From a virus: a stretch of DNA of 64,000 nucleotides. Positions 1 to 64,000 of the stretch are shown in pieces (positions within the stretch are counted from its first letter, which is position 1; each line of letters begins with the position of its first letter). The notes under the pieces were generated by a model that worked only from the letters and a program-made list of their open reading frames with translations, was not told the origin of the DNA and made no database searches. A program made the translations under genes and the position numbers. Where the stretch lies: IMG/VR virus record IMGVR_UViG_3300030339_000003, positions 1 through 64,000 of that record. The stretch is one strand, 5' to 3'.

Positions 1-480
1 CGTACCAATGCCCGAACTTCCAGACCCAAATAAACTATTATAAGAATAGTAGTTATTTGGAATAAAAATAATGCGACCGTTAACAACCCATTTCAGCCAT
101 GTATCCATTGTACCGATTTGGTTTATAACCGCCTGAACCTTAGCAGTGATATCACTATAAAGGAACAATTGACTGGCAGGAATTTCACCAAAGAATCCGA
201 ACTCCCAATCACCACGAGTTAATGTGGTGGGCCCTGGACCTGTGTCAGGATAGAAGCCTAACGGGAATTCAATTGAGTCGGAAAACTGTTCACCTTTAAT
301 AAAACGAACAGTATAGAAGTAAGTTGCGTTAGATGTTACGTTCTCATCTAAGTAACCCAGTGTATCTTTATCTAAGGTGGCGATAAGCGCTTTAACACCC
401 CCTCTGGTTGCTGTACGATAAATTTCAATGGAATCCATAACTACATCATTAGGATTTATCCAGCTCACTTGTATGGTCAT
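1..480 (-). CDS. Virion adhesin-like paralog A (partial, 3' end outside window)
   Basis: The start codon is at 480 and the frame stays open to base 1, so about 160 residues of a longer protein are seen. The first ~85 residues look like a fibronectin-III-type domain with an Ile-Tyr-Arg start region. A Pro-Asp-Thr-Gly-Pro-Gly-Pro linker follows, then a Gly-Asp-Trp-Glu-Phe-Gly-Phe-Phe-Gly block and a Trp...Gly-Arg-Ile-Ile-Phe-Ile-Pro block. All of these recur in the next three genes, so this is one of a tandem paralog set. A role as a tail or fibre protein is inferred from its structural-gene company and repeated architecture, not from a recognised family. Confidence 0.75.
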   Translation of the reverse strand, partial: MTIQVSWINPNDVVMDSIEIYRTATRGGVKALIATLDKDTLGYLDENVTSNATYFYTVRFIKGEQFSDSIEFPLGFYPDTGPGPTTLTRGDWEFGFFGEIPASQLFLYSDITAKVQAVINQIGTMDTWLKWVVNGRIIFIPNNYYSYNSLFGSGSSGIGT

Positions 481-489
481 TTGGAAGCC

Positions 490-1404
490 TTAGAGTTGAA
501 GTTCAAAAATGGGGAATAGAGTAGAATTTACTGTGATCTGATTAGCCACTAACCCCATAGGCGTACCAGCCGGTTTATAAGCAACAGAGCGATTACTTGC
601 CAAATATGTATTGGTTATAATCTGTTCAACACTCGCATCATACATATAAAGTGCTTGGTCATTTACACTATTAAAAGATAATAATGGATCACGACTTGTT
701 GCATTAAAACTTGCCAATAATGCCGCCAATTCAGATTTATTTAAAGTAGAATCCATTTGAGACATTGTTCGATAAGACCCATTATAATAAATATCGGCTA
801 ATTCATTATTAGGGTTTTGTTCTGTAGTAAATTTAGTTGTAGCGTATGGAGCACGAACTAAATAACTGTTGGAATCTTTGGTCATAAACAAACCATATGT
901 TATTCTGTCTCGACCTGGAGGGTAAACAAACATTTTACCCATTCCATCATACGTCCGGACATTGCGAACAAACATAGTCCCGCTAATAAAAATAATCCGC
1001 CCACCCACAATCCATTTGTGGTAATACTGTAATGTGGCTTGGTTTTGTTTAGTTATACCAGATGCTGTAGCAATTTCGTCTTGATTAAAAAATAATGAGG
1101 CACTTATACTTCCGAAATAACCAAATTCCCAATCGCCTTTATTAATGGTAGTTGGTCCTGGTCCAGTATTAGGAAAATCTGCAAAAGGAATAATCTGCGA
1201 TTGCCCGGTATCCGTTCCGACTACAGTGTCGATCCGATAAAAATAAAGGGTATTGATATCCGTCGTTGTATCGGTATATGTTAATTGATCACCAGCAATT
1301 GTGTCAATTAAAACAAATGTACCAGTTCTACTGTTTGATCGCAGTATTTGAATTTGATCTGGCACAATACCATGGAAATTAGCCCAGCTCAAAACGATTG
1401 ACAT
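490..1404 (-). CDS. Virion adhesin-like paralog B
   Basis: A 304-residue protein. Residues 1-80 resemble a fibronectin-III-like domain (Gln-Ile-Leu-Arg-Ser, then a Tyr-Phe-Tyr-Arg-Ile strand). The Asn-Thr-Gly-Pro-Gly-Pro linker leads into the shared Gly-Asp-Trp-Glu-Phe-Gly-Tyr-Phe-Gly block (about 91-99). A Lys-Trp...Gly-Gly-Arg-Ile-Ile-Phe-Ile block follows near 130-140. It ends Phe-Pro-Ile-Phe-Glu-Leu-Gln-Leu, matching the Pro-Val-Leu-Glu-Leu ending of paralogs C and D. It is probably a tail adhesin or fibre subunit that has diverged after duplication. No enzymatic motif is seen. Confidence 0.75.
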   Translation of the reverse strand: MSIVLSWANFHGIVPDQIQILRSNSRTGTFVLIDTIAGDQLTYTDTTTDINTLYFYRIDTVVGTDTGQSQIIPFADFPNTGPGPTTINKGDWEFGYFGSISASLFFNQDEIATASGITKQNQATLQYYHKWIVGGRIIFISGTMFVRNVRTYDGMGKMFVYPPGRDRITYGLFMTKDSNSYLVRAPYATTKFTTEQNPNNELADIYYNGSYRTMSQMDSTLNKSELAALLASFNATSRDPLLSFNSVNDQALYMYDASVEQIITNTYLASNRSVAYKPAGTPMGLVANQITVNSTLFPIFELQL

Positions 1405-1469
1405 AAATGTACCTTGCTTTGGAAGTAGCAGTGAGCGCTAGCCCACCGCTACGATTATTTACGGTTATG

Positions 1470-2369
1470 TTACAGCAGTAATTCCAATACAGGAACAACG
1501 TAAATCGTACCAGTTGTAATAGAAGTAATCACCCCTGTTGCGCTGTATACCGCCATAGAGTTCGCATTAGCTGCTAATCCTAAACCAATGGCGGTGTTAG
1601 CTTGGACAGTGGTGTCACCCAAATGGTAATACACGCCAGGTAATGACGAATCGTTTTGTGCAGTTAAGCCTGGTTTAACTGCCGTGGTGTTACCCAGAGA
1701 CGAGATCATTGCAGCTTCTGATTTAAGGAAGTCCAATGAAGTCGTGTCAACAGTTTGCGCCGTCAAGTAATTCGCGTCAACCAAAGACAGTGCCGGTAAG
1801 CGATAATGGAAATCATAACCATTTTTGCTTAATGTCAAACCAGCACTGATAGGCGGAGCAAAGCCAAGACCCGCCAACACTGGTAATTGCGCAACGTTAC
1901 TGATCCCGATATTTTGACGATAGGAATCAGGAATGAACAAAATACGTCCATTACAAACCACTTTGAAATACTTACCAATTTCGGTAGCATTCTTTGAACC
2001 AGTCACGTTAGCTGTGGTCAGCATGACGTTAATTTCTGATGCTGAGAACAAACTCGCGATAGGAACTTCACCAAAGAACCCGAACTCCCAGTCGCCACGT
2101 AACAATGATGTAGGACCGGGACCCGTGTCAGGGAAATAACCGACAGTAAAGACATTACCGTAAGTTTCAATGCCGCCGGAATCGACAGAAGAGATCATAA
2201 AGAAATATACTGTATTACTTACCACGTCAGTAAATTCTTTACTTACCGCAGGCGCAGCAACCGTAGTTGGGCTTGCAGGCAGATTCCCTTTATTAAACGT
2301 TGTGGTGGAACGGTAGATCTTGTAATTAGCTGCGCCATTGGCGGCATTCCAATTCAGAGTTAAAGACAT
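1470..2369 (-). CDS. Virion adhesin-like paralog C
   Basis: A 299-residue protein with the same plan as its neighbours: an N-terminal beta-rich domain with Lys-Ile-Tyr-Arg-Ser near 17-21, then Pro-Asp-Thr-Gly-Pro-Gly-Pro, Gly-Asp-Trp-Glu-Phe-Gly-Phe-Phe-Gly, a Gly-Arg-Ile-Leu-Phe-Ile-Pro block and a Val-Pro-Val-Leu-Glu-Leu-Leu-Leu end. It is more G+C rich than the early genes, in keeping with an abundant structural protein. Only 3 bases separate it from gene D, so the set is probably cotranscribed. The receptor-binding role is an inference. Confidence 0.75.
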   Translation of the reverse strand: MSLTLNWNAANGAANYKIYRSTTTFNKGNLPASPTTVAAPAVSKEFTDVVSNTVYFFMISSVDSGGIETYGNVFTVGYFPDTGPGPTSLLRGDWEFGFFGEVPIASLFSASEINVMLTTANVTGSKNATEIGKYFKVVCNGRILFIPDSYRQNIGISNVAQLPVLAGLGFAPPISAGLTLSKNGYDFHYRLPALSLVDANYLTAQTVDTTSLDFLKSEAAMISSLGNTTAVKPGLTAQNDSSLPGVYYHLGDTTVQANTAIGLGLAANANSMAVYSATGVITSITTGTIYVVPVLELLL

Positions 2370-2372
2370 TTA

Positions 2373-3287
2373 TTAATTCTCCACCAGTTCTAACACAGGC
2401 CACCAAAGGTTTGTAGCTGCCGCAGTCGCAATGGCAACATGAGAACCAGCAACTAAACCTGCACGCGCAGTAATGTTACCCAGCCCACGAGCTTGACCGT
2501 ATGCCGCGTTACTGGTTAACTCGGCAGTTAAAACGGTTTGGTTGGCAGAACCCATTGCCATTTGTGCACCGGTCTGTTGTACGATGTTTGGTAGTTTCTG
2601 ACCATTTGGCGTCCAAATAGATAACGGATAAACCAGATCATTGAATTCACAGGTATTGGCCAACACATCAGAGTCAGTAGCCGTAGCACTGTAAGTAGGT
2701 ACTGCGCCAGTGTCACTGAAACCAGACATCAAACGAACTTTGTATGCGTTACCGTTGTAGTTATATACCAACGTGCCATCAATCGCACCAGCGTTAGCTA
2801 ATTGCGAACGGTTCAGTGTTGTGCCCACTGCGGAGTTCGGGACAAACAGAACTTTACCTTTACGGCTGAATTTATGCCAGAACGTAGGGACTGCAGAAGA
2901 AGCCACGATACCAGTAGCTTGGCTAGAAACCAATGAACGTAAACCAGCAGCATTGATTAAACCATCAATAACGACGCTACCGAAGTAACCGAGGTTATCG
3001 TCACCCATCTGAAGGTTGTTAGGACCTTCACCGCGTGTACGAGTTGCTTGGGTATAAAAGTTACGACTGATTTGACGGTCTTTAGAACCGATGGTTTCAA
3101 AGACGTAGTAATACCAGGCATCTTGAACAGCAGTGGTATCATTGAATACCAGAGTAGATGCAGTCTGCTGGGTCAGCGTACCAATTGGGGTTCCCAAGTT
3201 AGTACGATCGATTACCGTGGCAGAACGATAGATATTAACATCCACCGCCTCGGTATTCGTGTTTTGCATCTGTAACTGTACAGTCAT
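2373..3287 (-). CDS. Virion adhesin-like paralog D
   Basis: A 304-residue protein of the same tandem family. The N-terminal domain has Asn-Ile-Tyr-Arg-Ser near 18-22. The middle block is Met-Gly-Asp-Asp-Asn-Leu-Gly-Tyr-Phe-Gly (about 94-103), a variant of the Gly-Asp-Trp-Glu-Phe-Gly block. Next comes Trp-His-Lys-Phe-Ser-Arg-Lys-Gly-Lys-Val-Leu-Phe-Val-Pro (about 136-150). The C-terminus is Trp-Trp-Pro-Val-Leu-Glu-Leu-Val. It shares a short spacer with gene E upstream and gene C downstream. It bridges the sequence features of the short paralogs and the longer gene E. Confidence 0.75.
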   Translation of the reverse strand: MTVQLQMQNTNTEAVDVNIYRSATVIDRTNLGTPIGTLTQQTASTLVFNDTTAVQDAWYYYVFETIGSKDRQISRNFYTQATRTRGEGPNNLQMGDDNLGYFGSVVIDGLINAAGLRSLVSSQATGIVASSAVPTFWHKFSRKGKVLFVPNSAVGTTLNRSQLANAGAIDGTLVYNYNGNAYKVRLMSGFSDTGAVPTYSATATDSDVLANTCEFNDLVYPLSIWTPNGQKLPNIVQQTGAQMAMGSANQTVLTAELTSNAAYGQARGLGNITARAGLVAGSHVAIATAAATNLWWPVLELVEN

Positions 3288-3296
3288 GTTAAATCC

Positions 3297-4964
3297 TTAA
3301 TGAAGTAAACTTAATGGAATAGGGATTGGGAAAGCAGAAGGTTTTCTGATTGTTTTAACCGTGGCCATCGTGTAACCGGTATAAACAACTTTGTCAGGCA
3401 CGCCAACTGTTTTAAAGTTGATAGACTTAATCGTCTTAACAACATTAAAGGTTGTAGGAAGCACAACAACTGGAGTAGAACTACCACCAGGATAGGCGTG
3501 CAATAAACGAACCCCTTTAACCGTATTAGTTAAGGCATAAGTTGCAGACGTAATTTGACGCGGAATAACATCAACTTTAAATTGCAGAATTTTCTTTAAA
3601 GCATTCTGAATAGTTGAATAACTGAATACCGGAGCTAAAGCGGCACCGCCTTGATACAGCGAACCAGTCGCACGCACGGCCCTTACAACATCTGTTAAGG
3701 CAAACGTAGCTGATGTGACTTTATCAGGGCTTAGTGACGCTTTGATGCCCATCATTTTACGCACCGCGCCTTGTGTTAACGACGTGTGGTTAATGACTGG
3801 AACCGGATGACCTAATTCTAAATTCACTACATTTAATGAATTTAAATTCTTAACACCAATTAGAATCAATAAAGGACGCCATGCAACGTAGTTGTCAACA
3901 CCTCCCGCGCCAATGACTTCTTTTGATGTTAAAGCAGTAGCGCCACGACTGTAGATCAATCCATCGGTATCTGAAACAATCGTCTGGTCACCAATGATCG
4001 GGTCACCGTTACCGTCTAACCCAATGTTCATGTTCGCATTAGTAAAGACTTCCCAATGCGTATTTGTTGGGTCATCACGATGCACACGATAAATCAGATC
4101 TTCCCACTCATTACTACCCAGGTCACCCAATCCCCTCGGTGTCCCAACATAATAACGGCTTTTCCCGATGGTTGCTAACTTAGTACGGTTAATTAAACCC
4201 GCTGTGACTAAGTTATTATAACTGATTTGGTTAACAACAGTTTTCTGAGCAATATACATGATCTGCCCATAATAACTAAACTTTAACCAAATGCTATCAG
4301 GTGTAATAGTGTGTGCTGTACCTAATCCGACTAATGAAGCCAATGACCCTGTCGTGATAAGATCTTTACCCAACACTTGTCCAAGGTAACCTAACGTCCA
4401 ATTACCTTTAATAATTTTAGATTCGTCAAAACGAACAAGTAACATTTCGCCGGATAAATAGTTACTGTTAATCTTTACAACCCAACCATTGTCAGTTGTA
4501 TCGACTAAAGAAACATCATCTGCGCTAATTCGGTAGTTAGAAATGTCCTCGAGTTGGTCTAACGCGGCATTCAAAACCCCAGTGTAATCTACAAAGTTAG
4601 TTAAAACAATTTGTGCAACTTTAACGTTCTCGCCGTCATTATACTTGTAAACACCCTTAGCATTAAGATTCAATAATGTCGTTAGGTCTTCAATCGTATC
4701 ATCAACGGTAAAATTCAGAACAACCGGGCCTAACAACGTTGCGCATTCCCATTCCTGGTCTACTGCATCGATCTTTAAAGATTGTGATTCTAAACGTGCA
4801 ATACGTTTATTCTCATTTTCCGGAACGATATCAATAGAAACGACTTCGATGTTATCCACAGTAACTTGATCTAAGCGTTCTACCGCCGAAGGACGATCTT
4901 GATAAGTTACTTTGTTAATTGCTATGAATTTGTCGAGTAACAGTTGCATGGCGTTAGGACCCAT
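3297..4964 (-). CDS. Long virion adhesin-like paralog E with C-terminal repeats
   Basis: The ATG at 4964 is chosen because an AGAGGA ribosome site lies just upstream; an upstream in-frame ATG at 5021 has no such site. That gives about 555 residues. The middle carries the family block (Lys-Gly-Asn-Trp-Thr-Leu-Gly-Tyr-Leu-Gly) and a Leu-Lys-Phe-Ser-Tyr-Tyr-Gly-Gln-Ile-Met-Tyr-Ile-Ala block like those in genes A-D. The last ~170 residues hold three repeats of about 50 residues built on Thr-Ser-Ala-Thr-Phe-Ala-Leu-Thr / Thr-Val-Lys-Thr-Ile-Arg, with Ile/Val-Pro-Asp-Lys-Val linkers. It is first in its transcription unit and may be the anchor or lead member of the adhesin set (inference). Confidence 0.7.
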   Translation of the reverse strand: MGPNAMQLLLDKFIAINKVTYQDRPSAVERLDQVTVDNIEVVSIDIVPENENKRIARLESQSLKIDAVDQEWECATLLGPVVLNFTVDDTIEDLTTLLNLNAKGVYKYNDGENVKVAQIVLTNFVDYTGVLNAALDQLEDISNYRISADDVSLVDTTDNGWVVKINSNYLSGEMLLVRFDESKIIKGNWTLGYLGQVLGKDLITTGSLASLVGLGTAHTITPDSIWLKFSYYGQIMYIAQKTVVNQISYNNLVTAGLINRTKLATIGKSRYYVGTPRGLGDLGSNEWEDLIYRVHRDDPTNTHWEVFTNANMNIGLDGNGDPIIGDQTIVSDTDGLIYSRGATALTSKEVIGAGGVDNYVAWRPLLILIGVKNLNSLNVVNLELGHPVPVINHTSLTQGAVRKMMGIKASLSPDKVTSATFALTDVVRAVRATGSLYQGGAALAPVFSYSTIQNALKKILQFKVDVIPRQITSATYALTNTVKGVRLLHAYPGGSSTPVVVLPTTFNVVKTIKSINFKTVGVPDKVVYTGYTMATVKTIRKPSAFPIPIPLSLLH

Positions 4965-5027
4965 ATCTTTGTTCCTCTTAGTGTTAAGCATAAAATCAGA
5001 AATAAAAAATAAAGCATACATATAGCA

Positions 5028-5053
5028 GACCTAGAGGGTTTCCCCTCTAAGTC
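5028..5053. terminator. Hairpin upstream of the adhesin operon
   Basis: An 11-bp stem with one mismatch (gacctagaggg / ccctctaagtc). Read on the minus strand, the stem is followed after about 14 bases by CTTTATTTTTT. It may end transcription arriving from genes to the right, or form a 5' leader hairpin for the adhesin operon. The gap 5022-5255 otherwise holds the 5225 terminator and AT-rich sequence with no recognised promoter consensus. Confidence 0.5.
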
Positions 5054-5224
5054 CGCAAGTATCATTGTTTGAGTTGTTTTTGTTTAAATTAAACGGGCCT
5101 GTGTTAACCCAATCGTTGGAACGAAAGAACACCGATATCGAGTATCGATCTTTTAATTTGTAACTTTGTTTATTCTTCCGTATATACTATTATTTATAGT
5201 AAATAAAAAAATAAAGAAATAGCT

Positions 5225-5248
5225 GGCAAGGAGCCGAAGCTCCTCACC
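5225..5248 (-). terminator. Terminator with UUCG loop
   Basis: A 10-bp stem (ggcaaggagc / gctcctcacc, with two G:U pairs on the minus-strand RNA) closed by a UUCG tetraloop. The minus-strand sequence then runs AGCTATTTCTTTATTTTTTT, so the U-run starts several bases after the stem. It lies directly after the stop of the 99-residue gene and ends that unit. Confidence 0.75.
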
Positions 5249-5255
5249 ATATAGG

Positions 5256-5555
5256 TTAAAAGATCAGTTGACCTAAACGAATGATTTCATCATAATCCAT
5301 GATAACCGTTTGGCGATTGTCAATAGACACTTTGAAAGAGTGTTTGTTCACTAATCCGTTGTAATGGATGGCAATAGGTGTTTCACCGATGACACCGGTA
5401 GCGATACCCGTTACACCGATAAACATAGTTGATAATTCCGAGTCTTGCCCGTGGATAGTGCCTTTACGAATGGTAGCACCATGAGAAGGAATACCGTCGA
5501 CCTGGGTTAACGACAAGAAATGTTTCAGTGTTTGTTCTAACAAGTTGTCATCCAT
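5256..5555 (-). CDS. Unknown 99-residue protein
   Basis: I do not recognise this protein. It is a small soluble protein without a signal or membrane segment, with a Gly/Ile/Val-rich middle (residues 47-62) and a beta-rich C-terminal half. It sits 17 bases after the metallophosphoesterase gene and is the last gene before the 5225 terminator, so the two are probably cotranscribed from the 6126 octamer promoter. Confidence 0.6.
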   Translation of the reverse strand: MDDNLLEQTLKHFLSLTQVDGIPSHGATIRKGTIHGQDSELSTMFIGVTGIATGVIGETPIAIHYNGLVNKHSFKVSIDNRQTVIMDYDEIIRLGQLIF

Positions 5556-5572
5556 TTGCTTACCTCATCGGT

Positions 5573-6067
5573 TTATGTTCTAAAGGTTCGGTAAGAACCG
5601 TCAATAATTTCTTCATGACTTACTAAACGATAACCCGCCGCTTCCATGCTGACATTAATATACCGTGTATCGGGTATGATCTTTTCGTGTAAATGGCCGT
5701 GAATGTTTAGTCGTTGACGTAACGCCATTTCGTGTACCGGAAAGTGACTTACTAAGAAGGGATGACGAGGCCAACGCCAACTCCCTTCAATGTGATCTAA
5801 GATCCCATCAAAGTCTCTGTAATGAAGCTTTCTTTCAAAGTCATGGTTACCCACAACTAAACGTTTCTTAAAAGAAAACTTTCTTAATATATCCGGACAC
5901 TCTGCACCAACAAAACAATCCCCAACAAAAGTGACTTCATCGTTTGCTTTAACATCAGCTAATAGGTTCCACATGAACTCGTCATGGTATCCCAATGTCA
6001 CAAATTGGGGACGTTGTTTCAAGATGCTTTTATCGCCGTTGTGCATGTCTGCACAGAAATAATGCAT
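5573..6067 (-). CDS. Calcineurin-like metallophosphoesterase
   Basis: A 164-residue single-domain metallophosphoesterase. The metal-binding motifs appear in order: Asp7-x-His9, Gly49-Asp50, Gly-Asn-His-Asp at 73-76, His108 in Ser-His-Phe-Pro, and Gly-His-Leu-His at 124-127. The family hydrolyses phosphomonoesters or phosphodiesters using two metal ions. This small size is common for phage-encoded members, whose substrate is usually unknown. It is too small, and too far away, to be assumed the SbcD/gp47 partner of the SbcC-like ATPase at 34574-37042. It leads a two-gene unit with a long leader hairpin directly upstream. Confidence 0.88.
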   Translation of the reverse strand: MHYFCADMHNGDKSILKQRPQFVTLGYHDEFMWNLLADVKANDEVTFVGDCFVGAECPDILRKFSFKKRLVVGNHDFERKLHYRDFDGILDHIEGSWRWPRHPFLVSHFPVHEMALRQRLNIHGHLHEKIIPDTRYINVSMEAAGYRLVSHEEIIDGSYRTFRT

Positions 6068-6070
6068 AAT

Positions 6071-6120
6071 AACCTCTAGTCTAAAAATACGTTTATATAC
6101 ATAGAGATCACATAGAGGTT
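6071..6120 (-). promoter_or_regulatory. 5' leader inverted repeat before phosphoesterase gene
   Basis: The perfect 8-base arms aacctcta (6071-6078) and tagaggtt (6113-6120) enclose the AT-rich leader. They begin about 5 bases after the octamer at 6126-6133 and end just before the start codon at 6067. The arrangement matches the promoter-plus-stem-loop pattern seen at five other unit starts. A role in mRNA stability or start-site access is inferred. Confidence 0.5.
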
Positions 6121-6125
6121 AAAAA

Positions 6126-6133
6126 ATAATAGA
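6126..6133 (-). promoter_or_regulatory. Early-type octamer promoter (TCTATTAT, minus strand)
   Basis: The minus-strand octamer TCTATTAT lies between the 6154 terminator and the 6067 start codon. It fits the pattern T-N-Y-ATTA-Y that recurs before other units. The second base departs from the best copies (TATATTAC, TACATTAC), so this is a weaker member. Confidence 0.4.
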
Positions 6134-6153
6134 CAAAAATTAAAGGGCAGATC

Positions 6154-6177
6154 GGTAGAGAGCGAAAGCTCTCTACC
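6154..6177 (-). terminator. Terminator hairpin
   Basis: A perfect 10-bp stem (ggtagagagc / gctctctacc) with a 4-base loop, lying 19 bases after the stop of the 89-residue gene. On the minus strand the U-run (CCCTTTAATTTTTG) begins several bases after the stem. Confidence 0.75.
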
Positions 6178-6196
6178 ATAAAATATATGTAATATG

Positions 6197-6466
6197 TTAT
6201 TTAAATGCTAATAACTTACGATAATCAATTGTTTCTGCTTCTAAACTAATCAAAGCTCGCTTATAATCTTCGATTTGTTTAGGGTTGGTTTCGTGGTCTG
6301 CTCTCTTTTGAAGTGCAGTTAATGAAACGGCAAAAGCGTTGTATTGCGCTTGTAACCAGGATTCATTAAGTTGGTTAGTTTCTTTCTTACGATCCAGTAG
6401 ACGTTGTTTGAACGTGTTACTTTCAGCAAGATCTTTACTGCTTGTCATTACACCGTCTACGACCAT
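6197..6466 (-). CDS. Unknown 89-residue helical protein
   Basis: Unrecognised. It is rich in Lys, Glu, Gln and Leu and probably almost all helical or coiled coil (residues 10-85). No membrane segment or Cys cluster is present. AAGGTGG, 9 bases before the ATG, supports the start. It is the last gene of the 7794-6197 unit and lies just before the 6154 terminator. Confidence 0.65.
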   Translation of the reverse strand: MVVDGVMTSSKDLAESNTFKQRLLDRKKETNQLNESWLQAQYNAFAVSLTALQKRADHETNPKQIEDYKRALISLEAETIDYRKLLAFK

Positions 6467-6477
6467 AATAAGCCACC

Positions 6478-6942
6478 TTATTGGTAAATAGCAATACCTG
6501 TAGGATTGCGGGCTAATAAAACTTTGTTTGTTTCAAAACACAATCGAGCGTCATCATAAGAATCGCTAACACGCAAGACCATAATAGGTGGCATGTGCTC
6601 ATCCGGAACTGTGCCGTTTTTCATTTGTAATAAAGATTCGGATTCTTGGAATCGACGACTAAACATATCAGAGACAACATTGATTTCCAATGAATCTATA
6701 AACTCTTTACTTAATCCTTCTAAATACGTTCTTTTCCAGATGGTTAATTTTGAAAGAATAACGTCACCGAATGCTTCAGGTGAAAGAGATGGAGAAACAT
6801 TATTAGTCAATTCTTCCATTAAGTTTGCATAGTTTATTTTGTTAGCATTAATAAAGAAATGCTTACTTAAAACTAATGAACATTCTTTACGTTCTTCTTC
6901 GGACAACGGTGGAACATATTGTTTAATATTAACGATACCCAT
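6478..6942 (-). CDS. PLT-family phage protein 1
   Basis: The ATG at 6942 is preferred over an in-frame GTG at 6954, because the resulting N-terminus (Gly-Ile-Val-Asn-Ile-Lys-Gln-Tyr-Val-Pro-Pro-Leu-Ser-Glu-Glu-Glu) aligns with the neighbouring 43-residue protein. About 154 residues. The Pro-Leu-Ser/Thr-x-Glu-Glu motif near the N-terminus is shared with three other proteins here (7073-7654, 7663-7794, 9824-10375). The rest is predicted helical and soluble. Function unknown. It overlaps or abuts the small membrane protein upstream. Confidence 0.65.
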   Translation of the reverse strand: MGIVNIKQYVPPLSEEERKECSLVLSKHFFINANKINYANLMEELTNNVSPSLSPEAFGDVILSKLTIWKRTYLEGLSKEFIDSLEINVVSDMFSRRFQESESLLQMKNGTVPDEHMPPIMVLRVSDSYDDARLCFETNKVLLARNPTGIAIYQ

Positions 6943-6944
6943 AA

Positions 6945-7073
6945 TTACATCCACCCTAATACTTTACCGATGATGATACCAATACCTGCAATACCAAAAG
7001 AGGCAAGGATAACAAAAACCCAAAATAATGCTTTAATGCCGTCTTCAAATGCTTTAGTTACAGGGTTGCTCAT
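6945..7073 (-). CDS. 42-residue single-pass membrane protein
   Basis: A short gene whose ATG overlaps the stop of the preceding gene (TAATG at 7071-7075), a typical translational-coupling arrangement. It encodes 42 residues: a short charged N-terminus (Lys7, Glu10, Asp11), then a long hydrophobic stretch (about 15-38) rich in Val, Ile, Phe and Gly, ending Gly-Trp-Met. It is probably an inner-membrane micropeptide. Function unknown. Confidence 0.65.
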   Translation of the reverse strand: MSNPVTKAFEDGIKALFWVFVILASFGIAGIGIIIGKVLGWM

Positions 7074-7654
7074 TACGCGTCCTTAAACTTGTTATCGAAA
7101 ATAGATTGTATTTCAGATATCCAGTTATTGATAATATCACGGTCAGTTTCGCTAAATTTATTAACATCCAACGGGAATGTCGGCAATTTATAAACTGCCG
7201 GCGCAGATGAAGGATGAACAATTTCTGTAGCGCGAGCAAGCAATAATTCATCTGGAATATTTTTGTAATATGCCGGATAAATGATAGTATCTAATTCACC
7301 TAACAAAAGTTTATTAGTAAAGGAATTAAAACAGATTTTCCACAATTGTTCATCATTGGTATCTTGAATCTCGAAATTTAATTTATTTACGAAATCAAGA
7401 GAACAAAGATTAAAATATTGTGTTTTCCAATTATTAAATACTTCGGATACCGCATGAGCATAATAAATTTTCATTGCGTGAATTGATAAATTGTTGGCGT
7501 CTGACATTTTGATTTGTGCAAGCGCTTTAGTTAATGCCTTACCAGCTCTGAGTTGATCTTGTTTATTCCCTGCGGTTGATACCAACCAATAGCACTGTTC
7601 GCGTTCATGTGGAGTTAACGGTAAAGTGCATAAATTAAATTTAGACGTATCCAT
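7073..7654 (-). CDS. PLT-family phage protein 2
   Basis: 193 residues, soluble, unrecognised. The N-terminus (Asn-Leu-Cys-Thr-Leu-Pro-Leu-Thr-Pro-His-Glu-Arg-Glu) has the Pro-Leu-Thr-x-x-Glu motif of its neighbours. The following ~60 residues align loosely with the 154-residue protein downstream (helix, Tyr-rich segment, Trp-Lys-Thr/Arg, then Phe-Val/Ile-Asn/Asp-x-Leu-x-Phe/Ile). This suggests duplication and divergence. It is coupled by a start/stop overlap to the 42-residue membrane protein. Confidence 0.65.
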   Translation of the reverse strand: MDTSKFNLCTLPLTPHEREQCYWLVSTAGNKQDQLRAGKALTKALAQIKMSDANNLSIHAMKIYYAHAVSEVFNNWKTQYFNLCSLDFVNKLNFEIQDTNDEQLWKICFNSFTNKLLLGELDTIIYPAYYKNIPDELLLARATEIVHPSSAPAVYKLPTFPLDVNKFSETDRDIINNWISEIQSIFDNKFKDA

Positions 7655-7662
7655 AGGTCACC

Positions 7663-7794
7663 TTATTTTAAACAATATTCAAAAAAAGTATTGTTATTAC
7701 TAAACAGTTTATTAATGGCGTGTTGATAACGAATACCATGTTCAGCAGTCAATGGAGGGAAAAATTGATTAACATTAATCGATACTTTAGACAT
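7663..7794 (-). CDS. 43-residue PLT-family microprotein
   Basis: The frame encodes 43 residues starting at the ATG at 7794, with AAGGA at a good distance upstream. Residues 7-18 (Asn-Val-Asn-Gln-Phe-Phe-Pro-Pro-Leu-Thr-Ala-Glu) match the N-terminus of the 154-residue protein at 6478. It therefore looks like a stand-alone copy of that family's N-terminal motif, or a truncated paralog. It is the first gene of the unit driven by the octamer at 7846-7853. Confidence 0.6.
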   Translation of the reverse strand: MSKVSINVNQFFPPLTAEHGIRYQHAINKLFSNNNTFFEYCLK

Positions 7795-7810
7795 TACATA
7801 TTCCTTATTA

Positions 7811-7847
7811 ACTAGAGTAAATTAAGATGGGATTAATCTACTCTAGT
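7811..7847 (-). promoter_or_regulatory. 5' leader stem-loop
   Basis: A 9-bp outer stem (actagagta / tactctagt) is continued after one mismatch by about 5 A:T pairs. It starts at the edge of the octamer promoter and ends before the AAGGA ribosome site of the 43-residue gene. There is no U-run after it on the minus strand, so it is a leader structure, not a terminator. Confidence 0.6.
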
Positions 7848-7853
7848 AATGTA
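7846..7853 (-). promoter_or_regulatory. Early-type octamer promoter (TACATTAC, minus strand)
   Basis: The minus-strand context is AACCC-TACATTAC-TAGAGTA, close to the copies at 19717 and 26045 and to the TATATTAC element reported for phiKZ early promoters. It lies 52 bases before the 7794 start codon. Confidence 0.65.
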
Positions 7854-7885
7854 GGGTTGAGATCTTTTGTATTACAACGTTTTAA

Positions 7886-8446
7886 TTATTTTGAATAAGG
7901 AAAATCATTCTTTTTGATTTTAACCATACGGCCATCGGGATGATGCCAAACGATACCTTCGATGTCACTATCTTTAAGGTATTCCATTATACCTTCGTAA
8001 TCACGCGGACCGTGCATTAACCAATGAGCGCCATGACGATAAAGAACATGCTCAGTTAAGTTTTCAGGATTAGGACCATGCCGCGTACCAATTTTTGGGC
8101 CGCATACTTCATACGTTCCATCTTCCGGATAATCGGACAGAGCTGCGATAGCTTCTTTAATAAACTTATCTTGACCTTTGGTAGGTAACACCCAGCCAGG
8201 CCAATGCCCAGTAACTGGATCTGGTTCAGGTTGCGCAGGAATAAAATCAGGTGGTGGTGTGCGACCAGTTTTTGCATCATAACGAATATAGACAATACCT
8301 TTTTCTATCAATATCGCCATACCATCGTATTTGCGCGTGGCAGTTCCTTCCCCGGCAATAACCCACTCGGCACCTTCACTGATTTCGTTATAAACTTTAC
8401 GATTACCTTCATAACTTCTTTTAAATAAAGATAAAATCTTTTTCAT
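7886..8446 (-). CDS. RNA-ligase-like nucleotidyltransferase
   Basis: A 186-residue protein with the covalent nucleotidyltransferase signature. Lys39-x-Asp41-Gly42 is the probable adenylated lysine motif. A motif-III-like block (Thr-Tyr-Glu113-Val-Cys-Gly-Pro-Lys) and motif-IV Ile-Glu163-Gly-Ile-Val-Trp follow. The motif-V block is Met-Val-Lys-Ile-Lys-Lys around 174-179. The order and spacing fit a minimal RNA-ligase catalytic domain; small phage RNA ligases of this kind are known as DUF5565-type proteins. It would seal RNA breaks using ATP, for instance after host-nuclease attack on tRNA. It lies 9 bases after the thymidylate synthase gene. Substrate is not shown by the sequence. Confidence 0.78.
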   Translation of the reverse strand: MKKILSLFKRSYEGNRKVYNEISEGAEWVIAGEGTATRKYDGMAILIEKGIVYIRYDAKTGRTPPPDFIPAQPEPDPVTGHWPGWVLPTKGQDKFIKEAIAALSDYPEDGTYEVCGPKIGTRHGPNPENLTEHVLYRHGAHWLMHGPRDYEGIMEYLKDSDIEGIVWHHPDGRMVKIKKNDFPYSK

Positions 8447-8455
8447 AACTGGCCC

Positions 8456-9502
8456 TTAAATAGCTACTGGTGCTTTGATAGGATCGTGATGGTTATAATT
8501 GATCAACTCAAAATCATCAATCGTGTAATCGAAGATAGAATCCTTTTTCTTAATATACATAAGCGGCTTTGCATATGGTTCACGAGTTAATTGCAACTTA
8601 ACTTGTTCCAGATGGTTTTGATAGATGTGCACATCAACACCATTGTAAACAAGTTCACCTGGCACCATGTTAACTTGCTGGGCAATCATTTGCGTAAGCA
8701 AAGCATATGAAGCGATGTTAAACGGTAAACCTAAGAAAGTGTCCGAACTACGCATGAGGAAGAAGCAGTTTAGTCGACGAGTGGGGATACCAGCGTCATC
8801 AAACTGTTTCTTTAATTTCTCAGGTTCTGCTATCTCGCCGTTTTCTGGATTAAGAAGCAACATGTGAACCACACCGAATTGATATTTTTTATGACGAAAC
8901 AGTTCAAAACGTTCGTACAATGACAATTCGGTAGTAGTGAACTGGAAATAGTTGTGACAAGGTTCTAATGCCATTTGATCTAACTGACCCACATTAATAG
9001 CACTGACATAAATACGACGGTTATCGGGATCGTTCTTTAACAAGTCAATTACTTTTTGAATCTGATTAGTGGAACGACGATAAACACACGCAGGAGGGTT
9101 GCCATTATCTTTCTGCATGTAACCTTCAAAATGGTAACCTTTGGATTCCAAATGGCATCTGATACGGTGTCCGGTATCATGTGTTATATAAGTGTCAACC
9201 CAATCGGTCCATTGTTTACCATAGACTGGACCCAAGTCACCATTTTTATCAGCCCATTCTCGCCAGATCTTAACCCCATTATCTTCCAGGTACTCAATGT
9301 TGGTTTCGCCTTTAAGGAACCAAAGCAGTTCATGGATGATTGAACGCAAATGAGTTTTCTTGGTAGTAACCAAAGGGAAACCATCTGCCAGATTAAAACG
9401 TAACATACGACCAAATACAGATAACGTGCCAGTACCAGTACGATCTGATTTAGGAGTACCGCTCGTTAATACATCTTCGAGTAATGCCAAATAGTTTTTC
9501 AT
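8456..9502 (-). CDS. thyA: Thymidylate synthase with two insertions
   Basis: It makes dTMP from dUMP using methylene-tetrahydrofolate. The catalytic Cys182 sits in Ala-Leu-Glu-Pro-Cys-His-Asn. The dUMP phosphate-binding Arg-Arg pair is in Asp-Asn-Arg-Arg-Ile (about 160-164). The [11 protein letters not shown] block and the Gly-Val-Asp-Val-His-Ile-Tyr-Gln-Asn block near the C-terminus are intact. At 348 residues it is about 80 longer than E. coli ThyA (264). The extra length falls in two places: about 102-143, after Gly-Lys-Gln-Trp, and about 192-245, after the Phe-Gln-Phe that follows the active Cys. The frame continues through both. The C-terminus Pro-Val-Ala-Ile is the usual ending. Confidence 0.97.
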
Positions 9503-9519
9503 TTTAAAGGTTTCCTTAA

Positions 9520-9816
9520 TTAAGCAATCATTGTTCCGAGAATATCTTTACGCAAACCCGTGGTGATTTTAAATTCACTCAGCTCATCTTTTTCTTGGTC
9601 GTAAACAAATTGTACTACTTTGATCAAAGCGTTAGGCGGGAATTTGCGTAACACATTATCAGAAATGAATTTATAATTTAAACATTTGGTTTTGGGTGTT
9701 GCTCTAAAGCGTTGGCTTATATTAACTCCTTTTGTATCTCGGATGATGATACCGGCCATATCCTTGGTAACAGAAAGATCTAATATAAGCTCAATTTCCA
9801 TTTTCTTTTTAAACAT
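9520..9816 (-). CDS. Unknown 98-residue protein
   Basis: The ATG at 9816 is chosen because AAGGTGAT lies at a proper distance; an in-frame GTG at 9822 is less likely. The protein begins Met-Phe-Lys-Lys-Lys-Met-Glu and looks like a small alpha/beta protein. No motif is recognised. Its stop and start overlap the spacing of the 183-residue gene before it, suggesting cotranslation. Confidence 0.6.
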
Positions 9817-9823
9817 GATCACC

Positions 9824-10375
9824 TTAAAAGATTAAATTATTGCCTGGAGTGGGTTCGGGTGTCGCATCTTTAAACCCTTCCATACCTTTATTAAACAATA
9901 GTTCATTATAGGCAGTGATCTTTTGTTGGATGGATGGATAGATTTCATCCAGGTTAATGTCCATGTAAAGTTTGCCTTCCTGCAAAGCGATTAACGTTGG
10001 ACCTAATTCCATATCAATCAACAATTGGCCTTTTGGTGTACCATCGTGGTTTTTAGACGAACCCGTAGTAATTTTAACAAAGACACCTTCAATTTGTTCT
10101 GGTGTCAATTGAACTGTTTTTAAGAAATCATCAACAAGGTTATCAGCTCCTGCTTGAACTTTAGCAATGCTTTCCTCAATACGCATTACGTCAAAATCAT
10201 TATGAATGCCAAAACCCAAACACGTTGCTAAAGTAAATTCATTATTAAACTTTTTAAATGAATCTTTATTAAGTTCTAACAATTCATGTTCTGCAAGTTC
10301 AACATTCATTTGCTCGATTTCTTCGGGTGTTAACGGCAGGGCAACCTGCCGTATTAAACGTTTCTTAGTTACCAT
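9824..10375 (-). CDS. PLT-family phage protein 3
   Basis: 183 residues, acidic and mostly helical. The N-terminus after a basic start is Val-Ala-Leu-Pro-Leu-Thr-Pro-Glu-Glu, the same motif as the cluster at 6478-7794. Residues 30-60 follow a similar helix pattern to the 193-residue member. No catalytic motif. Genes on both sides overlap or abut it. Function unknown. Confidence 0.62.
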   Translation of the reverse strand: MVTKKRLIRQVALPLTPEEIEQMNVELAEHELLELNKDSFKKFNNEFTLATCLGFGIHNDFDVMRIEESIAKVQAGADNLVDDFLKTVQLTPEQIEGVFVKITTGSSKNHDGTPKGQLLIDMELGPTLIALQEGKLYMDINLDEIYPSIQQKITAYNELLFNKGMEGFKDATPEPTPGNNLIF

Positions 10376-10376
10376 A

Positions 10377-10694
10377 TTAACTTAACCACCTTTCAAGGTC
10401 ACTTTCTTTGCGACAAACTAGCGTCTCAAAGATTTCAATTTCGTTGTAATAGTCTTCACTATCAACGCCGTGTTTACAACGATCGTAAATAGAGCCTTCG
10501 CTCATTTCTTCCCACGGAGTCCAAGGGTGTTTGGTTCCCCACTTGGGTTTGGTGTGAGTACGAGCCATGATGTTTTTATCGTGCTTACGAGCAAAAAGAA
10601 CTTTAGTAATCAGCTCTTTGGTTTTCTCATCAGCAGTAATAAACAGAACTTCAAGCTGTTCATCACTCATGTATTCTTTATCATTTAGTTTCAT
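10377..10694 (-). CDS. Unknown 105-residue protein
   Basis: The start at 10694 has AGGTGATC 7 bases upstream; the in-frame GTG at 10703 lacks this. It is a charged, soluble protein with a Trp-Gly-Thr-Lys-His-Pro-Trp-Thr-Pro-Trp segment in the middle and a Cys near residue 75. It ends Leu-Glu-Arg-Trp-Leu-Ser. Not recognised. It lies between two other unknown genes in the 11727-7886 unit. Confidence 0.6.
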   Translation of the reverse strand: MKLNDKEYMSDEQLEVLFITADEKTKELITKVLFARKHDKNIMARTHTKPKWGTKHPWTPWEEMSEGSIYDRCKHGVDSEDYYNEIEIFETLVCRKESDLERWLS

Positions 10695-10703
10695 AATGAT
10701 CAC

Positions 10704-11108
10704 CTAAGGTTTAATCATACGCTGCATTATTTTTACAGCCAATTGTTTATTGATAAGAGAATCCGACCCAGTATTTGAATGAGCCGTGAATTCTACTACG
10801 ATATTTTTTTGTGGATTAGGGTTAGGGTTACGTTGGACCTTTGCGCCTAAAACAATATCGGCATTTATAATCTCGTCGCCATCAACAGTGACTTTTAAGA
10901 AATTAACGTGTCGTTCACCAGTTGTCAAAAGATGAATATCTTCAAAAGTAACGGGAGGAAGATTATTAGTGCCGCTAAATTGATCGCTAATACAGTGACC
11001 GTCTTTATCGATATACAACACACCGGCGAGCTGAACACTAGCGTCAACACCTTTATATGCGCCAGCAATATCGATATCAGGTATCCCGCTTAAGTCTAAA
11101 GTTTTCAT
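10704..11108 (-). CDS. Unknown 134-residue protein
   Basis: The open frame extends upstream to 11303, but that part overlaps the exonuclease gene in another frame. The ATG at 11108 (Met-Lys-Thr-Leu-Asp-Leu), next to the exonuclease stop, is the likely start. It is a beta-rich protein with an Asn-Pro-Asn-Pro-Asn-Pro run near residue 93. No domain is recognised. The repeated Asn-Pro codons produce a telomere-like ttaggg pattern that has no separate meaning. Confidence 0.6.
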   Translation of the reverse strand: MKTLDLSGIPDIDIAGAYKGVDASVQLAGVLYIDKDGHCISDQFSGTNNLPPVTFEDIHLLTTGERHVNFLKVTVDGDEIINADIVLGAKVQRNPNPNPQKNIVVEFTAHSNTGSDSLINKQLAVKIMQRMIKP

Positions 11109-11109
11109 A

Positions 11110-11727
11110 TTAACGCTCGATGATTTGTTCAGTGGTGAGTTTGGCATTAGGGTCAGTAATGAACGCAAGTTGCAATCCATCACGTTGACAATCACCCAAT
11201 GCATTATGGTTAGCGAACTCCATACCGGTTTTAATGTAACCTTTGATTTCACCCGTTGCTTGGAAAATAGCAGTAGGGACGTCAAGGATTTCATTATAAC
11301 CAATTGGGTTCTTGATCTTTAATAACTTGCACGCATTATTCGTCCAAACATAATCAGCATGTGTACGACGACAGAACACGATAGGTTTGTTCGACATAAG
11401 CCATTTAAAGAACTCAGGTAATGACTTAGAAATACTGGTCGGGTTTTTTAATACTTCTGCAATTTGAGAAGCATTACGTTCACGCCACCACTTGCCTGTT
11501 GCTTTGTCAATATCAAACCCTAAGAAAAACTGCTCAGTTAAATCCAGATTAACATAGAAGTTAAGGTCAGGAATTTCCATCGCCAATTTAGTTTCTTCCA
11601 CACTGAAACGGTTAAACTTAAACCCGCCAAAGCTTAACAGACCAGCATCAGGTTGTAGAGATGCAGATTCGTAATCGATCACAGCAGTGTTCGCATTAGC
11701 AATAACTTGTTCTGTAGAAATAGACAT
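11110..11727 (-). CDS. DnaQ-type 3'-5' exonuclease (DEDDh)
   Basis: 205 residues. Exo motif I is Asp18-x-Glu20, motif II has Asp125 in Thr-His-Ala-Asp-Tyr-Val-Trp, and motif III has His174 and Asp179 in Asn-His-Asn-Ala-Leu-Gly-Asp-Cys-Gln-Arg-Asp. This is the RNase T/DnaQ fold with the DEDDh arrangement. Similar stand-alone phage exonucleases include T4 DexA-like and Rv2179c-like 3'-5' exoribonucleases. It could trim DNA or RNA ends or help degrade host nucleic acid. It is the first gene of its unit, with an octamer and leader stem-loop just upstream. Confidence 0.85.
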   Translation of the reverse strand: MSISTEQVIANANTAVIDYESASLQPDAGLLSFGGFKFNRFSVEETKLAMEIPDLNFYVNLDLTEQFFLGFDIDKATGKWWRERNASQIAEVLKNPTSISKSLPEFFKWLMSNKPIVFCRRTHADYVWTNNACKLLKIKNPIGYNEILDVPTAIFQATGEIKGYIKTGMEFANHNALGDCQRDGLQLAFITDPNAKLTTEQIIER

Positions 11728-11735
11728 AAAGATCC

Positions 11736-11763
11736 TTAATAAAAGAAAGTTGCACCATATTAA
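11736..11763 (-). promoter_or_regulatory. 5' leader stem-loop (weak)
   Basis: The 6-base arms ttaata (11736-11741) and tattaa (11758-11763) lie between the octamer at 11766 and the exonuclease ribosome site. It is A:T only and weak alone, but its position matches the stronger leaders elsewhere. Confidence 0.35.
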
Positions 11764-11765
11764 TA

Positions 11766-11773
11766 ATAATACA
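11766..11773 (-). promoter_or_regulatory. Early-type octamer promoter (TGTATTAT, minus strand)
   Basis: A minus-strand TGTATTAT octamer lies between the 11804 terminator and the 11727 start codon. It fits the recurring T-N-Y-ATTA-Y pattern and lacks only the preferred A/C positions. Confidence 0.45.
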
Positions 11774-11803
11774 GTGTAAAAGTGTTAAAATAAAGTTTAT
11801 ACT

Positions 11804-11831
11804 AATACTCCTACCGTGAGGTAGGAGTATT
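11804..11831 (-). terminator. Terminator hairpin
   Basis: A perfect 12-bp stem (aatactcctacc / ggtaggagtatt) with a 4-base loop, 13 bases after the stop of the gene at 11845. On the minus strand AGTATAAACTTTATTTTAAC follows, so again the U-rich run is displaced from the stem. Confidence 0.75.
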
Positions 11832-11844
11832 AAAGTATGATCAA

Positions 11845-12255
11845 TTATTCAAAACGAGCTTTACTGTCACTCGTGTAGATTGTACCGAATTTGGTAAGCA
11901 ATTCCGTAATAGCATGAAACACATCCATGTTATCTTTGAAATTCCATTTATTGTGTTTTGCAAAATACATTACAAAGTTATCGACGTTATGGACATCATA
12001 AGTGCCGCAAATATGCCTAACGGTTTGTTCAATAACCTTTTTAACTGTGTCACGATAACCGTACACATGGTTCTTCACTTTTAAGTATTCAGAAACCAAG
12101 CACGTAATAATAGTCGGAAGACAACGCAAATCCATGTTGTCATTTTTAACTTTATCAAAGATGGTAACAATACGATCATCATTGATAGGGATATTTAATT
12201 CCATTTTGTTATTGTAATAACGGAACTTAAATTTAAAGTTGTGTAATTTACTCAT
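11845..12255 (-). CDS. Unknown 136-residue protein
   Basis: The ATG at 12255 (Met-Ser-Lys-Leu-His) is slightly favoured over 12270 because GGGG precedes it, but neither has a strong ribosome site. The protein is soluble and helix-rich with two Cys (Leu-Arg-Cys-Leu-Pro and Ile-Thr-Cys-Leu-Val) and a late Cys-Gly-Thr-Tyr. Not recognised. Hairpins lie on both sides, so it could be its own short unit. Confidence 0.55.
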   Translation of the reverse strand: MSKLHNFKFKFRYYNNKMELNIPINDDRIVTIFDKVKNDNMDLRCLPTIITCLVSEYLKVKNHVYGYRDTVKKVIEQTVRHICGTYDVHNVDNFVMYFAKHNKWNFKDNMDVFHAITELLTKFGTIYTSDSKARFE

Positions 12256-12280
12256 AAAGCTTAACCCCATGAAAATAAAA

Positions 12281-12298
12281 GGGTAGGAAAGTCTACCC
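12281..12298 (-). terminator. Short terminator hairpin
   Basis: A 6-bp stem (gggtag / ctaccc) followed on the minus strand by a direct TTTTATTTTC run. It lies about 10 bases after the stop of the 104-residue membrane protein gene. Confidence 0.6.
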
Positions 12299-12308
12299 TT
12301 ATTATCTG

Positions 12309-12623
12309 TTACTTATTACATGTGTTTGGTAATAAAACATAACTTGTTTGTGAATCAGTCTTAGCGATAAATGAACACCCCGTTAACTTATCATTAACTA
12401 AAACAAGATTAACATTATTACCTTTAATTTCTTCAAAACGCTGATCAACCAAATTGTCAGTTTGTTGTCGAGCTTTGTTTTCCATCGAAATTGGGTCATT
12501 ACCTTGAGACGCCCATAATACACCCATAATGATCATCGCAACCATAGTAAACATTACAATTGCTTGACGACGTACGATTAACAATCTTGCAATCCATTTC
12601 ATAGAACGATAAAATACAGACAT
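12309..12623 (-). CDS. Membrane-anchored small protein
   Basis: 104 residues. Basic N-terminus, then one hydrophobic segment (about residues 22-40, Val-Met-Phe-Thr-Met-Val-Ala-Met-Ile-Ile). A soluble tail of about 60 residues follows with two Cys (Gly-Cys-Ser-Phe and Thr-Cys-Asn), which could form a disulphide if the tail is periplasmic. Topology is inferred. Function unknown; one of several small membrane proteins in this early region. Confidence 0.65.
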   Translation of the reverse strand: MSVFYRSMKWIARLLIVRRQAIVMFTMVAMIIMGVLWASQGNDPISMENKARQQTDNLVDQRFEEIKGNNVNLVLVNDKLTGCSFIAKTDSQTSYVLLPNTCNK

Positions 12624-12630
12624 TTAAAAC

Positions 12631-12774
12631 CTACTTAGCAAAGTTAGGAGCAAACCCATCAACCAGTTTAAAGGTCACTGCAACGACTGCTGCAATAACT
12701 GCCATAGTCACCAGAAAGTCTTGGTTTTCTTTTGGTGTTTTATTAAGTGAATTAATAATATCTTTATCGAACAT
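12631..12774 (-). CDS. 47-residue single-pass membrane protein
   Basis: The start at 12774 lies inside the last 11 bases of the 184-residue gene, so the two overlap. The protein has an N-terminal polar helix (Asn-Lys-Thr-Pro-Lys-Glu-Asn), then a Val/Ala-rich hydrophobic stretch (about 21-38). It ends Asp-Gly-Phe-Ala-Pro-Asn-Phe-Ala-Lys. Likely an inner-membrane microprotein of unknown role. Confidence 0.55.
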   Translation of the reverse strand: MFDKDIINSLNKTPKENQDFLVTMAVIAAVVAVTFKLVDGFAPNFAK

Positions 12775-13318
12775 GTACAATTCTCCCTACGCCTTGTTCA
12801 TAAAGGAAATCTTCAATACGCGCATTTAGTGATTCAATCTTTTCTAAATAAGCGCCATGATCTTTAACGCGATAAATAAACCCGAATTCCCAAACTGGAT
12901 AAACTTGGAATCCTGGTGGCGCATTAAAGTTTGGTGAACCATCTTCATTAAAACACCAGTTAAGCGTTTTGGCGGCTAATGAATAACCATGGAATCCACT
13001 TTCTTTTAATAACTTACTTAAGAAATTAAAGAATGGATCGGCATTTCTCCCAGCTGCAAAGATAAAGTAAAAAGCATCATTGCGAGGTTCTAGAAACTCT
13101 TCTCTTTTATTATTTGCTGGCGCGTTCAACCATTTTTGATATTGCTCAACGATAGTGTGTCCAGAACAACTCCAAACGGTCTGAATTCCATCAATGTTAT
13201 TTAATAAACGTAAAGTGTTAATCATGCGTTCATCAATACCACGATAACCACCATCGATGATCTTTTGATTACGTAACTTTAAAATACGATACTTTTTATC
13301 ACTTACTGTATGAAACAT
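12764..13318 (-). CDS. Unknown 184-residue protein with SCSGH motif
   Basis: Soluble protein containing Ile-Gln-Thr-Val-Trp-Ser-Cys-Ser-Gly-His near residues 45-54. A similar Ser-x-Ser-Gly-Arg/His loop occurs in TYW3-like proteins and in several uncharacterised phage proteins, but the match is too short to assign function. A Pro-rich loop (Asn-Ala-Pro-Pro-Gly-Phe-Gln-Val-Tyr-Pro-Val-Trp) is present later. It overlaps the microprotein gene downstream and abuts the 90-residue gene upstream. Confidence 0.62.
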   Translation of the reverse strand: MFHTVSDKKYRILKLRNQKIIDGGYRGIDERMINTLRLLNNIDGIQTVWSCSGHTIVEQYQKWLNAPANNKREEFLEPRNDAFYFIFAAGRNADPFFNFLSKLLKESGFHGYSLAAKTLNWCFNEDGSPNFNAPPGFQVYPVWEFGFIYRVKDHGAYLEKIESLNARIEDFLYEQGVGRIVHVR

Positions 13319-13590
13319 TAAGGGCGCTCCATTTTAAAACAAGTCCATGAATTAATAATGTGTTTGCGTACTTTATTTAATTCTTTATCTACTGATTTCC
13401 AAGAAACACCATTAGCTAATGGTTCTTGAGGAGCACCCCAGATTGTTCCCTGCGTATTATTTTGAAAAATAATATCAAAATGTTCGCAACGGTCTTCATT
13501 GGAGCGTATGATGGGTTCAATCATAACAATACTACCAAGATCAATAACAATTTCACCAATAACCGTATCGAATCCTTTAATTTGATTCAT
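13318..13590 (-). CDS. Unknown 90-residue protein
   Basis: A small soluble protein. The first 60 residues look like beta strands (Asp-Thr-Val-Ile-Gly-Glu-Ile-Val-Ile-Asp-Leu, then Ile-Val-Met-Ile-Glu-Pro) with a charged helix at the C-terminus. It shares the boundary base with the next gene (13318), implying coupled translation. No family recognised. Confidence 0.58.
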   Translation of the reverse strand: MNQIKGFDTVIGEIVIDLGSIVMIEPIIRSNEDRCEHFDIIFQNNTQGTIWGAPQEPLANGVSWKSVDKELNKVRKHIINSWTCFKMERP

Positions 13591-13593
13591 AGC

Positions 13594-14223
13594 TTAATAT
13601 CCTTTCTTTGCAGGAGGAACCGGTAATGAAGAATCGAAGTTTACTGTTCTTTTACCAGCAGGCATTTCACCATCGGTATTAAACTTAACAGTATCGTTAT
13701 CAGTCGGTGGTGTGACGTTATAAGTAATACTAATATAACGTTTGTATTCCGTATCCAGGAACTTATTCAGGTCACCGGTATATGGGACAGTCACGTCTAC
13801 GTTTTCATACTTAGCGAGACGCCCACGCGCTACGGAGAGCAACTTTAAAACAGTAGTGAGTGATCTGCTCAACCAACGAATGCGGTCCTTACCGGCCGTT
13901 AAGAGCGCAATAGTGGATACGCCGCGCATGTAACCATCACCACCCATAAACAATGCATTGGCCATTGCGTCATCTGACAGATTACCATAAGCAATACGTG
14001 CACGTTCTTCATTGTACATTTCTTTGTGGGGATCGGATTCACCTTCACCAAACCAATTGTTAGCCGGCGTCCACGGACGGTTAAAGGTAAAGTTCCTTAA
14101 AGTAAATGCCAGCAATTGACGACACTCGGTGTTATCCAGGTCATTCAAATTTGTTAAGATACTTTTAGCGCCATCGTAAGTAATGATTTCGCTTTCTAAT
14201 TCTTTCATGCTTTTAGTTGACAT
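13594..14223 (-). CDS. Unknown 209-residue phage protein
   Basis: Unrecognised. The N-terminal ~150 residues look helical, with a Trp-Thr-Pro-Ala-Asn-Asn-Trp-Phe-Gly-Glu-Gly-Glu segment and a Met-Gly-Gly-Asp-Gly-Tyr-Met-Arg-Gly loop. The C-terminal ~60 residues are Pro/Asp/Asn rich and probably flexible. No membrane or catalytic motif is seen. It lies in the middle of the 19681-12309 unit. Confidence 0.6.
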   Translation of the reverse strand: MSTKSMKELESEIITYDGAKSILTNLNDLDNTECRQLLAFTLRNFTFNRPWTPANNWFGEGESDPHKEMYNEERARIAYGNLSDDAMANALFMGGDGYMRGVSTIALLTAGKDRIRWLSRSLTTVLKLLSVARGRLAKYENVDVTVPYTGDLNKFLDTEYKRYISITYNVTPPTDNDTVKFNTDGEMPAGKRTVNFDSSLPVPPAKKGY

Positions 14224-14235
14224 ATCGATACCCCA

Positions 14236-14400
14236 TTATTTGTTTGCGGTATTGACCATTAACATGGTGCTTACCAAAAGTGCAATAAACCAGCACATGA
14301 TTTTAAACTTATATTTAGAACGACTCTTTTCTGCCGTCAAAGCGGTTTCTAAAGAAAACCAAAAAGAAATCATCCAACAAACAAACCAGACAATAAACAT
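14236..14400 (-). CDS. 54-residue two-segment membrane protein
   Basis: The frame starts at an ATG at 14400. It encodes two hydrophobic segments (about 2-17, rich in Trp and Phe; about 34-50) separated by a basic loop (Glu-Lys-Ser-Arg-Ser-Lys-Tyr-Lys). GGGG precedes the start. It fits exactly the gap between two other genes, which supports it being real. Role unknown. Confidence 0.6.
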   Translation of the reverse strand: MFIVWFVCWMISFWFSLETALTAEKSRSKYKFKIMCWFIALLVSTMLMVNTANK

Positions 14401-14411
14401 ATTTGCCCCAA

Positions 14412-14738
14412 TTAAAAAATCAAACTACGTTTAATACGTTGGATGTCTTTATAGATAGTCCCGCTAGACATTTTAAACAGTTCCTGAAACACCGCAGGCT
14501 CAAACCGTGGGATATTACGAGTAACCAACAACTCGTTATAAAAGTCCGCACGTTCTTTTTGAGTAGGTGCTTTCCTTAGCTTTAACAATTTAAGTTCACG
14601 TGTTGTTTTATCATACAACTCGAATTGAACATAGATATGATGCACACCAGTTCGAAATACTTTAACCTTACTTTGAACGGGCTGCGTACAGATATCTAAA
14701 CGTATGCTCGTTAATAACTTTAATAAATCGTAATTCAT
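14412..14738 (-). CDS. Small protein with possible C-terminal helix-turn-helix
   Basis: 108 residues, strongly basic. The last ~35 residues (Phe-Gln-Glu-Leu-Phe-Lys-Met-Ser-Ser-Gly-Thr-Ile-Tyr-Lys-Asp-Ile) have the rhythm of a helix-turn-helix: helix, short Ser-Ser-Gly turn, second helix with Thr-Ile-Tyr-Lys. A DNA-binding regulator is possible but not proved. The N-terminal part is beta-rich. Confidence 0.55.
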   Translation of the reverse strand: MNYDLLKLLTSIRLDICTQPVQSKVKVFRTGVHHIYVQFELYDKTTRELKLLKLRKAPTQKERADFYNELLVTRNIPRFEPAVFQELFKMSSGTIYKDIQRIKRSLIF

Positions 14739-14750
14739 ACTGCCCCCAAT

Positions 14751-15143
14751 TTATTGTAAACATTTCTCAAAATAACTTAGTAAATCTTTTTTCCAACCCA
14801 ATTGATGTGGGTCAACATGTTGTTCAATAGATAGTCCCGACTTTCCGTATTTATTTCTACTTATATCCAAACAAAAGTGAGTCAATAAATCTTGACTTAC
14901 TGTCATTTCAACTTGACAAGAAAGTTCTGTATTAGAAATAAATCTTTTGTCACTTAAAAGTAATGCACGATATTTAGTGCGGGACGATTTAACAATGGTA
15001 GTAAACAATCCATCTTTTTCTGGCAAAGACAGAGAATTGAAAGTAGGGTCTTCTTCCCAATGTTTACTTAAATTAGGAACCGATTCAATTAATTGCTTAA
15101 TTGCAGCAAGCAATGCTTCTTTGTAGTTCTCTGCATTTAACAT
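14751..15143 (-). CDS. Unknown 130-residue protein
   Basis: Soluble, helical, slightly basic. It has Cys near the middle (Leu-Ser-Cys-Gln-Val), Phe-Cys-Leu-Asp later, and Lys-Cys-Leu-Gln at the end. No motif recognised. Gene spacing of 12-21 bases to both neighbours fits one long unit. Confidence 0.58.
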   Translation of the reverse strand: MLNAENYKEALLAAIKQLIESVPNLSKHWEEDPTFNSLSLPEKDGLFTTIVKSSRTKYRALLLSDKRFISNTELSCQVEMTVSQDLLTHFCLDISRNKYGKSGLSIEQHVDPHQLGWKKDLLSYFEKCLQ

Positions 15144-15164
15144 AGTAATACCTCGACAGTTAAG

Positions 15165-15350
15165 TTATTTGTTTTCTTTCCATGCAAGCTTAGCCAACAA
15201 AATGGCAACAGATTTATTGTGGCCTGCAGCACGGAATGTTCTAACCTTATTTTTCATAAAGTCAGCTTTCTTTTGTTTAGCCGAACGGATGTCAATAGCA
15301 AATTTGGTGCGATCAACATTATCGAGCGTTTGGGTAGTTTTTTCGTTCAT
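15165..15350 (-). CDS. Unknown 61-residue basic protein
   Basis: Small Lys-rich protein (Ala-Lys-Gln-Lys-Lys-Ala, Lys-Asn-Lys-Val-Arg), predicted helical, with a plausible AGGA ribosome site. Its start is divergent from the plus-strand DUF1353 gene with only 11 bases between. Possibly nucleic-acid binding by charge, but no family is recognised. Confidence 0.5.
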   Translation of the reverse strand: MNEKTTQTLDNVDRTKFAIDIRSAKQKKADFMKNKVRTFRAAGHNKSVAILLAKLAWKENK

Positions 15351-15361
15351 AACAAAATCCT

Positions 15362-15811
15362 ATGCTGAATAACAAAATGGAAATACAGAAAATGATTGAG
15401 AAGTTTTTAAGCCGTTTCTTTAAAACACAGCTTACACCGTTTGACTATCCCGACATGCCGTTACAATTCTTAGTAAAGGAAGATAAGTTTCAGTTTACGG
15501 AAGATTATACGACGCCCGATACTGTTATCCCAAAAGGCTTTATAACAGACGGTGCGAGTACTCCACGTTTACTGCAAGGATTGTATCCAGGTTATTACAA
15601 ATACTTTCCAGCAGCTGCTGTGCATGATTTCTTGTACGGTGAAGGTGAACTGTCCAGAAAAGATTGTGATGCAGCTTTACGTGACATCATTCGTTGCCGT
15701 TTAAAGATGGGATGGGAATACTGGTTTATTATGTGGCTAGTGGTTCGCATGTTTGGTGCAAGTCATTATATCAAACGTAATGATCAAGGTAACACAATTA
15801 AGCCAGTTTAA
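15362..15811 (+). CDS. DUF1353 family protein
   Basis: 149 residues. The block Val-Ile-Pro-Lys-Gly-Phe-Ile-Thr-Asp-Gly-Ala-Ser-Thr-Pro-Arg followed by Ala-Ala-Val-His-Asp-Phe-Leu-Tyr is the DUF1353 signature, a family found in many phages and prophages with no settled function. This is the only plus-strand gene between 1 and 37000. No good ribosome site is seen before 15362; starts at 15377 or 15392 are possible. It ends at a hairpin that can serve both strands. Confidence 0.8.
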   Translation: MLNNKMEIQKMIEKFLSRFFKTQLTPFDYPDMPLQFLVKEDKFQFTEDYTTPDTVIPKGFITDGASTPRLLQGLYPGYYKYFPAAAVHDFLYGEGELSRKDCDAALRDIIRCRLKMGWEYWFIMWLVVRMFGASHYIKRNDQGNTIKPV

Positions 15812-15850
15812 AATATACAAAAGCAATATATACTAAAACAAATACAAAAA

Positions 15851-15878
15851 TAATAAGGGAGCGCAAGCTCCCTTATTA
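15851..15878. terminator. Bidirectional terminator
   Basis: A perfect 12-bp stem (taataagggagc / gctcccttatta) with a GCAA or UUGC loop between convergent genes. The minus-strand read continues ATTTTTGTATTTG, a good U-run. Confidence 0.8.
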
Positions 15879-15888
15879 GATGTGTTTA

Positions 15889-16473
15889 TTAAAACCGATC
15901 TTGGTATTTACCAACTGCAATACGAGCAACTGCATCACTTAATTGATCGTGTTCCAACAACACCGGATTGTAGATCACTTTGTTAACAATATCACCACAA
16001 GTGATTACAACATCTTTCCAACCTTCTGGAGTAGGTTCACTTGGAAGTACGACATTAAACACAAATACTTCCGAACCACCAGACGTTGACACACCGTAAA
16101 CACCACCTGATCTTTCGACCAGACCGGCAAACTGAACTAAATCAAAGACTTTGTATTTCAAGTCAAAGTTAGTTAAAAACATATGGGTGTTTTCGGCTTT
16201 TAATAATGCTAAGCGTTTGCCCATACGTTTCTTTAGTTCGATTTGAATATAACGATCAATAAACTCTTGCACCGTTTCCATGCGTTGACGCGTTAATGGA
16301 ATGTCCGCAATAAACTGTTTGATATCTTCCAGGTTAAAGCGGTAATCCATACTTTGAGCGATACTTGACATGGACCAAAGTGCAATCATGTCATGGGTAA
16401 GTTTATAAGAAGCTTCAACACGAGAACCTTTCTTATAATAGCTAACATCTAAAACATGTGTTGATTTAACCAT
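15889..16473 (-). CDS. Paralogous phage protein pair, member 1
   Basis: 194 residues, unrecognised. It aligns along its whole length with the next gene upstream: Lys-Ser/Ala-Thr-His at the start, Leu-Trp-x-x-Ser-Ser, Glu-Phe/Tyr-Ile-Asp-Arg-Tyr, Gly-Val/Cys-Tyr-Gly, and a Gly-Asp-Ile/Asn-Val/Ile...Val-Ile/Thr-Tyr-Asn block. So the two are tandem duplicates. Soluble, without membrane segments. Last gene before the 15851 terminator. Confidence 0.65.
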   Translation of the reverse strand: MVKSTHVLDVSYYKKGSRVEASYKLTHDMIALWSMSSIAQSMDYRFNLEDIKQFIADIPLTRQRMETVQEFIDRYIQIELKKRMGKRLALLKAENTHMFLTNFDLKYKVFDLVQFAGLVERSGGVYGVSTSGGSEVFVFNVVLPSEPTPEGWKDVVITCGDIVNKVIYNPVLLEHDQLSDAVARIAVGKYQDRF

Positions 16474-16496
16474 TATTCAATTACCCCCGGTCAAAG

Positions 16497-17105
16497 TTAT
16501 TTATGTTGTGTTATTGTATTCAAAAGAGCATTGCCTACAGTCATCTTAACGGCACGAACTGTTTCAGCCATTTTACGAAGAACCGCTGCTGACAAGTATT
16601 TATGGTTATAAGTAACATACCCAATGTTATCGCCATGACGTAATGTAATATCACGATGACCTGCGCGACCACAATACTGATGCGAAACATCCATAATGAA
16701 CTCTTTCTTGTTTCCGCTAAGGATGCCATAACAACCTAACGGCTGAACAACGATTTGTTCAAACTTGCCCGGGAATTTCTTATTAATGTGCGCTGTGACC
16801 AGATCTTTGAAATTAGACGTGTCCAGCGCCAGGAACCCTTCCGCATAACGCGCGTTTTGGAAACGGTAGTTAAGCTCAACAAACATATAACGGTCGATGT
16901 ATTCCTGCGGGGATTCTTTACGACGGTTATAAACTTGAACGGATTCAACAAAACGTTTTACTTCCTGGATTGCCATCATGTGCGTGACGTTACGAGGAAG
17001 TGAACTGGTTTTCCAAAGTTCCAGGATTTCTGGACGAATCAAATAGCTAACGTCTTTACCTGTTTCAATTTCGACAATGGATGCTGCGTGTGTTGCTTTG
17101 ATCAT
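16497..17105 (-). CDS. Paralogous phage protein pair, member 2
   Basis: 202 residues and the tandem duplicate of the gene at 15889, with the same block order (Lys-Ala-Thr-His; Leu-Trp-Lys-Thr-Ser-Ser; Glu-Tyr-Ile-Asp-Arg-Tyr; Gly-Cys-Tyr-Gly). It has extra His/Cys residues near 142-150 (Ser-His-Gln-Tyr-Cys-Gly-Arg-Ala-Gly-His). Function unknown. The two genes are 23 bases apart. Confidence 0.65.
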   Translation of the reverse strand: MIKATHAASIVEIETGKDVSYLIRPEILELWKTSSLPRNVTHMMAIQEVKRFVESVQVYNRRKESPQEYIDRYMFVELNYRFQNARYAEGFLALDTSNFKDLVTAHINKKFPGKFEQIVVQPLGCYGILSGNKKEFIMDVSHQYCGRAGHRDITLRHGDNIGYVTYNHKYLSAAVLRKMAETVRAVKMTVGNALLNTITQHK

Positions 17106-17135
17106 TGAATATACCTTTTAAATAAAGTTGCTAAT

Positions 17136-17762
17136 TTAAGTGGTTTGTTGGTAGTCAATAGTAAGTGCGTTACTATTGACCAAATGGAACTTATCAATAT
17201 TTAACGCATTATGCAAACGTTCTAATGTGATAGTTATTGTATCGGGGCGAATCTCTTCTAACGATCGAGTAGTTTTCAAGAAAGTTTCAGCTAACTGATT
17301 TTCCACACTATCGATATTAAGATCTTTGCCGTAGGTCAGGTAATAACCATAAAACGCAAGCTCATCACGTTGTAGGGTTGAGTCTTCCTTACATACTTGT
17401 TCGGCCATACTTTTAATGTATGATTCACCACATGTCCCGAAGTGCTCCAACGTAACATCTTCTTTTACGGTTACGGCTATGGAGACTTCGACTTTATCGT
17501 CGGATTTAAAATAATAAATCCCCATCATTGTCCAGGGTTGTTTCTTTTCTAACAAAAATTCCCTGGCGTATTCTTGTGCGATTTTAAGGTCGCCTCCCTT
17601 TAGGTGTAAGCTCAGGTCAGCGTAGTGGAAAGCAGTTGGTAGATGATTCATATCCCCGATAATGTGAAACTTAGCTAAGCAACGTTCAAGTACTGCATTG
17701 ATATGATTAGCCTTGTTACGGATAAGACTGATTTTCTTCCGTGGCTTTTTATTCTGTCCCAC
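17136..17762 (-). CDS. Unknown 208-residue protein
   Basis: A basic N-terminus (Lys-Lys-Pro-Arg-Lys-Lys) precedes a soluble alpha/beta body. Cys residues are scattered. The C-terminal half is rich in Thr, Glu and Leu. Not clearly related to the 15889/16497 pair. No recognised motif. Confidence 0.58.
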   Translation of the reverse strand: MGQNKKPRKKISLIRNKANHINAVLERCLAKFHIIGDMNHLPTAFHYADLSLHLKGGDLKIAQEYAREFLLEKKQPWTMMGIYYFKSDDKVEVSIAVTVKEDVTLEHFGTCGESYIKSMAEQVCKEDSTLQRDELAFYGYYLTYGKDLNIDSVENQLAETFLKTTRSLEEIRPDTITITLERLHNALNIDKFHLVNSNALTIDYQQTT

Positions 17763-17790
17763 AATTTACCCCTTTTAAAAAATGTTTAAG

Positions 17791-18456
17791 TTAGTCGCGT
17801 GAATAAGGAGAATTAATATCATAAGGATGTTGATATTGTGGTCTGTTATAATTTGGCCCTTGCATTTGTTGGTTGGGTTGACCACCGCCATAAACATTTT
17901 GCGCAAACCCTGGTCCCATTGGCGCACCTTGATACGCTTGCTCTGTTTGTTGACCCCATACAACCATGTCACGAATTACAAAAGCAGAAATTTCAACCAG
18001 AGGCTCATCTACTTTGCCAGATGTGAATTCAAAATTAAATGAATTGATATAAGCTTCAACATCGACTTTATTAAAGAACCAATGAATCCTTTTGAATTCG
18101 ACAACTCGGTCAAACTTTTCTTCGAGTGCGGTAAAAATATTACGAGTTGTTAACGGCTCGCCAAACATATTTTGGTCTATAATCAAGAAAGACGACATTA
18201 ATTTAACCGGTGGCATATATGTCGGAAGTGGCGAGTGTAAACAAATTGCTGACAAGGTTGAAACTACCTCAACACCTGTTAACAATTCAAGAATACGTTT
18301 GTCATCCCAACCCATATTTGCATCAAGCTCTGCAACACAATATATGGCATCTTTACGGTTATCGATATCTGCGAATTCCATTACCAAAGTTTTGTTTAAT
18401 TGGAGATTTAGATCACCCAACTCGGGAACAGTACCCCATGAATTATTGTCAGTCAT
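17791..18456 (-). CDS. Unknown protein with Gln/Asn/Pro/Tyr-rich tail
   Basis: 221 residues. The first ~165 form a soluble domain without known motif. The last ~50 residues are low complexity (Gly-Gly-Gly-Gln-Pro-Asn-Gln-Gln-Met, Asn-Arg-Pro-Gln-Tyr-Gln-His) and probably disordered. Its start overlaps the stop of the BCS1-like ATPase by 8 bases, so the two are likely translated together. It could be a partner or substrate of that ATPase (inference). Confidence 0.62.
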   Translation of the reverse strand: MTDNNSWGTVPELGDLNLQLNKTLVMEFADIDNRKDAIYCVAELDANMGWDDKRILELLTGVEVVSTLSAICLHSPLPTYMPPVKLMSSFLIIDQNMFGEPLTTRNIFTALEEKFDRVVEFKRIHWFFNKVDVEAYINSFNFEFTSGKVDEPLVEISAFVIRDMVVWGQQTEQAYQGAPMGPGFAQNVYGGGQPNQQMQGPNYNRPQYQHPYDINSPYSRD

Positions 18457-19681
18457 TTTTAATAAACTCCTTTAATGCTAAGTTAAATTGATTGAAGTCC
18501 CATTTGTTTGCAATAACCAATTCTTGTAATTCACCACCGGTAATCTTCACACCGGCAGGTAATTCGAATTGTGCATCTGGGTACATCATGGTAATGTATT
18601 CTTTAATTTCAACATCAGTAAAGGCAGGGATAAAGATTTTCTTATCCACACGACCCGGACGTGTTAATGCTTTAGACAATTTATCGGCGATGTTAGTAGT
18701 AATGAAAATGATTTCACCACTCAATTCTTTTAACCCGTCTAATGTATTTAAAATAGTAACGATAGACACTTCATCGGTATCTACAGGTTTTTCATCTTCA
18801 ACTTTTTGTGCTCGAGTTTGTGCCCCCTTACAACTTTCAATATCTTCCAAGGTAATAATACTGTTCTTGGGTGCGCTGTAAAACGCTGCAGCGAATGTAA
18901 GATTAGTCATGGTAGATATATTTAACATAGCAATTTCACGATCGTATTCGTGCGCTACGGCTTTAATAATACTGGTCTTACCCGTTCCAGGAGGCCCATA
19001 CAAAAGAATCGTCAATTTGTATGGGATGCCGCGATCAACGTACCATTGTTTATTATTTAAAAACTTATCAATAGTTTCGATGATTTCAGCTTTAGCTGTT
19101 TTGTTAATAATAACGGAACTTAATTTACGTTTAGGCGCGGCACCTAATAAACTCCAACACACGTCTTTACCTGCAAAGGTAAATATTTCACGTTCATCGG
19201 GTAAACGCTTTTCACTAAACTCATTAAAGAAATTAACCATGATTCTTTTATTTAAAGAAACGGTTGATATGGTGATCTTTAATTTTTCTTTTGTAGATGC
19301 TTGTGATTCTAATCGACTTATGACAACACGGTACAAACGCTTTTTATAAATCATCCAATGGGTGCCTACTCCTGGGCCTAGTGCGCCAAAAGCTGACCAA
19401 GAACTATTCACTAAGCCAACGGATTTTGTAAACTTAAAACATTCTACTTTTTCAAACCATTCTAAAAAGTTCTTAAAGTTTTTGTCTGAATTACCTTCCC
19501 CGCTATTATCCATAGAAAGACGAACAACAAACATATCTTCAAATCTATTTTGAAGATATTTCGGACCTTTCCAAAAAGCACCTACAACACCAGCAGCCAA
19601 CGTGATACTAATTGTGCTACCTATTAATGGTAGTTCTTTAGCAAGTTCGTTAAACTTAGTAAACATATCAAGCAACAACAT
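18449..19681 (-). CDS. BCS1-like AAA ATPase
   Basis: 410 residues. An N-terminal hydrophobic segment (about 20-37) precedes a BCS1-type N domain (about 45-215). The AAA core has Walker A Gly-Pro-Pro-Gly-Thr-Gly-Lys-Thr-Ser (229-237), Walker B Ile-Ile-Thr-Leu-Glu-Asp (275-280), sensor Thr-Thr-Asn (328-330) and Arg-Pro-Gly-Arg (341-344). BCS1 moves folded proteins across the mitochondrial inner membrane; the job of phage and bacterial homologs is unknown. AAAGGA lies before the ATG. It is the first gene of a long unit behind a consensus octamer promoter and leader stem-loop. Confidence 0.88.
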   Translation of the reverse strand: MLLLDMFTKFNELAKELPLIGSTISITLAAGVVGAFWKGPKYLQNRFEDMFVVRLSMDNSGEGNSDKNFKNFLEWFEKVECFKFTKSVGLVNSSWSAFGALGPGVGTHWMIYKKRLYRVVISRLESQASTKEKLKITISTVSLNKRIMVNFFNEFSEKRLPDEREIFTFAGKDVCWSLLGAAPKRKLSSVIINKTAKAEIIETIDKFLNNKQWYVDRGIPYKLTILLYGPPGTGKTSIIKAVAHEYDREIAMLNISTMTNLTFAAAFYSAPKNSIITLEDIESCKGAQTRAQKVEDEKPVDTDEVSIVTILNTLDGLKELSGEIIFITTNIADKLSKALTRPGRVDKKIFIPAFTDVEIKEYITMMYPDAQFELPAGVKITGGELQELVIANKWDFNQFNLALKEFIKND

Positions 19682-19691
19682 GATTTATCCT

Positions 19692-19716
19692 TTAAATAGA
19701 GTGGTTAACTACTTAA
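19692..19716 (-). promoter_or_regulatory. 5' leader stem-loop
   Basis: The 8-base arms ttaaatag (19692-19699) and ctacttaa (19709-19716) form 8 pairs on the minus-strand RNA, one of them G:U. The structure touches the octamer at 19717 and stops next to the AAAGGA ribosome site. Confidence 0.5.
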
Positions 19717-19724
19717 GTAATATA
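19717..19724 (-). promoter_or_regulatory. Early-type octamer promoter (TATATTAC, exact)
   Basis: The minus-strand sequence AAACC-TATATTAC-TTAAG is an exact match to the TATATTAC core reported for phiKZ early promoters. It lies 36 bases before the BCS1-like start codon and just after a terminator. Confidence 0.7.
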
Positions 19725-19740
19725 GGTTTAAAAATATATA

Positions 19741-19766
19741 CTACTATCTCCTAACGGAGATAGTAG
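19741..19766 (-). terminator. Terminator hairpin
   Basis: A perfect 11-bp stem (ctactatctcc / ggagatagtag) with a 4-base loop after the stop of the 120-residue membrane protein. The minus-strand read continues TATATATTTTTAAACC. Confidence 0.75.
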
Positions 19767-19780
19767 TAGCTTATTATGTT

Positions 19781-20143
19781 TTATTTTTTACCAGACATCC
19801 AGAATATTAAATGCAGCACTATCTCTATGCCGACCACATAGGCTAATGCTTCTAAATAATTCGGGAATAGGAATGAATCATTTAAGAACGACATACATGA
19901 GAAAAATAACACTGCATCGAACAATCGTTCTCTATGATCAAACCACGGATTAACTTTTAGCTTAAAGGCATACATAATTGCCATAGCTAATCCACCAGAA
20001 ACAATAGCAAGTGCTAAAGAAAAAACGAAATAGCTGATTTTGTTACTGTTTGACACGTCAAGTAAAATATAAGTTTCTACTACGGTAGCAAACAAAATAA
20101 TTATGCTGGTGTAAAATTTATTGTAACTTGATACCTTTTCCAC
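19781..20143 (-). CDS. Four-segment membrane protein
   Basis: 120 residues with about four hydrophobic segments (about 10-28, 36-59, 74-90, 96-115) and a basic Lys-Lys end. Probably an integral inner-membrane protein. No transporter motif is seen. Its start overlaps the 96-residue gene by 26 bases. An early-expressed membrane protein of unknown role. Confidence 0.65.
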   Translation of the reverse strand: MEKVSSYNKFYTSIIILFATVVETYILLDVSNSNKISYFVFSLALAIVSGGLAMAIMYAFKLKVNPWFDHRERLFDAVLFFSCMSFLNDSFLFPNYLEALAYVVGIEIVLHLIFWMSGKK

Positions 20144-20408
20144 TTTTCGTCTCCTGTTTAGGAAGCGGTTGTAATTGTTCTAACATAATAGGGTAATGCG
20201 CAGGACACCCCATACGAGCAGTGCAGTTGTCCAATACATCCAATTCACCATTAATTTTAACAATTGCTAAATTAACGGGATAAGGAACATTAATGTCATT
20301 AACTGAATTAATACGAGTGTAACCTTCAGCACTGACTTTTGCAGACTTGCGAACGGGTTTTAATCTTTCGCCTACAAAGATAACAAAGTTCTCATATTCT
20401 TTTACCAT
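20118..20408 (-). CDS. Unknown 96-residue protein
   Basis: A soluble basic protein with two Cys (Asn-Cys-Thr-Ala-Arg-Met-Gly-Cys-Pro-Ala-His) that could bind a metal or form a disulphide. The tail is rich in Gln and Lys. Its end overlaps the membrane protein gene by 26 bases, suggesting translational coupling. Confidence 0.58.
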   Translation of the reverse strand: MVKEYENFVIFVGERLKPVRKSAKVSAEGYTRINSVNDINVPYPVNLAIVKINGELDVLDNCTARMGCPAHYPIMLEQLQPLPKQETKSGKGIKLQ

Positions 20409-20434
20409 TTTAAAAAATACCTCAAATTAACATA

Positions 20435-20442
20435 ATAATAGA
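20435..20442 (-). promoter_or_regulatory. Early-type octamer promoter candidate (TCTATTAT)
   Basis: The same minus-strand octamer TCTATTAT as at 6126, 27 bases before the 20408 start and just after the 20462 hairpin. No clear leader stem-loop follows, so this is a weaker candidate. Confidence 0.35.
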
Positions 20443-20461
20443 TGTGCTACTTATTTTTTAT

Positions 20462-20481
20462 TGTGGGGATCGCTCCCCACA
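20462..20481. terminator. Hairpin between transcription units
   Basis: A perfect 8-bp stem (tgtgggga / tccccaca) 6 bases after the stop of the 40-residue gene. No U-run follows on the minus strand (ATAAAAAATAAG), so it is either an atypical terminator or an mRNA-end stabiliser. Confidence 0.5.
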
Positions 20482-20487
20482 ACTTAT

Positions 20488-20610
20488 TTAATCTTCAAAA
20501 ATATTGCGGAGTAAAATACTCACACTCGCAAGTTTAATAAATAATTCTACCAAAAAGGGAATAACCAATATGAAACCAAACAAGCATAATAATTTATCTT
20601 CTACGGACAT
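20488..20610 (-). CDS. 40-residue single-pass membrane protein
   Basis: The frame from the ATG at 20610 encodes 40 residues. Charged ends (Glu-Asp-Lys; Phe-Glu-Asp) flank one hydrophobic segment (about 7-32). It fits neatly between the 140-residue gene and the 20462 hairpin. A probable membrane microprotein. Function unknown. Confidence 0.5.
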   Translation of the reverse strand: MSVEDKLLCLFGFILVIPFLVELFIKLASVSILLRNIFED

Positions 20611-20657
20611 TTACTTTTAATACCCCTAATAAAAATAACAAACAATAAGTATAAGAT

Positions 20658-21080
20658 CTACACGGTACTGTACAAGCGGACATAGTCTAATGATTTTAAC
20701 AAATAAGGAATTTCTTTGGTCAAAGTCCCTACCATTTTAACATTGATTGGGTAATCAGAATCCGCGAACATATATTTAACTACCCGTTCTTTTTTACCTT
20801 TAGGAATGATACGCGCATAGATGCCATCTTTCTTTTCGTACACTTCAATAATTTCTGCGCATTTGTTTGAAGCGATTGTTTCATCGCTCATACACGGTGT
20901 TGCCAATAAAGGAACATCCTTGTTTTTAAACATGTTAAGCAACTTTGCTTTTAAGGCAGCAGTAACTAATAACGTACTGTAATCTACAACTTTTAATTCT
21001 AACGAACCTCCAGACCCGATACCTGTCAAGACTTTGGGAATGGAGATTGCGTTATTGTTGGTATATTGTTTCTTAGACAT
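20658..21080 (-). CDS. Unknown 140-residue protein
   Basis: A soluble alpha/beta protein with two Cys (Ala-Thr-Pro-Cys-Met; Asn-Lys-Cys-Ala-Glu) and a Lys-Lys-Gly-Lys-Lys-Glu-Arg loop. Not recognised. Its start overlaps the 183-residue gene by 8 bases. Confidence 0.6.
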   Translation of the reverse strand: MSKKQYTNNNAISIPKVLTGIGSGGSLELKVVDYSTLLVTAALKAKLLNMFKNKDVPLLATPCMSDETIASNKCAEIIEVYEKKDGIYARIIPKGKKERVVKYMFADSDYPINVKMVGTLTKEIPYLLKSLDYVRLYSTV

Positions 21081-21624
21081 TTCTTTTCCTGAATACTAAT
21101 ACGGGTGATTGAGTTAACGCCGGAATAAACAACGGCGGGCCTACAAGTGCACTATAGTCATCGCGTAAGTGTATGTTGCTAACAAATACAGCAATACGTT
21201 TACCCTTGGTCATAGCGCGTTTAATTTGGTAAATCATTTCTGTTTCACGAATCACTGTAGAATGTACTTGATTAATCCCCGGTGTATCACAACTATGGAT
21301 ATTAGGTTGCCACGTATCCATTCCGATAAAAGGAATACGTTTGGTTTCGCACAACACTAATACACGTCTTTGTAAAAATACCATTTCATTAACCGTAGTT
21401 GGGTTAATCATTTCTTTATCGTCGTAACGATAAGGATTAGCAATTTCAACAAAGATCTGGTCAAACTTTTTTATTTCGTGGTGTTTTAAAAACAAAGTAC
21501 GTGATTGCTGCATATTGCGAAGTACATCATCGACGCCGTAAATAATACAATTGTAGCCTTTTACATCAATATTTTTATTATCTCTTTGACCATAAGCTGC
21601 AAGGTGAAATGGTAAAGCCGTCAT
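21073..21624 (-). CDS. Unknown 183-residue protein
   Basis: A Rossmann-like pattern of strands and helices is suggested: Asn-Cys-Ile-Ile-Tyr-Gly-Val-Asp-Asp near 25-33, Gln-Ile-Phe-Val-Glu-Ile-Ala-Asn, Val-Leu-Val-Leu-Cys-Glu-Thr-Lys and Arg-Ile-Ala-Val-Phe-Val-Ser-Asn-Ile-His-Leu. The last resembles the Gly-Asn-x-His pattern of GumN/TraB-like or haem-uptake proteins, but only weakly. No assignment is made. Confidence 0.58.
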   Translation of the reverse strand: MTALPFHLAAYGQRDNKNIDVKGYNCIIYGVDDVLRNMQQSRTLFLKHHEIKKFDQIFVEIANPYRYDDKEMINPTTVNEMVFLQRRVLVLCETKRIPFIGMDTWQPNIHSCDTPGINQVHSTVIRETEMIYQIKRAMTKGKRIAVFVSNIHLRDDYSALVGPPLFIPALTQSPVLVFRKRNV

Positions 21625-21633
21625 AATGTTTCC

Positions 21634-22089
21634 TTAGAAACGAAAATCAACATTATCCTTATTAATTAAAGGCAATGCATCGATAATCGCCTGGCGGTTA
21701 AATAATTGATAGCTGACGCCAATACGTGCGACAGCTGCCCGGTTTAAAAAGTCTTGTACAGTGCATTTGTTTTTAGCAAAGTCTGCACGCAACAAATAAG
21801 CAAAGTGTTGATCCCAATCATTGTACCCATGACAAAAGCTTGGTGTTACTAATGGCAATGGATAAAATTCTTTAAGGTTCCCACTTTCTACTATTACATT
21901 TACAGGACGATTAGATTTCCCGATCATGACATAGTTTTGTTGCATTAGCTCCGGGGATTCATCCACAAGAAACCCATAAACAAAATCTTTACGGAATTGC
22001 ATTTTGATCATGCTATCTTGAATTTCGTACGTTCTGGAGCGCCTTGCTATTTTAACGCACGCCAAATGACCAGGGTCAAGAATTATCAT
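21634..22089 (-). CDS. Unknown 151-residue protein
   Basis: A soluble, mixed alpha/beta protein with Cys near residues 11 and 83 and an Asn-Lys-Cys-Thr segment. The start overlaps the Ntn-hydrolase-like gene stop by 4 bases. Function unknown. The tight coupling suggests the two products may be needed together (inference). Confidence 0.58.
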   Translation of the reverse strand: MIILDPGHLACVKIARRSRTYEIQDSMIKMQFRKDFVYGFLVDESPELMQQNYVMIGKSNRPVNVIVESGNLKEFYPLPLVTPSFCHGYNDWDQHFAYLLRADFAKNKCTVQDFLNRAAVARIGVSYQLFNRQAIIDALPLINKDNVDFRF

Positions 22090-22607
22090 TTCTTTTTCCT
22101 TTTAGAGATCAATGTTAAAGAACGCCGATCAAAAGCGATACTTTCATTGTTTATATGATATTGTTTGTTTATCGCCAAGCAATCAAAGATTTCTTGTGCA
22201 GACAAATTAATACAATCGTAGAATTCAAAAGAAGTATCAGGGGAAACATACGTTAAATCACGATGGATTATAATTTCAAATGTTTCCCCATCTCCTATAA
22301 CCGTATATGCGTTACGCTTAGTTAAAAACAATGCTTTGAATTTCTCAGTTGTCTTTTCACCAATGTTAAGGAATTCCCCTTTCATACCGCCCAATTCAAA
22401 CAACGTTATGACCAAGCACAATGGCTCGGTCATGATTACCGATTGATCATTGTCATAGATCCACGCGATTGTGTTGTCCGCATTGACATGATGTTTAGGT
22501 TCTTTTAGTTCGTGGTAAATTTCTGCAAATACCCCTACTTTAGGTTTCTTTACAACTACTCGTGTATCTGCTACTAACACGTTATCACGGTAAACAATTA
22601 AAGTCAT
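22086..22607 (-). CDS. Proteasome-like (Ntn-hydrolase) protein, tentative
   Basis: The ATG at 22607 is chosen because AGGA lies 6 bases upstream; the ATG at 22613 would leave no gap. That gives an N-terminus Met-Thr-Leu-Ile-Val-Tyr-Arg-Asp-Asn-Val-Leu-Val-Ala-Asp-Thr-Arg. Removal of Met would expose Thr, the nucleophile position in proteasome beta/HslV-type Ntn hydrolases. In those, Thr-Thr-x-Val starts a strand pair leading to an Ala-x-Asp turn. The body is alpha/beta with an Ala-Trp-Ile-Tyr segment and a Lys-rich tail (Lys-Arg-Lys-Lys-Lys). Weak similarity only; the rest does not show a known active site. Confidence 0.55.
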   Translation of the reverse strand: MTLIVYRDNVLVADTRVVVKKPKVGVFAEIYHELKEPKHHVNADNTIAWIYDNDQSVIMTEPLCLVITLFELGGMKGEFLNIGEKTTEKFKALFLTKRNAYTVIGDGETFEIIIHRDLTYVSPDTSFEFYDCINLSAQEIFDCLAINKQYHINNESIAFDRRSLTLISKRKKK

Positions 22608-22620
22608 ATCCATTCCTACA

Positions 22621-22644
22621 TGAATGGAGCCGAAGCCCCATTCA
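22621..22644. terminator. Intergenic hairpin with UUCG/CGAA loop
   Basis: A 10-bp stem with one mismatch (tgaatggagc / gccccattca) closed by a cgaa loop (UUCG on the minus strand). It sits between the stop at 22663 and the start at 22607 without a minus-strand U-run. It may be a processing or mRNA-stability element, not a full terminator. Confidence 0.45.
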
Positions 22645-22662
22645 TTATTTTAATTTAAACGA

Positions 22663-22938
22663 TTACAGACTAGGCCACATGCCTGCGCGCGGCGATGTTG
22701 CTGGATTAGATTTAGTATCTTTGCTAACTTTAACAGGCTTGGTAGTTAATACATTACCATCGACCAACAAAGTGTTACCCATTTTGAATTCACCCACCTG
22801 AGTAGGTTCCAGCAACACTTTGACGATAGTAGTACCGTGACCAGCATACAGTGTGTTACCGTTAACACCAGTAACAACAACTTGATCTACGCCTTCCAGG
22901 TCTTTAGCTTGCTGGTCGCTCAATTGTAATACGGTCAT
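22663..22938 (-). CDS. Unknown 91-residue protein
   Basis: A small beta-rich protein (Gln-Val-Val-Val-Thr-Gly-Val-Asn-Gly; Thr-Ile-Val-Lys-Val-Leu-Leu) with a Ser/Pro/Arg-rich tail. Base composition is richer in G+C than its neighbours, which may mean higher expression. Four-base overlap with the gene upstream. Not recognised. Confidence 0.58.
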   Translation of the reverse strand: MTVLQLSDQQAKDLEGVDQVVVTGVNGNTLYAGHGTTIVKVLLEPTQVGEFKMGNTLLVDGNVLTTKPVKVSKDTKSNPATSPRAGMWPSL

Positions 22939-23372
22939 TTCATTTCCTTAGTTGCAATATAGTGTTTAGTTGAAAGGTCCGGTTTAAAAGAAGCCCAATC
23001 AAATTCAACCGGTGTTCTTTTAAATCCACGGTTACTGCGACGGACATACCATTTATTCAATAACTGTCCAGCGTAACATAACTCGTAATTGGAATAAAGA
23101 TCAGGGCTGTTATACAGCTCGACCGATAATTCATTGGTTTTGTTGTGTTTCTTTAACTGCAGCTTAGTGACTTTACCAACTGGTTGATGAACATTCGGGG
23201 CATAGGTATCGTAAACTGCTAACGTACCTTCGCTAATCATCTTATCCAAATTACGGATAACTGATTTGGTCAAACGATTGATCATGTAGCCTAAACGCAT
23301 TACACCTTTAGACTGATAAACATTGTTAGGTGTAAACCCTACAATTACGGCATCTACAATTTCGTTTTCCAT
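22935..23372 (-). CDS. Paralogous small protein, member 1
   Basis: 145 residues. It shares with the 98-residue protein upstream the order: a helix ending Ile-Ser/Asp-x-Gly-Thr-Leu, Val-Gly-Lys-Val-x-x-Leu-x-Leu-x-Lys, a Glu-Leu strand, and Lys-Trp-Tyr-Val. So these two are paralogs. The longer copy has extra N- and C-terminal sequence. Soluble. Function unknown. Confidence 0.6.
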   Translation of the reverse strand: MENEIVDAVIVGFTPNNVYQSKGVMRLGYMINRLTKSVIRNLDKMISEGTLAVYDTYAPNVHQPVGKVTKLQLKKHNKTNELSVELYNSPDLYSNYELCYAGQLLNKWYVRRSNRGFKRTPVEFDWASFKPDLSTKHYIATKEMK

Positions 23373-23381
23373 CGTATTACC

Positions 23382-23678
23382 TTAATAGATCCAAACGTAC
23401 CATTTATGAGGAGCATCGTAAGCCGTATTTCGTTCTAAGTTGAACGATGGTTTCCAACCAGGATGACGGTCTAATTCCATCCCTAGTGTGTTCGTGTTCT
23501 TATGGAGACGTAGGGTTTTTACTTTCCCAACAACGTCGTGTTCAACACCCCAACCTGCGTGCACTAATAATGTGCCTGCATCAATTTGTTCTTGGAGTTC
23601 TTTTGTCACAGACCGTTTAAGTTTGTGTGGACCAACGAACAATACGTTTTTGTAACTGATTACTTCTTTACCGGACAT
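23382..23678 (-). CDS. Paralogous small protein, member 2
   Basis: 98 residues and the shorter paralog of the gene at 22935. It keeps the Ala-Gly-Thr-Leu, Val-Gly-Lys-Val-Lys-Thr-Leu-Arg-Leu and Lys-Trp-Tyr-Val blocks. It is the first gene of its unit; the ATG follows a GGGGTAG stretch and the octamer at 23721 lies 43 bases upstream. Confidence 0.6.
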   Translation of the reverse strand: MSGKEVISYKNVLFVGPHKLKRSVTKELQEQIDAGTLLVHAGWGVEHDVVGKVKTLRLHKNTNTLGMELDRHPGWKPSFNLERNTAYDAPHKWYVWIY

Positions 23679-23720
23679 TTTACTACCCCTATGAAAATAT
23701 ATCGTGAGCTATACTTATAG

Positions 23721-23728
23721 ATAATGTA
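23721..23728 (-). promoter_or_regulatory. Early-type octamer promoter (TACATTAT, minus strand)
   Basis: The minus-strand context is AGTTC-TACATTAT-CTATAAG, one base from the best copies. It lies between the 23761 hairpin and the 23678 start codon. No convincing leader stem-loop is seen. Confidence 0.5.
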
Positions 23729-23760
23729 GAACTAAAATACTTTATACATTAACATTATAC

Positions 23761-23780
23761 TACTAGGGTTGCCCCTAGTA
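23761..23780. terminator. Terminator-like hairpin
   Basis: A perfect 8-bp stem (tactaggg / ccctagta), extended by a few A:T pairs, after the stop of the coiled-coil protein. The good U-run (GTATATGTATTTTTT) is on the plus strand, not the minus strand, although both neighbours are minus-strand genes. Confidence 0.5.
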
Positions 23781-23796
23781 GTATATGTATTTTTTA

Positions 23797-24231
23797 TTAT
23801 GGCGCTGTGGTAGTCTTTGCTTTAGAGCTTTTTGTACGTGGAACGACTTTCTTCTTAGCTTTGATGGCTTCGAGTTCAGCCGGAAGTTTTCCTAATTCAA
23901 CTTTAATTTGTTTCAGCAAAGAGCTGTTACTAAAGTCTAGGTCTTCCTGTACCTTTGTTGTGAGCTTAGTACTTTGATTGTCGATATCATCCAAAATGAA
24001 GCGGATGTTTTCATTAAGTCGGTCAATCTTTTCATCAGTTGCAACTGATTGGGTATCAATGGCACTCAAATAGATTTCCAATTGATCCAAACGTGTTGCG
24101 ATACTTCCAAACTTGCGTTCAAACATCCTTTCAAAATCATAAGGCGTCATGAACATACAGACGTACTTATTCCAAAGTACAAACAAGATGAGTACTGACA
24201 AACCCCCCGTTAAAACTTGTAAATAAATCAT
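23797..24231 (-). CDS. Membrane-anchored coiled-coil protein
   Basis: The ATG at 24231 has GGAG 6 bases upstream and is preferred to 24243. The 144-residue product has one N-terminal hydrophobic segment (about 3-22) and a long predicted coiled coil (about 35-125) with regular Leu/Ile spacing. The tail is basic and Lys/Thr/Ala rich. The layout suggests a membrane-tethered spacer or scaffold. No family recognised. Confidence 0.65.
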   Translation of the reverse strand: MIYLQVLTGGLSVLILFVLWNKYVCMFMTPYDFERMFERKFGSIATRLDQLEIYLSAIDTQSVATDEKIDRLNENIRFILDDIDNQSTKLTTKVQEDLDFSNSSLLKQIKVELGKLPAELEAIKAKKKVVPRTKSSKAKTTTAP

Positions 24232-24263
24232 ACAATACTCCATGCTCGGTTATAAACATAATA

Positions 24264-24443
24264 TTAGTTAGATGAGCTGGTTGTATATACAATACGATAA
24301 AGTACTTCAAACATTTCTAAACTTAAATGAGGAAGAAATACTGGTACGCTATTAATGTTAAAAGTATAATCTCTAACTTGTGATACTACATTACACATCA
24401 ATGTTGGACCAAAGACACATATCGGTAATTTTTTATTATTCAT
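24264..24443 (-). CDS. Possible 59-residue protein
   Basis: The start at 24443 (Met-Asn-Asn-Lys-Lys) is a guess. The open frame reaches 24527, but the upstream part would cover the 24475 terminator and overlap the next gene. No ribosome site is clear. The product is small with two Cys and a Pro-Val-Phe-Leu-Pro segment. It may be a real small gene. Confidence 0.4.
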   Translation of the reverse strand: MNNKKLPICVFGPTLMCNVVSQVRDYTFNINSVPVFLPHLSLEMFEVLYRIVYTTSSSN

Positions 24444-24474
24444 TATTTTAACCAAAAAATAAAAGAAGGAGGTC

Positions 24475-24494
24475 ATCCCTCCTTTCGGAGGGGT
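24475..24494 (-). terminator. Terminator hairpin
   Basis: A stem of 8 pairs including one G:U (around ccctcc / ggaggg) with a 4-base loop, directly after the stop of the 142-residue gene. On the minus strand ACCTCCTTCTTTTATTTTTTGG follows, with a displaced U-run. Confidence 0.7.
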
Positions 24495-24495
24495 A

Positions 24496-24924
24496 TTAAA
24501 GTGATTGACAGTTAACGTGTGTGACATAAGTTAACTTAGATTGGTCGGCAATTGTTTTCAATTCAAAGGTACGATTACAAGTAGGTCCTCTTAATGCGTA
24601 CAACATCCTTGGAGCGTAGTTAGGTTCTGGAGTTAAGATAGCACAGACTTTTCCATGATAACCGTCAGCACCGTTTGATGTCGTTACGCGTACGTTTTTA
24701 AAGCGACCACAGACTAATGACTCATCCGGGATCTGACATTGTAATAAAGGACCTTCTTCATTTAACGTAACCCAACCTGCATTGCGTATAAATCTATTGA
24801 ATACTTTATTTACATTCTGGTTTAATTTTACATTACAGTCTTTACCTATTTTGGTGTTATCAAAGATAGTAACGTGAAAAGCTTTGGGATCGTCTAGACA
24901 TCTCCCGTCTATTTGAATATACAT
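24496..24924 (-). CDS. Unknown Cys-containing 142-residue protein
   Basis: A soluble beta-rich protein with about seven Cys (near 9, 30, 63, 72, 93, 116 and 139), an unusual number for this genome. It could bind metal or be exported, but no signal peptide is visible. AAAGGA lies before the ATG. It is the first gene after a strong leader stem-loop. Confidence 0.6.
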   Translation of the reverse strand: MYIQIDGRCLDDPKAFHVTIFDNTKIGKDCNVKLNQNVNKVFNRFIRNAGWVTLNEEGPLLQCQIPDESLVCGRFKNVRVTTSNGADGYHGKVCAILTPEPNYAPRMLYALRGPTCNRTFELKTIADQSKLTYVTHVNCQSL

Positions 24925-24946
24925 TGGTTCTTTCCTTTAAGTTAAA

Positions 24947-24978
24947 TCATTAAGAATAATTTTCTTTATTATTAATGA
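24947..24978 (-). promoter_or_regulatory. 5' leader stem-loop
   Basis: The 7-base arms tcattaa / ttaatga continue after one mismatch by 5 more A:T pairs, with a 6-base loop. It lies 22 bases before the 24924 start codon. The octamer consensus is not clear upstream here (GCCTAATTTATGAG on the minus strand is a poor match). Confidence 0.5.
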
Positions 24979-25017
24979 CTCATAAATTAGGCAAAAAATA
25001 AAGCACATAAAAAAGAA

Positions 25018-25037
25018 CCCCTCCGGTTAAGGAGAGG
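25018..25037 (-). terminator. Terminator hairpin
   Basis: A 7-bp stem (cccctcc / ggagagg, one G:U on the RNA) with a ggttaa/TTAACC loop. The minus-strand read continues TTCTTTTTTATGTGCTTTATTTTTT, giving both an immediate and a displaced U-run. Confidence 0.75.
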
Positions 25038-25093
25038 TGGGGCAATAACTTCCCCGGGGGTAATTTATCCCTTTCTTATTTATGCGCTTTAAT

Positions 25094-25117
25094 AACCGGT
25101 AGTGTTACCTACCGGTT
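25094..25117. terminator. Strong hairpin after the membrane protein gene
   Basis: A 9-bp stem (aaccggtag / ctaccggtt) 9 bases after the stop at 25127. No U-run follows at once, so together with the 25018 hairpin it may form a tandem transcript end or protect the 3' end of an abundant mRNA. Confidence 0.55.
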
Positions 25118-25126
25118 TGATGATGA

Positions 25127-25972
25127 TTACATCCAGGCAGTCAGTTCAGCAGTCGCCGCAGGAATAGCTGACACTTCGGCATCAGCAATATCTACGTTAC
25201 CATTGTTTGACCAGCTTTTGTAGAACGCCGCACCCTGAGTTGCACCGACACCAACGCCCATACCCAGGGCAGAAGCAACCACGTTAGCGATCAACGGGTT
25301 CAGTGTTTTCAGGAACGCAACTTTGTCGAACAGGTAATCGGTACCGAAGTACGCCACAGCGACGCCACCAATACCAGCGCCTACAGTTTCATACGATACA
25401 CCCGCAGATGTATAGATAGAAATACCGGCACCCAGCGCAGCAGAAACAGATGCGATAACTTTAGGTTGCAGCCAGTTGTTTTCTTCACCAGTGAAGGTTT
25501 CAGTTGGAGCTTCTACATTGGAGATTGCGTGTTTGCTACTGTTGAGGCCCAGCGCGTTCAGCAGACGGATTTCTGCTTCGGTACGTGAGGTGCCAGCTTT
25601 CAGATCTTTTTCGTATTGGGAAAATTGTGTATTCAGCATATCGACGCTCTGCATTTCTTCAGGAGTTAAGACTTCGCCATTGGCGATGCGATTATTAATT
25701 GAAGCTTGACCGGAACGAAGCGCTTTAACTTGCGCCGATGATGTTGACGTTGCTTCTTTGGCATAAAGTGCTTTCAGCGCTTTAACTGTATATTTGGTGC
25801 CCAACGCCGAATTGATTTTGTTGATGAATTCGCCATGGTGCTGAGTTTCAACATCTTCGACTAATGATGTTGCGACACTGGTATCAATAGATGCGTCGTC
25901 GATATTTTCAGCGCGCATACGAGTTACTACTGCAACAGTTTCGTTGATGATCAGTTCGAGTGGAGTTGTCAT
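25127..25972 (-). CDS. Abundant-type Ala/Gly-rich membrane protein
   Basis: 281 residues. The N-terminal ~165 residues are helical, polar and soluble. The C-terminal part has three Ala/Gly-rich hydrophobic segments (about 171-188, 195-210, 226-250) and a short acidic tail. Codons are richer in G+C than the surrounding genes; a hand count of 25201-25320 gives about 53% G+C, against about 30% at 26281-26340. It stands alone between its own octamer promoter with leader stem-loop and its own tandem hairpins, which suggests high early expression. No family is recognised. It could be a membrane-remodelling or injected protein, but this is a guess. Confidence 0.72.
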   Translation of the reverse strand: MTTPLELIINETVAVVTRMRAENIDDASIDTSVATSLVEDVETQHHGEFINKINSALGTKYTVKALKALYAKEATSTSSAQVKALRSGQASINNRIANGEVLTPEEMQSVDMLNTQFSQYEKDLKAGTSRTEAEIRLLNALGLNSSKHAISNVEAPTETFTGEENNWLQPKVIASVSAALGAGISIYTSAGVSYETVGAGIGGVAVAYFGTDYLFDKVAFLKTLNPLIANVVASALGMGVGVGATQGAAFYKSWSNNGNVDIADAEVSAIPAATAELTAWM

Positions 25973-26011
25973 TACAATATCCTTAAAAAAGTGAAATAAG
26001 TTAATTGATAA

Positions 26012-26036
26012 ATAAAGATAAATACTGCATCTTTAT
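26012..26036 (-). promoter_or_regulatory. 5' leader stem-loop
   Basis: The perfect 8-base arms ataaagat (26012-26019) and atctttat (26029-26036) with a 9-base loop start 8 bases after the octamer. They lie 40 bases before the 25972 start codon. Confidence 0.55.
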
Positions 26037-26044
26037 ACACCTAA

Positions 26045-26052
26045 GTAATGTA
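26045..26052 (-). promoter_or_regulatory. Early-type octamer promoter (TACATTAC, minus strand)
   Basis: The minus-strand context is AGATC-TACATTAC-TTAGGTG, the same octamer as at 7846. It drives the single-gene unit for the Ala/Gly-rich membrane protein. Confidence 0.65.
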
Positions 26053-26101
26053 GATCTGAAAATAACTATAATCTAATTTTAAACAAATATAATAAGACGT
26101 T

Positions 26102-26133
26102 TATTATCCCTATCCTCACGGATAGGGATAATA
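26102..26133 (-). terminator. Terminator hairpin
   Basis: A perfect 14-bp stem around ccctatcc / ggataggg with a 4-base loop after the stop at 26146. The minus-strand read continues ACGTCTTATTATATTTG, a weak displaced U-rich run. It ends the long 34507-26146 unit. Confidence 0.75.
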
Positions 26134-26145
26134 GTAAGTTAAAAT

Positions 26146-26724
26146 TTAAAGATCTATGTCGACAATCAAAGCCATAACCCTTTTGGGAGACAACGGCCCA
26201 TATTTGTTATCCCGGTCACCCAAATAATAAACCGCTTCTGTTTGACGCAACCAATTACTATCAAATTTCTCAATAGTGATTCGCAAGTTGTGAAGTTTAG
26301 ATGTTTTAGCAATACTTAAATGTGCGTGATTATTTTTATCGATATATTTAAATGAACCATCTTCAAAACATGTTTCATGATAGATCATGGCACCGGGTGT
26401 AGTTGGGTGCTCGTCATCATGATAAACTGAAAGATACTGTTGACCGCCAATGCCGCGTAACAAATGATTAAGATTATCTTTTAGATTATTGTCGGCTTTA
26501 AGCATATCAGGAATAGCTAAAGCATCTAATTCTAAATGATTTAAGAAATGCTCTAATAGTGTGCTGAGTAACCCATTCCTTAATCCAGTTTCAATAAAGA
26601 TTCTTGAAGCGGGATGCTCTTGCAGGTAAATATAAGCTTTATCATCGTCAGCCGAAATAATGTATTGACGACCATTAACTTTTGCATTCCAAAGACCTGC
26701 GCTATTGAATTTTAATTCAATCAT
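26146..26724 (-). CDS. Unknown 192-residue protein
   Basis: A soluble alpha/beta protein. Features include Asp-Asp-Asp-Lys in the N-terminal strand region, Tyr-His-Asp-Asp-Glu-His and Tyr-His-Glu-Thr-Cys in the middle, and a terminal Ile-Val-Asp-Ile-Asp-Leu. His and Asp clusters could bind metal, but no known motif is complete. It is last in the unit, 5 bases after the ATP-grasp gene. Confidence 0.6.
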   Translation of the reverse strand: MIELKFNSAGLWNAKVNGRQYIISADDDKAYIYLQEHPASRIFIETGLRNGLLSTLLEHFLNHLELDALAIPDMLKADNNLKDNLNHLLRGIGGQQYLSVYHDDEHPTTPGAMIYHETCFEDGSFKYIDKNNHAHLSIAKTSKLHNLRITIEKFDSNWLRQTEAVYYLGDRDNKYGPLSPKRVMALIVDIDL

Positions 26725-26728
26725 TGTG

Positions 26729-27442
26729 TTAACCTTTAATTAATTGTTGGAAACGTGTTGAGATAATTGCATAATACAAATAAGGTGGGACGTTCTCATA
26801 AGCGCCTAATGAGAAACCTTCATTAACTTCTACCAACCCCCACTGACCGTTGATTAATCCCATATCAAAACTTCCTACGGTATAACCCCTTACCCGTAAT
26901 AACGTCATGATATCTTTAATAATAGGAATTAATTCTTTTGATCCATCAGAACAATAAAACGTATCGTTTTTGTAATACACTCGGCACTCGTCGGTAATGC
27001 TAGCTACGGCAGCAGAATAGATTTCAACCTTTGGACTAAATGCATCAAAGTAAAGGTTAGAAGTCGAATGCGCAATGTAACCGGTAAACAGTTTTAACAC
27101 TTTCACTGGCTTAATAAAACGAGGCAAAGTGGATTCGTCTAACTTACCCATCGTTGTTTTAATGATATCGCGGTGTAAATATTGCTTGAGGTAATCGGGA
27201 TAGTCGTTAGGGATAGGTAAATCTTTCTTATACTTTCTTAACGTGTGTTTAACAAAGTCAATATCGCCTGCCGCAAAAGCTAATTTATCAGGCAAAGACT
27301 TCCGAATGATTTCTTTACTCCCCACTAATTCAACAATAAGTTTTAATTCAGCAACATGAGCTTGGATATAATCCTTTAGTATTTGTTCTTCTTTATCTAA
27401 CTTACCTGTACCATGTTGTTCTAACCAAACCATTTTCCACAT
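26729..27442 (-). CDS. ATP-grasp-like protein
   Basis: 237 residues. The C-terminal block Tyr-Thr-Val-Gly-Ser-Phe-Asp-Met-Gly...Trp-Gly-Leu-Val-Glu-Val-Asn-Glu-Gly (about 191-212), followed by Phe-Ser-Leu-Gly-Ala-Tyr, is the ATP-grasp catalytic strand and loop as seen in DUF4343-type phage proteins. The acidic Asp, Glu and Asn would bind the metal ions. ATP-grasp enzymes join an acid to an amine or thiol through an acyl phosphate. The substrate is unknown; a ligase that modifies a protein or small molecule is inferred. AAGGAG precedes the ATG. Confidence 0.72.
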   Translation of the reverse strand: MWKMVWLEQHGTGKLDKEEQILKDYIQAHVAELKLIVELVGSKEIIRKSLPDKLAFAAGDIDFVKHTLRKYKKDLPIPNDYPDYLKQYLHRDIIKTTMGKLDESTLPRFIKPVKVLKLFTGYIAHSTSNLYFDAFSPKVEIYSAAVASITDECRVYYKNDTFYCSDGSKELIPIIKDIMTLLRVRGYTVGSFDMGLINGQWGLVEVNEGFSLGAYENVPPYLYYAIISTRFQQLIKG

Positions 27443-27452
27443 ACATAACTCC

Positions 27453-27479
27453 TTACCTTACCCACTTAGGGTAAGGTAA
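27453..27479 (-). terminator. Hairpin overlapping a ribosome site
   Basis: A perfect 11-bp stem (ttaccttaccc / gggtaaggtaa) between the 2H gene stop and the ATP-grasp start. Its left end overlaps the AAGGAG ribosome site of the ATP-grasp gene, so folding could lower that gene's translation. No U-run follows, so it is more likely a regulatory or stability hairpin. Confidence 0.55.
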
Positions 27480-27484
27480 TATGT

Positions 27485-27916
27485 TTATTCGCAATCACGA
27501 ACGTGTTCGTAAGTAAAGATGACTTCTTTACCAAGCCAATTAGCCAACTCAGTATTAATCTTAATTAAATCAAAACGAGTAGGGTCGTACACCAAAGACA
27601 TGTGCAATAACAACGTAGAATAAGAATGAGTATAACCTGCGTCTGTTAAGCGTCTGAATTCCTGTTGTAAGCCCACGCTATGCAGTTCTGCTACAATTGC
27701 ATCGCCCAGTTCTTTAAACCCAATGATGGTGGCTTTAAAGAGCACGTGCGAGTTAATATCACAACGTGGTTCATCACATTCTGATTTATCATACATCAGC
27801 GTAATATGAAACGGATAAGTGGTAGCGGGCTGTATGCTCAGATCGGTTAATGCTGTTTTTAATTGCTTTTCGGTTTCTTCAAGTAGGTTAACCGATATGT
27901 ACCCCAGCTTTGGCAT
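27485..27916 (-). CDS. 2H phosphoesterase (possible anti-CBASS Acb1-like)
   Basis: 143 residues with the two defining motifs of the 2H fold: His37-Ile-Thr39-Leu and His105-Met-Ser107-Leu, each followed by a Tyr-Asp. 2H enzymes cut or join 2',3' or 3',5' phosphodiester bonds in RNA or cyclic nucleotides. The small size and the phage setting fit both 2'-5' RNA ligase/cyclic phosphodiesterase types and the phage anti-CBASS enzyme Acb1 (T4 57B type). The sequence alone does not decide which. Its start overlaps the 187-residue gene upstream by 29 bases. Confidence 0.78.
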   Translation of the reverse strand: MPKLGYISVNLLEETEKQLKTALTDLSIQPATTYPFHITLMYDKSECDEPRCDINSHVLFKATIIGFKELGDAIVAELHSVGLQQEFRRLTDAGYTHSYSTLLLHMSLVYDPTRFDLIKINTELANWLGKEVIFTYEHVRDCE

Positions 27917-28451
27917 GTTGGTTCCTCAAATGTTTAATGGTCTTATACATAACATTTTGATTACGCTTTTGCTTACGGTACTTTGAACTTACCTTTAAAT
28001 ACTTACGCAATCCAACAGGTAACACCAGGCCATGTTTCTTTAACACATAGTCAATAAAGATGGATCTTGACGGAGCATTATTAAAGTAACCTGTTAAACT
28101 TAAATAAGAATTAAAAGGATTACCCGAATAAAAGGTGGGCTCTTCATCAGCCACTTTATTAACTTTCAGTTCCTCAACATCAAATGCAGTAATGCCGTCG
28201 GGGAAATAAGCATCGTGTATGTAACCATCGTCAGTAATATACACGTGGAAAGGACCCACATTAATCGTGGGCGTTAATCCATAGCCAATCGCAATACGTT
28301 CTACTAATAAAGCCATGACATGACAATCCCCACTGTTAATGATTCCAGGGATTGAAAGTTTCGACTTATTACCCTCAGCGATATACAATAATTCAAATTC
28401 TTGAATTAAGCTATCAATGATCGATTTGTATAACTTTCTTTTAGGGCTCAT
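27888..28451 (-). CDS. Unknown protein with possible Cys-His-Asp triad
   Basis: The ATG at 28451 is chosen, although a TTG at 28463 is in frame. About 187 residues. The block Ser-Gly-Asp-Cys-His-Val-Met-Ala begins a helix, and Gly-Pro-Phe-His-Val-Tyr-Ile...Ile-His-Asp-Ala begins strands. A Cys at a helix start followed by strand His and Asp is the layout of papain-like/transglutaminase-like hydrolases. This is suggestive only. The C-terminus is strongly basic (Lys-Tyr-Arg-Lys-Gln-Lys-Arg). The start overlaps the RNase HI stop. Confidence 0.55.
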   Translation of the reverse strand: MSPKRKLYKSIIDSLIQEFELLYIAEGNKSKLSIPGIINSGDCHVMALLVERIAIGYGLTPTINVGPFHVYITDDGYIHDAYFPDGITAFDVEELKVNKVADEEPTFYSGNPFNSYLSLTGYFNNAPSRSIFIDYVLKKHGLVLPVGLRKYLKVSSKYRKQKRNQNVMYKTIKHLRNQHAKAGVHIG

Positions 28452-28947
28452 ATCCTGCGTCAATCTCCGTTACACCAACACTTGCCGCTTTAGCAAGAAC
28501 GTCAACCATTTCATTATACTTATCGCCTGTGTGTGCTTTGACTTTGTGGAAATAGATTTTGTTTTCCTTAATCAAAGGATAAGCACGTTGCCACAAGTCC
28601 AAGTTCTTGATAGGTTTCTCTGCACCTGTTTCCCAATCAACACGTACCCAATTCTTACGCTTCCATCCATGAATCCATTTCATCAATCCATCTTTGGCGT
28701 AATTGGAATCAATATAGATGTCAAAGGTTTTGTTAGGACCAAATTCCTCTAAAGCTTTAATAACAGCTAAAAGCTCCATACGGTTATTGGTTGTCTTAAT
28801 AAACCCACCGCTTAATTTAAGTTCGGTGTTTTCATCGATAGGGATAACACAGCCCCAACCACCAGGCCCAGGATTAGGTGAAGCACTACCATCGGTATAA
28901 ACTACGATAGACTTATCTTTAGCAGGCTCTTCATATTTAGCCGTCAT
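28441..28947 (-). CDS. rnhA: Ribonuclease HI
   Basis: 168 residues. It cuts RNA in RNA-DNA hybrids, useful for primer removal. The catalytic acids are Asp19 (Tyr-Thr-Asp-Gly-Ser), Glu58 (Asn-Arg-Met-Glu-Leu), Asp80 (Ile-Asp-Ser-Asn-Tyr) and Asp149 (Met-Val-Asp-Val-Leu-Ala), matching E. coli Asp10, Glu48, Asp70 and Asp134. His139 in Ala-His-Thr-Gly is the usual helper. A short N-terminal extension is present. It lies in one unit with the DNA ligase. Confidence 0.95.
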   Translation of the reverse strand: MTAKYEEPAKDKSIVVYTDGSASPNPGPGGWGCVIPIDENTELKLSGGFIKTTNNRMELLAVIKALEEFGPNKTFDIYIDSNYAKDGLMKWIHGWKRKNWVRVDWETGAEKPIKNLDLWQRAYPLIKENKIYFHKVKAHTGDKYNEMVDVLAKAASVGVTEIDAGYEP

Positions 28948-28962
28948 AACGATCCTTATAGT

Positions 28963-28984
28963 TTAGGGGGCTTTCACCCCCTAA
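28963..28984. terminator. Intergenic hairpin
   Basis: An 8-bp stem (ttaggggg / ccccctaa) between the 534-residue gene stop and the RNase HI ribosome site. It lacks a minus-strand U-run, so it may be an mRNA stability or partial termination element. Confidence 0.5.
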
Positions 28985-28993
28985 GTTTATTGA

Positions 28994-30598
28994 TTAAAAA
29001 TCAAAACCATCTTCGCTATATGGGTGACAAACAGAATTTGCCATATGCGCAAAACGATTTTCAGGTGGTAACATCAAACGGATTTGGCGAGCATGTTCTG
29101 AAATATCAAAACGACGACCAATTGTTGAAACAACATCATCCAGAATTTGATCAGCCATCGTACCTTGAATACGGCCTTTAAACAAATCTATATTGAGGTT
29201 CTCAATAATTTGTGTGCGTAAAGTATAAAAATCGCTAGCTGGGCGAGAAGCTAATGGGGGTGGAGTCATAAATGGTCGTGGACCATTGTTGTATGGGTGA
29301 TTAATGCCCGACCCGTTATCTGGTTTATAAACAAAGATTTTGTCACCTGGGGTGTAATTAGATTTCATTACAAACCCTTCGGTACTGCGAACCGCGGTAA
29401 TTTCTTGGTTATCCGTTACGCGGAATAAGTTGATGTCAAACATAGATTGAATATCGAAATCGTACGCACCATTTAAATAAATGGCACTGTTATCAGCGGT
29501 ACGATAAGACGTGTCTTTAACCGTCAAACTTTTCGCGTCTGAATTTAACGTAATCCCTTTAAGAGAAGAATTTTGAACATCAAATAAATTCAAGAACCCT
29601 TGATAGTTAAAATAGTTAAAATTGACCACATTAGAACCAATAACGCGGAACTGATGCGTATTGATATTCACGTTTTCTAATACTGAATTTTTAATAGTGC
29701 CTTGGTGTCTTGAGTTTTCAATATTACACCCAAACAGCATACTGTTAATGATATTCAAATTCTTTACAGTATGCATTGTGTGACCAAAACGGAAATTATT
29801 TTCTTTTGGTAAACGCAAGCTGCTGTTAACTAAAAGACATTTATTTACTTTCTGATGTTCGATTGAGTTATTGCCTTTAAATGCGACGTTAACCAATTCA
29901 CTATTAACTGCCCACGTTATATTAGCAATACGGCCAGCCAACAAATCGACATCAAAATAATTCCATTTATCATGACCTTCGGTGTCAATAGTCATGGACG
30001 AGTCATTGTCTAATAAAAGAATCTGATAAACAACTTTTTGGTCGCCATCAATTTTTTGTTTTAGATTATCAACCAGAGCCGACCCTGTGTCTCTGCCGAT
30101 ACCTGGAATGGTAATGGAATAGACGTACAGATCAAATTTGCATTTGAGCGGTTGTGTGTCTTTTGGGGAATATTTTTCCCGAGCGGTTTTACTGTTTGCC
30201 AGGGATTCAAATGTCCCGAACAATCTAATAAAACTGTAGAATTCCATTCCCATCTCAATGCCGCTAACAATTGGGGTAATGGTTGCACCATTGATGACAA
30301 GTTTACTTGATTTTTCATTTTCATTCAAACGTTTTTTACGCATCCAGCCTTCGGGCATTCTGAATGATAACACTTTATCCAGTTCGAGTTCGGAAATAGC
30401 TTTGAAATTGAGTTTAGCTGTTTTGATTGACTCTTCAATAACGCCCATATCGGCTATTTTATTTTCACCAAACTTTGGTTCTGCGGTTACTTTAATTTCA
30501 GTAACAGTTTCAGCAGCAACTACTTCAACTACTGGTGAGTCAATAGTAACCTTAACTTCTTTGTCAGCAACTTTAACGATTTCTTTAGACTTAGCCAT
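28994..30598 (-). CDS. Unknown protein with a parallel beta-helix-like middle
   Basis: 534 residues, unrecognised. The N-terminus is low complexity (Lys/Val/Glu/Thr rich, 1-50). Residues about 260-390 are a run of short Asn- and Ser-rich strands (Val-Lys-Asn-Leu-Asn-Ile-Ile-Asn-Ser; Ile-Lys-Asn-Ser-Val-Leu-Glu-Asn-Val-Asn-Ile), as in right-handed beta helices. The C-terminus has a Pro-rich linker (Pro-Phe-Met-Thr-Pro-Pro-Pro-Leu) and a charged helix. It sits in a replication/repair unit, yet looks more like a structural or binding protein. Confidence 0.6.
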   Translation of the reverse strand: MAKSKEIVKVADKEVKVTIDSPVVEVVAAETVTEIKVTAEPKFGENKIADMGVIEESIKTAKLNFKAISELELDKVLSFRMPEGWMRKKRLNENEKSSKLVINGATITPIVSGIEMGMEFYSFIRLFGTFESLANSKTAREKYSPKDTQPLKCKFDLYVYSITIPGIGRDTGSALVDNLKQKIDGDQKVVYQILLLDNDSSMTIDTEGHDKWNYFDVDLLAGRIANITWAVNSELVNVAFKGNNSIEHQKVNKCLLVNSSLRLPKENNFRFGHTMHTVKNLNIINSMLFGCNIENSRHQGTIKNSVLENVNINTHQFRVIGSNVVNFNYFNYQGFLNLFDVQNSSLKGITLNSDAKSLTVKDTSYRTADNSAIYLNGAYDFDIQSMFDINLFRVTDNQEITAVRSTEGFVMKSNYTPGDKIFVYKPDNGSGINHPYNNGPRPFMTPPPLASRPASDFYTLRTQIIENLNIDLFKGRIQGTMADQILDDVVSTIGRRFDISEHARQIRLMLPPENRFAHMANSVCHPYSEDGFDF

Positions 30599-30630
30599 TT
30601 AAAAACATCCTATAAAAGTATAGTGGGTAA

Positions 30631-30656
30631 TAGGCAAGAGGTTACCCTCCCACCTA
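30631..30656. terminator. Intergenic hairpin
   Basis: An 11-bp stem on the minus-strand RNA (taggcaagagg / cctcccaccta, three G:U pairs) with a 4-base loop between the genes at 30684 and 30598. A short TACTTTTATAG follows. Terminator or stability element. Confidence 0.45.
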
Positions 30657-30683
30657 TAATTTTGGGTTATTAGTTTATTAAAA

Positions 30684-30938
30684 CTACGCGAAATCGCCCA
30701 GGCGCAAACCGGCATTTAGATTAGGACTTTGAAGGAAGATGTATACCTTTTCATCACCCACGGTGCGGTAATCGTGAGGGATTTCATCCAACCATTTCAT
30801 TTCCGCTCTGCTTGAAACAACAACCAAACGGGTCAATGTTTCAAAGGTAATGAATTTAGCCACAGTACCCAACTTAGAACGAACTAAATTGATATCGGCT
30901 TCTTTACCAACAAAATGAACTTCAAAATGACTACCCAT
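30684..30938 (-). CDS. Unknown 84-residue protein
   Basis: A small soluble protein with a beta-alpha-beta start (His-Phe-Glu-Val-His-Phe-Val-Gly-Lys). It overlaps the DNA ligase stop by 8 bases, so it is translated with the ligase. A role in ligation is only guessed from position. Confidence 0.6.
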   Translation of the reverse strand: MGSHFEVHFVGKEADINLVRSKLGTVAKFITFETLTRLVVVSSRAEMKWLDEIPHDYRTVGDEKVYIFLQSPNLNAGLRLGDFA

Positions 30939-32817
30939 TGATCTTCCTTACTATATCGTTGATGGAGATTTCATTGTTTACATAATAAACAGGAATATTT
31001 AACTTTAATGCCTGCGTAGTGGATGCAGTTTCTGTGTCACTAAACCCTACAATAACACACTCTACACCTTTAACTACTCGAGGCAGTACTTCGATATCAC
31101 TTTTCAGTAACTGCTCTGCAATGAAGTTACGCGGCGCTTCAAACTTACCCGTTAATACGACTTTCTTATAACCACGAATGAACGTATCAGGACGAATCAC
31201 TAAAGCTGTCGCAAAGCGTTCAATATAACGCACACGCTTTTTATCTGTAAATGCTTTTAACAGATACATTGTTTTAGCAGGAGTGAATGTTTTCTTAATA
31301 AGTTCATGGTCTTTAATGAACTCTAAGAACTTTTCGATATTAACACAAAGATGACTGATTTCGTCTGCGGTTGATTTGCCCACTTCTTCGATATTTAACG
31401 CGTAGATAAATTGACTCAACGTCTTTTTACGGTTTTGACGAATGATCTCGTAAAAACGTGGACCGACTTGTTCCAATTCTAAACTATAAATATCTAAAGC
31501 AGTTTTAATGAACCCACGACCAGCCCACTCGGTAATGGTTTCACGACCTACGTCTTTAATATCCAACCCTTCTTTGCCTGTTGCACGAACAATGTCATTA
31601 ATGAATTGATCCGCACAATCAGCGGTATTGTTACAGGTTAATGTTGGACCAATCAAAGACACCGGACCACCACAACACGGACATACTTCAGGTAAACGCA
31701 TGCGTGGTGTGTCGGTACGATCAATGACTTCATCCAGATGCGGAACAGAGTCGCCAGACATAACAATACGGATACGATCACCTGCACCAATCTGCAAGCC
31801 TAACAACTTACCTGCGTTAAATCCATTGGCACGTTGGCATTTAGACCCAGCAATCATTACTGGTTCGTAAATAAGAGTAGGGGTAATGCGACAACGGGTT
31901 ACAGACCATTCAACATCTTTAAACCGCGTTACACCAAACAACGTATTGTATTTAAAAGCAATAGACCATTTCATTTCATCGCCCAAACGCTGACGAGTAG
32001 ACAGTTTGTTTGCTTTCATGACATAACCATCAAAAGGTTCAACCGTATTGGGTGCTTGAGTTAACAATTCTTTTTCTGTTACCAGGCGAGGAATGTCAAA
32101 CCCTTGATCGGCAAACCAATTACGAAGTTGTACACCGCTTTCAATTTTCAATAGCGGTAACACTTTAGGGTCGATCGCATAAACACTGCACGTAATCTTA
32201 CCCTTAACGCTAAAACGATTATTTAAACTACTGCGTAACCAGCCACTGATTTGATTACGTTGTTTAAAGTCTGGAGTATTCGTTGATTCTTTAAGATCTT
32301 CGATATCCAGATAAGTAAGGTGTGCTTCTGCACGAATATCAAACTTATCTACATCTTTAAGTTGTTCAATAAAAGGCGGGATATGTTTGAAGTAACTTAA
32401 CTGATGCGTGATGTTTTCACCTTCAGTTAATGTACCTTTGGTGACCAGGTGTTTTAACTTACCGAATTCATATTGAAGTTCAAGAGCCATACCGTCTAAC
32501 TTTGTTTCAATATAAACATCATTGTCAAAAGAAGCTTTTAATTCATCGTAAGCACCAAAGTCGTACGTACGATTCAAAGAAGGAAAAGGTCTAAAATGCG
32601 GAACTCTTTTCAATTCTGCTTTATTGGAAAACACAACGGTCGCTTTTTGATCTAAGTTGTATTCCCAATTAGGGTGTTCGGCCGCTAACGTATCAAAGCG
32701 GTTCTTTAACAGATCGTATTCGGAATCACTGATGATGCTTTTGTTCTCACCCCAAAACAATCCATTGTGGTAATCCAATTGCTCTTTTAAATCTGCTAAT
32801 GTGGTAAATGTGCTCAT
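30931..32817 (-). CDS. ligA: NAD+-dependent DNA ligase
   Basis: 628 residues. It seals nicks using NAD+. The Ia domain carries Asp-Ser-Glu-Tyr-Asp (31-35). The adenylated lysine is Lys106 in Thr-Lys-Leu-Asp-Gly. A four-Cys zinc finger (Cys379, Cys382, Cys395, Cys401) is followed by a helix-hairpin-helix region and a C-terminal BRCT-like domain (about 555-628, starting Lys-Lys-Val-Val-Leu-Thr-Gly-Lys). All LigA domains are present in a protein somewhat shorter than E. coli LigA (671). It lies in one unit with a HAD phosphatase, an RNase HI gene and a 2H enzyme. Confidence 0.95.
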   Translation of the reverse strand: MSTFTTLADLKEQLDYHNGLFWGENKSIISDSEYDLLKNRFDTLAAEHPNWEYNLDQKATVVFSNKAELKRVPHFRPFPSLNRTYDFGAYDELKASFDNDVYIETKLDGMALELQYEFGKLKHLVTKGTLTEGENITHQLSYFKHIPPFIEQLKDVDKFDIRAEAHLTYLDIEDLKESTNTPDFKQRNQISGWLRSSLNNRFSVKGKITCSVYAIDPKVLPLLKIESGVQLRNWFADQGFDIPRLVTEKELLTQAPNTVEPFDGYVMKANKLSTRQRLGDEMKWSIAFKYNTLFGVTRFKDVEWSVTRCRITPTLIYEPVMIAGSKCQRANGFNAGKLLGLQIGAGDRIRIVMSGDSVPHLDEVIDRTDTPRMRLPEVCPCCGGPVSLIGPTLTCNNTADCADQFINDIVRATGKEGLDIKDVGRETITEWAGRGFIKTALDIYSLELEQVGPRFYEIIRQNRKKTLSQFIYALNIEEVGKSTADEISHLCVNIEKFLEFIKDHELIKKTFTPAKTMYLLKAFTDKKRVRYIERFATALVIRPDTFIRGYKKVVLTGKFEAPRNFIAEQLLKSDIEVLPRVVKGVECVIVGFSDTETASTTQALKLNIPVYYVNNEISINDIVRKING

Positions 32818-32825
32818 GCCAACCC

Positions 32826-33482
32826 CTAGACTAACTTTTTAATATAATTATTAATATGTTCATTCAGTTTTAAAACATCTCTTGCAATGTTTTGCAAATA
32901 GAACTGAGGGAACTGATGATGCTTATCCCAAACAATCAAGTGGTCATTTTTAGGGATGACTTCTGTTTGATGGATTGGAAAGTCGTCTACCAACACATAA
33001 TGTTTATACCCTTGTGCATTCAGGTAGTCTACTTTACTTGGGTGTTCTTTAGAATTAATAACGTGAATAGATTTCCAATCAATGTCATTAAAATGTTTAT
33101 CTAAAGAATGCTTCGTGTAACGCTCACCATTGATACTGTATCCTCGATGGGTGCATACGTTCAGATTAAAGCGTGGGTCCTTGTTAATAGCCCGTAGCCA
33201 TGGCTTAAGTGCCTCATCTGGTTCTACAGTCAACATAAAGCGATCGTATTGTAAACCGTGTTCAAATACGCGCGCTTCTACTAATTTGGCGTCTTTCCCT
33301 TCAAGTGTTTTAACCGCTTTCAGGAAAGTAACATCACGGTTCATTGCGATGCCAAGAATCAAATGGTCAATCGAATCCCAAGAACTTTTGTGTTCGAGGT
33401 AATTCAACATATTGTTTCTAACATGCTTATGTGTTAAAAAAGTAAAATCATCCAGATCACAAAAGATATCAATGGGTTTCAT
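32826..33482 (-). CDS. HAD-type phosphatase, deoxyribonucleotidase-like
   Basis: 218 residues. HAD motif I is Asp9-Leu-Asp11-Asp, motif II is Thr111 in Val-Cys-Thr-His-Arg-Gly, the motif III Lys is about 150 (Ser-Lys-Val-Asp), and motif IV is Val-Asp166-Asp167-Phe-Pro. The layout is like 5'(3')-deoxyribonucleotidases, which remove phosphate from dNMPs. A helical cap of about 80 residues sits after motif I. Substrate inferred only from fold. Confidence 0.75.
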   Translation of the reverse strand: MKPIDIFCDLDDFTFLTHKHVRNNMLNYLEHKSSWDSIDHLILGIAMNRDVTFLKAVKTLEGKDAKLVEARVFEHGLQYDRFMLTVEPDEALKPWLRAINKDPRFNLNVCTHRGYSINGERYTKHSLDKHFNDIDWKSIHVINSKEHPSKVDYLNAQGYKHYVLVDDFPIHQTEVIPKNDHLIVWDKHHQFPQFYLQNIARDVLKLNEHINNYIKKLV

Positions 33483-33512
33483 AAAAAGTCCTTAAATAAA
33501 AAGACAGCATAA

Positions 33513-33542
33513 TAAGTAAAGGGGCGGCCGCCCCTTTACTTA
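33513..33542 (-). terminator. Perfect 30-base palindrome terminator
   Basis: A 15-bp perfect inverted repeat with no spacer, centred on ggcc and containing a NotI site (gcggccgc). On the minus strand it is followed by TTATGCTGTCTTTTTATTT, a displaced U-run. It lies after the stop of the 88-residue gene. As RNA it would fold into a 13-bp stem with a 4-base loop. Confidence 0.7.
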
Positions 33543-33552
33543 GTGCTTAACG

Positions 33553-33819
33553 TTATTTGATTTGTTTTAACAAAGCAGGCATAATGTTTTCAACTGATGT
33601 TTGGTAGTCTATTAAAGTATTGGTAGACAGCAGACGGTAACTTACATCGTCTGGTTTAACAATAATGGAAGCAAAAATAGAGCCCATGTGTTTTAAAGAA
33701 TAAACAACCGAACCATCACCGGTGTCTTTATTTTTATAACCGGTGACCAAAGTTGTTTGACCTTCTACTAAATTCAGAGAGTCGTCTTTAAAATAGCATA
33801 GCAGTTTCAGTTCTGGCAT
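33553..33819 (-). CDS. Unknown 88-residue protein
   Basis: A small soluble protein with Cys at residue 8. Mostly beta, with a Thr-Gly-Tyr-Lys-Asn-Lys-Asp-Thr-Gly-Asp-Gly loop. The start overlaps the lytic transglycosylase stop by 32 bases, with AAGTAGG upstream. A role in lysis or its control is possible by position only. Confidence 0.58.
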   Translation of the reverse strand: MPELKLLCYFKDDSLNLVEGQTTLVTGYKNKDTGDGSVVYSLKHMGSIFASIIVKPDDVSYRLLSTNTLIDYQTSVENIMPALLKQIK

Positions 33820-34507
33820 GAGTATTACCTACTTGAAGCTTAAAGATAAGGTTGTCCATCTTAGACTGGTTCACTAAGTATGAAACTTTCTTTTTGTTGT
33901 TGTTTACCAATTGGTTCATTTTGTTACGGAATTGTTTGACAGTAGCCACTTTCCCGTTAACAGTGTACATGTTCCAATTGCCTTTGGTAAGCTTAACGTA
34001 TTTGCTAATTTTTGCGTTGTCGTTACCTTTCAATATCTTTTCGGCACCATACAAGCCAACGAACCAACTCATATACACATCGCCGTCTGATACTGCCCTT
34101 TTGGTTTTCCTTTCAAGGTAACTGCGATTTTCTGCTAAACCTGCTGCTCCGATTAATATATTGGCTCGCTTATCGTGAACAGAACTCTTAGCAGACAATC
34201 CTAAGCGCTTAGCGTGTAATTGCACATCGTTACGCCATTGGCGGTTTGTGTATTGCATTGCCCCTTTAACATTAGAATGAGGATTAATAGTGTTTTGCCC
34301 AAAACGAGATTCTTTAAGCAAAACTGCACTTACAAGTTCGGCGGATTCACCGGTGAGACTTTCGGCCTCAATAACATATTTTTCTATTTTTGCATAAGCC
34401 TTTGCATCGGCTTTTGAAAGTGGTTGAACAGAATAGCTGGCTAGTGCAGCGCCCATCCCCACCATCATTATTAACATTCCCAAAATAAAAGATTTGATCG
34501 TAGACAT
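33788..34507 (-). CDS. Secreted or membrane-tethered lytic transglycosylase
   Basis: 239 residues. An N-terminal hydrophobic segment (about 6-24) ending Ala-Leu-Ala-Ser looks like a signal peptide or a signal-anchor. The muramidase-like core has Leu-Leu-Lys-Glu66-Ser-Arg-Phe-Gly and, further on, Lys-Gly-Ala-Met-Gln-Tyr-Thr, matching the Glu and Gly-x-Met-Gln motifs of family-1 lytic transglycosylases. It would cut peptidoglycan in the periplasm. GGAGGA precedes the ATG. It sits behind an early-type octamer promoter and not beside the spanins, unlike a usual late endolysin. Confidence 0.82.
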   Translation of the reverse strand: MSTIKSFILGMLIMMVGMGAALASYSVQPLSKADAKAYAKIEKYVIEAESLTGESAELVSAVLLKESRFGQNTINPHSNVKGAMQYTNRQWRNDVQLHAKRLGLSAKSSVHDKRANILIGAAGLAENRSYLERKTKRAVSDGDVYMSWFVGLYGAEKILKGNDNAKISKYVKLTKGNWNMYTVNGKVATVKQFRNKMNQLVNNNKKKVSYLVNQSKMDNLIFKLQVGNTHARTETAMLF

Positions 34508-34527
34508 ACGTCCTCCGTTGTTTGACC

Positions 34528-34557
34528 AGGTGTAACATCATAACTACTGTTACACCT
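34528..34557 (-). promoter_or_regulatory. 5' leader stem-loop
   Basis: A perfect 10-bp stem (aggtgtaaca / tgttacacct) with a 10-base loop, starting 2 bases after the octamer and ending 20 bases before the transglycosylase start. Confidence 0.65.
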
Positions 34558-34559
34558 AG

Positions 34560-34567
34560 ATAATATA
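34560..34567 (-). promoter_or_regulatory. Early-type octamer promoter (TATATTAT, minus strand)
   Basis: The minus-strand context is AAACC-TATATTAT-CTAGGTG, matching the 19717 copy except for the last base. It lies between the SbcC-like gene stop and the transglycosylase gene. Confidence 0.62.
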
Positions 34568-34573
34568 GGTTTA

Positions 34574-37042
34574 TTAATGTATTGACGTATTCGTATTCAC
34601 TTCTCCACTAATAGTAAGACCGTCATAACGAATACCAATGATGTTCGGGTTAGGGAACATATTGGTCTGTGATGCATAATGCGAAACCATGATTAACTGT
34701 TGATGGTCTTTATTAACCATTAACTGTTGCACGTAATTAAAGAAACGACTGCGGTTAATTTCATCTAAGTAAACACCCACTTCGTCCATAATTAAAGGGA
34801 ACCAGTCAGGTTTATAACGCATGCCAACTTTACGGCTTACGAAATTGATTATCTCGGATTCACCCGCACTACATTCTGATGCATCGCTGTTAGAGGTATT
34901 CAAACCATTAATGACAGGAAACTTGTACGTCAGATCGCCATTGGCCTTATTACAGGGTTTGAGTAATAAGGGTATGTTGCTGAATTCCTTAATGTTAGCG
35001 TTAACATTACCGCAAAAAGTTTTAATGAAATCTAGCATGAGTTTTCCGATTAGCCCTTTATTCGGACAAAGCCCATCCATTGATAATTTCACCACTTTAA
35101 TACGACGTTTTAAACGTTTGATATCCGCATCGATTGACTCAACAACACTGGTCAATGATTTGTTACGGATGATCTCCGACATGATGTTATTCTTTTCTTT
35201 GGTACGTTCACTCACACCTATGTTGATGTGGTTTTTCAAACGGTAACGGTATTGGTCTTTAACGCACACACGGTAATTATTTAACAGCGCCTGGATCGAA
35301 GTACGTGTTTGTTCGTATTGTTCGATTTGTGTTAACAATAATTTTTGACGTGTAAGTTTACGTGTAAATAGACGTAAAGATTCGTTGTACCATATAACCT
35401 TACCTTCGGTGTGTTTAATCTTTTCGATTATCCCACCCATATAATTTTGGTTTATAACGTTTAAGCGTTCTAACAAACCTTCCTTTTCATCCATTAAAGG
35501 ATTGATTGCTTGTAAAGTTTGGTTATAAGTTAACAGTAAATTGATACCATTCATTAACCCACTTGATTCAACTTTACCAATTTCGTACTCTTTAACAATA
35601 TCAAACAGGGGTGCCGATGTACTACGTTGTTGTCTAATAAACGACATGATAGACTGCATCGTATTAAACCATTCGGCATCGTTCTCAATTAACTTGGTAT
35701 ACTTTTCAATGTCAGTATCGTATTGTTCCATTGAACGAGTTAATCCAGTGATATCAATTTGTAGATCTTTGATATCTTTAGGACTGATGCCCACTTTAAA
35801 GACGTGTGTGCAATCAGGACACGTTATATCAGTAGCCCCCAAGTAATGCTTCAACTTATGTTGCTTGGCTTCTAACAGCGCGCGAGTCTTGTGTTGTTCG
35901 TTAGACAACTTATCACGTAACTCGATATACTTGGTATAAGCGCCCCCAGTTAATTCAGGTGTTGAAGATATTTCTACACGGTACAAGTATTGTTTGAATT
36001 CATCCAATGCATTGACGTAACCTTTATAAAGATTAAATTGCTCCATCAACACGGGGTGTTCTGCTAACAGTGACTTTAACTGGTCGGCTTTGGTATTGTG
36101 ACGTTTAAGTTCAGACATAATCAAACTGAGACGTTTTTCAATTTGTTTAGGGTCTTGCTTAATATCTTGCATTGAAACATGTTCACTCAATTCAGCCATT
36201 AAGCCGGAATAGTAAGATTGCTTTTCTTTAACAATCACTAATGAACGTTCATTAATTTCAATGGTTTGACGTAATGAACTTAACGTGTAGCCTTCTGGGT
36301 TAGCGATAGATGTTTTTAATGCAGAGCCTAACAACGTTAACAGTTGTTGACGCATATCCAATAATCCAGGTTGCTCTAATGAACTTGACAGTTCGCCCAA
36401 CAATACCAGCCCTTGGCGTATTTCGTCATCAAGTTTGTTTGCATTAAGTAACAAATCAGTTTCACTCATGGATTGTAAATTTTCTAAATTAACCTTTTCC
36501 ATTGTGTAACGACCAATCTGATTTTTCAATGCTCCACGTAAAGAGTTATACTCGTCTTTTAGTTTATAGAACACTCCCATAACGTAATCGACATTATTTG
36601 GGTACAATGACATAATGTATTCTTTACGACGAGCTGGAGACATATTTGTAAACAAATCAATAGGGAACATGCCACTCAAAGTACGACACGTTGTTTGGTC
36701 AACACCAAAATGTGTTTCTGCTAACATCTTTTGTGCTGTTGCGGTTCCGCCCTTATTAAGGTTCTCGCCGTCTATCTCAAATTTGTGAATAGCTTCTTTA
36801 CCCATAATAGAAGTCATCACGTATTCTTTACCTTGCCACCGTATCGTAATTTGTTTACGACCACCGTCTTCAAACTTACTGGTTTCTGGTGGGAACGGAT
36901 GCATTTCTTTAATTGTTGTACTTTTACCGCTTCCGTTTGTACTGATGAATAAATTAACATCAGTAAGCTTTTTAAGTTCTAATAAGTGCACACCTGACGT
37001 TTTTAAAGGAATAAATCCTTCGAGTAAAAATGATGTAATCAT
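34574..37042 (-). CDS. SbcC/gp46-like recombination ATPase
   Basis: 822 residues, SMC/Rad50 architecture. Walker A is Asn-Gly-Ser-Gly-Lys-Ser-Thr (36-42). Long coiled coils flank a zinc-hook Cys408-Pro-Asp-Cys411. The ABC signature Glu-Cys-Ser-Ala-Gly-Glu lies near 726-731 and Walker B Pro-Leu-Ile-Met-Asp-Glu-Val near 749-757. A switch His follows in Met-Val-Ser-His-Tyr. With a nuclease partner (SbcD/gp47) such proteins resect DNA ends in recombination-dependent replication. No SbcD-type partner of the right kind is next to it here. Shorter than E. coli SbcC (about 1050) but larger than T4 gp46. Confidence 0.9.
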   Translation of the reverse strand: MITSFLLEGFIPLKTSGVHLLELKKLTDVNLFISTNGSGKSTTIKEMHPFPPETSKFEDGGRKQITIRWQGKEYVMTSIMGKEAIHKFEIDGENLNKGGTATAQKMLAETHFGVDQTTCRTLSGMFPIDLFTNMSPARRKEYIMSLYPNNVDYVMGVFYKLKDEYNSLRGALKNQIGRYTMEKVNLENLQSMSETDLLLNANKLDDEIRQGLVLLGELSSSLEQPGLLDMRQQLLTLLGSALKTSIANPEGYTLSSLRQTIEINERSLVIVKEKQSYYSGLMAELSEHVSMQDIKQDPKQIEKRLSLIMSELKRHNTKADQLKSLLAEHPVLMEQFNLYKGYVNALDEFKQYLYRVEISSTPELTGGAYTKYIELRDKLSNEQHKTRALLEAKQHKLKHYLGATDITCPDCTHVFKVGISPKDIKDLQIDITGLTRSMEQYDTDIEKYTKLIENDAEWFNTMQSIMSFIRQQRSTSAPLFDIVKEYEIGKVESSGLMNGINLLLTYNQTLQAINPLMDEKEGLLERLNVINQNYMGGIIEKIKHTEGKVIWYNESLRLFTRKLTRQKLLLTQIEQYEQTRTSIQALLNNYRVCVKDQYRYRLKNHINIGVSERTKEKNNIMSEIIRNKSLTSVVESIDADIKRLKRRIKVVKLSMDGLCPNKGLIGKLMLDFIKTFCGNVNANIKEFSNIPLLLKPCNKANGDLTYKFPVINGLNTSNSDASECSAGESEIINFVSRKVGMRYKPDWFPLIMDEVGVYLDEINRSRFFNYVQQLMVNKDHQQLIMVSHYASQTNMFPNPNIIGIRYDGLTISGEVNTNTSIH

Positions 37043-37121
37043 CTGCTCGCCTAATCGTATGTAAATTTAATTAACTGGACTATTAAATAGTCGCTGCAGT
37101 ATCAAATTATGGTGGGGCCTT

Positions 37122-38069
37122 ATGAACGTTTTACAATGTGTCGGTACGGGTACTGTTTCGAATACTAAGAATACAAACACAAAAGAAATATTTGTGTATT
37201 TACCTTTAAATAACCCAACTGCCGAAGGGGGTGTTCAACTCGATGTTAAACAAGTTGAAAACACCGCTCAAGACTCGGAAGGTAAACCTGTTACTACCAA
37301 TGTACTCAAATCTAACAAAATGGTACCAGCTACTTGGATAGCATTAGGTGAACCTAACCGCTTAACACCCCCAGACGTTCGTGAAGGTACACAGGTCGCA
37401 CTGTATAACGTTACCGGGTCTTCTGACTACTACTGGACTACTTTTGGTTTTGCTGCCGAAACCATGCGTTTAGAAACAGTTATATTCGGTTGGAACGGTG
37501 ACCCTAATATCAGTAAAGATTCTACCTTTGATATTAGTAAGTATTATCAGTTTACAATTGATACTCGTAGTGGCGTAGTGAGTTTCCGTAACAGTAATGC
37601 TAATGGTGAAGCAACTATTTTAGATTTGACCTTTAACTATATGGCGGGTCATCTTTCTTTGTCAGGTGCTCAGAAAAGTCAATTAATCTTTGATGATGTG
37701 GAACATTCAATAACTTACATCAATGCCGAAGAATCCATATTTTCAATCAATAAAGAAAAAGCATTAATTTACACCAAAGATTCAATTGTGATGCATGCAG
37801 AAAAGCTTATGCAATTTGAGACAAAGCAATTCTTTTTAACAGCAGAGCAAACAGTCATTGAATCTACTGTCGGTACTCGCATTACAAGTCCAATCACAGA
37901 GCACATTGGGGATTTTAATGTAACTGGTGGCATTACTGCCAGTAAAGATATTGAAGCAAAAGGGATGGTCAAAGGTCTTAAAGGCGTTGGAAGTTCTACC
38001 ATTGATCTGGATAAACACGTCCATGGTAATGGTAACGATGGTAACGATACAAACATTCCACACATGTAA
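37122..38069 (+). CDS. Baseplate central spike (gpV/gp5-like)
   Basis: 315 residues. The N-terminal half has beta-barrel-like strands and Gly/Asp-rich loops. The C-terminal ~100 residues form short repeating strands as in a triple-stranded beta helix, ending Lys-His299-Val-His301-Gly, then Asn/Gly/Asp residues. The His-x-His near the tip is the iron-binding apex motif of P2 gpV and phi92-type spikes. The spike pierces the outer membrane on tail contraction. It supports a contractile tail. Divergent from the SbcC-like gene, across a 79-base gap with a 6-bp hairpin. Confidence 0.78.
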   Translation: MNVLQCVGTGTVSNTKNTNTKEIFVYLPLNNPTAEGGVQLDVKQVENTAQDSEGKPVTTNVLKSNKMVPATWIALGEPNRLTPPDVREGTQVALYNVTGSSDYYWTTFGFAAETMRLETVIFGWNGDPNISKDSTFDISKYYQFTIDTRSGVVSFRNSNANGEATILDLTFNYMAGHLSLSGAQKSQLIFDDVEHSITYINAEESIFSINKEKALIYTKDSIVMHAEKLMQFETKQFFLTAEQTVIESTVGTRITSPITEHIGDFNVTGGITASKDIEAKGMVKGLKGVGSSTIDLDKHVHGNGNDGNDTNIPHM

Positions 38070-38072
38070 ATA

Positions 38073-38104
38073 TAACTACTACTCCCGCAAGGGAGTAGTA
38101 GTTA
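38073..38104. terminator. Bidirectional hairpin between convergent genes
   Basis: A perfect 13-bp stem (aactactactccc / gggagtagtagtt) with a gcaa loop between the spike gene and the minus-strand adhesin. No strong U-run on either side. Confidence 0.7.
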
Positions 38105-38110
38105 GTATTA

Positions 38111-39694
38111 TTAATAAGCGTTTGTATTGATGTTAAACGTATAGTTAGCCGCGCCACTTGCTTTCTCACGAATATGTACAATAACAGTAAAGTCATTTGC
38201 AGCAGATGGCATTTGAGTAATAGAAACAGTCCCACGTCCTACTACATTGGACAATGATGCTGTAACCGTACCCGCTTGAGCAATGTTGGCATTTGCTTGG
38301 TTAGGGAATGTTTGTGTTGCACTAATATAAGTATTAATGTCACCACCGCCACCAACCCACGCTAAGCCAGTATCCCATTGTTCCCCACCTACGTAGAATG
38401 TACCCGCTGATGAGTTTTGGCCTGTATTCACACGAACAGTACATTGACCTGTACGCATGTTGTAATACACGTCACCTTGGTCATCTGGTGTCACGTTACA
38501 TTGAACTACAACCGCTTTAACATAAGGCACTTGAGATACGACAGCACCATAAGGAATACTGGTTTGTTGCCCCAAGTTAGTGCCGCTGACCAAGAGCTGA
38601 GCAGTAACACGTCTTACACCACTTTGGTTATCATTAAAGCGAACGTACACACGAGCAGATGTTACATTACTAATGCTAAGGTTGTCCTGCCAGTTTGCAT
38701 TATCAAAACTGTACTGGAAGAAGTTCCCATTGTTTGATGAAGGTTCGGCATCACTGATATTAAACGTATTATTCGGTGATGAATCACTAATAGGTAACGT
38801 TAAATCAATGAACCCAATGGTGTAGTTATTAATGAGATAACCACGTTCAGTACCGGTATTATCATAATAACGGAAACCAAATCCTTGGGATATATTCGCG
38901 CCGTATACTGCCGAAGTTAAACTACGCGCTTGTCCTGCAATAGAACCGTTTGTAACCAACTGAGACGTTACACGCCGCCAACCTGCGCCCGTGTCATTAA
39001 AGCGCACATAGACACGTACGGCTGAACCGTTTTGAACAGTACCGGGATTCCATGTTAATGAATCGGCCCAACTGGCGTTATCAAAACTGTATTGGAAATA
39101 ATTACCGCCATTAGACCCGGGTTCGGCGTCACTAATGTTAAAACTGGCATTAGGGAAACTAAATGGAAGATCCAATACAAGATCGATGAAACCGATACGG
39201 TAATTATTAATATCTCCTGCTGAACGTTCGACACCATTAGAATCATAATAACGATAACGTAACGCATTGGCAGGAACTGCATACAAATCATAACCGTAAG
39301 TCGTTGAAGTCCAAGTCGGTGGATTCCATTGCCCAACAGGTGTTAGAACGAATTTAGCTTTGACGTGTTTGGTTTCATTATAGTTATCCACACACTTGAT
39401 ATAAACACGGATTGTTCCATTGGCTGGAATTGACACGTAATCAAATGTTAATGAATTGCTATAAGTTCCGTTTTGGGTAGTAGAATAAGTGAAATAATTA
39501 CCTCCGTTACCGCCGTCTTCCACATCAGTTAACGTAAAGAACAAATAGTTAACGTCCTTCGTATTAAACTTAATATCCATCGATTTAATACGACCGGTTG
39601 AAGACGTGTCTTGTGGAAGATCGTTAACGTTGTATTGTGCGTAACTCAGACTACCATTTAAGAGAGTCTGAATCCATCCATAATCAACTATCAT
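38111..39694 (-). CDS. Repeat-built tail adhesin
   Basis: 527 residues. Repeat units carry Phe-Asn-Ile-Ser-Asp-Ala-Glu-Pro...Asn-Gly-Gly-Asn-Tyr/Phe-Phe-Gln-Tyr-Ser-Phe-Asp-Asn, then Arg-Val-Tyr-Val-Arg-Phe-Asn-Asp and Arg-Arg-Val-Thr. Two are clear and a third, more diverged, lies at the start (Leu-Thr-Asp-Val-Glu-Asp-Gly-Gly-Asn-Gly-Gly-Asn-Tyr-Phe). Each unit is about 130 residues and probably an Ig-like beta sandwich. A C-terminal domain with Thr/Gly-rich strands follows. No catalytic motif. It is likely a fibre or adhesin decorated with Ig-like domains, and lies downstream of the fibre cluster. Confidence 0.7.
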   Translation of the reverse strand: MIVDYGWIQTLLNGSLSYAQYNVNDLPQDTSSTGRIKSMDIKFNTKDVNYLFFTLTDVEDGGNGGNYFTYSTTQNGTYSNSLTFDYVSIPANGTIRVYIKCVDNYNETKHVKAKFVLTPVGQWNPPTWTSTTYGYDLYAVPANALRYRYYDSNGVERSAGDINNYRIGFIDLVLDLPFSFPNASFNISDAEPGSNGGNYFQYSFDNASWADSLTWNPGTVQNGSAVRVYVRFNDTGAGWRRVTSQLVTNGSIAGQARSLTSAVYGANISQGFGFRYYDNTGTERGYLINNYTIGFIDLTLPISDSSPNNTFNISDAEPSSNNGNFFQYSFDNANWQDNLSISNVTSARVYVRFNDNQSGVRRVTAQLLVSGTNLGQQTSIPYGAVVSQVPYVKAVVVQCNVTPDDQGDVYYNMRTGQCTVRVNTGQNSSAGTFYVGGEQWDTGLAWVGGGGDINTYISATQTFPNQANANIAQAGTVTASLSNVVGRGTVSITQMPSAANDFTVIVHIREKASGAANYTFNINTNAY

Positions 39695-39703
39695 ACTGAA
39701 TCC

Positions 39704-42577
39704 TTATCGATCACGAATAACGTCAACGTACTGGAAGAAGTCCGTAGAACCACGAACTGACCCGTCATCCACCACCATCGGAATCGTACGACCATGACGT
39801 TCACTGGAAATCAAATGTTTATCCAACACGATATAACTACGCGTATAAACAACACCAGTACCGTCCAAGTCTTGAGCAATCAATAACGCATTGTTGTCCG
39901 GAGGCAACATCACGTTGGAAGCAGTTAACTCAACCACACCAAAGTTTTCTTCTAAATAGAAGTAAGCTGGAGATGTAGTATAACTGACTTCCATAGCTTC
40001 TGCTATTTTAATCGCTAATCCGTTAATGACACAACGATAACCTTCCGGGATAATAACAAACTTTGCAGCCGCTGGCCGGTATGGGTCAAAATATGGTGCG
40101 GCGTTTGGAGAAGTCATCAGTGTTTCGGTAATGGAATTAGAACGGTTTTGGAAGATACCCACTTTAGGGATGACTACAGGCGGATATAATTCCTTGGCTA
40201 CATCGAATGAAGCACTACCATTATAAAGCTGAGCTGGAATGGTGTAAGTCCGATTAAACCCTGGAGCAGTGGCAGTGTAATCAGATAACCAAAACGAAAC
40301 ATCACCAGCCACTTTACCAAATGCTCGGTTCAGTACAAATTTCATTCCGTTACCCGCTTGGTAAACTAACAAATCAGAATGATAAGAATAAAGATTATCA
40401 TTTGATTTAGAAGTACGGGTTCCTGAATTAATTTGAGTTGCGTTACTGATGGTGTAACGAGTATCCGAACTTGACAAATTCAATGTAAATACATTTGCCG
40501 CTAACGTATAAGTGGTGAGAGCCGCCTCTAAATAAACCAGACCGTCAGACCAAATACACAAAGCTCGGTTGTTAGGAAGTGCAAATATAGATTGACTAAA
40601 TTCACGAGGATAATTATCCGCATTCCCGCCGTAAAGTCCAAGCGCGCTACTGTTACGCTTAAAGGAAGCCATATGCAAATTCATAACCAATTGCGATACA
40701 GCATCCAATGTGACTTTAGCGCCTAAAACCCAAGCACCGTTATTGTACGCGACAGACGCATAACCGGTAAACTGATTAGCATCTGTAAAGCACAACCCAT
40801 TCAAACTGACTTCACCTGTCATTTGTGAAATAGACACTAATGACTTAGGTGTAGTAACCGAAATGTCTCGCTCAGTAATACTGTCTGGTGTATTCACACC
40901 ATAACGTGTAGCCGGGTTCCCCACAACGGTATGAATCAGTGAATTGTTCCAATTCAATTCCTTATAGATATAACTGCCTTTATCATTTGCCAAACAATAA
41001 CTTAACATTACTGTACGGTTTGCAGTTCCACTGATAGGAATAACGCGTTCTGACAAATCACCAAAACTAAAGTGACGAGTTGGTGTAAAGATTTGGGTAT
41101 TCGCATCAGAAGCAGGGTAAGTGATCGTAGGGTCTTCCAATAAAGGAATAACACCTTCGTATTCTGTTTGGATTAATTTCATCCGCAAAGAGTTACGAGT
41201 AGCAAAAGCATTGACGACCAAACCGTTTTCATTGATAACGCCAGGCGCGCTAACCAAGTCTAACAAGTTATCGTCCACCACATCCACTAACCATTTGCAA
41301 TTAGCCAGATCATCAACCGTAGTGATGCTATCAACAGTAAATGGAATTAGTGATGCAATTGACCCGACGTCATTAATAACCAATTTGCCCGGATGGACAG
41401 ATTCGGTAAACGTTAAGATTTTGTTTACTACTGTTGTTCCAATCGTAATCTTAACAGGTAAAGAAACGCTCATTAAGAACTCTTTATCCTGTACGCGCCA
41501 ATCTGCCGTAATGGTTGGATTATCACCTGCTGCTAAAGCAGACTCAATAATGACACCAGGACCCGTTGTGAAGAAATCCAGTAAACGAATAGAACGTGTT
41601 TTCTGGATAGCATCGGTAACGTTAGACATATTAACCGTGTTGTACACAGCTTTATAAGCAGTGGTTACAATCTGGGATAATGTTGGATTGTTTTCAGGGT
41701 CGTTAACACCAAAGAAATAATGACCTAAAGACAACACGTTGTTAGCAATGCTGCAACTGATCAAACAACCTTTATGTGTAATGTCACCAAAAGTCGAAGA
41801 CAGCACCACGTACGTGTTACCACTGGACGGAATAGTAGAAGCATAGTCGTACACCCCTTTATTCGCCAATGGTCTGAAAATGCCAATTTGACCAGCAGAA
41901 TTCATCGCTCCCTTCATGTTCCAACCGGTGCCAGTATAATAATTCGCAATCATGCGTTCTTCACTTAAAGATAATGCATTGAGCGACTTAACCGTATCTG
42001 AATAGAACATCGAGTACGGTCCGGCAAAAGATGATTCATAACCAGGAGAAACAATCACGCGGTCAGAGTTCATGATTAACGTACAAGGACCCGGTTTAAA
42101 ATAAGGAACCGTCCATGGGTCTTTAGCCGCACGTTTGAATTGATCGATGTGATGTAAGAATGCAAAAGGTAACCGCACGTTCTGCTGATAAATAGACGTG
42201 TCATATCCAATCAAAGAAGTTTGGATTTTGCTTTTCATCCCAGCTGGGGTAACAAAAGCATTAGATACGTTATTATTGTAATCAGTAGGAATAACCGCAG
42301 TACGGAAGTTATCAACTTTTTCCAGTTTAACTGTTTGAGTTGTTTCACCGTGTACCAATCCTACTTGTGCGATATGTTGGTCTGTGGGTGTTTGGTGTAA
42401 TGTTACCCATGAAGCTATTACGCCGGCTAAGTAATTTAAGTTATCTTGGATAACGCCATTATCTTCATTAATAGTGTTTTCCAATTTATAACGTAATGCA
42501 TTCAAAGAACTCAATAAACCCCCAAGGTGGGGGTCTTTGTTTTCTTCTACAGGAGGCTCTCCGCCCAAAATGATCAT
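39704..42577 (-). CDS. Tail fibre protein 1
   Basis: 957 residues. Its N-terminal region has the module shared with the three genes upstream: a helix, then Lys-Leu-Glu-Lys-Val-Asp-Asn-Phe-Arg-Thr-Ala and Asn-Ala-Phe-Val-Thr-Pro. The C-terminus carries Lys-His-Leu-Ile-Ser-Ser-Glu-Arg-His-Gly-Arg-Thr-Ile-Pro, aligned with the ends of the two 1160-residue proteins. The long middle is beta-rich and Asn/Thr/Val dominated, with no enzyme motif seen. A long tail-fibre or baseplate-associated protein is the best reading. Confidence 0.75.
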   Translation of the reverse strand: MIILGGEPPVEENKDPHLGGLLSSLNALRYKLENTINEDNGVIQDNLNYLAGVIASWVTLHQTPTDQHIAQVGLVHGETTQTVKLEKVDNFRTAVIPTDYNNNVSNAFVTPAGMKSKIQTSLIGYDTSIYQQNVRLPFAFLHHIDQFKRAAKDPWTVPYFKPGPCTLIMNSDRVIVSPGYESSFAGPYSMFYSDTVKSLNALSLSEERMIANYYTGTGWNMKGAMNSAGQIGIFRPLANKGVYDYASTIPSSGNTYVVLSSTFGDITHKGCLISCSIANNVLSLGHYFFGVNDPENNPTLSQIVTTAYKAVYNTVNMSNVTDAIQKTRSIRLLDFFTTGPGVIIESALAAGDNPTITADWRVQDKEFLMSVSLPVKITIGTTVVNKILTFTESVHPGKLVINDVGSIASLIPFTVDSITTVDDLANCKWLVDVVDDNLLDLVSAPGVINENGLVVNAFATRNSLRMKLIQTEYEGVIPLLEDPTITYPASDANTQIFTPTRHFSFGDLSERVIPISGTANRTVMLSYCLANDKGSYIYKELNWNNSLIHTVVGNPATRYGVNTPDSITERDISVTTPKSLVSISQMTGEVSLNGLCFTDANQFTGYASVAYNNGAWVLGAKVTLDAVSQLVMNLHMASFKRNSSALGLYGGNADNYPREFSQSIFALPNNRALCIWSDGLVYLEAALTTYTLAANVFTLNLSSSDTRYTISNATQINSGTRTSKSNDNLYSYHSDLLVYQAGNGMKFVLNRAFGKVAGDVSFWLSDYTATAPGFNRTYTIPAQLYNGSASFDVAKELYPPVVIPKVGIFQNRSNSITETLMTSPNAAPYFDPYRPAAAKFVIIPEGYRCVINGLAIKIAEAMEVSYTTSPAYFYLEENFGVVELTASNVMLPPDNNALLIAQDLDGTGVVYTRSYIVLDKHLISSERHGRTIPMVVDDGSVRGSTDFFQYVDVIRDR

Positions 42578-42585
42578 GGTTGCTC

Positions 42586-45500
42586 CTAGAGATTGGAACC
42601 CGTCGGTAAATCTGATTGATAGATGTAATCCAATACACCTGCATCCATTGGTAGACCGATAGACACTGGGACTGAACCCGCAATACGTGCTGTAGACAAT
42701 ATTGCGTCACCAATCATAAACGTTGATTTCCGATTGATTAACAGAATTTGCAAAGCATTGGTAATAACTTCAGCAGCAGGAATTAAAGACAGATTATGTC
42801 TGATCTTTTTACCCGATACAATAAAGTAAGCTTTGTCACCGTAACACGTTGCATAAACATAAAACGTTTTGTTACCCGGGGATGGATCGATATCACGTAA
42901 ATCAACTGTGCCTGTTGGGGCGTCGTATTGAGTTCCGTTGATAACTAACTTAGTCCCTGCTTTGAAATAGATAATCCAACCTGAGTCAGGATAGCAACTG
43001 GATAACAAATAAGGGCCATCAGTTGTGTTAGCGATACAACATGCTTGTCCTGTATAGGTTTGGTCGTACAAAGCAGCAAAACCTACTTTAGGAATCATTG
43101 CAATAGAACCACTTGGTGTATAGCTTCCTGAGGTAACCACACTACGGGTAAACTTATTCGTACTCAGATTATAATCGTAATCCGGATAGAATGCCGTACT
43201 ACCACCTGAAACTTTACCCAGTAAACCAGAACTTCCTTTTACAGTAATAACGTTTCCATTTTTGTAACTTTGGAAATGTCCTGTTGTCCCACCTACTTGA
43301 ACATAGAAACTAGGACTTGCTGTGTCCCCGCCACCCATTGTTAAAATAGTAGAAGCATCAAGGAAAACTGGAGCAGTGATTGGGTATACACCATTGACAG
43401 GCGCGCCTACAGTAAAGTTAATTGCCAACACTTGAAGACGGATAGTTGACGGGCTGCTCGGCGAGTACCAATGAACATTAACAAACATTGGTTGGTTAGC
43501 TGATAGCCCGGCGTTGGAGATATCCCGCTGAGGAATACTAACACGTAATCCCATAACAGTAGCGGTAGATCCATCTGACTGCACCATAGACTTGATTTGG
43601 TTCAGTACGCTTGCCGTCATACCGTAATAATTATTAGCGACAACATTTAACGTCATGTCATCATCTTTAAATGTTTTAGTCACTGACCGTGGGCAAACAT
43701 AATAATTATCCAAAACGGTAGCCATATTACCGACTTGACGTGAAACATTATTCCATGCACCATTAACCAACAACAGTCCCATTCCTGACAATGTTGTTAC
43801 GCCCATCTCGACACCAGCTGCTGCTAATTCGGCTGCTGTTCCGCTATATGCGTTAAACAATTGCCCGTTATGAAGGTTACTACGATAAACGGTATTTACT
43901 AAAGGGCGCGCTTTCATATTACTAAGTTTAATGTTAGTAATGCCCGCTCTCAAAGCAAAAGCACCGGTTACTTTGCGGAAACCCATAATGGAGTTTTGTG
44001 CATTAATGTCTAACCCAGGAATCCATTCTCCATCGATATCATTGGCTGGAACGTTAGAACCTCCACCAATTTGTAAAGGCGCTGGAGTTTTAATTGCGAT
44101 GTTAAATGAAGTCCAATTATTCGCCGCAAGTGTTGCATTAGCTGTTGATTTTAACAAAGCGTCAGCTGCAGTGGTATTACCGCCTTTAAGCCCTATGAAC
44201 CCGGTAGGCACATAAACGTGGTCACCGTTATCACGAAGTACCAACAAGTCACCAGTACGCGTTACAATCCCGCCATAAGGTCCCCAGTTATATCCCGCCA
44301 CGTTAGCCGCAAAATCGCTCAATACAAATTTACTTGAACCCGACAAACCATCATTCGCATTTAACGCATTAATGGGTTGTTGCGCCGCAATAGTAATTGC
44401 CCCACTGATACAATTTATACGAATAGTCATTTCAAAACTGACGTATTGGAACCAGTTCAAATCAGCATTACGATACAAAGGACGATGCACAACTTTCATC
44501 AACATGACGTCAGGTGATTCTTCGGCAAAGAAAATAGCCGCATTATAACGTCTAACAATGTCGGTTGCATAAGGTGTGATTGTATTAATAAAACGAGTAA
44601 TGTGACCTTGCGCATCTGTTACCGTAGCATCAGGAATCCAATATGCCGAATTAGTATATTGATTACCTGTCAGATCTTTAAAGGTCACCGGCACCGCTGT
44701 AAAAGTCACAACAGTTTTAGTCGTCAAATCACTGACTAATGCGCGATAGAAATAAACTTTAAGATCGTCTGGCTGGCTTACAATGTAAATGTAAGTTTTT
44801 GTCTTAAAGCAATGACAAAACGTTGGGTCGGTTAAAGAAGCGCCAGGGATATTACTTAAATCAAATTCTTTATAGTTGTGTGTGTCAGGATTTAACGTGC
44901 CGTTAGTTAAAGCACCAAACCATTTCCCTTTAACTGAGTCACCCGCAACCATAACCCCAGGGCCTGAGCCTAACATAACTGTATCTAAAGCATATCCCTG
45001 AGCTGTTAAAGCAGCGTTGGCATATTTAAACCCGGTAAAATAATAAGGTTTAGTCGCGTCTTTATAATCGTCAATAAAACTAAAGTACAAACCTTTTACA
45101 CGACCGTCATAATGACGTTTAACGGAAACCAAACGACCATTGTTTTCAAGACACATAGCAGCGCAGTTGTTGTCAGTCCCTAAACCTTCAAAAGAGCCAT
45201 CGATGACAGGTGGCAAATAATCATCAGCTGTTAAAGAAGAAATTGGTAGTAGACCGTTATTTAATAAACCTGATGTATCAGGAACAGCTGCTTTAATGGC
45301 TGCTAATGCACCGGCGCTGGTAGAAAACAAATTAGTTGTTGTACCTAGAACATCTTGCGCTACAGTAGCAGTAGCAAAGTTATCGATGTTTTGTAATAAC
45401 AACATGGCTGCTGTAACTTTGTGGGGGTTACCACTATTCCGACCATGATTAATTAAATTGGTATTAACTAGATTATATTTAGCAATCAAGTTTTTAAGTG

Positions 45501-46065
45501 TTGTATCAACCAACGCAAAGATTTGAGTAATAGTTTGGCTTTTACTTACTTTGTTCTGATAAACACCTACCAGGTATTTAACGTACAGAACCAGTTCAGA
45601 CCAATCCATTAATTCTTCTTTTGAATGCCAGTGATAAGAAGATGGCAACGTTGGAGGAATTTGAATTACCTTAGACCATGGGATAGGTTCAGACCCATGC
45701 GAAATAGCATCGAGTTGGTCTTCCAAGCTACTACGCGGAATAAAGGAAGCGCCGACTGAATGATAGCTAATGGTCAACTCGTCGTAAGACTGTAATAAAA
45801 CGTCATCCAATTCGATAAACGTATTAATGTCCAATCCGGTCATTTCAATTAATGGCATGGGTTTAAAGACTTCTTTCCAACCCGTTTTAATTGATTGCCC
45901 ACTGGCGTCTTTGATCTTAACTGAACCTGCTTTAAAGGGCGCGCCGTTAGGAACAATCCAAGGACACTGTTTATCGCTCAGTTTTTGTACTTCGTCTTTA
46001 ATGTCGTTAACGGGGTTAGTCCCTGCCGGATCAAACTGCAAAGCCGGCCACATTTCAATTAACAT
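42586..46065 (-). CDS. Tail fibre protein 2
   Basis: 1159 residues and a paralog of the next gene upstream along its length. It shares the N-terminal module (Trp-Ile-Val-Pro-Asn-Gly-Ala-Pro-Phe; Trp-Ser-Lys...His-Trp-His-Ser; Leu-Gln-Asn-Ile-Asp-Asn-Phe-Ala-Thr-Ala), then Tyr-Leu-Pro-Pro-Val-Ile-Asp-Gly-Ser-Phe-Glu-Gly-Leu-Gly (about 285). It ends with Ser-Ser-Cys-Tyr-Pro-Asp, Val-Asp-Leu-Arg-Asp and Pro-Gly-Asn-Lys-Thr-Phe-Tyr-Val-Tyr-Ala. AGGAG lies before the ATG. Likely long tail fibre. Confidence 0.78.
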   Translation of the reverse strand: MLIEMWPALQFDPAGTNPVNDIKDEVQKLSDKQCPWIVPNGAPFKAGSVKIKDASGQSIKTGWKEVFKPMPLIEMTGLDINTFIELDDVLLQSYDELTISYHSVGASFIPRSSLEDQLDAISHGSEPIPWSKVIQIPPTLPSSYHWHSKEELMDWSELVLYVKYLVGVYQNKVSKSQTITQIFALVDTTLKNLIAKYNLVNTNLINHGRNSGNPHKVTAAMLLLQNIDNFATATVAQDVLGTTTNLFSTSAGALAAIKAAVPDTSGLLNNGLLPISSLTADDYLPPVIDGSFEGLGTDNNCAAMCLENNGRLVSVKRHYDGRVKGLYFSFIDDYKDATKPYYFTGFKYANAALTAQGYALDTVMLGSGPGVMVAGDSVKGKWFGALTNGTLNPDTHNYKEFDLSNIPGASLTDPTFCHCFKTKTYIYIVSQPDDLKVYFYRALVSDLTTKTVVTFTAVPVTFKDLTGNQYTNSAYWIPDATVTDAQGHITRFINTITPYATDIVRRYNAAIFFAEESPDVMLMKVVHRPLYRNADLNWFQYVSFEMTIRINCISGAITIAAQQPINALNANDGLSGSSKFVLSDFAANVAGYNWGPYGGIVTRTGDLLVLRDNGDHVYVPTGFIGLKGGNTTAADALLKSTANATLAANNWTSFNIAIKTPAPLQIGGGSNVPANDIDGEWIPGLDINAQNSIMGFRKVTGAFALRAGITNIKLSNMKARPLVNTVYRSNLHNGQLFNAYSGTAAELAAAGVEMGVTTLSGMGLLLVNGAWNNVSRQVGNMATVLDNYYVCPRSVTKTFKDDDMTLNVVANNYYGMTASVLNQIKSMVQSDGSTATVMGLRVSIPQRDISNAGLSANQPMFVNVHWYSPSSPSTIRLQVLAINFTVGAPVNGVYPITAPVFLDASTILTMGGGDTASPSFYVQVGGTTGHFQSYKNGNVITVKGSSGLLGKVSGGSTAFYPDYDYNLSTNKFTRSVVTSGSYTPSGSIAMIPKVGFAALYDQTYTGQACCIANTTDGPYLLSSCYPDSGWIIYFKAGTKLVINGTQYDAPTGTVDLRDIDPSPGNKTFYVYATCYGDKAYFIVSGKKIRHNLSLIPAAEVITNALQILLINRKSTFMIGDAILSTARIAGSVPVSIGLPMDAGVLDYIYQSDLPTGSNL

Positions 46066-46080
46066 AAAAAACTCCTAATG

Positions 46081-46100
46081 GGGGAGGTAACTACCTCCCC
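46081..46100. terminator. Intergenic hairpin in the fibre operon
   Basis: A perfect 8-bp stem (ggggaggt / acctcccc) between the two large fibre genes, before the AGGAG site. The minus-strand read has TTTTTT only after the ribosome site, so it may act as an attenuator or processing site. Confidence 0.45.
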
Positions 46101-46107
46101 ACATGGT

Positions 46108-49100
46108 TTAGCTTTGTATAATTTCAGATGGATATGCCCAATGCATTACACCGGTTTCATCAATGTTACCCGTGACCGCAGGAATAGCTCCACCACGTTT
46201 TGTTTCTGATACACGTTTGCCGTTTAACAAAAGAACATTTGAACGGGCAATGTTTAATATTTGGTTAGCATTCGTTGTCACTGTCCCAATCCAAATATTA
46301 AATGAAGTATCATAACGTTTTGATTCTGAGATTTCGTAACCCGCTATACCGTCTGTTACTGACGCGTAAATATAGAAAGTCGAATTACCCGGGTTTGCCT
46401 TAACTGTACGCAAATCAATAACACCCGCTGGAATGGTGTAAGTCTTACCATTGAACATTGGATACGTTGTTGATTGGAAGAACACAGACCAAGCCGGGTC
46501 AGGATAACAAGAGCTTAACCCAACTGCCTGAGAGCCCACTTTAACTAAGTTAGCGGCACCACCTGAATATTGCTGGTCATACTTCAACCCTTTACCCACT
46601 TTAGGTACGTACGATATATTGTTAACACCTAAAATATTTTGCATATAAACAGAAGTACGTTTAATCAGTTTATCACTAATGCCTACATCCCAATCAGAAC
46701 CACAATGAGAAGCATTGCCAGTGTATGAGGTACGTAAATAACTGTTAAACGCGATAGACATCAAAGATCCGTTAAAATAGATATTTGATACGTTTTCAAC
46801 CAAATTATTTATAGCATAAGTGAAAGGATAAGCAGTGGCAGTCAGTGCGTTTTGACGAGTCATATCGTTGATGTCACTTTTCGATATAACGGTATATCCT
46901 GTTACTGTGCGGTCATTACCACTCGTACTGTAAGTAACAGACAACACGCCCAATGCCGTACGACGTGTACGGTTTGCAACATCACCATAAGACACTTGAA
47001 CCAATACAGGTTTAGACGTGATCGCTGCATTAGGAACAAATGTTAAATCAATAATGATCGCTGCATAGTTTGGTGTATTTTGATATTGCGCTGGAATTAA
47101 TTCTGCTGCAATCGCGTCGACAATTGCTTTCGGGTAAGTAATATAACCCGACGGGGTAATGTTTAATACGTTATTTGACCCATTTGATAACGTAACACCA
47201 ATCGGCATTAAAATGGATTCATCTTTAACCGGAACACGCCATCCCGGATTACCTCCGGCATAATACTTGCCTTGTAGCCCAATAGACCACACTGTCAATC
47301 CTAAACCAGTAATCCCGAAAGCACTAATTGCCGCGGCATCGCCTGTCAAGTTAACGCGTGGAGTCAATGGAGAAATATTTGTTTTACGCACATTATTAGA
47401 CAAAGGTCGTGATAATACCGATGCAAAATTAATGTTCTTAAAACTATCCCTTACCGCATAATCACCTGTTACGTCACGATGGAATACACCTAATGCTGAA
47501 TTAGACGACTGTCCAATTGCATTATAAAACTCACCTGAAATATCGTACGATACAGATGAGCTAAAAGTTGAACTCAATATTGGTGATACAATAACTTCAA
47601 CACTTGATTTGTAATTGAAGTTAGGGTAATTCACTTTATTAAAGTTCTTAGCAATTGCATCGTAAGGTGATGTAGCGCCGGTAGTAATCAACTGAACGTA
47701 ATGTGGTGTGTTGGTATTGTTAACTGTAGCTGTTATCAGCATATTGCCGTCAGGCATTAAAGACCAACCGTTCTCATTACGTGCGCCGTTAGACCAAGGT
47801 AAGTTAGCCCCACCATTCGGACGATTATAATACGCATTTAACACTGCACCGGGATTAGCAGAACTACTAGGATCAATAGTTGGGGGTTCCAAGTAATCAA
47901 CCATAGTCATAATGCCTGTTGCAGGGTCAAACTTATAATTATTTTCAGGTGTAAATGCAAATGATGAGTTGTCAGTGTCGTTCACAATGTTGACGTTAAG
48001 AAACCCAAATATTTTAATCAACCATGTGTTTGTATCGCCTTCTGTTTTGGTACAAAAGTTAAGCATTGCACGATAAAACGTTTGCATCGTTAACGTGTTA
48101 ACGAGCGGTGGATTAAATTTAACATATGAACTTAAATAATTACCGTTTGCATCAGTTTTATTTTTAGCCCAAAGGAACGTATCACTGTTTGTAAAGGAAT
48201 CTCCGTCCGCATTGGTATAAGTCAGGTTCATTCGTGTAGGAATAACTTTCGCACCTGTTACTAATGCCGAAGTTGGCATGCGATAAAATGCACGCGCATT
48301 AACACCTGTATTATCTGCTGCAAAAGCCTGGATAATAACAACGTAAGCTCCCATTAAGTGAATGCTCATTACTTGGCCAGTTAAATTGGCTTGAATTAAT
48401 GCACTTAAATCAACTTCCACCACGGTGTGGTAGGCTGGGTTCAACGTTCCGTTAGTAAATACAACGAACCATCTGGAACCCGACCCAATGAGCATAATGT
48501 CTCGCCCTTCGGATTGAGCAATTGTATCAACCACTACACCTGCTGCGGTTAATACTGGGTGCGTGTAACGATAAGACTGATAATTAACCGTTAGTGTGTT
48601 GGGGTAACCTGTGATGATCGAGAAAAACAAACCTGATGTTTGTCCGTCAAAATGGTTACTCAACATACTGATCGTGCCGTCTGTTTCGGTACAAAAAACC
48701 GCACACTCAGATAATGAACCCAGCCCTTCAAATGAACCACCAATAGTTGGTGGAATAAATGAAGTGTTACCGTAAAAGGATATTGGCAATACGTCGGCTT
48801 TAAGATAAGCATCACCATTGAATCCGTAACGCTCAATCAGTTTGTCTAATCCGTTTGGCGTAAGGCGTTGGTTAGGAACACCCCGTAATACTTCAGCAAT
48901 GGAGGACGTTGGGATGTTATCAACTAAACCTTTACCGATTTGTGCTTTAGTTAATCCATGCGCATCAATAGCTGTTTTATGGCGCGCTAAAGCATAATCA
49001 ATGAAAGCACCATTACGTTCAAAATACTTACGGACTAATGCAGTTTGTGTTTCAACTGCTATGCGTCCATAGTTCTGTTCGGTTTGTTGCAACATGGATG

Positions 49101-49590
49101 ACCATTCATTAATCATGTCTACGACATCACCAAAAGTCGTGATTTCGTAAGTCAATGAATGTGTGTGCCAAATCGGATCAAACACAACGGGCTTGTTTTT
49201 AATATTGGACCATTTAATTAAACGCTGATCATTTGCTGCGTTATTAATCAGTTCAATAAAGGAAGCATCAAACAAAGTAGAAGAACCTGTTTGATGATAA
49301 TCCATAACGACTTGTTTAATATCAGGGTTGGTCATTTCAATTAAACAAGCGACAGGTGCAGCGCACAATGCAGATAACGACCCCATCATGCGATAAATAC
49401 GATAATCGTTTTTGGTTAACAGATTACCATCAAGATCATAGACCTTAAGAGACTCTACGAAAAAAGGCGCATAACGAGGTACGAATACGTTTTGGTTATC
49501 GTCTAATACGTATGACTCGTCATAGACTTTGTTTTCGGTAAACTCTTGATACAGATCAAGTTTAAAACCAGGAATGATGGGATAGTTCAT
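46108..49590 (-). CDS. Tail fibre protein 3
   Basis: 1160 residues, tandem paralog of the gene at 42586. Both carry Phe/Tyr-Ile/Leu-Pro-Pro-Thr/Val-Ile-Gly/Asp-Gly-Ser-Phe-Glu-Gly-Leu-Gly, a Cys-rich first beta block (Cys-Ala-Val-Phe-Cys), Tyr-Val-Pro-Lys-Val-Gly, Ser-Ser-Cys-Tyr-Pro-Asp-Pro-Ala-Trp and Val-Ile-Asp-Leu-Arg. The N-terminal attachment module is intact (Val-Phe-Val-Pro-Arg-Tyr-Ala-Pro-Phe-Phe). The middle parts differ strongly, as expected for receptor-specific regions. Confidence 0.78.
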   Translation of the reverse strand: MNYPIIPGFKLDLYQEFTENKVYDESYVLDDNQNVFVPRYAPFFVESLKVYDLDGNLLTKNDYRIYRMMGSLSALCAAPVACLIEMTNPDIKQVVMDYHQTGSSTLFDASFIELINNAANDQRLIKWSNIKNKPVVFDPIWHTHSLTYEITTFGDVVDMINEWSSMLQQTEQNYGRIAVETQTALVRKYFERNGAFIDYALARHKTAIDAHGLTKAQIGKGLVDNIPTSSIAEVLRGVPNQRLTPNGLDKLIERYGFNGDAYLKADVLPISFYGNTSFIPPTIGGSFEGLGSLSECAVFCTETDGTISMLSNHFDGQTSGLFFSIITGYPNTLTVNYQSYRYTHPVLTAAGVVVDTIAQSEGRDIMLIGSGSRWFVVFTNGTLNPAYHTVVEVDLSALIQANLTGQVMSIHLMGAYVVIIQAFAADNTGVNARAFYRMPTSALVTGAKVIPTRMNLTYTNADGDSFTNSDTFLWAKNKTDANGNYLSSYVKFNPPLVNTLTMQTFYRAMLNFCTKTEGDTNTWLIKIFGFLNVNIVNDTDNSSFAFTPENNYKFDPATGIMTMVDYLEPPTIDPSSSANPGAVLNAYYNRPNGGANLPWSNGARNENGWSLMPDGNMLITATVNNTNTPHYVQLITTGATSPYDAIAKNFNKVNYPNFNYKSSVEVIVSPILSSTFSSSVSYDISGEFYNAIGQSSNSALGVFHRDVTGDYAVRDSFKNINFASVLSRPLSNNVRKTNISPLTPRVNLTGDAAAISAFGITGLGLTVWSIGLQGKYYAGGNPGWRVPVKDESILMPIGVTLSNGSNNVLNITPSGYITYPKAIVDAIAAELIPAQYQNTPNYAAIIIDLTFVPNAAITSKPVLVQVSYGDVANRTRRTALGVLSVTYSTSGNDRTVTGYTVISKSDINDMTRQNALTATAYPFTYAINNLVENVSNIYFNGSLMSIAFNSYLRTSYTGNASHCGSDWDVGISDKLIKRTSVYMQNILGVNNISYVPKVGKGLKYDQQYSGGAANLVKVGSQAVGLSSCYPDPAWSVFFQSTTYPMFNGKTYTIPAGVIDLRTVKANPGNSTFYIYASVTDGIAGYEISESKRYDTSFNIWIGTVTTNANQILNIARSNVLLLNGKRVSETKRGGAIPAVTGNIDETGVMHWAYPSEIIQS

Positions 49591-49600
49591 GTCATGACCT

Positions 49601-50347
49601 TTATTTAAGAATTAACGTCCCGTTAACCAACTGAGTCAATATTGTTTTCAATACACCAATCGTAACAAACATGTTGGGGTTGGTACCCGTAATATCTGTA
49701 GCGGCGGCAGTTGGGAAGTTATCGACGTTGTTTAACCCAACCATGGATTTATCTGCTGAGTGTGCATGTGCCAGATCAGCCAACAAGTGAGCAGCCAACA
49801 ATGCCGATGCTTGGTTAGGGTCGGTGACTTTGGTTAACAGTAATTGACGGATTTGTACCATCAGGTCTGTAACGTTATAAACCATGTTCACAGGGTGATC
49901 ATGCGGGTCAGAAGGCCATTCTGTAGGAACATTGATAAAGTCTTCCCAGAACGCTTCACGGTCGTGATTTAAGATGTTTGCTACGAGTGTTGCATAAGCA
50001 GCGTCATCTAAAACGAACGGACCACCAACTGTGTTGTAACGTACAACGTAATTACCAGTACCAGGATCAGGAACAACAAGGCTACTGAAAATGTTTTTAT
50101 TATATTTTTGAGTAAAGACATCAAAAGTATTTGCCAACGCATATTGCTGTCCTGCGTTTATTAATGTCCCCGTAATGGTTTTATCTGCATTAATAACAGC
50201 ATTACGGTACAACTGAATTCCATCAAAAAAGAAAGGTGTAGCGCGAGGGAAATAAACGGTATTACCACCGCTGAATTTGAAAGATTCCGTAACGACACAA
50301 TTAAGATTATCGTTAAACGGGTTAAACGGATATACAGGCTGAGCCAT
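49601..50347 (-). CDS. Short fibre / attachment-module protein
   Basis: 248 residues that correspond almost entirely to the N-terminal module of the two large fibres: Val-Tyr-Phe-Pro-Arg-Ala-Thr-Pro-Phe-Phe-Phe-Asp-Gly, then Trp-Glu-Asp-Phe...His-Asp-His-Pro, and Gly-Leu-Asn-Asn-Val-Asp-Asn-Phe-Pro-Thr-Ala-Ala. There is no receptor-type C-terminus. It may be a baseplate adaptor that holds the fibres, or a fibre truncated to its stalk. First gene of the fibre cluster, divergent from the 409-residue gene. Confidence 0.72.
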   Translation of the reverse strand: MAQPVYPFNPFNDNLNCVVTESFKFSGGNTVYFPRATPFFFDGIQLYRNAVINADKTITGTLINAGQQYALANTFDVFTQKYNKNIFSSLVVPDPGTGNYVVRYNTVGGPFVLDDAAYATLVANILNHDREAFWEDFINVPTEWPSDPHDHPVNMVYNVTDLMVQIRQLLLTKVTDPNQASALLAAHLLADLAHAHSADKSMVGLNNVDNFPTAAATDITGTNPNMFVTIGVLKTILTQLVNGTLILK

Positions 50348-50425
50348 AATTGTAGTCCTTAATAAATTCTATGTTACTATGACTAAAGGGGTGAGTTCAT
50401 AAAATCTCACTTTGGGAGCCAATAC

Positions 50426-51655
50426 ATGTACACTTATGTAAGAGGTATTGTCCGTTGGGCTACTGGTCCTACGGGTTATAAGCCTTATGATGTTTCTAAT
50501 ATTCCGCTGAATGCTTTCTATAAATATTTTAAAGAAGCACTTATTGTCATTGAAGATTCATTATATCAGACGAAAGTCGCGATTAAGTTCCAAGATTACC
50601 AAGCGGTCTTTGGTTCTTATACCGGAACAATTCAACAATGGTTAAATGACAACGCTGCCAACCCATTGATAACCTATAGCGAATACCCTTCTGATGTTTA
50701 TCGTTCTGCGACATTACACGATATCCAATATGAATGGTTTACGTTGTTACCAGGTGATCTGCGCAAGTCTTCTGCGGATCAAGATAAAATACGTGTAGGT
50801 AATGGTCCTGACATCCGTGTACATAAAACGGATAACAGTTCAGTTGACTATAACAAACTGAATGCTTGTACTTTGTGGTTAGTCAATAATCATTTTGTAC
50901 GACATATCACGGACGGGACTGACATCTACTTAATTAATGCCGGTAAGCATTATGCGGTAAATAGTCGTACTCATGCGTGTTGCATTAACTTTAACGGTAT
51001 TGGAACTATTCAAACAGCTCCTATATTAAAAGACGATATCCATTATACCATCGATGGTTCATCGCCCCACGTTAAAGTCAAGACTACCATGGATTTAAAT
51101 AACCAAACGGTATGGATGGTTATTGGTGGTCGCTTATACATGGATGATGTTGTACGTGTTACCGGGGACAATACTGTAACGTTAAATGTTACACAGGTAG
51201 ATTGGTTCGATAAGATCTTTACCAGTCGTAACTTCATTGATCTTACAAATGTTATTGGTTCGGAAGTTAAGATGGTAGCAAGTGATTTCTTCAGTAATGA
51301 AGCATTCTTTACTAACTTATTAACTGACCCTTCTTCTTTCTTTGTATTGATCGACAACACCACTTTAGTTGTTTCTTTGATACCGACAACGGAATACTTA
51401 TATCCGTTCACGTACCATACAGAACGTATCGAAAAATTACCACTGCTCTTGAACAATGGGCTTATGCCTAAGTACTTCACTCGTAAATTCAACAATCGAC
51501 GTTTATTGGACATTGATGCCGGTACGCATAAACGTTATGTCTATCCTTCTGCTGGGAGTAATAATGGTGGTGGAATTTTTCATGGGGAAATTAACCTTGG
51601 TTTTCCTGAAAGATATAATCGTGGATATCTTCTCGAAATTAAAGCCCTGGTCTAA
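50426..51655 (+). CDS. Unknown virion protein (409 residues)
   Basis: Unrecognised. A beta-rich protein beginning Met-Tyr-Thr-Tyr-Val-Arg-Gly-Ile-Val-Arg-Trp with Tyr-rich segments. A Tyr-Leu-Tyr-Pro-Phe-Thr-Tyr-His-Thr strand lies near the end. GGGAG precedes the ATG, and a gtgag / ctcac leader hairpin (50396-50415) lies just upstream. It sits at the head of the plus-strand block with the spanins and faces the fibre adaptor gene, so a baseplate or tail role is inferred. Confidence 0.62.
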   Translation: MYTYVRGIVRWATGPTGYKPYDVSNIPLNAFYKYFKEALIVIEDSLYQTKVAIKFQDYQAVFGSYTGTIQQWLNDNAANPLITYSEYPSDVYRSATLHDIQYEWFTLLPGDLRKSSADQDKIRVGNGPDIRVHKTDNSSVDYNKLNACTLWLVNNHFVRHITDGTDIYLINAGKHYAVNSRTHACCINFNGIGTIQTAPILKDDIHYTIDGSSPHVKVKTTMDLNNQTVWMVIGGRLYMDDVVRVTGDNTVTLNVTQVDWFDKIFTSRNFIDLTNVIGSEVKMVASDFFSNEAFFTNLLTDPSSFFVLIDNTTLVVSLIPTTEYLYPFTYHTERIEKLPLLLNNGLMPKYFTRKFNNRRLLDIDAGTHKRYVYPSAGSNNGGGIFHGEINLGFPERYNRGYLLEIKALV

Positions 51656-51668
51656 AGGAGTACATACT

Positions 51669-52106
51669 GTGACTGATATTAAATCAACTGCTGAAGCAGC
51701 ACCCGAAGAAGTCAGAACTGTAATTGAAAGTAAACTGTCTACTTTTCATTATGTCATTTGGGCTGCTGTAATTATTTTGACTATCGCAAGTGTGTCAATC
51801 AGCTACGTTGCATTGAAACGCAGTACACTTGATAACGAGTCCATCCGATCTCTTAATGAAATATCATTAAGAATGAAAACATCGCTGGACACGCTGACCA
51901 AACTCAATAAAGACAACCTTGAGTTTAACGCCAACAAAAATGCGTATATTGCTCAGCAAAATACTCAGACGGATTTTAATTATGATGACTTGGTTAAAAA
52001 GTACGGCGCTCCTTCCACTGCTCTTAATCCTGATGACGGCAGTAATAAGTGGCTGTTCTCACAACCCGACGATCAACGAAGCAACAAACCGACTGGAGAT
52101 AAATAA
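51669..52106 (+). CDS. Inner-membrane spanin (Rz-like)
   Basis: The GTG at 51669 is the start, since AAGGAG lies 8 bases before it and just after the stop of the previous gene. 145 residues: N-terminal cytoplasmic tail, one membrane segment (about 27-49, Ile-Trp-Ala-Ala-Val-Ile-Ile-Leu), then a coiled coil (50-105) and a loosely structured end. This is the layout of an i-spanin, which joins an outer-membrane lipoprotein across the periplasm to fuse the membranes at lysis. The second spanin gene begins inside this frame. Confidence 0.8.
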   Translation: MTDIKSTAEAAPEEVRTVIESKLSTFHYVIWAAVIILTIASVSISYVALKRSTLDNESIRSLNEISLRMKTSLDTLTKLNKDNLEFNANKNAYIAQQNTQTDFNYDDLVKKYGAPSTALNPDDGSNKWLFSQPDDQRSNKPTGDK

Positions 52107-52455
52107 ACAACAAATCGTTATCGGAACATACGTGGACCAAATGACTAACCTTACCGATTCCATGTCGGCAATCCCTGTTCAATTGGATATTGACAATAAC
52201 CCACCGCCTACTCCGGTTCAAACCGATTTGGATGCCTTTCTAAAAGAGAACGATTGCACGGTAGTACCGACCGATCAAAAGGACGGGTGTTATGTGCGTA
52301 CGCGTTTAGTGTTAATTAAAATGGCGAGACGTATTGATTATTTGAGTACCAATAATTATGTCGCCAAAGATACCATTAAACATTTACAAACTAACGTTAA
52401 ATCTATCATCACAGGTTTACAAGATTTAAAGACCGGTGCAGCGTTAGCAAAATAA
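51982..52455 (+). CDS. Outer-membrane spanin lipoprotein (Rz1-like)
   Basis: Starts inside the i-spanin gene in another frame (ATG at 51982 or 51985) and overlaps it by about 125 bases. 157 residues. The hydrophobic signal ends in a lipobox Val-Ile-Ser-Gly-Cys25, so the protein is lipidated. A Pro-Pro-Pro-Thr-Pro segment follows further on, then a folded or helical part. Two further Cys (Asn-Asp-Cys; Asp-Gly-Cys) may form a disulphide. It is longer than classical Rz1. The overlapping arrangement is typical for spanin pairs. Confidence 0.8.
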   Translation: MMTWLKSTALLPLLLILMTAVISGCSHNPTINEATNRLEINKQQIVIGTYVDQMTNLTDSMSAIPVQLDIDNNPPPTPVQTDLDAFLKENDCTVVPTDQKDGCYVRTRLVLIKMARRIDYLSTNNYVAKDTIKHLQTNVKSIITGLQDLKTGAALAK

Positions 52456-52472
52456 AAATAAAGCATACATAA

Positions 52473-52502
52473 CCTAATCCTACCCGAAAGGGTAGGATTA
52501 GG
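52473..52502. terminator. Bidirectional terminator at convergent genes
   Basis: A perfect 13-bp stem (cctaatcctaccc / gggtaggattagg) with a gaaa/uuuc loop. On the minus strand the read continues TTATGTATGCTTTATTTTT, with the U-run displaced by about 10 bases. It ends both the spanin and the holin-like units. Confidence 0.8.
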
Positions 52503-52563
52503 AATTATGATTTATGCTCTCTTATTTAAGAGAAATCACCCAACTTATATGACGTGGGAGGAA

Positions 52564-53106
52564 TTACTTTACTTCTGCAGTCGTTACCCACATTTGTTCC
52601 ACAGGATCCCATGTACTGGACTCAGTAGGACGTTTAGAAGGCACACGAACATAACCTGCTGCTGTAAGGTCGGTAGTATCAACAAGTGTTACAAAAGAAC
52701 CACTGGCGGAATTCCACCAAAAATAACTTGTACCGTCGGCACTCATTCCGCTACCCGAGATCTTTGATAACAACAGATCTTTAGCACGGTCTTTTAATGT
52801 AGTCGTAGAAAGAATGGTACTAATGGTTTTGTTGGCATTAGAGAAAGACATAGCGCAAATAGTAACGCCCACAGTCATAATAAAGAAATGCCACTCACTA
52901 GGCCACCCAGTTCCACGTTCAATTGAAATACGAACAGTAACCGCATCCATGTAAGCAATGTAACACATTGTAAACACCGATACGACACCGCTGATGTAAC
53001 GAATGATGTTACCCCAAATACCAAATACGCGAGCTTCAAACCCCGGCTCTCTTGAACTTAAAGGAGCCGTGGGTGAATCGTCAGGTGTGTCTTGTTCAGT
53101 TGTCAT
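52564..53106 (-). CDS. Holin-like two-segment membrane protein
   Basis: 180 residues from the ATG at 53106, which overlaps the RuvC-like gene stop (TAATG). Two hydrophobic segments: about 33-55 (Ile-Ile-Arg-Tyr-Ile-Ser-Gly-Val-Val) and 71-90 (Trp-His-Phe-Phe-Ile-Met-Thr-Val-Gly-Val). A soluble C-terminal tail follows. Two-segment membrane topology beside the spanin pair suggests a holin or holin-associated protein. The tail is longer than most class II holins, so this is tentative. Confidence 0.5.
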   Translation of the reverse strand: MTTEQDTPDDSPTAPLSSREPGFEARVFGIWGNIIRYISGVVSVFTMCYIAYMDAVTVRISIERGTGWPSEWHFFIMTVGVTICAMSFSNANKTISTILSTTTLKDRAKDLLLSKISGSGMSADGTSYFWWNSASGSFVTLVDTTDLTAAGYVRVPSKRPTESSTWDPVEQMWVTTAEVK

Positions 53107-53711
53107 TATATTCTTAGTCCGGTTTTCCAATCTATAAGGATAATTTCGGCCTGGTATAACCCAATAGCGACTGAGTCAATAGAGTGTTCATCTAACTGAG
53201 ACAAATCGATTCCATTAGCATCCAGGTTCTCATAAGCCATGACTCCTATTTTTACATCTTCTTTCTGCGTACCAGAGAAATCAGCACCAACAGTTGCTTT
53301 AGCTAACTTAGGTAATACGTAGGAAAGATGTAAAGGTCGTTCAGCTTTGTTACAAGCTTCTCTTAATAATGCAACGGCTTGTATAAGTTGCTTAAACGTA
53401 CCAGGAGATACACCCAGAAAGTTATCTTCACAAATAGCCACATCCGGCTCATAAATGTTAGCAATACTTTTTAATGCACGAGCAAGTCCATAAGTGCGCG
53501 CTAAAACTCCAGTACCATTTATAGTGTCGTCAAATTGTTCAGGAATGTCAAATTTAACTTGTTCACCAAAAATGGTATTAGAATAAATCAATTTAGGTTT
53601 AACATCTTTAATGACGTCAACATCAATGATGCTAACGCCCATATTAGTGGTAGAAGGGTCAACGCTCATGACCCTTATTTTACCGTCGTTTACTGCATAA
53701 CGAGAAAACAT
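53106..53711 (-). CDS. RuvC-like Holliday junction nuclease
   Basis: 201 residues, RNase H-type fold. Acidic residues appear in RuvC order: Asp18 in Ser-Val-Asp-Pro-Ser-Thr-Thr-Asn-Met-Gly, Glu95 in Ile-Cys-Glu-Asp-Asn, then Asp174, His176 and Asp179 in Leu-Asp-Glu-His-Ser-Ile-Asp-Ser-Val-Ala. It would resolve branched DNA before packaging. It lies inside the structural cluster and overlaps genes on both sides, so it is expressed with virion proteins. An alternative is a structural protein that kept the fold, but the acidic residues look intact. Confidence 0.8.
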   Translation of the reverse strand: MFSRYAVNDGKIRVMSVDPSTTNMGVSIIDVDVIKDVKPKLIYSNTIFGEQVKFDIPEQFDDTINGTGVLARTYGLARALKSIANIYEPDVAICEDNFLGVSPGTFKQLIQAVALLREACNKAERPLHLSYVLPKLAKATVGADFSGTQKEDVKIGVMAYENLDANGIDLSQLDEHSIDSVAIGLYQAEIILIDWKTGLRI

Positions 53712-54307
53712 ATCAAGCCTTGATTTTTACCGGCTTGTATATCGACGACTAAACAACGTACACCTGTTTTGCCTAAGCGTAATTCAGCAGGTGCGTCATC
53801 TGTTAATCCTTGGTAAACTAACGTAAATGCCGATGTGGAATAATCAGCATAGCTGCTCATTTTCCATGAACCGGTCAACGTGTAGTCATTAAGTAATGTA
53901 GCCAGTGTATAAGCCCAATCACCCAGTGATGTCATCGCGTCGTATACAAAACCATTGGATAACACAGCAAATGGATTCAACAATACCTCGTCGGGCAATG
54001 TGACTTGTTTTGCCAACCATGTTAATTCTTTTAAAGTCAATGTTTGTAACACAGGCGAATCGGTAGCAGTAACAGTTAATGACGCACGGTTTTTAAATGA
54101 AGTCAATGCGTTACGGTTAAGATCTTGTAAGTCAAAGTAAACATATCCGTCATCACCTTTATAAGCTTGTGATTCAAAATAGTTAGCTTTGTCTAAATCA
54201 TAACCGTAAACGATTGCTACCAAACCGACAACGTCACTTAACAACATACCTTCTTTAATAGGAAGGTGTGGGCTGTTTAACAGATAGTCAGGTAAGGTAG
54301 TCATCAT
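53690..54307 (-). CDS. Unknown 205-residue virion-associated protein
   Basis: An unrecognised soluble protein, mixed helix and strand, with Thr-Ala-Thr-Asp-Ser-Pro-Val and Leu-Arg-Leu-Gly-Lys-Thr-Gly-Val-Arg segments. It overlaps the RuvC-like gene by 22 bases and shares its first base with the next gene, so it is tightly coupled to the structural gene at 54307. Confidence 0.6.
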   Translation of the reverse strand: MMTTLPDYLLNSPHLPIKEGMLLSDVVGLVAIVYGYDLDKANYFESQAYKGDDGYVYFDLQDLNRNALTSFKNRASLTVTATDSPVLQTLTLKELTWLAKQVTLPDEVLLNPFAVLSNGFVYDAMTSLGDWAYTLATLLNDYTLTGSWKMSSYADYSTSAFTLVYQGLTDDAPAELRLGKTGVRCLVVDIQAGKNQGLICFLVMQ

Positions 54308-55245
54308 TAACTCCCAGTGGTGCTAGAAGCAGGCGCGCCGGCTACCAACATAGGGTCACTGTTACCGTGGTCGAAGCGCAGAGTAACTACACTGTTAGAC
54401 TGTGCGTTACGGCCGTCACGTTCGCTTAAGAAGTGTGCAATATTCAAAGACAGCGCTTCTTTATAACTGATTGTTGCGTCACCAATACTACCGCGTTGAT
54501 CGGTGTCAATGCCCCAAAGAATGCCTACTTCATTAATAGCAGTTTTGGAAGCGTCACCTTTAACAATACGTGCAGCATTAACAATTTCAGCCAGATCGTT
54601 GGCATCTAAAGAACAGTCCAAAATAGCCGAACCGTTAACGTAAGTATTAGACGCTTGGATAGTGCCATCGGAACCATAAATGACAGGCTCTGGATTAAAG
54701 AGATCATCTTTCTGGTGGATCAATGGATCTGGAATTTCGTTGTTGGTGTTAGGATCGCGCACTACAACCAGCTCTTGTGGATTGTAGTTAGTGAAGTCGA
54801 TAAGCTTCACGTAATAAACAGCATACTGAATACCGTTATAAGTGGCAACAATACGCAGGCGATATTTGGCACGGGTTACATCGTCCAGGTCATTGCTTAA
54901 CGGACGAGCAATCAGTGGGATCATTGTAAACAGGGATTGGTCGATAGGCTGGTGCGCATTGACACGCATGTTAGAAACACCATCGCCATCAGTACCTGCG
55001 CAGTTCGAACCACGAATACCTAAACAGAAGTATTTAAGCTCAAAGTCACGGGCTGCTTTTTGACCCAAAGATTCATCACCAAACAAAGACATCAACTCAT
55101 TAAGAGTGGTGTACTTAGGAACAGTGATTGGGCGATTGGTCGCCACGCATTTATAAAGTAAACCGCCAAACGAAGTATTCGCGTACACTTGTGCGGGATT
55201 ATCAGACCTGGCTTGGTCTTGTAATTCCGTGTTGGATAAAGCCAT
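54307..55245 (-). CDS. Abundant structural protein (312 residues)
   Basis: Unrecognised by family, but codon choice and higher G+C match the adhesin genes and suggest a major virion protein. A mixed alpha/beta body begins Leu-Ser-Asn-Thr-Glu-Leu-Gln-Asp. Asp/Asn-rich loops occur in the middle. The end is Pro/Ala/Ser/Thr-rich (Gly-Ala-Pro-Ala-Ser-Ser-Thr-Thr-Gly) and probably flexible. It could be a tail or baseplate subunit; no sheath or tube motif is seen. Confidence 0.65.
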   Translation of the reverse strand: MALSNTELQDQARSDNPAQVYANTSFGGLLYKCVATNRPITVPKYTTLNELMSLFGDESLGQKAARDFELKYFCLGIRGSNCAGTDGDGVSNMRVNAHQPIDQSLFTMIPLIARPLSNDLDDVTRAKYRLRIVATYNGIQYAVYYVKLIDFTNYNPQELVVVRDPNTNNEIPDPLIHQKDDLFNPEPVIYGSDGTIQASNTYVNGSAILDCSLDANDLAEIVNAARIVKGDASKTAINEVGILWGIDTDQRGSIGDATISYKEALSLNIAHFLSERDGRNAQSNSVVTLRFDHGNSDPMLVAGAPASSTTGS

Positions 55246-55255
55246 TTAAAACTCC

Positions 55256-55645
55256 TTAAGCGGTATACATAATGAAATAGTTTGTAAAATACATAGAATC
55301 CACAGACATCATCACTTGGTATTTCTTTGACGTGAGTTCGTGTATAAATTCAATGTCATCGTATTTCATTCCAATACCGCTTTTATTATTAATGAAATTG
55401 GCAACAGATAATGGGTTTATTGTGACACCGACTGGAAACTTAAATGTTTCATAACCGGCCACATCAATTTTTGTTAATGCCCACGTAATGGGTGTAGCTC
55501 CAGGTGAAAGATACACTTCAAAAATAGCTTGGTTCTTTTTATCAATTCCGCTAAATTGCAAATTGATCTTTGCTATTTCTGCTGGGCTAGTAATCTTTTT
55601 CTCAATGCAATAAACTTTTTTAGCTAATCCCAAATCGACATTCAT
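55256..55645 (-). CDS. Unknown 129-residue virion-associated protein
   Basis: A small beta-rich protein with two Cys-free domains separated by Gly-Ala-Thr-Pro. It lies 8-11 bases from both large structural genes and is probably a tail or connector component. No recognised motif. Confidence 0.6.
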   Translation of the reverse strand: MNVDLGLAKKVYCIEKKITSPAEIAKINLQFSGIDKKNQAIFEVYLSPGATPITWALTKIDVAGYETFKFPVGVTINPLSVANFINNKSGIGMKYDDIEFIHELTSKKYQVMMSVDSMYFTNYFIMYTA

Positions 55646-55652
55646 AAATCAC

Positions 55653-57980
55653 CTATAACAGTTCGGCGTACATTGCGTTACTAAAGTTTATTGTGGATTT
55701 ATTAGGTGCGCTAACAAACACAGTACCGTAATACGTAGGAGGGATAATCAGCTCGACAATGTCTTTACCTTGCAATACACCATAATACGTTGGTGGTATT
55801 AACAAAGTAGTAGATTGACCGTCTTTACCGATGTTTCCGTAATACGTGCCAGGTAACACTAAACCGTCGCTTGGAACGCTACTAACTTCAGCTGCAATAT
55901 AACTACTGTTCGGGATTTTGAATACATCTTTAAGTCTATCGTCCGCAGTAATCACACGTCTAAAGTTTGTTGAATCAGGGAGGCGACCAACAATAGTCGT
56001 ACTGGTTTCAAGACGTAAACGATCACGATGATTAAAGACAACAGTTGTTTCAGTATTGGCGTATAAACGTGGATCCCATTTTTGTTTAAATTGAACCCCG
56101 CTAAAGTCCCCTACTTCTCCATGTCCTAATCCTATCCAATCTGAATTACCTATCATGTTGTTAACAGGCATTTCAGTAACGTCTACGCCATCATCAATGG
56201 TTTTAACGGTATGAATAGTGTAAGAACTTAACGTCATCATTAAGTCGATTAAATCGGATTGTATCGACCGCATAGTTGGGTTAGAAGCCAAATCCCAACC
56301 TGTTGCTGTTTTAAAGATAGTCCAGGCAAAGTCAATCATTTCGCTAGAAGTATATTCAGCAAAATCTAACGCATAACGACCTAAGAAAGTATCGTATGAT
56401 GTTTCATCGGTTATTTTTGCTAACCCGGTTTGATACATAAGCGTTGTAGCGGTCTTCACGCAACTGCGTTGGGTTACGTCACCGTATTGACTGTAAAGCT
56501 TTTTATGCTGCCACATTGCGTTGTAGACGTCAAGAGCATAGGACATCAGTTCTTCCGCAGAAGTTACGGAAGTTACTGTAACAAATTGCTCACGAATAGT
56601 TTCAGCAATTTTGTCTGTCACATACTTAACACCCCCACCAATGTCTTGTAGTCCCTTTATAGACGGTGGACTTAAACGCATAACGTTTTGATAATAAGGT
56701 GCTTCAATAACAAGCAAATTATTACCTTGTGCAGCTTGTGTCAAATAACGCCACAATACAAAAGCATCATTCGCATTCATACGAAGAACACGACCATCTT
56801 TTGGATTGGAGACACTGACACTGATATTGTAGATTCCTTGACTTGCCAAATAAATCCATTCATTAAACGCAACGGTCATAGAAGAATCATTGTGACGGTT
56901 AGTAAAGTCAGCAACTTGTGATTCTAATACTTTGGTTGGTATATCCGTGTGAAGTGAATGTGTGGCTTTATAGTCAGCATCGTTTTCGTAAATAGAGAAC
57001 ATTAAACGGTTATCAGTCGCTAATGAAGCTTCTTTAGTAATCAACTGTTCCGTCGAAAAGAATTCAGGTTCGTATTGATTATTATCGTTTAAGTTTTTAC
57101 GGGTACGACGCCAGGAAGGTGTTGGGTACAAGTCTTTAATTTGAGACTCTGTGTTTAACACCAAATCGTATTCCATGATAGGAATATTACGGGGCGTTAA
57201 CAAGTTTACTATCATACGTTCTAACGTATAAGACTGTCCCGCATTCCTTGACAGCCATTCAATGTTTTTATGTAACCACATTGTTTGGGTGTTGGTCAAA
57301 GAAGACTTATAAATACTAAAGTTCCCGTACGAATCGATATGACTCCAAATATAAAAGTCATGTGCGTATCGTGTTTTAATGGCCTGGAAACGAGTTAAGT
57401 GTAAACACTTTAATATCCCTGCTGACAACTCTACCACCATCTGGTGGAGCATGAGGTCTTCAGTAACATGGTACTCGCTTTCAAACATTGCAGGGGCTTC
57501 TGCATTAATATATTGCTGCACTGCCGGAATGAGTTGTTCTTCATTCCACAAAACATAATCTTGGTTGTAACGCAGAATCTTATAGTTCTTAGCATTAATG
57601 GACACGTCATATGCTATCGGAAACAAAATACCATTAATCAATACTGATTGAGAAGGGTATTGGGCCACGAGTCTTTTATAAAGATCTCCACCCTTTAAGT
57701 ATCCACGACGCGTTAACAAATGGGTGGTCAAATTTTCTTTATTAAAGACAATGAGTTTCCCAGTGTCCAATGATATAACTGACATTTCGCTATCTGTGGC
57801 ATGGTAATCGCCAGCCAGATTCATGTAATAGCGCCAAGTCGTTTTATCTAATCCTACTTCATATCCTGCGGCTTCCAAGGTATCGTTATCGCGTTGAGCG
57901 ATAGCCTCTAGTTTCACCACCATTGTGCGTGCTAACTGAGAAGTCACAGAATAAAAATTGTCTAGATCAATTCTATTCAT
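55653..57980 (-). CDS. Large structural protein with PxTYYG repeats
   Basis: 775 residues, the first gene of the leftward structural block, divergent from the portal-like gene. Most of it is helical with Tyr- and Trp-rich segments. Residues about 709-760 repeat Leu-Pro-Gly-Thr-Tyr-Tyr-Gly, Ile-Pro-Pro-Thr-Tyr-Tyr-Gly and Ile-Pro-Pro-Thr-Tyr-Tyr-Gly, three copies spaced about 20 residues apart. This repeat is not one I know. The position suggests a baseplate or neck protein of a phiKZ-like virion (inference). Confidence 0.68.
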   Translation of the reverse strand: MNRIDLDNFYSVTSQLARTMVVKLEAIAQRDNDTLEAAGYEVGLDKTTWRYYMNLAGDYHATDSEMSVISLDTGKLIVFNKENLTTHLLTRRGYLKGGDLYKRLVAQYPSQSVLINGILFPIAYDVSINAKNYKILRYNQDYVLWNEEQLIPAVQQYINAEAPAMFESEYHVTEDLMLHQMVVELSAGILKCLHLTRFQAIKTRYAHDFYIWSHIDSYGNFSIYKSSLTNTQTMWLHKNIEWLSRNAGQSYTLERMIVNLLTPRNIPIMEYDLVLNTESQIKDLYPTPSWRRTRKNLNDNNQYEPEFFSTEQLITKEASLATDNRLMFSIYENDADYKATHSLHTDIPTKVLESQVADFTNRHNDSSMTVAFNEWIYLASQGIYNISVSVSNPKDGRVLRMNANDAFVLWRYLTQAAQGNNLLVIEAPYYQNVMRLSPPSIKGLQDIGGGVKYVTDKIAETIREQFVTVTSVTSAEELMSYALDVYNAMWQHKKLYSQYGDVTQRSCVKTATTLMYQTGLAKITDETSYDTFLGRYALDFAEYTSSEMIDFAWTIFKTATGWDLASNPTMRSIQSDLIDLMMTLSSYTIHTVKTIDDGVDVTEMPVNNMIGNSDWIGLGHGEVGDFSGVQFKQKWDPRLYANTETTVVFNHRDRLRLETSTTIVGRLPDSTNFRRVITADDRLKDVFKIPNSSYIAAEVSSVPSDGLVLPGTYYGNIGKDGQSTTLLIPPTYYGVLQGKDIVELIIPPTYYGTVFVSAPNKSTINFSNAMYAELL

Positions 57981-58007
57981 TTTATTTTTCCATAATCGAG
58001 GTTAATA

Positions 58008-61000
58008 ATGGCTCAAACGCGAAGTATGACACGGGGGAATGACCGTGCACAACTTTCCCAACTTCGGGAAAGTATCACATCTACTAACCCCTTGGCTGCA
58101 GCTACCCTTCGTAATGCTGTTGCGCGAAATGGTCGTGGACCAGAGTCGGACGAATTAACAGCTGGAAGACAACGTAATAACATATACCCGCATAAGTTGG
58201 AGAAGCTGAGTAACATCTTAGCTAACAACATTAATGCGGCTCATGACCTTCGTGCTATTACACCCTACATAGACCGAGCGGAGCTGATTTGGTCGTCTCT
58301 GTTACTTTACCCGAATGGTGAACAAACAGATATTTTACGCTACGACACAAAGAAATCTCGTCACAAAAGTACGGCGATGCATAACGCCCTTATAAAAATC
58401 TGGAAAGATTATTATACAAACGACTATAAAATCGAGGATGAACTCCGAGATATGATAAATGACATATTGTGGAATACAGGTTCCCACATTACGTTGTCCT
58501 TATCTCGTGTAGCAATCGATTATTTGATCAACGGTATGGAAGTGGTTAATCGCGAAGGTAATGAAGCGTTTGATCCAGAAAAAGTTTATCAAGCATCAAA
58601 CGGTAACATGACATATGATGTTAACAAAAAAGGCTTCCGTGCGATTAACAAAGGCATTTATGTTGCCTCTCCTGTAAAGGAAGAAGTCAGCACTTTAAGC
58701 ATTAATGGTTTGGAATCATTCTTAACTCGCAAGCAAGGGACTAACCAAACTGAATTTGATATTTTGGCGGGTTCTAAATTAGCGGGTACGGGCTTTGAAA
58801 TTACAATGACGGATAACCCTGTCATCTTAGCATCCAAGTATATTGAGGATAAACGTAAAACTTTTAACCAGCAGAACTATGCAGGTAATGAATCTTTTTC
58901 GAGCATCATTCAAACTACGGTCAGCAATAACCAACAGCGTTCTATTGCTGAAATGGAAGCTGACGATGGTAAGTCTAACCCAGAAGGGAAACACGCTAAA
59001 GGGCCTAAAGATCCTAAAGCCAAAACACTTAACTTGGATTTGTCTCAGTTGAATTCAATCCAAAATGAGTTATTCCCGAACCGTCGTGCAAGTAGTCAAT
59101 TCGTTCAGTTTGTTAAGCAAGACACCGACCTGGGTGTTGAGAACTACGGCGCACCAATTGAATTTAACGTTCCTTCTACCGCGTGTATTCCGATCCATAT
59201 TAACGGTAACACTAAGAAGAAGAAAGACTACATTCTTTTAATCGACCCAGACACAGGCGAATTCCTAAACTCTGCTCAAGACTATAATTTCTATCAGTCA
59301 CCTAAATCCCAAGATGATAAAATCCGTAATAAGAATCAACAAGGCAGTACTAACTCCTTGATTGATAATTTACGTACTTTGCAAGAAGGGAAAGAGTGTC
59401 AGACGGATATGACTGAATTTGCTGAACTCAGTAGCGGTATCGTTATTGAACAGTTTATGAAATCGATTATCAGTGGTCGTGGTGGCTCTATTTCGATTGA
59501 GCTAGATGAAGAAGTTAACAAAATCTTCCTATCTCGTATGTTCCGGGGTCAATCAATTCGTTGTCTGTATGTCCCAGGTGAATGTATTACTTATTCGGCG
59601 TTTAAGTACAGTCGTTTAGGTTTGGGTCAATCGCTCACACAAGCTGCTAAAATGCCTATCGCGCGTTTAGCCGCATTAGACTTGGCAGATGCCATGGCTA
59701 ACATGGAAATGGCTCAGAACACCAACAAAATGCGTGTTGTGATCGATAAGGATGACCCTACGCCAGAAGTCACTATTGCCATGGCTCGTGAGGTCTTCTT
59801 CCGTGCTAACCCACGTTTCTATAACGTGTTGGCTTCAAGTCAGATGTCTATTCCGGTATTAGTTGATGCGTTCAAAGAACTGTCATTAACTATGGAAATC
59901 GATGCGAGTGATAACCCACACTTACCTGTACCATCGGTAGAAATATCGCCAATGGAAAAACAGACATTCCGTCGTGTGGATCCTGAGTCACGCAATGAAG
60001 TGCTGAACAAAATCGCCAACTACTTTATGTTACCTAAGGGTTGGTTGGATGTTGCTGATGAAAACAACAACTTCCAAATTGAAGCATTGACTGAACACCG
60101 TTTAGTTTATAACCAAACCATTAACTGGCAGTTGTTGTTGTGTAAGACAGTAATGGAGCGTGAGATTAAACACGTTAAAGGTAACCGTCCACTTTTAACT
60201 ACTTTAATCCAATGCATCAATGATAATAAAGCACATTGGCAAACCGATTCAAAAGAAGATATTCCGGGTAAGACTGATGCTGAAAAGATTGAATCAATCT
60301 TGGAAGACTTCTTAAACAATCTGTTCTGTAATCTTCCTGTTCCTGCTGCAATGGAAAAAGCAGCTAAGATCAAAGAAGGTTTAGCCGCAACTAAAGAATT
60401 GGTAGATCAGTGGTATGAGTCAAGTGGTAAGTCCGCATTAATGACAAAAGCCATGCAGGCATTGAATGTTTCTGGCATGTATGAAGACTCCGATATGGAA
60501 GGTATGATTAAAGCTTATCTGTACACGCGTGCTCATAAGTTATTGAACATTCCTAGTCCATTTGACGAAGCTGTTGACGACCCTACTAGTGGCGGTATTG
60601 CTGGTGCGGTTGAAAGTATTGCTCTTCAGAATGCGGGCGTCTATAAATTCATTTCTGAATTGGTCCAACGTGATCTTAAAGATCGTACGGACATCGTTAA
60701 GAAAGCATCACCGAAAATTGAGAAGTTGATGACTAAATATCAATCTGTCGATAACAGTGATAATCCTGACGAGAACGCAAATGAATTTGGGGGTGGTGGC
60801 ATGCCACCGGATGAATCAGGTGAACAAACTACTGATGAGAACCTGGAAGAAACCAAAACTACTGACGCAGTTACGACCGATGAAAATGGTGAAGAAACTG
60901 AAACTGAAACCACTACAGATGAAAATGTAGATGATGACGGCGAGCCTAAAGTAAAAGAAGGCGGGGAAGAAGCTGGAGCAGAACCTAAACCAGGTGATGT

Positions 61001-61037
61001 TGCATCTGACGCATCTCAAGTTAAAGATCCATTTTAA
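58008..61037 (+). CDS. Portal-like structural protein (1009 residues)
   Basis: 1009 residues. After a basic N-terminus, the body is helix-rich. The central block (Tyr-Val-Pro-Gly-Glu-Cys, Arg-Leu-Ala-Ala-Leu-Asp-Leu-Ala-Asp-Ala) and the following Pro-Val-Leu-Val-Asp-Ala...Asn-Lys-Ile-Ala-Asn-Tyr-Phe-Met-Leu-Pro-Lys-Gly resemble phage portals, where a helical wing and crown region follow a core. The C-terminal ~85 residues are acidic and Thr/Glu/Asp rich. Size fits a jumbo-phage portal (T4 gp20 is 524, phiKZ portal larger). The assignment is by resemblance and size, not by a clear signature. Confidence 0.62.
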   Translation: MAQTRSMTRGNDRAQLSQLRESITSTNPLAAATLRNAVARNGRGPESDELTAGRQRNNIYPHKLEKLSNILANNINAAHDLRAITPYIDRAELIWSSLLLYPNGEQTDILRYDTKKSRHKSTAMHNALIKIWKDYYTNDYKIEDELRDMINDILWNTGSHITLSLSRVAIDYLINGMEVVNREGNEAFDPEKVYQASNGNMTYDVNKKGFRAINKGIYVASPVKEEVSTLSINGLESFLTRKQGTNQTEFDILAGSKLAGTGFEITMTDNPVILASKYIEDKRKTFNQQNYAGNESFSSIIQTTVSNNQQRSIAEMEADDGKSNPEGKHAKGPKDPKAKTLNLDLSQLNSIQNELFPNRRASSQFVQFVKQDTDLGVENYGAPIEFNVPSTACIPIHINGNTKKKKDYILLIDPDTGEFLNSAQDYNFYQSPKSQDDKIRNKNQQGSTNSLIDNLRTLQEGKECQTDMTEFAELSSGIVIEQFMKSIISGRGGSISIELDEEVNKIFLSRMFRGQSIRCLYVPGECITYSAFKYSRLGLGQSLTQAAKMPIARLAALDLADAMANMEMAQNTNKMRVVIDKDDPTPEVTIAMAREVFFRANPRFYNVLASSQMSIPVLVDAFKELSLTMEIDASDNPHLPVPSVEISPMEKQTFRRVDPESRNEVLNKIANYFMLPKGWLDVADENNNFQIEALTEHRLVYNQTINWQLLLCKTVMEREIKHVKGNRPLLTTLIQCINDNKAHWQTDSKEDIPGKTDAEKIESILEDFLNNLFCNLPVPAAMEKAAKIKEGLAATKELVDQWYESSGKSALMTKAMQALNVSGMYEDSDMEGMIKAYLYTRAHKLLNIPSPFDEAVDDPTSGGIAGAVESIALQNAGVYKFISELVQRDLKDRTDIVKKASPKIEKLMTKYQSVDNSDNPDENANEFGGGGMPPDESGEQTTDENLEETKTTDAVTTDENGEETETETTTDENVDDDGEPKVKEGGEEAGAEPKPGDVASDASQVKDPF

Positions 61038-61057
61038 ACAAAAATAAAAAGACAACT

Positions 61058-61089
61058 TATAACTCCTACCCGCAAGGGTAGGAGTTATA
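61058..61089. terminator. Bidirectional terminator at convergent genes
   Basis: A perfect 13-bp stem (ataactcctaccc / gggtaggagttat) with one further pair and a gcaa loop. The minus-strand read continues AGTTGTCTTTTTATTTTTG, with the U-run displaced by about 7 bases. Confidence 0.8.
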
Positions 61090-61103
61090 GTTTATTATGT
61101 TGT

Positions 61104-63422
61104 TTATCCGTATAACGGATTCAATAATGTACGACGCGGAATGATAGAACGTAAAGTAACTACATTCGGATCATAGACGCTATTAGAAACTAAGAACAGG
61201 CTACCCCCCATATCAAATCGGATAATGATGTTTGTGTCGGTAAGCGTTTTATCTTTCTTATTAAGAACTTTGTCAAGTTCATCCAACAATAAGAACATTT
61301 CTGGTTTGTTACTGCGGCGAACAACAATTGGTTCATTGTTCGTTAAGCCAGGCCCACGTTCGTTGCAGATAGTGATGTAATGATAATTTTTACTTCTATC
61401 CAGTGTCATGTCATATTCTTTTGCTGTGATTGGGTCAGCGCCATCAGGTAGATCTTTAATGGCATCAAACAAACACAACTGCTGAGTAATCACTAATGAT
61501 TCGCCAACACGATTCAGCTTATCATAAATGACTTTATCATTTTTCAGTAACCAACCTTTCAAGTCCTGAACATCTTCAATGATATCTCCTACATCAAGAT
61601 GCGGGCCAGAAATCTCCCGTGGAACATAACCGCAGCTATGAACCAGCCAGTTGTTGAGATCGTTTGTCAGACGATTACGTAAATATGTTTCAAATCTATC
61701 ATCGCCAGGGCTGTCTTGGTCATCAAAGATTGTACCTGCGAGAATGCGTTTGATTTCTTCAATAGCGTTAAAGTATGAACGTTCTTCTAATAATGAATTA
61801 CCTGAGAACAAAATAGGGAGCTTGCGAGCTATCAGGTCACGCTTTTCACGATCTGATACCATATAACGATCTTTGATATTAAAGCTACCCATGAGTGCTA
61901 CAGGACGGTCTGTGTCTTTAGAATATACATTAGCACTGATGATCATACGTTCAATGATTTCTTTAGAATTGGAAGATTCCATTTCATCAGTATCAGTGAT
62001 CACATGATAGTTATAATACGCTTCGCGTAATTGAGCAAACGCATCGTCCACGTTACGCATGTTTTCTTCATCTTTGTCACGGTTGAAGAAAGCTTTAGCA
62101 TCTAATACAGAAACCTTTTCAGTACCTTCCTCGATAATTTCATCTTCTAACAAAGGAATCAGTTTAGTAGGATCAGATAAGATCATTTCTTTATCCACAT
62201 CTTTAAAACGAATTGAACGAGACGTCCAACCAGCAAATGAAGATTCATTATCAAAGTCATATTGCACTAAGCGCACACAACCACTGAATAATGTTTCTTC
62301 TGAACGTTGACTTGGATTTCTTTTTAATACATGTTTAATATATTTCCAGTTGGATTCATCAATGGTAAACCAATTAGACAAACACGTTTTACGGAAATAA
62401 CCTTTGATATTAAACATCTGAACATTATCTGGTTTAATATTTTCCAGATCTTCACGGTAACTACCATTAGGACCATAATACGTTTTAGCATACCCATCAT
62501 TAACAGGTGGCGCCGCATTATAATCAATAGGCTGATGACGTGATGATTGCGCCATACGTAAAGGAATTTCATACAGCTCTTGGTCACCACGGTATTGTGA
62601 CTCAGGACTGTCGATTACTTGAGGCATACCAAATGCTACCAGTTCTGGGAACACTTGAGCACCATTGAGTGAACTTTCTCCTTTATTAGTAAAGTCCATA
62701 CGATCGTACGGAGATTGCTCGTCAAACACAGCCCAGATTGCAGAAGCAATTTCTTTCTTCTGTTGGAACTTAGACAACAGTTGAATGATATCTGGGGTTT
62801 GGTTATATAAATAATGCTTGGCCTTACTAAAGCCATGCAACCAGGCAATAATTTCAATATTTAAAATATTGACGACTGCTATGTCTAATGCATTAAACAT
62901 CTCATTAGGATTGACCGTCATGTTGCCATTCGTTTGGCCTTTCTTTATAATCTCCATCATTAAACGACTGAACCAAAAAGAAGCGTTAGTCATAATGTTG
63001 TTTGAAAAGTCAATGCGCTTTAAAATGAATTGCGCAAATTCTTGTTTGGCTTGAGAGTTCTCATTACCCATACGCCCGTAGTTATTTAAGATCTGATAAA
63101 AACGGGAATGGAAGCGACCTATACGTGATATCTTAGCTTCTTCTAAGAAAGCAATACCATAACGCGCTGCGTGATCGCGATAATAGTTGGTAGTCTCTTT
63201 TGAATTAGCACCACGAGCTTCTTCCAATTGCTGAAGAGTTACGTCTTCATACATATTGTTATATTGTGGATCGTACTCGATAGTTTGCTGCGCCGTGCGA
63301 CGCAGCTCACCACGTAGAGCATTGGTGTAACTATTTTGTTGGGCCATTCCTTGACCCGGTTCGGCACCCGCTCCCGCATTTGGCTGACCAACTGTTGCGG
63401 TGTATTTATTAGGAGCTAACAT
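61104..63422 (-). CDS. Large virion structural protein (772 residues)
   Basis: 772 residues. The first 35 are Ala/Gly/Gln-rich and flexible. The rest is mainly helical, highly charged, with Tyr/Asn-rich loops and no enzyme motif. It lies 7 bases from the last gene and next to the portal-like gene, in line with a capsid, neck or internal head protein. Function unknown. Confidence 0.65.
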   Translation of the reverse strand: MLAPNKYTATVGQPNAGAGAEPGQGMAQQNSYTNALRGELRRTAQQTIEYDPQYNNMYEDVTLQQLEEARGANSKETTNYYRDHAARYGIAFLEEAKISRIGRFHSRFYQILNNYGRMGNENSQAKQEFAQFILKRIDFSNNIMTNASFWFSRLMMEIIKKGQTNGNMTVNPNEMFNALDIAVVNILNIEIIAWLHGFSKAKHYLYNQTPDIIQLLSKFQQKKEIASAIWAVFDEQSPYDRMDFTNKGESSLNGAQVFPELVAFGMPQVIDSPESQYRGDQELYEIPLRMAQSSRHQPIDYNAAPPVNDGYAKTYYGPNGSYREDLENIKPDNVQMFNIKGYFRKTCLSNWFTIDESNWKYIKHVLKRNPSQRSEETLFSGCVRLVQYDFDNESSFAGWTSRSIRFKDVDKEMILSDPTKLIPLLEDEIIEEGTEKVSVLDAKAFFNRDKDEENMRNVDDAFAQLREAYYNYHVITDTDEMESSNSKEIIERMIISANVYSKDTDRPVALMGSFNIKDRYMVSDREKRDLIARKLPILFSGNSLLEERSYFNAIEEIKRILAGTIFDDQDSPGDDRFETYLRNRLTNDLNNWLVHSCGYVPREISGPHLDVGDIIEDVQDLKGWLLKNDKVIYDKLNRVGESLVITQQLCLFDAIKDLPDGADPITAKEYDMTLDRSKNYHYITICNERGPGLTNNEPIVVRRSNKPEMFLLLDELDKVLNKKDKTLTDTNIIIRFDMGGSLFLVSNSVYDPNVVTLRSIIPRRTLLNPLYG

Positions 63423-63428
63423 TATTAA

Positions 63429-64000
63429 TTATTCCTGTGAATCGATGGTTCTTATTTCCCTGAACTTTAATCGCTTCTCCATTGACTCAAGTAACTCAAG
63501 TCTTTCCGGCCGCACCCCTGTCAAATTACCGCTGACGGTGTACACACATGGGGCCAGATAACCACTAGCATTCGGGTAAGGTTTGGTTACACGCTGATAG
63601 CTATTGATAAAGGCTTGTGTTGCGTTGGTCAAATTGGCTGTGTCATGAACATCGAAATCCCCAGACGACTGCTTCCTTTTACCCGTGAATACTTTATGCT
63701 GAGGCATGCAACCCAGCATATATTCCGAAAAAGGATTATCTGTTGGTGTGGGTTCCAATATCATATTCGATATACGCGCGTTATCGATTGACCGCAGCTT
63801 AAAGCTATTATTAGTCAAGAACTGTTTAAGTTTGTGGTAACTTAATTCGGAATTATTTTTGATATAATGTTTAAATTGGTTTGCTAATGTGATCATACAG
63901 TCGAACGTGAATTCCAACGAAGCAAGCTCTTTATGCAACATTGAACTACGATCGGTAGTTTGAACAATTTCAGAACGGTTGGCAATGATGTAGTTGAATA
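63429..64000 (-). CDS. Structural-region protein, 5' end outside window
   Basis: An in-frame ATG at 63941 could start a 170-residue protein, but it has no ribosome site. The frame stays open and codes sensibly from there to base 64000 (Asn-Arg-Ser-Glu-Ile-Val-Gln-Thr-Thr-Asp-Arg-Ser-Ser just before the Met). So this is probably the C-terminal part of a longer gene. The visible part is helical, with Lys-Arg-Lys-Gln-Ser-Ser and a Pro-Asn-Ala-Ser-Gly loop. Unrecognised. Confidence 0.6.
   Translation of the reverse strand, partial: FNYIIANRSEIVQTTDRSSMLHKELASLEFTFDCMITLANQFKHYIKNNSELSYHKLKQFLTNNSFKLRSIDNARISNMILEPTPTDNPFSEYMLGCMPQHKVFTGKRKQSSGDFDVHDTANLTNATQAFINSYQRVTKPYPNASGYLAPCVYTVSGNLTGVRPERLELLESMEKRLKFREIRTIDSQE

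Follow-up and report, generated by a model that had tools for sequence, protein, structure and literature searches.

A subset of the early operons in this phage and its relatives joins a recognizable class of early promoter to an mRNA leader predicted to fold, and our comparisons establish the promoter class, the position of the structure, its phasing to the start site, its inheritance by operon and, in one family, the covariation of a three-way junction. Function of the simple hairpins at the RNA level, shielding of the 5′ end, and any effect on mRNA half-life are inferred. The complete proposal, in which early promoters of the virion RNA polymerase (vRNAP) are coupled to 5′ folds that are selected operon by operon and shield early mRNA, is one that we regard, taken jointly, as evenly balanced between right and wrong.

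The window, the whole stretch of DNA analyzed here, runs from base 1 to base 64000 of a virus record that is 231,366 bases long. The phage is a nucleus-forming relative of Pseudomonas phage EL (the EL group): the record encodes an RNA polymerase beta subunit (with virion and non-virion RNA polymerase sets taken together) as well as a ChmA nuclear-shell protein and the tubulin PhuZ, and a structural protein encoded at 58008-61037 shares 43 to 45% identity with proteins of FishSpeaker, EL, and RisingSun. Single-protein queries with this protein, the product of 25127-25972, and a 146-aa protein retrieved no relatives; alignments retrieved them. The GC content of this genome (G000) is 39.5% vs. 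48% in its closest relatives (G001-G003), with which its protein identity is ~60%.

The early-promoter motif of this phage is TTTCARACCTAYATTAYYWRGGTG(+1), which resembles the published EL motif, WTTTYAAACCTACATTATY (PMC7058600). The virion RNA polymerase early promoters of phiKZ, EL, OBP, N1M2, and AR9 likewise have an AT-rich element with a TATATTAC-like core at about −10 and a purine 6 bases further on. The AR9 element has been defined as AAATATATATTAT-6N-G, and experiments in AR9, phiKZ, and phiR1-37 placed the start 6 bases past the element (PMC5312081). Counts of the octamer were uninformative as promoter evidence when taken alone, being no better than chance: the window contains 105 copies of TNYATTAY (79 expected) and 3 of TATATTAC (4.7 expected). 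Over the whole record, CTAYATTAY was found in intergenic DNA 22 times vs. 1.6 expected, and the wider motif returned 25 sites, every one of them on the minus strand. When a cross-genome motif was trained on 13 related genomes, using sequence only up to +1, it identified 249 sites on one strand, including those at 7846-34567 in the window, and 0 on the other. The base 6 positions past the octamer is conserved in these 249 sites as G (80%) or A (20%), and a G 6 bases past the element is also visible in phiKZ, AR9, and OBP. Judging from this conservation, early transcription should begin at the purine 6 bases after the octamer.

The first-pass annotation had proposed eight minus-strand octamers in the window as phiKZ-like promoters. 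All eight octamers are present where it placed them, but only five scored as members of the motif class (19.7 to 36.7 bits, leave-one-out, with flanks). All on the minus strand, these are an intergenic promoter at 7839-7869 (octamer TACATTAC, 7846-7853; predicted +1 at 7839; 27.4 bits) and promoters at 19710-19740 (octamer TATATTAC, 19717-19724; predicted +1 at 19710; 31.9 bits), 23714-23744 (octamer TACATTAT, 23721-23728; predicted +1 at 23714; 19.7 bits), 26038-26068 (octamer TACATTAC, 26045-26052; predicted +1 at 26038; 36.7 bits), and 34553-34583 (octamer TATATTAT, 34560-34567; predicted +1 at 34553; 24.3 bits). The open reading frame (ORF) downstream of the 19717 promoter (18449-19681) corresponds to phrog_7485, with weaker matches to clamp-loader ATPases; the 26045 promoter precedes ORF 25127-25972, and the ORF downstream of the 34560 promoter (33788-34507) is lytic-transglycosylase-like (phrog_4067, 2.6e-37). 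By their motif, these five sites represent an early-promoter class related to that of phiKZ. Negative motif scores ruled out the other three octamers, also on the minus strand, as early promoters of this class: TCTATTAT at 6126-6133 (−29.3 bits), TGTATTAT at 11766-11773 (−10.6 bits), and TCTATTAT at 20435-20442 (−10.3 bits).

Six of the octamers had also been described as being followed at once by a stem that ends before the ribosome site, a description that holds for 26045 and 34560, the only two of the window's five promoters with a clear hairpin in RNA folded from the predicted +1. The 26045 transcript would carry a 9-bp 5′ hairpin with a 7-base loop from +3 to +27 (26012-26036, minus strand), and its orthologous and paralogous leaders also bear hairpins. 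At 34560, a 12-bp inverted repeat (34526-34559, minus strand) starts at −6, 1 base past the octamer, and RNA from +1 forms a 6-bp stem from +1 to +22 (34532-34553) whose first pair involves the +1 base. The dyads at 7846 and 19717 do not fit the description, since with the 6-nt spacing much of each dyad lies upstream of +1 and would fall outside the mRNA. The former, a 15-bp inverted repeat with a 7-base loop (7811-7847, minus strand), starts inside the octamer at −8 and stops short of the ribosome site; its stability is −15.6 kcal/mol as a whole vs. −0.1 in RNA from +1, where no good hairpin is left. The latter, an 8-bp inverted repeat (TTAAGTAG...CTATTTAA; 19692-19716, minus strand), starts at −6 and is lost in RNA from +1. 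The 7811-7847 and 34526-34559 repeats both take in positions −6 to −1 of the promoter, bases not expected in transcripts that start at +1. No stable hairpin was found from +1 at 23721 (best, −0.3), and 11766 has nothing more than a weak 6-bp A/T repeat. Contrary to what had been claimed, the repeat at 6126, with arms ~35 bases apart, overlaps the ribosome site, its 3′ arm (AGAGGTT) including the likely Shine-Dalgarno sequence.

The presence of a clear RNA hairpin at just two of five window promoters would fit a reading in which the hairpins of the window arose by chance in AT-rich leaders and real selection is confined to a few families elsewhere in these genomes. So would the behavior of this genome on its own, whose 25 leaders (RNA from +1 to +40) showed no significant gain in stability over shuffles (mean z of −0.24). 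We nevertheless think such a reading unlikely, because the window families for which relatives exist, those of 26045 and 34560, rank first and second in structure among 23 families, across which structure varies by operon beyond chance (permutation p = 0.0002). The first-pass annotation had named a lack of stem conservation in relatives as a refutation, but relatives in both families keep stems, with sequences that cannot be aligned; within the 34560 family, for example, G001, RisingSun, and this phage have stems of unrelated sequence. Leaders of GroEL-like, phrog_3209, and other early genes showed no structure in the family comparison. In three related genomes (G010, G012, and G016), near-identical short leader hairpins (GATAAAGACAATCAATGTCTTTCAC; AGTAAGTAATACAAATAACTTT) precede different early genes, as if leader cassettes had been copied.

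To place the structure relative to the start site, we compared 232 non-redundant leaders from related genomes with dinucleotide shuffles in windows of 32 nt. The structure excess peaked at −4 to +28 (t = −6.4; this and the other t values assume independent leaders and are hence overstated) and was gone by +20, with a slight deficit of structure at +28 to +50, over the ribosome site. Little structure was found in windows wholly within −48 to −1 (t from +1.7 to −2.6), and a further peak, at −80 to −60, fits the terminators of upstream genes. Pairing probability was raised at +1 to +8 and at +18 to +23 and was lowered at +10 to +15. This phased profile (t = 6.3, or 6.2 after the three-way-junction family was dropped) is the mark of a hairpin positioned by the start site. 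Hairpins of −9 kcal/mol or below occurred in 20 leaders vs. 4.7 in shuffles; a clear hairpin is missing from most promoters. The suggestion that structure near the 5′ end is under selection thus draws support from the excess across relatives, although the excess is not significant in the window's own genome and the same kind of window revealed none in phiKZ and AR9 leaders. Leader structure follows the promoters of the clade studied here, whereas those of phiKZ and AR9 lack it and OBP leaders give a weak signal (t = −2.5).

We also considered whether the inverted repeats at the start site might serve a polymerase or a DNA-binding protein as DNA, and not as RNA. Such a role is suggested by an approximately twofold excess of stems starting at −6 to −1, as at 7846 and 34560 (27 vs. 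13.9 in shuffles), by Watson-Crick extension of stems into −1 to −6 above expectation (72 vs. 53.9), and by nearly equal numbers of G-T and A-C mismatches in simple hairpins (13 vs. 11). Simple hairpins were only slightly more stable in the sense than in the antisense strand (t from −0.8 to −2.8). The pairing profile is phased to +1, however, and the three-way junction and ChmA folds described below make sense only in RNA, so that we judge a purely DNA-level role to be distinctly improbable. The extension of stems upstream could reflect a DNA-level function, transcripts reading through from upstream, or initiation further upstream at some promoters; in the three-way-junction family, P1 could be extended by 4 to 6 bp upstream of +1 in 6 of the 12 leaders examined, with two near-identical pairs among them. 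Promoters of the N4 virion RNA polymerase contain a hairpin upstream of +1. They resemble the present sites in having inverted repeats near a phage early start, but the structure excess reported here lies mainly downstream of +1.

Two families whose octamers lie outside the window also pair the first transcribed base. In the ChmA leader (octamer at position 128840 of the G000 record), mean pairing of +1 to +3 was 0.75 vs. 0.41 in shuffles (n = 11), and the pattern was seen in most of these leaders. In the phrog_13587 leader (octamer at record position 170039 of G000; leaders L171-L200), unconstrained folding produced a three-way junction in many phages, with a P1 helix that takes in the first transcribed base. 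The gene product, the 146-aa protein mentioned above, had no convincing match in Pfam or PDB. In an alignment of 19 leaders, hand-padded and fitted to the structure because MAFFT misaligned the helices of the raw leaders, 97.6% of cells were paired, double changes were present in 14 of 15 pairs, and covariation was 0.777 vs. 0.299 when shuffled (0/500) and ≤0.157 in slid registers. Four Vibrio-phage leaders in this alignment were assigned no P1, and P1 was set at +1 in EL and G004 against their free-folding preference; P1 starts at +3 in leader L175, and its partner lies 14 bases further on in L173. The junction is an RNA structure and ranges over EL-like and Klebsiella jumbo phages and, with P2 and P3 but no P1, those of Vibrio. 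Rfam families likewise include covarying structured leader RNAs, but the junction matches none of them: the junction loci had no Rfam match at E values up to 1, and the window had none at the gathering score. Titles and abstracts in the open-licence PubMed Central literature yielded no description of the leader structures. The phrog_13587 junction is accordingly presented as a candidate RNA family, apparently undescribed.

Intrinsic termination was rejected as a general explanation for the leader hairpins, which have no U tract in general: the U fraction after leader stems was 0.35 vs. 0.30 in background, and at least 5 U in 8 followed 11 of 65 stems. The annotation of Klebsiella phage Miami treats P3 with its U run as a terminator, and U runs follow some Vibrio-phage P3 hairpins; together with the operon-specific distribution of structure, these cases point toward regulation, through attenuation or through binding by a ligand or by a protein of phage or host, in place of general protection, with the phrog_13587 leader as an attenuator or autoregulatory site. 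The general lack of U tracts, which extends to most EL-like P3 helices, and the absence of stem sequences common to the simple-hairpin leaders speak against this, and we hold regulation to be possible but doubtful.

Since the 5′ fold is clear of the ribosome site and lacks a U tract, it most resembles the 5′ stem-loops that slow decay, and protection of the early mRNA 5′ end is, by analogy, its likeliest role. Stem-loops at the 5′ terminus stabilize bacterial and phage mRNAs such as those of ompA, T4, and T7. In those mRNAs, too, the stem lies a few bases from the 5′ end and outside the ribosome site, as would, from the predicted +1, the stems at 34560 (+1) and 26045 (+3), in the three-way junction, and in the ChmA leader, though not those of many other leaders; the present structures differ in standing downstream of a phage multisubunit RNA polymerase promoter and, in one family, in forming a three-way junction. 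Under the protective model, the virion RNA polymerase that this EL-like phage injects would use the five window sites and their counterparts as early promoters, and in a subset of the clade's early leaders selection would have favored immediate folding of the 5′ end. The commonest fold would be a simple hairpin pairing about +1 to +8 with about +18 to +24, kept for each operon despite change in stem sequence, while in the ChmA and phrog_13587 families the helix would include the first base. Finishing before the ribosome site, the fold would most probably shield the 5′ end from 5′-end-dependent decay (RppH, RNase E) and thereby prolong the life of chosen early mRNAs. Roles for the stems in start-site choice or capped-end handling, also raised by the first-pass annotation, found nothing in their support here. 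Early 5′ ends of AR9 respond poorly to a 5′-monophosphate-specific exonuclease (PMC5312081), a result that does not support shielding because AR9 is without leader structure; two 5′ UTR motifs without known function have also been reported in AR9 (PMC5312081).

A broader question is how the earliest messages of giant nucleus-forming phages survive in the host. The phiKZ protein Dip blocks host RNase E, and tblastn searches of the 13 genomes gave no convincing match to Dip. If protection is indeed their role, folded 5′ ends would solve through RNA the problem that phiKZ meets with Dip, and would explain why structure is found on only some early operons; natural compensatory variants among the leaders provide a ready test set. 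A more speculative possibility, which we advance tentatively, is that in EL-like, Vibrio Gorgonvirinae, and Klebsiella Miami-like phages the fold that captures the first transcribed bases may be a 5′-end code setting the fate of vRNAP transcripts, with the phrog_13587 junction a regulatory RNA new to databases. Such a code would mark chosen early mRNAs, including, in the EL group, that of ChmA, and would govern how stable they are, how they are translated, or how they are handled close to the phage nucleus.

Follow-up and report, generated by a model that had tools for sequence, protein, structure and literature searches.

A divergent Acb1-family 2H phosphoesterase and an overlapping predicted Cys-His-Asp hydrolase in a putative nucleus-forming jumbo phage

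The cyclic nucleotide cAAA is the activator of NucC. Acb1 of phage T4 cleaves cAAA as well as 3'3'-cGAMP, and deletion of acb1 impairs T4 more than 300-fold under CBASS (PMC9117128). The pocket of T4 Acb1 takes di- and trinucleotides only (PMC9117128). In the T4 and FBB1 enzymes the catalytic tetrad is composed of H44, T46, H113 and T115, the bases are stacked by Y12, W74, F107 and W147, adenine is contacted by E141 and a C-terminal lid is present (Hobbs et al. 2022, PMC9117128). Nucleus-forming phages shield their DNA, yet type III CRISPR with NucC acts on one of them, PCH45 (PMC13282480). A 2026 review names Tad1 as the sole anti-defence protein so far described for jumbo phages (PMC13282480).

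The window analyzed here covers the opening 64 kb of a virus record with 231,366 bases (G000). Two overlapping open reading frames on its minus strand, proposed in the initial annotation, were confirmed. Gene A (27485-27916) encodes an Acb1-like 2H phosphoesterase of 143 amino acids and gene B (27888-28451) a predicted Cys-His-Asp hydrolase of 187 amino acids. The ATG at 28451 was taken as the start codon of gene B, with a TTG at 28463 as the alternative. This start overlaps by 11 nt the end of the RNase H gene situated directly upstream on the same strand (28441-28947; Pfam RNase_H, E 1.9e-40), whose identity is also supported by synteny. The end of B and the start of A overlap by 29 nt (27888-27916, minus strand), and a Shine-Dalgarno-like AGGA precedes the start of A. 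Just past the stop codon of A there is an intergenic hairpin (27451-27479, minus strand), beyond which lies a minus-strand gene for an R2K-clade ATP-grasp ligase of 237 amino acids (26729-27442; R2K_2, PF18299, E 4e-13), whose locus is conserved in relatives. A second strong intergenic hairpin of 11 pairs (28960-28987) is situated just upstream of the RNase H gene, so that the two hairpins bracket the RNase H-B-A unit. An NAD-dependent DNA ligase-like protein is encoded further upstream (30931-32817, minus strand), at the position of the annotated ligase in relatives. No near relative emerged when 20 kb were compared with phage records by megablast, and neither gene A nor gene B was matched in PADLOC or NCBIfam.

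By sequence and predicted fold, gene A is a 2H phosphoesterase and a divergent member of the Acb1 family. It passes the Pfam Acb1 model (PF23474) with 42.2 bits (E 8.4e-11, cut-off 27) and matches phrog_755 with 68 bits, while the Pfam LigT model (LigT_PEase, PF02834) stays far below its cut-off (12.4 bits against 23.3). Both His-x-Thr/Ser motifs attributed earlier to the 143-residue protein are present, as H37-I-T39 and H105-M-S107, and are no chance pattern. Tblastn with A matched 91 phage records, none with more than 60% identity; the best were RisingSun (40%) and EL (38%), and among the matches listed nearly all were jumbo phages. A profile of the A family built without T4 detected the PDB Acb1 entry 9q2g with E 2e-5, or 1.5e-9 with 17 sequences, and the 17-sequence profile also detected FBB1 Acb1 (7t26, E 1.3e-6). 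LigT and CPDase entries were absent from both PDB match lists of these T4-free profiles. Alignment of the A profile to T4 gp57B by hhalign gave E 1.5e-7 and a probability of 94%, and plain BLASTP of A against T4 Acb1 found no similarity. PF23474 scored above its cut-off in 21 of 24 records, a count which gives no estimate of prevalence as most of the records were fetched by homology to A. The family assignment itself is not new, since databases already carry relatives under the name Acb1. An Acb1 profile including T4 also matched the portal protein of Pam3 in its C-terminal part (PDB 8hds, E 1.5e-5), which suggests a 2H-like domain built into that protein.

The AlphaFold2 model of A, made from 17 sequences, has a pLDDT of 88.2 and a pTM of 0.81. 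In a Foldseek search against the PDB, ranks 1 to 5 were all Acb1 chains, led by Acb1 of Burkholderia phage BCSR5 (9q2g; TM 0.82, E 4.5e-7) and of FBB1 (7t26; E 6.7e-7). The next fold match was the Arabidopsis cyclic nucleotide phosphodiesterase 1jh6 (E 5e-5), and LigT appeared from rank 13 (E. coli LigT 5ldi, E 1.5e-3). Structure comparison with Acb1 and with the 2H ligases had been set in advance as the refuting test of the suggested link to Acb1; it placed the fold nearer to Acb1 (TM 0.82) than to LigT (0.52-0.59), and together with the Pfam score it supports that link at the level of family and fold. In BFVD the best match to the model was the RisingSun 'Anti-CBASS protein Acb1' (TM 0.93). 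A thus shares the 2H superfamily fold and the two His-x-Thr/Ser motifs with LigT/ThpR and the 2',3'-cyclic nucleotide phosphodiesterases, but differs from LigT in its lower fold score and in the Pfam result. With Acb1 (T4 gp57B; FBB1 7t26/7t27; BCSR5 9q2g) it has in common the compact 2H fold with its HxT/HxS tetrad, the size, the phage origin and the Pfam score above cut-off.

The tetrad is intact in A, where H37, T39, H105 and S107 align to H44, T46, H113 and T115, and the chemistry of Acb1 is therefore expected to be conserved. The aromatic positions Y12 and F107 are kept as Y6 and Y99. A is 17% identical to the solved Acb1 structures, and it differs from Acb1 in its genomic setting and in carrying glycine (G71) in place of W74. 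E141 aligns to R140, in a C-terminal region where the alignment is uncertain, and A has no C-terminal lid bearing W147. W74 and W147 are likewise missing from each of the six jumbo-phage homologues in the residue alignment. These contacts and the lid are features of the T4/FBB1 branch, and PF23474 also has members that lack them. Hence the claim made for A is one of family membership and not of identical specificity, and the known substrate range of Acb1 is not transferable to the jumbo-phage homologues. The lid and the stacking tryptophan close the T4/FBB1 pocket, which in T4 Acb1 accepts di- and trinucleotides only (PMC9117128), and their loss in the jumbo-phage proteins compared would fit an open pocket in a ring nuclease for the cA4 or cA6 of type III CRISPR, rather than a CBASS enzyme, in phages which type III CRISPR does reach (PMC13282480). 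This is distinctly unlikely in our estimate, as the lost contacts may simply stand for different contacts or weak activity, and the C-terminal alignment of A is uncertain.

The genomic position of A was compared in related phages. In EL, RisingSun and Aphrodite1 the Acb1-like 2H gene lies downstream of an NAD-dependent DNA ligase and an RNase H gene, as it does in the window, where the DNA ligase-like gene anchors the synteny. Each of the three reference phages with this locus in the comparison thus carries the gene at a syntenic place. In three other viral (metagenomic) contigs (L008, L010 and L011) the order B, 2H gene, R2K ligase, p281, p142 is kept, and the two of them which extend further upstream also keep the ligase-p84-p534-RNase H order; homologues of the DNA ligase-like protein are present in L008 and L011. 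The three contigs have a gene of 192-198 amino acids between A and the R2K ligase, and the window has a 192-amino-acid gene after the ligase. As the 2H gene sits within a DNA ligase-RNase H block which EL-like phages have conserved, RNase H-B-A is no accessory island. The description of the pair as part of an 'early accessory unit' was abandoned: promoter-like sites occur at a frequency no higher than in shuffled sequence, and neither promoter nor expression evidence speaks for early transcription. In EL, the slot which B occupies in the window, directly upstream of the 2H gene, is taken by a DHH-type phosphoesterase, gp125 (L002:4512-5750), and the same arrangement is seen in two EL-like contigs (G004:C1:197639-197908 and G009:C1:83153-83473). 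There, signal degradation could proceed in two steps, through a 2H cyclic-nucleotide enzyme and its DHH neighbour. The DHH phosphoesterase adjoining the 2H gene of EL was not detected in the present genome.

Residence in a conserved RNase H/DNA ligase block, and not in a variable anti-defence island, also fits a housekeeping role on RNA ends, in which A would be an RNA-end healing 2',3'-cyclic phosphodiesterase repairing RNA cut by host toxins. Iyer et al. (2021, PMC7824862) attributed an RNA-repair role to the 2H proteins of jumbo phages, which would heal 2',3'-cyclic phosphates for RNA ligases. The PHROG label of phrog_755 is 'RNA ligase', the Arabidopsis phosphodiesterase is the fold match which follows Acb1, and RNase H is encoded nearby. 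Nevertheless, no CPDase or LigT comes as near to A in fold and profile as Acb1 does, and the companion RNA ligases were not detected: PF09414 and PF09511 had no match in this genome, which may be incomplete, while T4 and GAP32 matched clearly, in a search that covered these two families. Among the EL-like relatives the sole trace of an RNA ligase was a sub-cut-off match inside the DNA ligase of EL. The lack of a match to two Rnl-type RNA-ligase families weakens the repair role, which is considered rather unlikely.

Gene B most likely encodes a Cys-His-Asp hydrolase of a jumbo-phage family. It matches two PHROG families without an assigned function, phrog_6870 (E 4.4e-6) and phrog_23563 (E 0.0048), and belongs with phrog_6870 by a shared profile and by the conserved cysteine, histidine and aspartic acid, with the same GDC...H...D motif pattern as the jumbo-phage proteins of both families. 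Genes related to B are carried by OBP, Desertfox and other Erwinia phages, Moabite, Totoro, KpLz-2_45, AerS_266, phiKT1019, VP4B, Aphrodite1 and others, nearly all of them jumbo phages. Residue conservation analysis of 20 aligned members (13-45% identity) showed that C43, D80 and G86 are invariant and that N39, G41, A47, H69 and P145 are nearly so. H69 is kept in 19 of the 20, the exception being a Totoro paralogue with tyrosine, and this conservation of the putative triad argues against a chance motif and supports the Cys-His-Asp assignment. The papain-like order ascribed to these residues in the initial annotation stood less well. The order and spacing of Cys, His and Asp do resemble those of papain/transglutaminase-like cysteine enzymes (Tox-PL-2, YunG-like, RickCE and PDB 2hly), and the H-x-W-x-E...D block resembles that of 2hly, but all the matches are below significance (Tox-PL-2 0.011, phage YunG-like 0.013, PDB 2hly 0.097, RickCE 0.11), so membership in that group is not established. 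Profiles of B found nothing significant among solved structures, and the AlphaFold2 model, made from four close sequences, reached a pLDDT of 41.5 and was not used for a fold search. Tblastn did not find gene B in plasmids, and patterns of its close relatives found nothing in 84,980 bacterial and archaeal genomes. A weak B match in the contig L007 was judged spurious, as no fitting open reading frame exists on that strand. Some B-family proteins of Vibrio jumbo phages are larger, with 380-434 amino acids (L055:2920-4224, L037:4867-6009 and L056:1832-2989), and in VP4B there is a further partial match, a hint that the domain may have been duplicated. Two B-family copies lie close together in phiKT1019 and in Aphrodite1.

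The arrangement of the two genes is closely kept where both occur together. The 29-nt overlap is identical in length in the three pair-carrying contigs, which have a similar AGGAACCA ahead of the start of A. B is 44-45% identical between the window and these contigs, and the excess of third-position changes in the reading frames of both A and B shows that both are maintained as proteins. The hairpin after A is also common to the four genomes, as a CCTTAC...GTAAGG stem. Within the window this pattern occurs only 3' of A, as two overlapping matches against a chance expectation of 0.03, and no T-run follows it on the minus strand. From the conserved overlap, translational coupling of B and A is likely, and overlap and closing hairpin in four divergent genomes point at least to their co-expression.

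Outside these genomes the two families part. EL, RisingSun and six EL-like contigs have A but no B, B-family genes exist without any Acb1 match in Totoro and KpLz-2_45, and they lie far from the Acb1-like gene in Aphrodite1, phiKT1019 and AerS_266. The pair is therefore the feature of one sub-lineage; among the phrog_6870 and phrog_23563 members seen, only B and its three closest relatives overlap an Acb1-like gene. Most likely, B has become part, in this sub-lineage, of an RNase H-B-A unit with coupled translation. A joint role of B and A is speculative. None of the B relatives in OBP, Desertfox, Moabite, VP4B, Totoro, KpLz-2_45 and AerS_266 is annotated beside a 2H gene, and this, along with the separate occurrence of both genes, tips the balance slightly towards A and B being functionally unrelated and merely sharing a transcript here, against which stand the identical overlap and closing hairpin in four divergent genomes. 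B might instead work with the neighbouring R2K ligase, so that on a host protein an amide bond is made by one enzyme and broken by the other. Acyl and amide bonds are the usual targets of Cys-His-Asp enzymes. The R2K ligase is found in the same locus in the three contigs, and R2K enzymes are predicted peptide ligases (PMC7824862). Such a partnership is unlikely, since the association is documented for this sub-lineage, the one examined for R2K, and since the window and its relatives are not alike in the order of genes around the ligase.

EL has been listed among the chimallin-encoding phages (PMC10299810). A single phiKZ chimallin query and a five-sequence ChmA profile found no match in the present genome. 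The ChmA profile did detect the EL homologue (E 4.8e-6), and this EL nuclear-shell protein in turn matched G000:C1:126825-128720, outside the window, with E 1.4e-88 and 33% identity, which marks the earlier blanks as a problem of sensitivity. From this divergent EL-type homologue we infer that the phage builds a nucleus and belongs to the Chimalliviridae. RisingSun and Aphrodite1, like EL, encode nuclear-shell homologues in addition to the Acb1-like gene.

In such a phage the protein shell would shield the DNA and give no protection against cytoplasmic alarms raised by RNA sensing or CBASS, and a destroyer of alarms fits this situation for that reason. Under the favoured explanation A, as a divergent Acb1, is a metal-independent phosphodiesterase of the 2H type, and its two histidines would promote, by acid-base catalysis, the attack of the ribose 2'-OH on the 3'-5' bond. 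It would thereby linearise cyclic oligonucleotide alarms, namely the cyclic di- and trinucleotides of CBASS and possibly the cA3 of type III CRISPR. We consider this anti-signalling role probable. The analysis establishes the family, the fold, the catalytic tetrad, the syntenic conservation and the presence of a nuclear-shell homologue; the substrate, the cytoplasmic site of action and the anti-defence role of A are inferred, the last of these being plausible. No record of an assayed member of the jumbo-phage Acb1-like clade was found. A wider and highly improbable possibility is a two-enzyme anti-signalling cassette, in which an Acb1 branch without the lid, fixed among nucleus-forming phages of the EL type, would cleave larger or different rings than T4 Acb1 (e.g. 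cA4/cA6 of type III CRISPR) and the coupled B would attack another component of the same pathway, for instance a conjugate with an acyl or isopeptide bond.

With gene B comes a conserved enzyme family, so far unstudied, whose predicted catalytic triad is well defined, and the missing lid and tryptophan of A offer a clear, testable prediction about its substrate. If A is active, it would explain how phages with shielded DNA handle the nucleotide alarms which remain in the cytoplasm.
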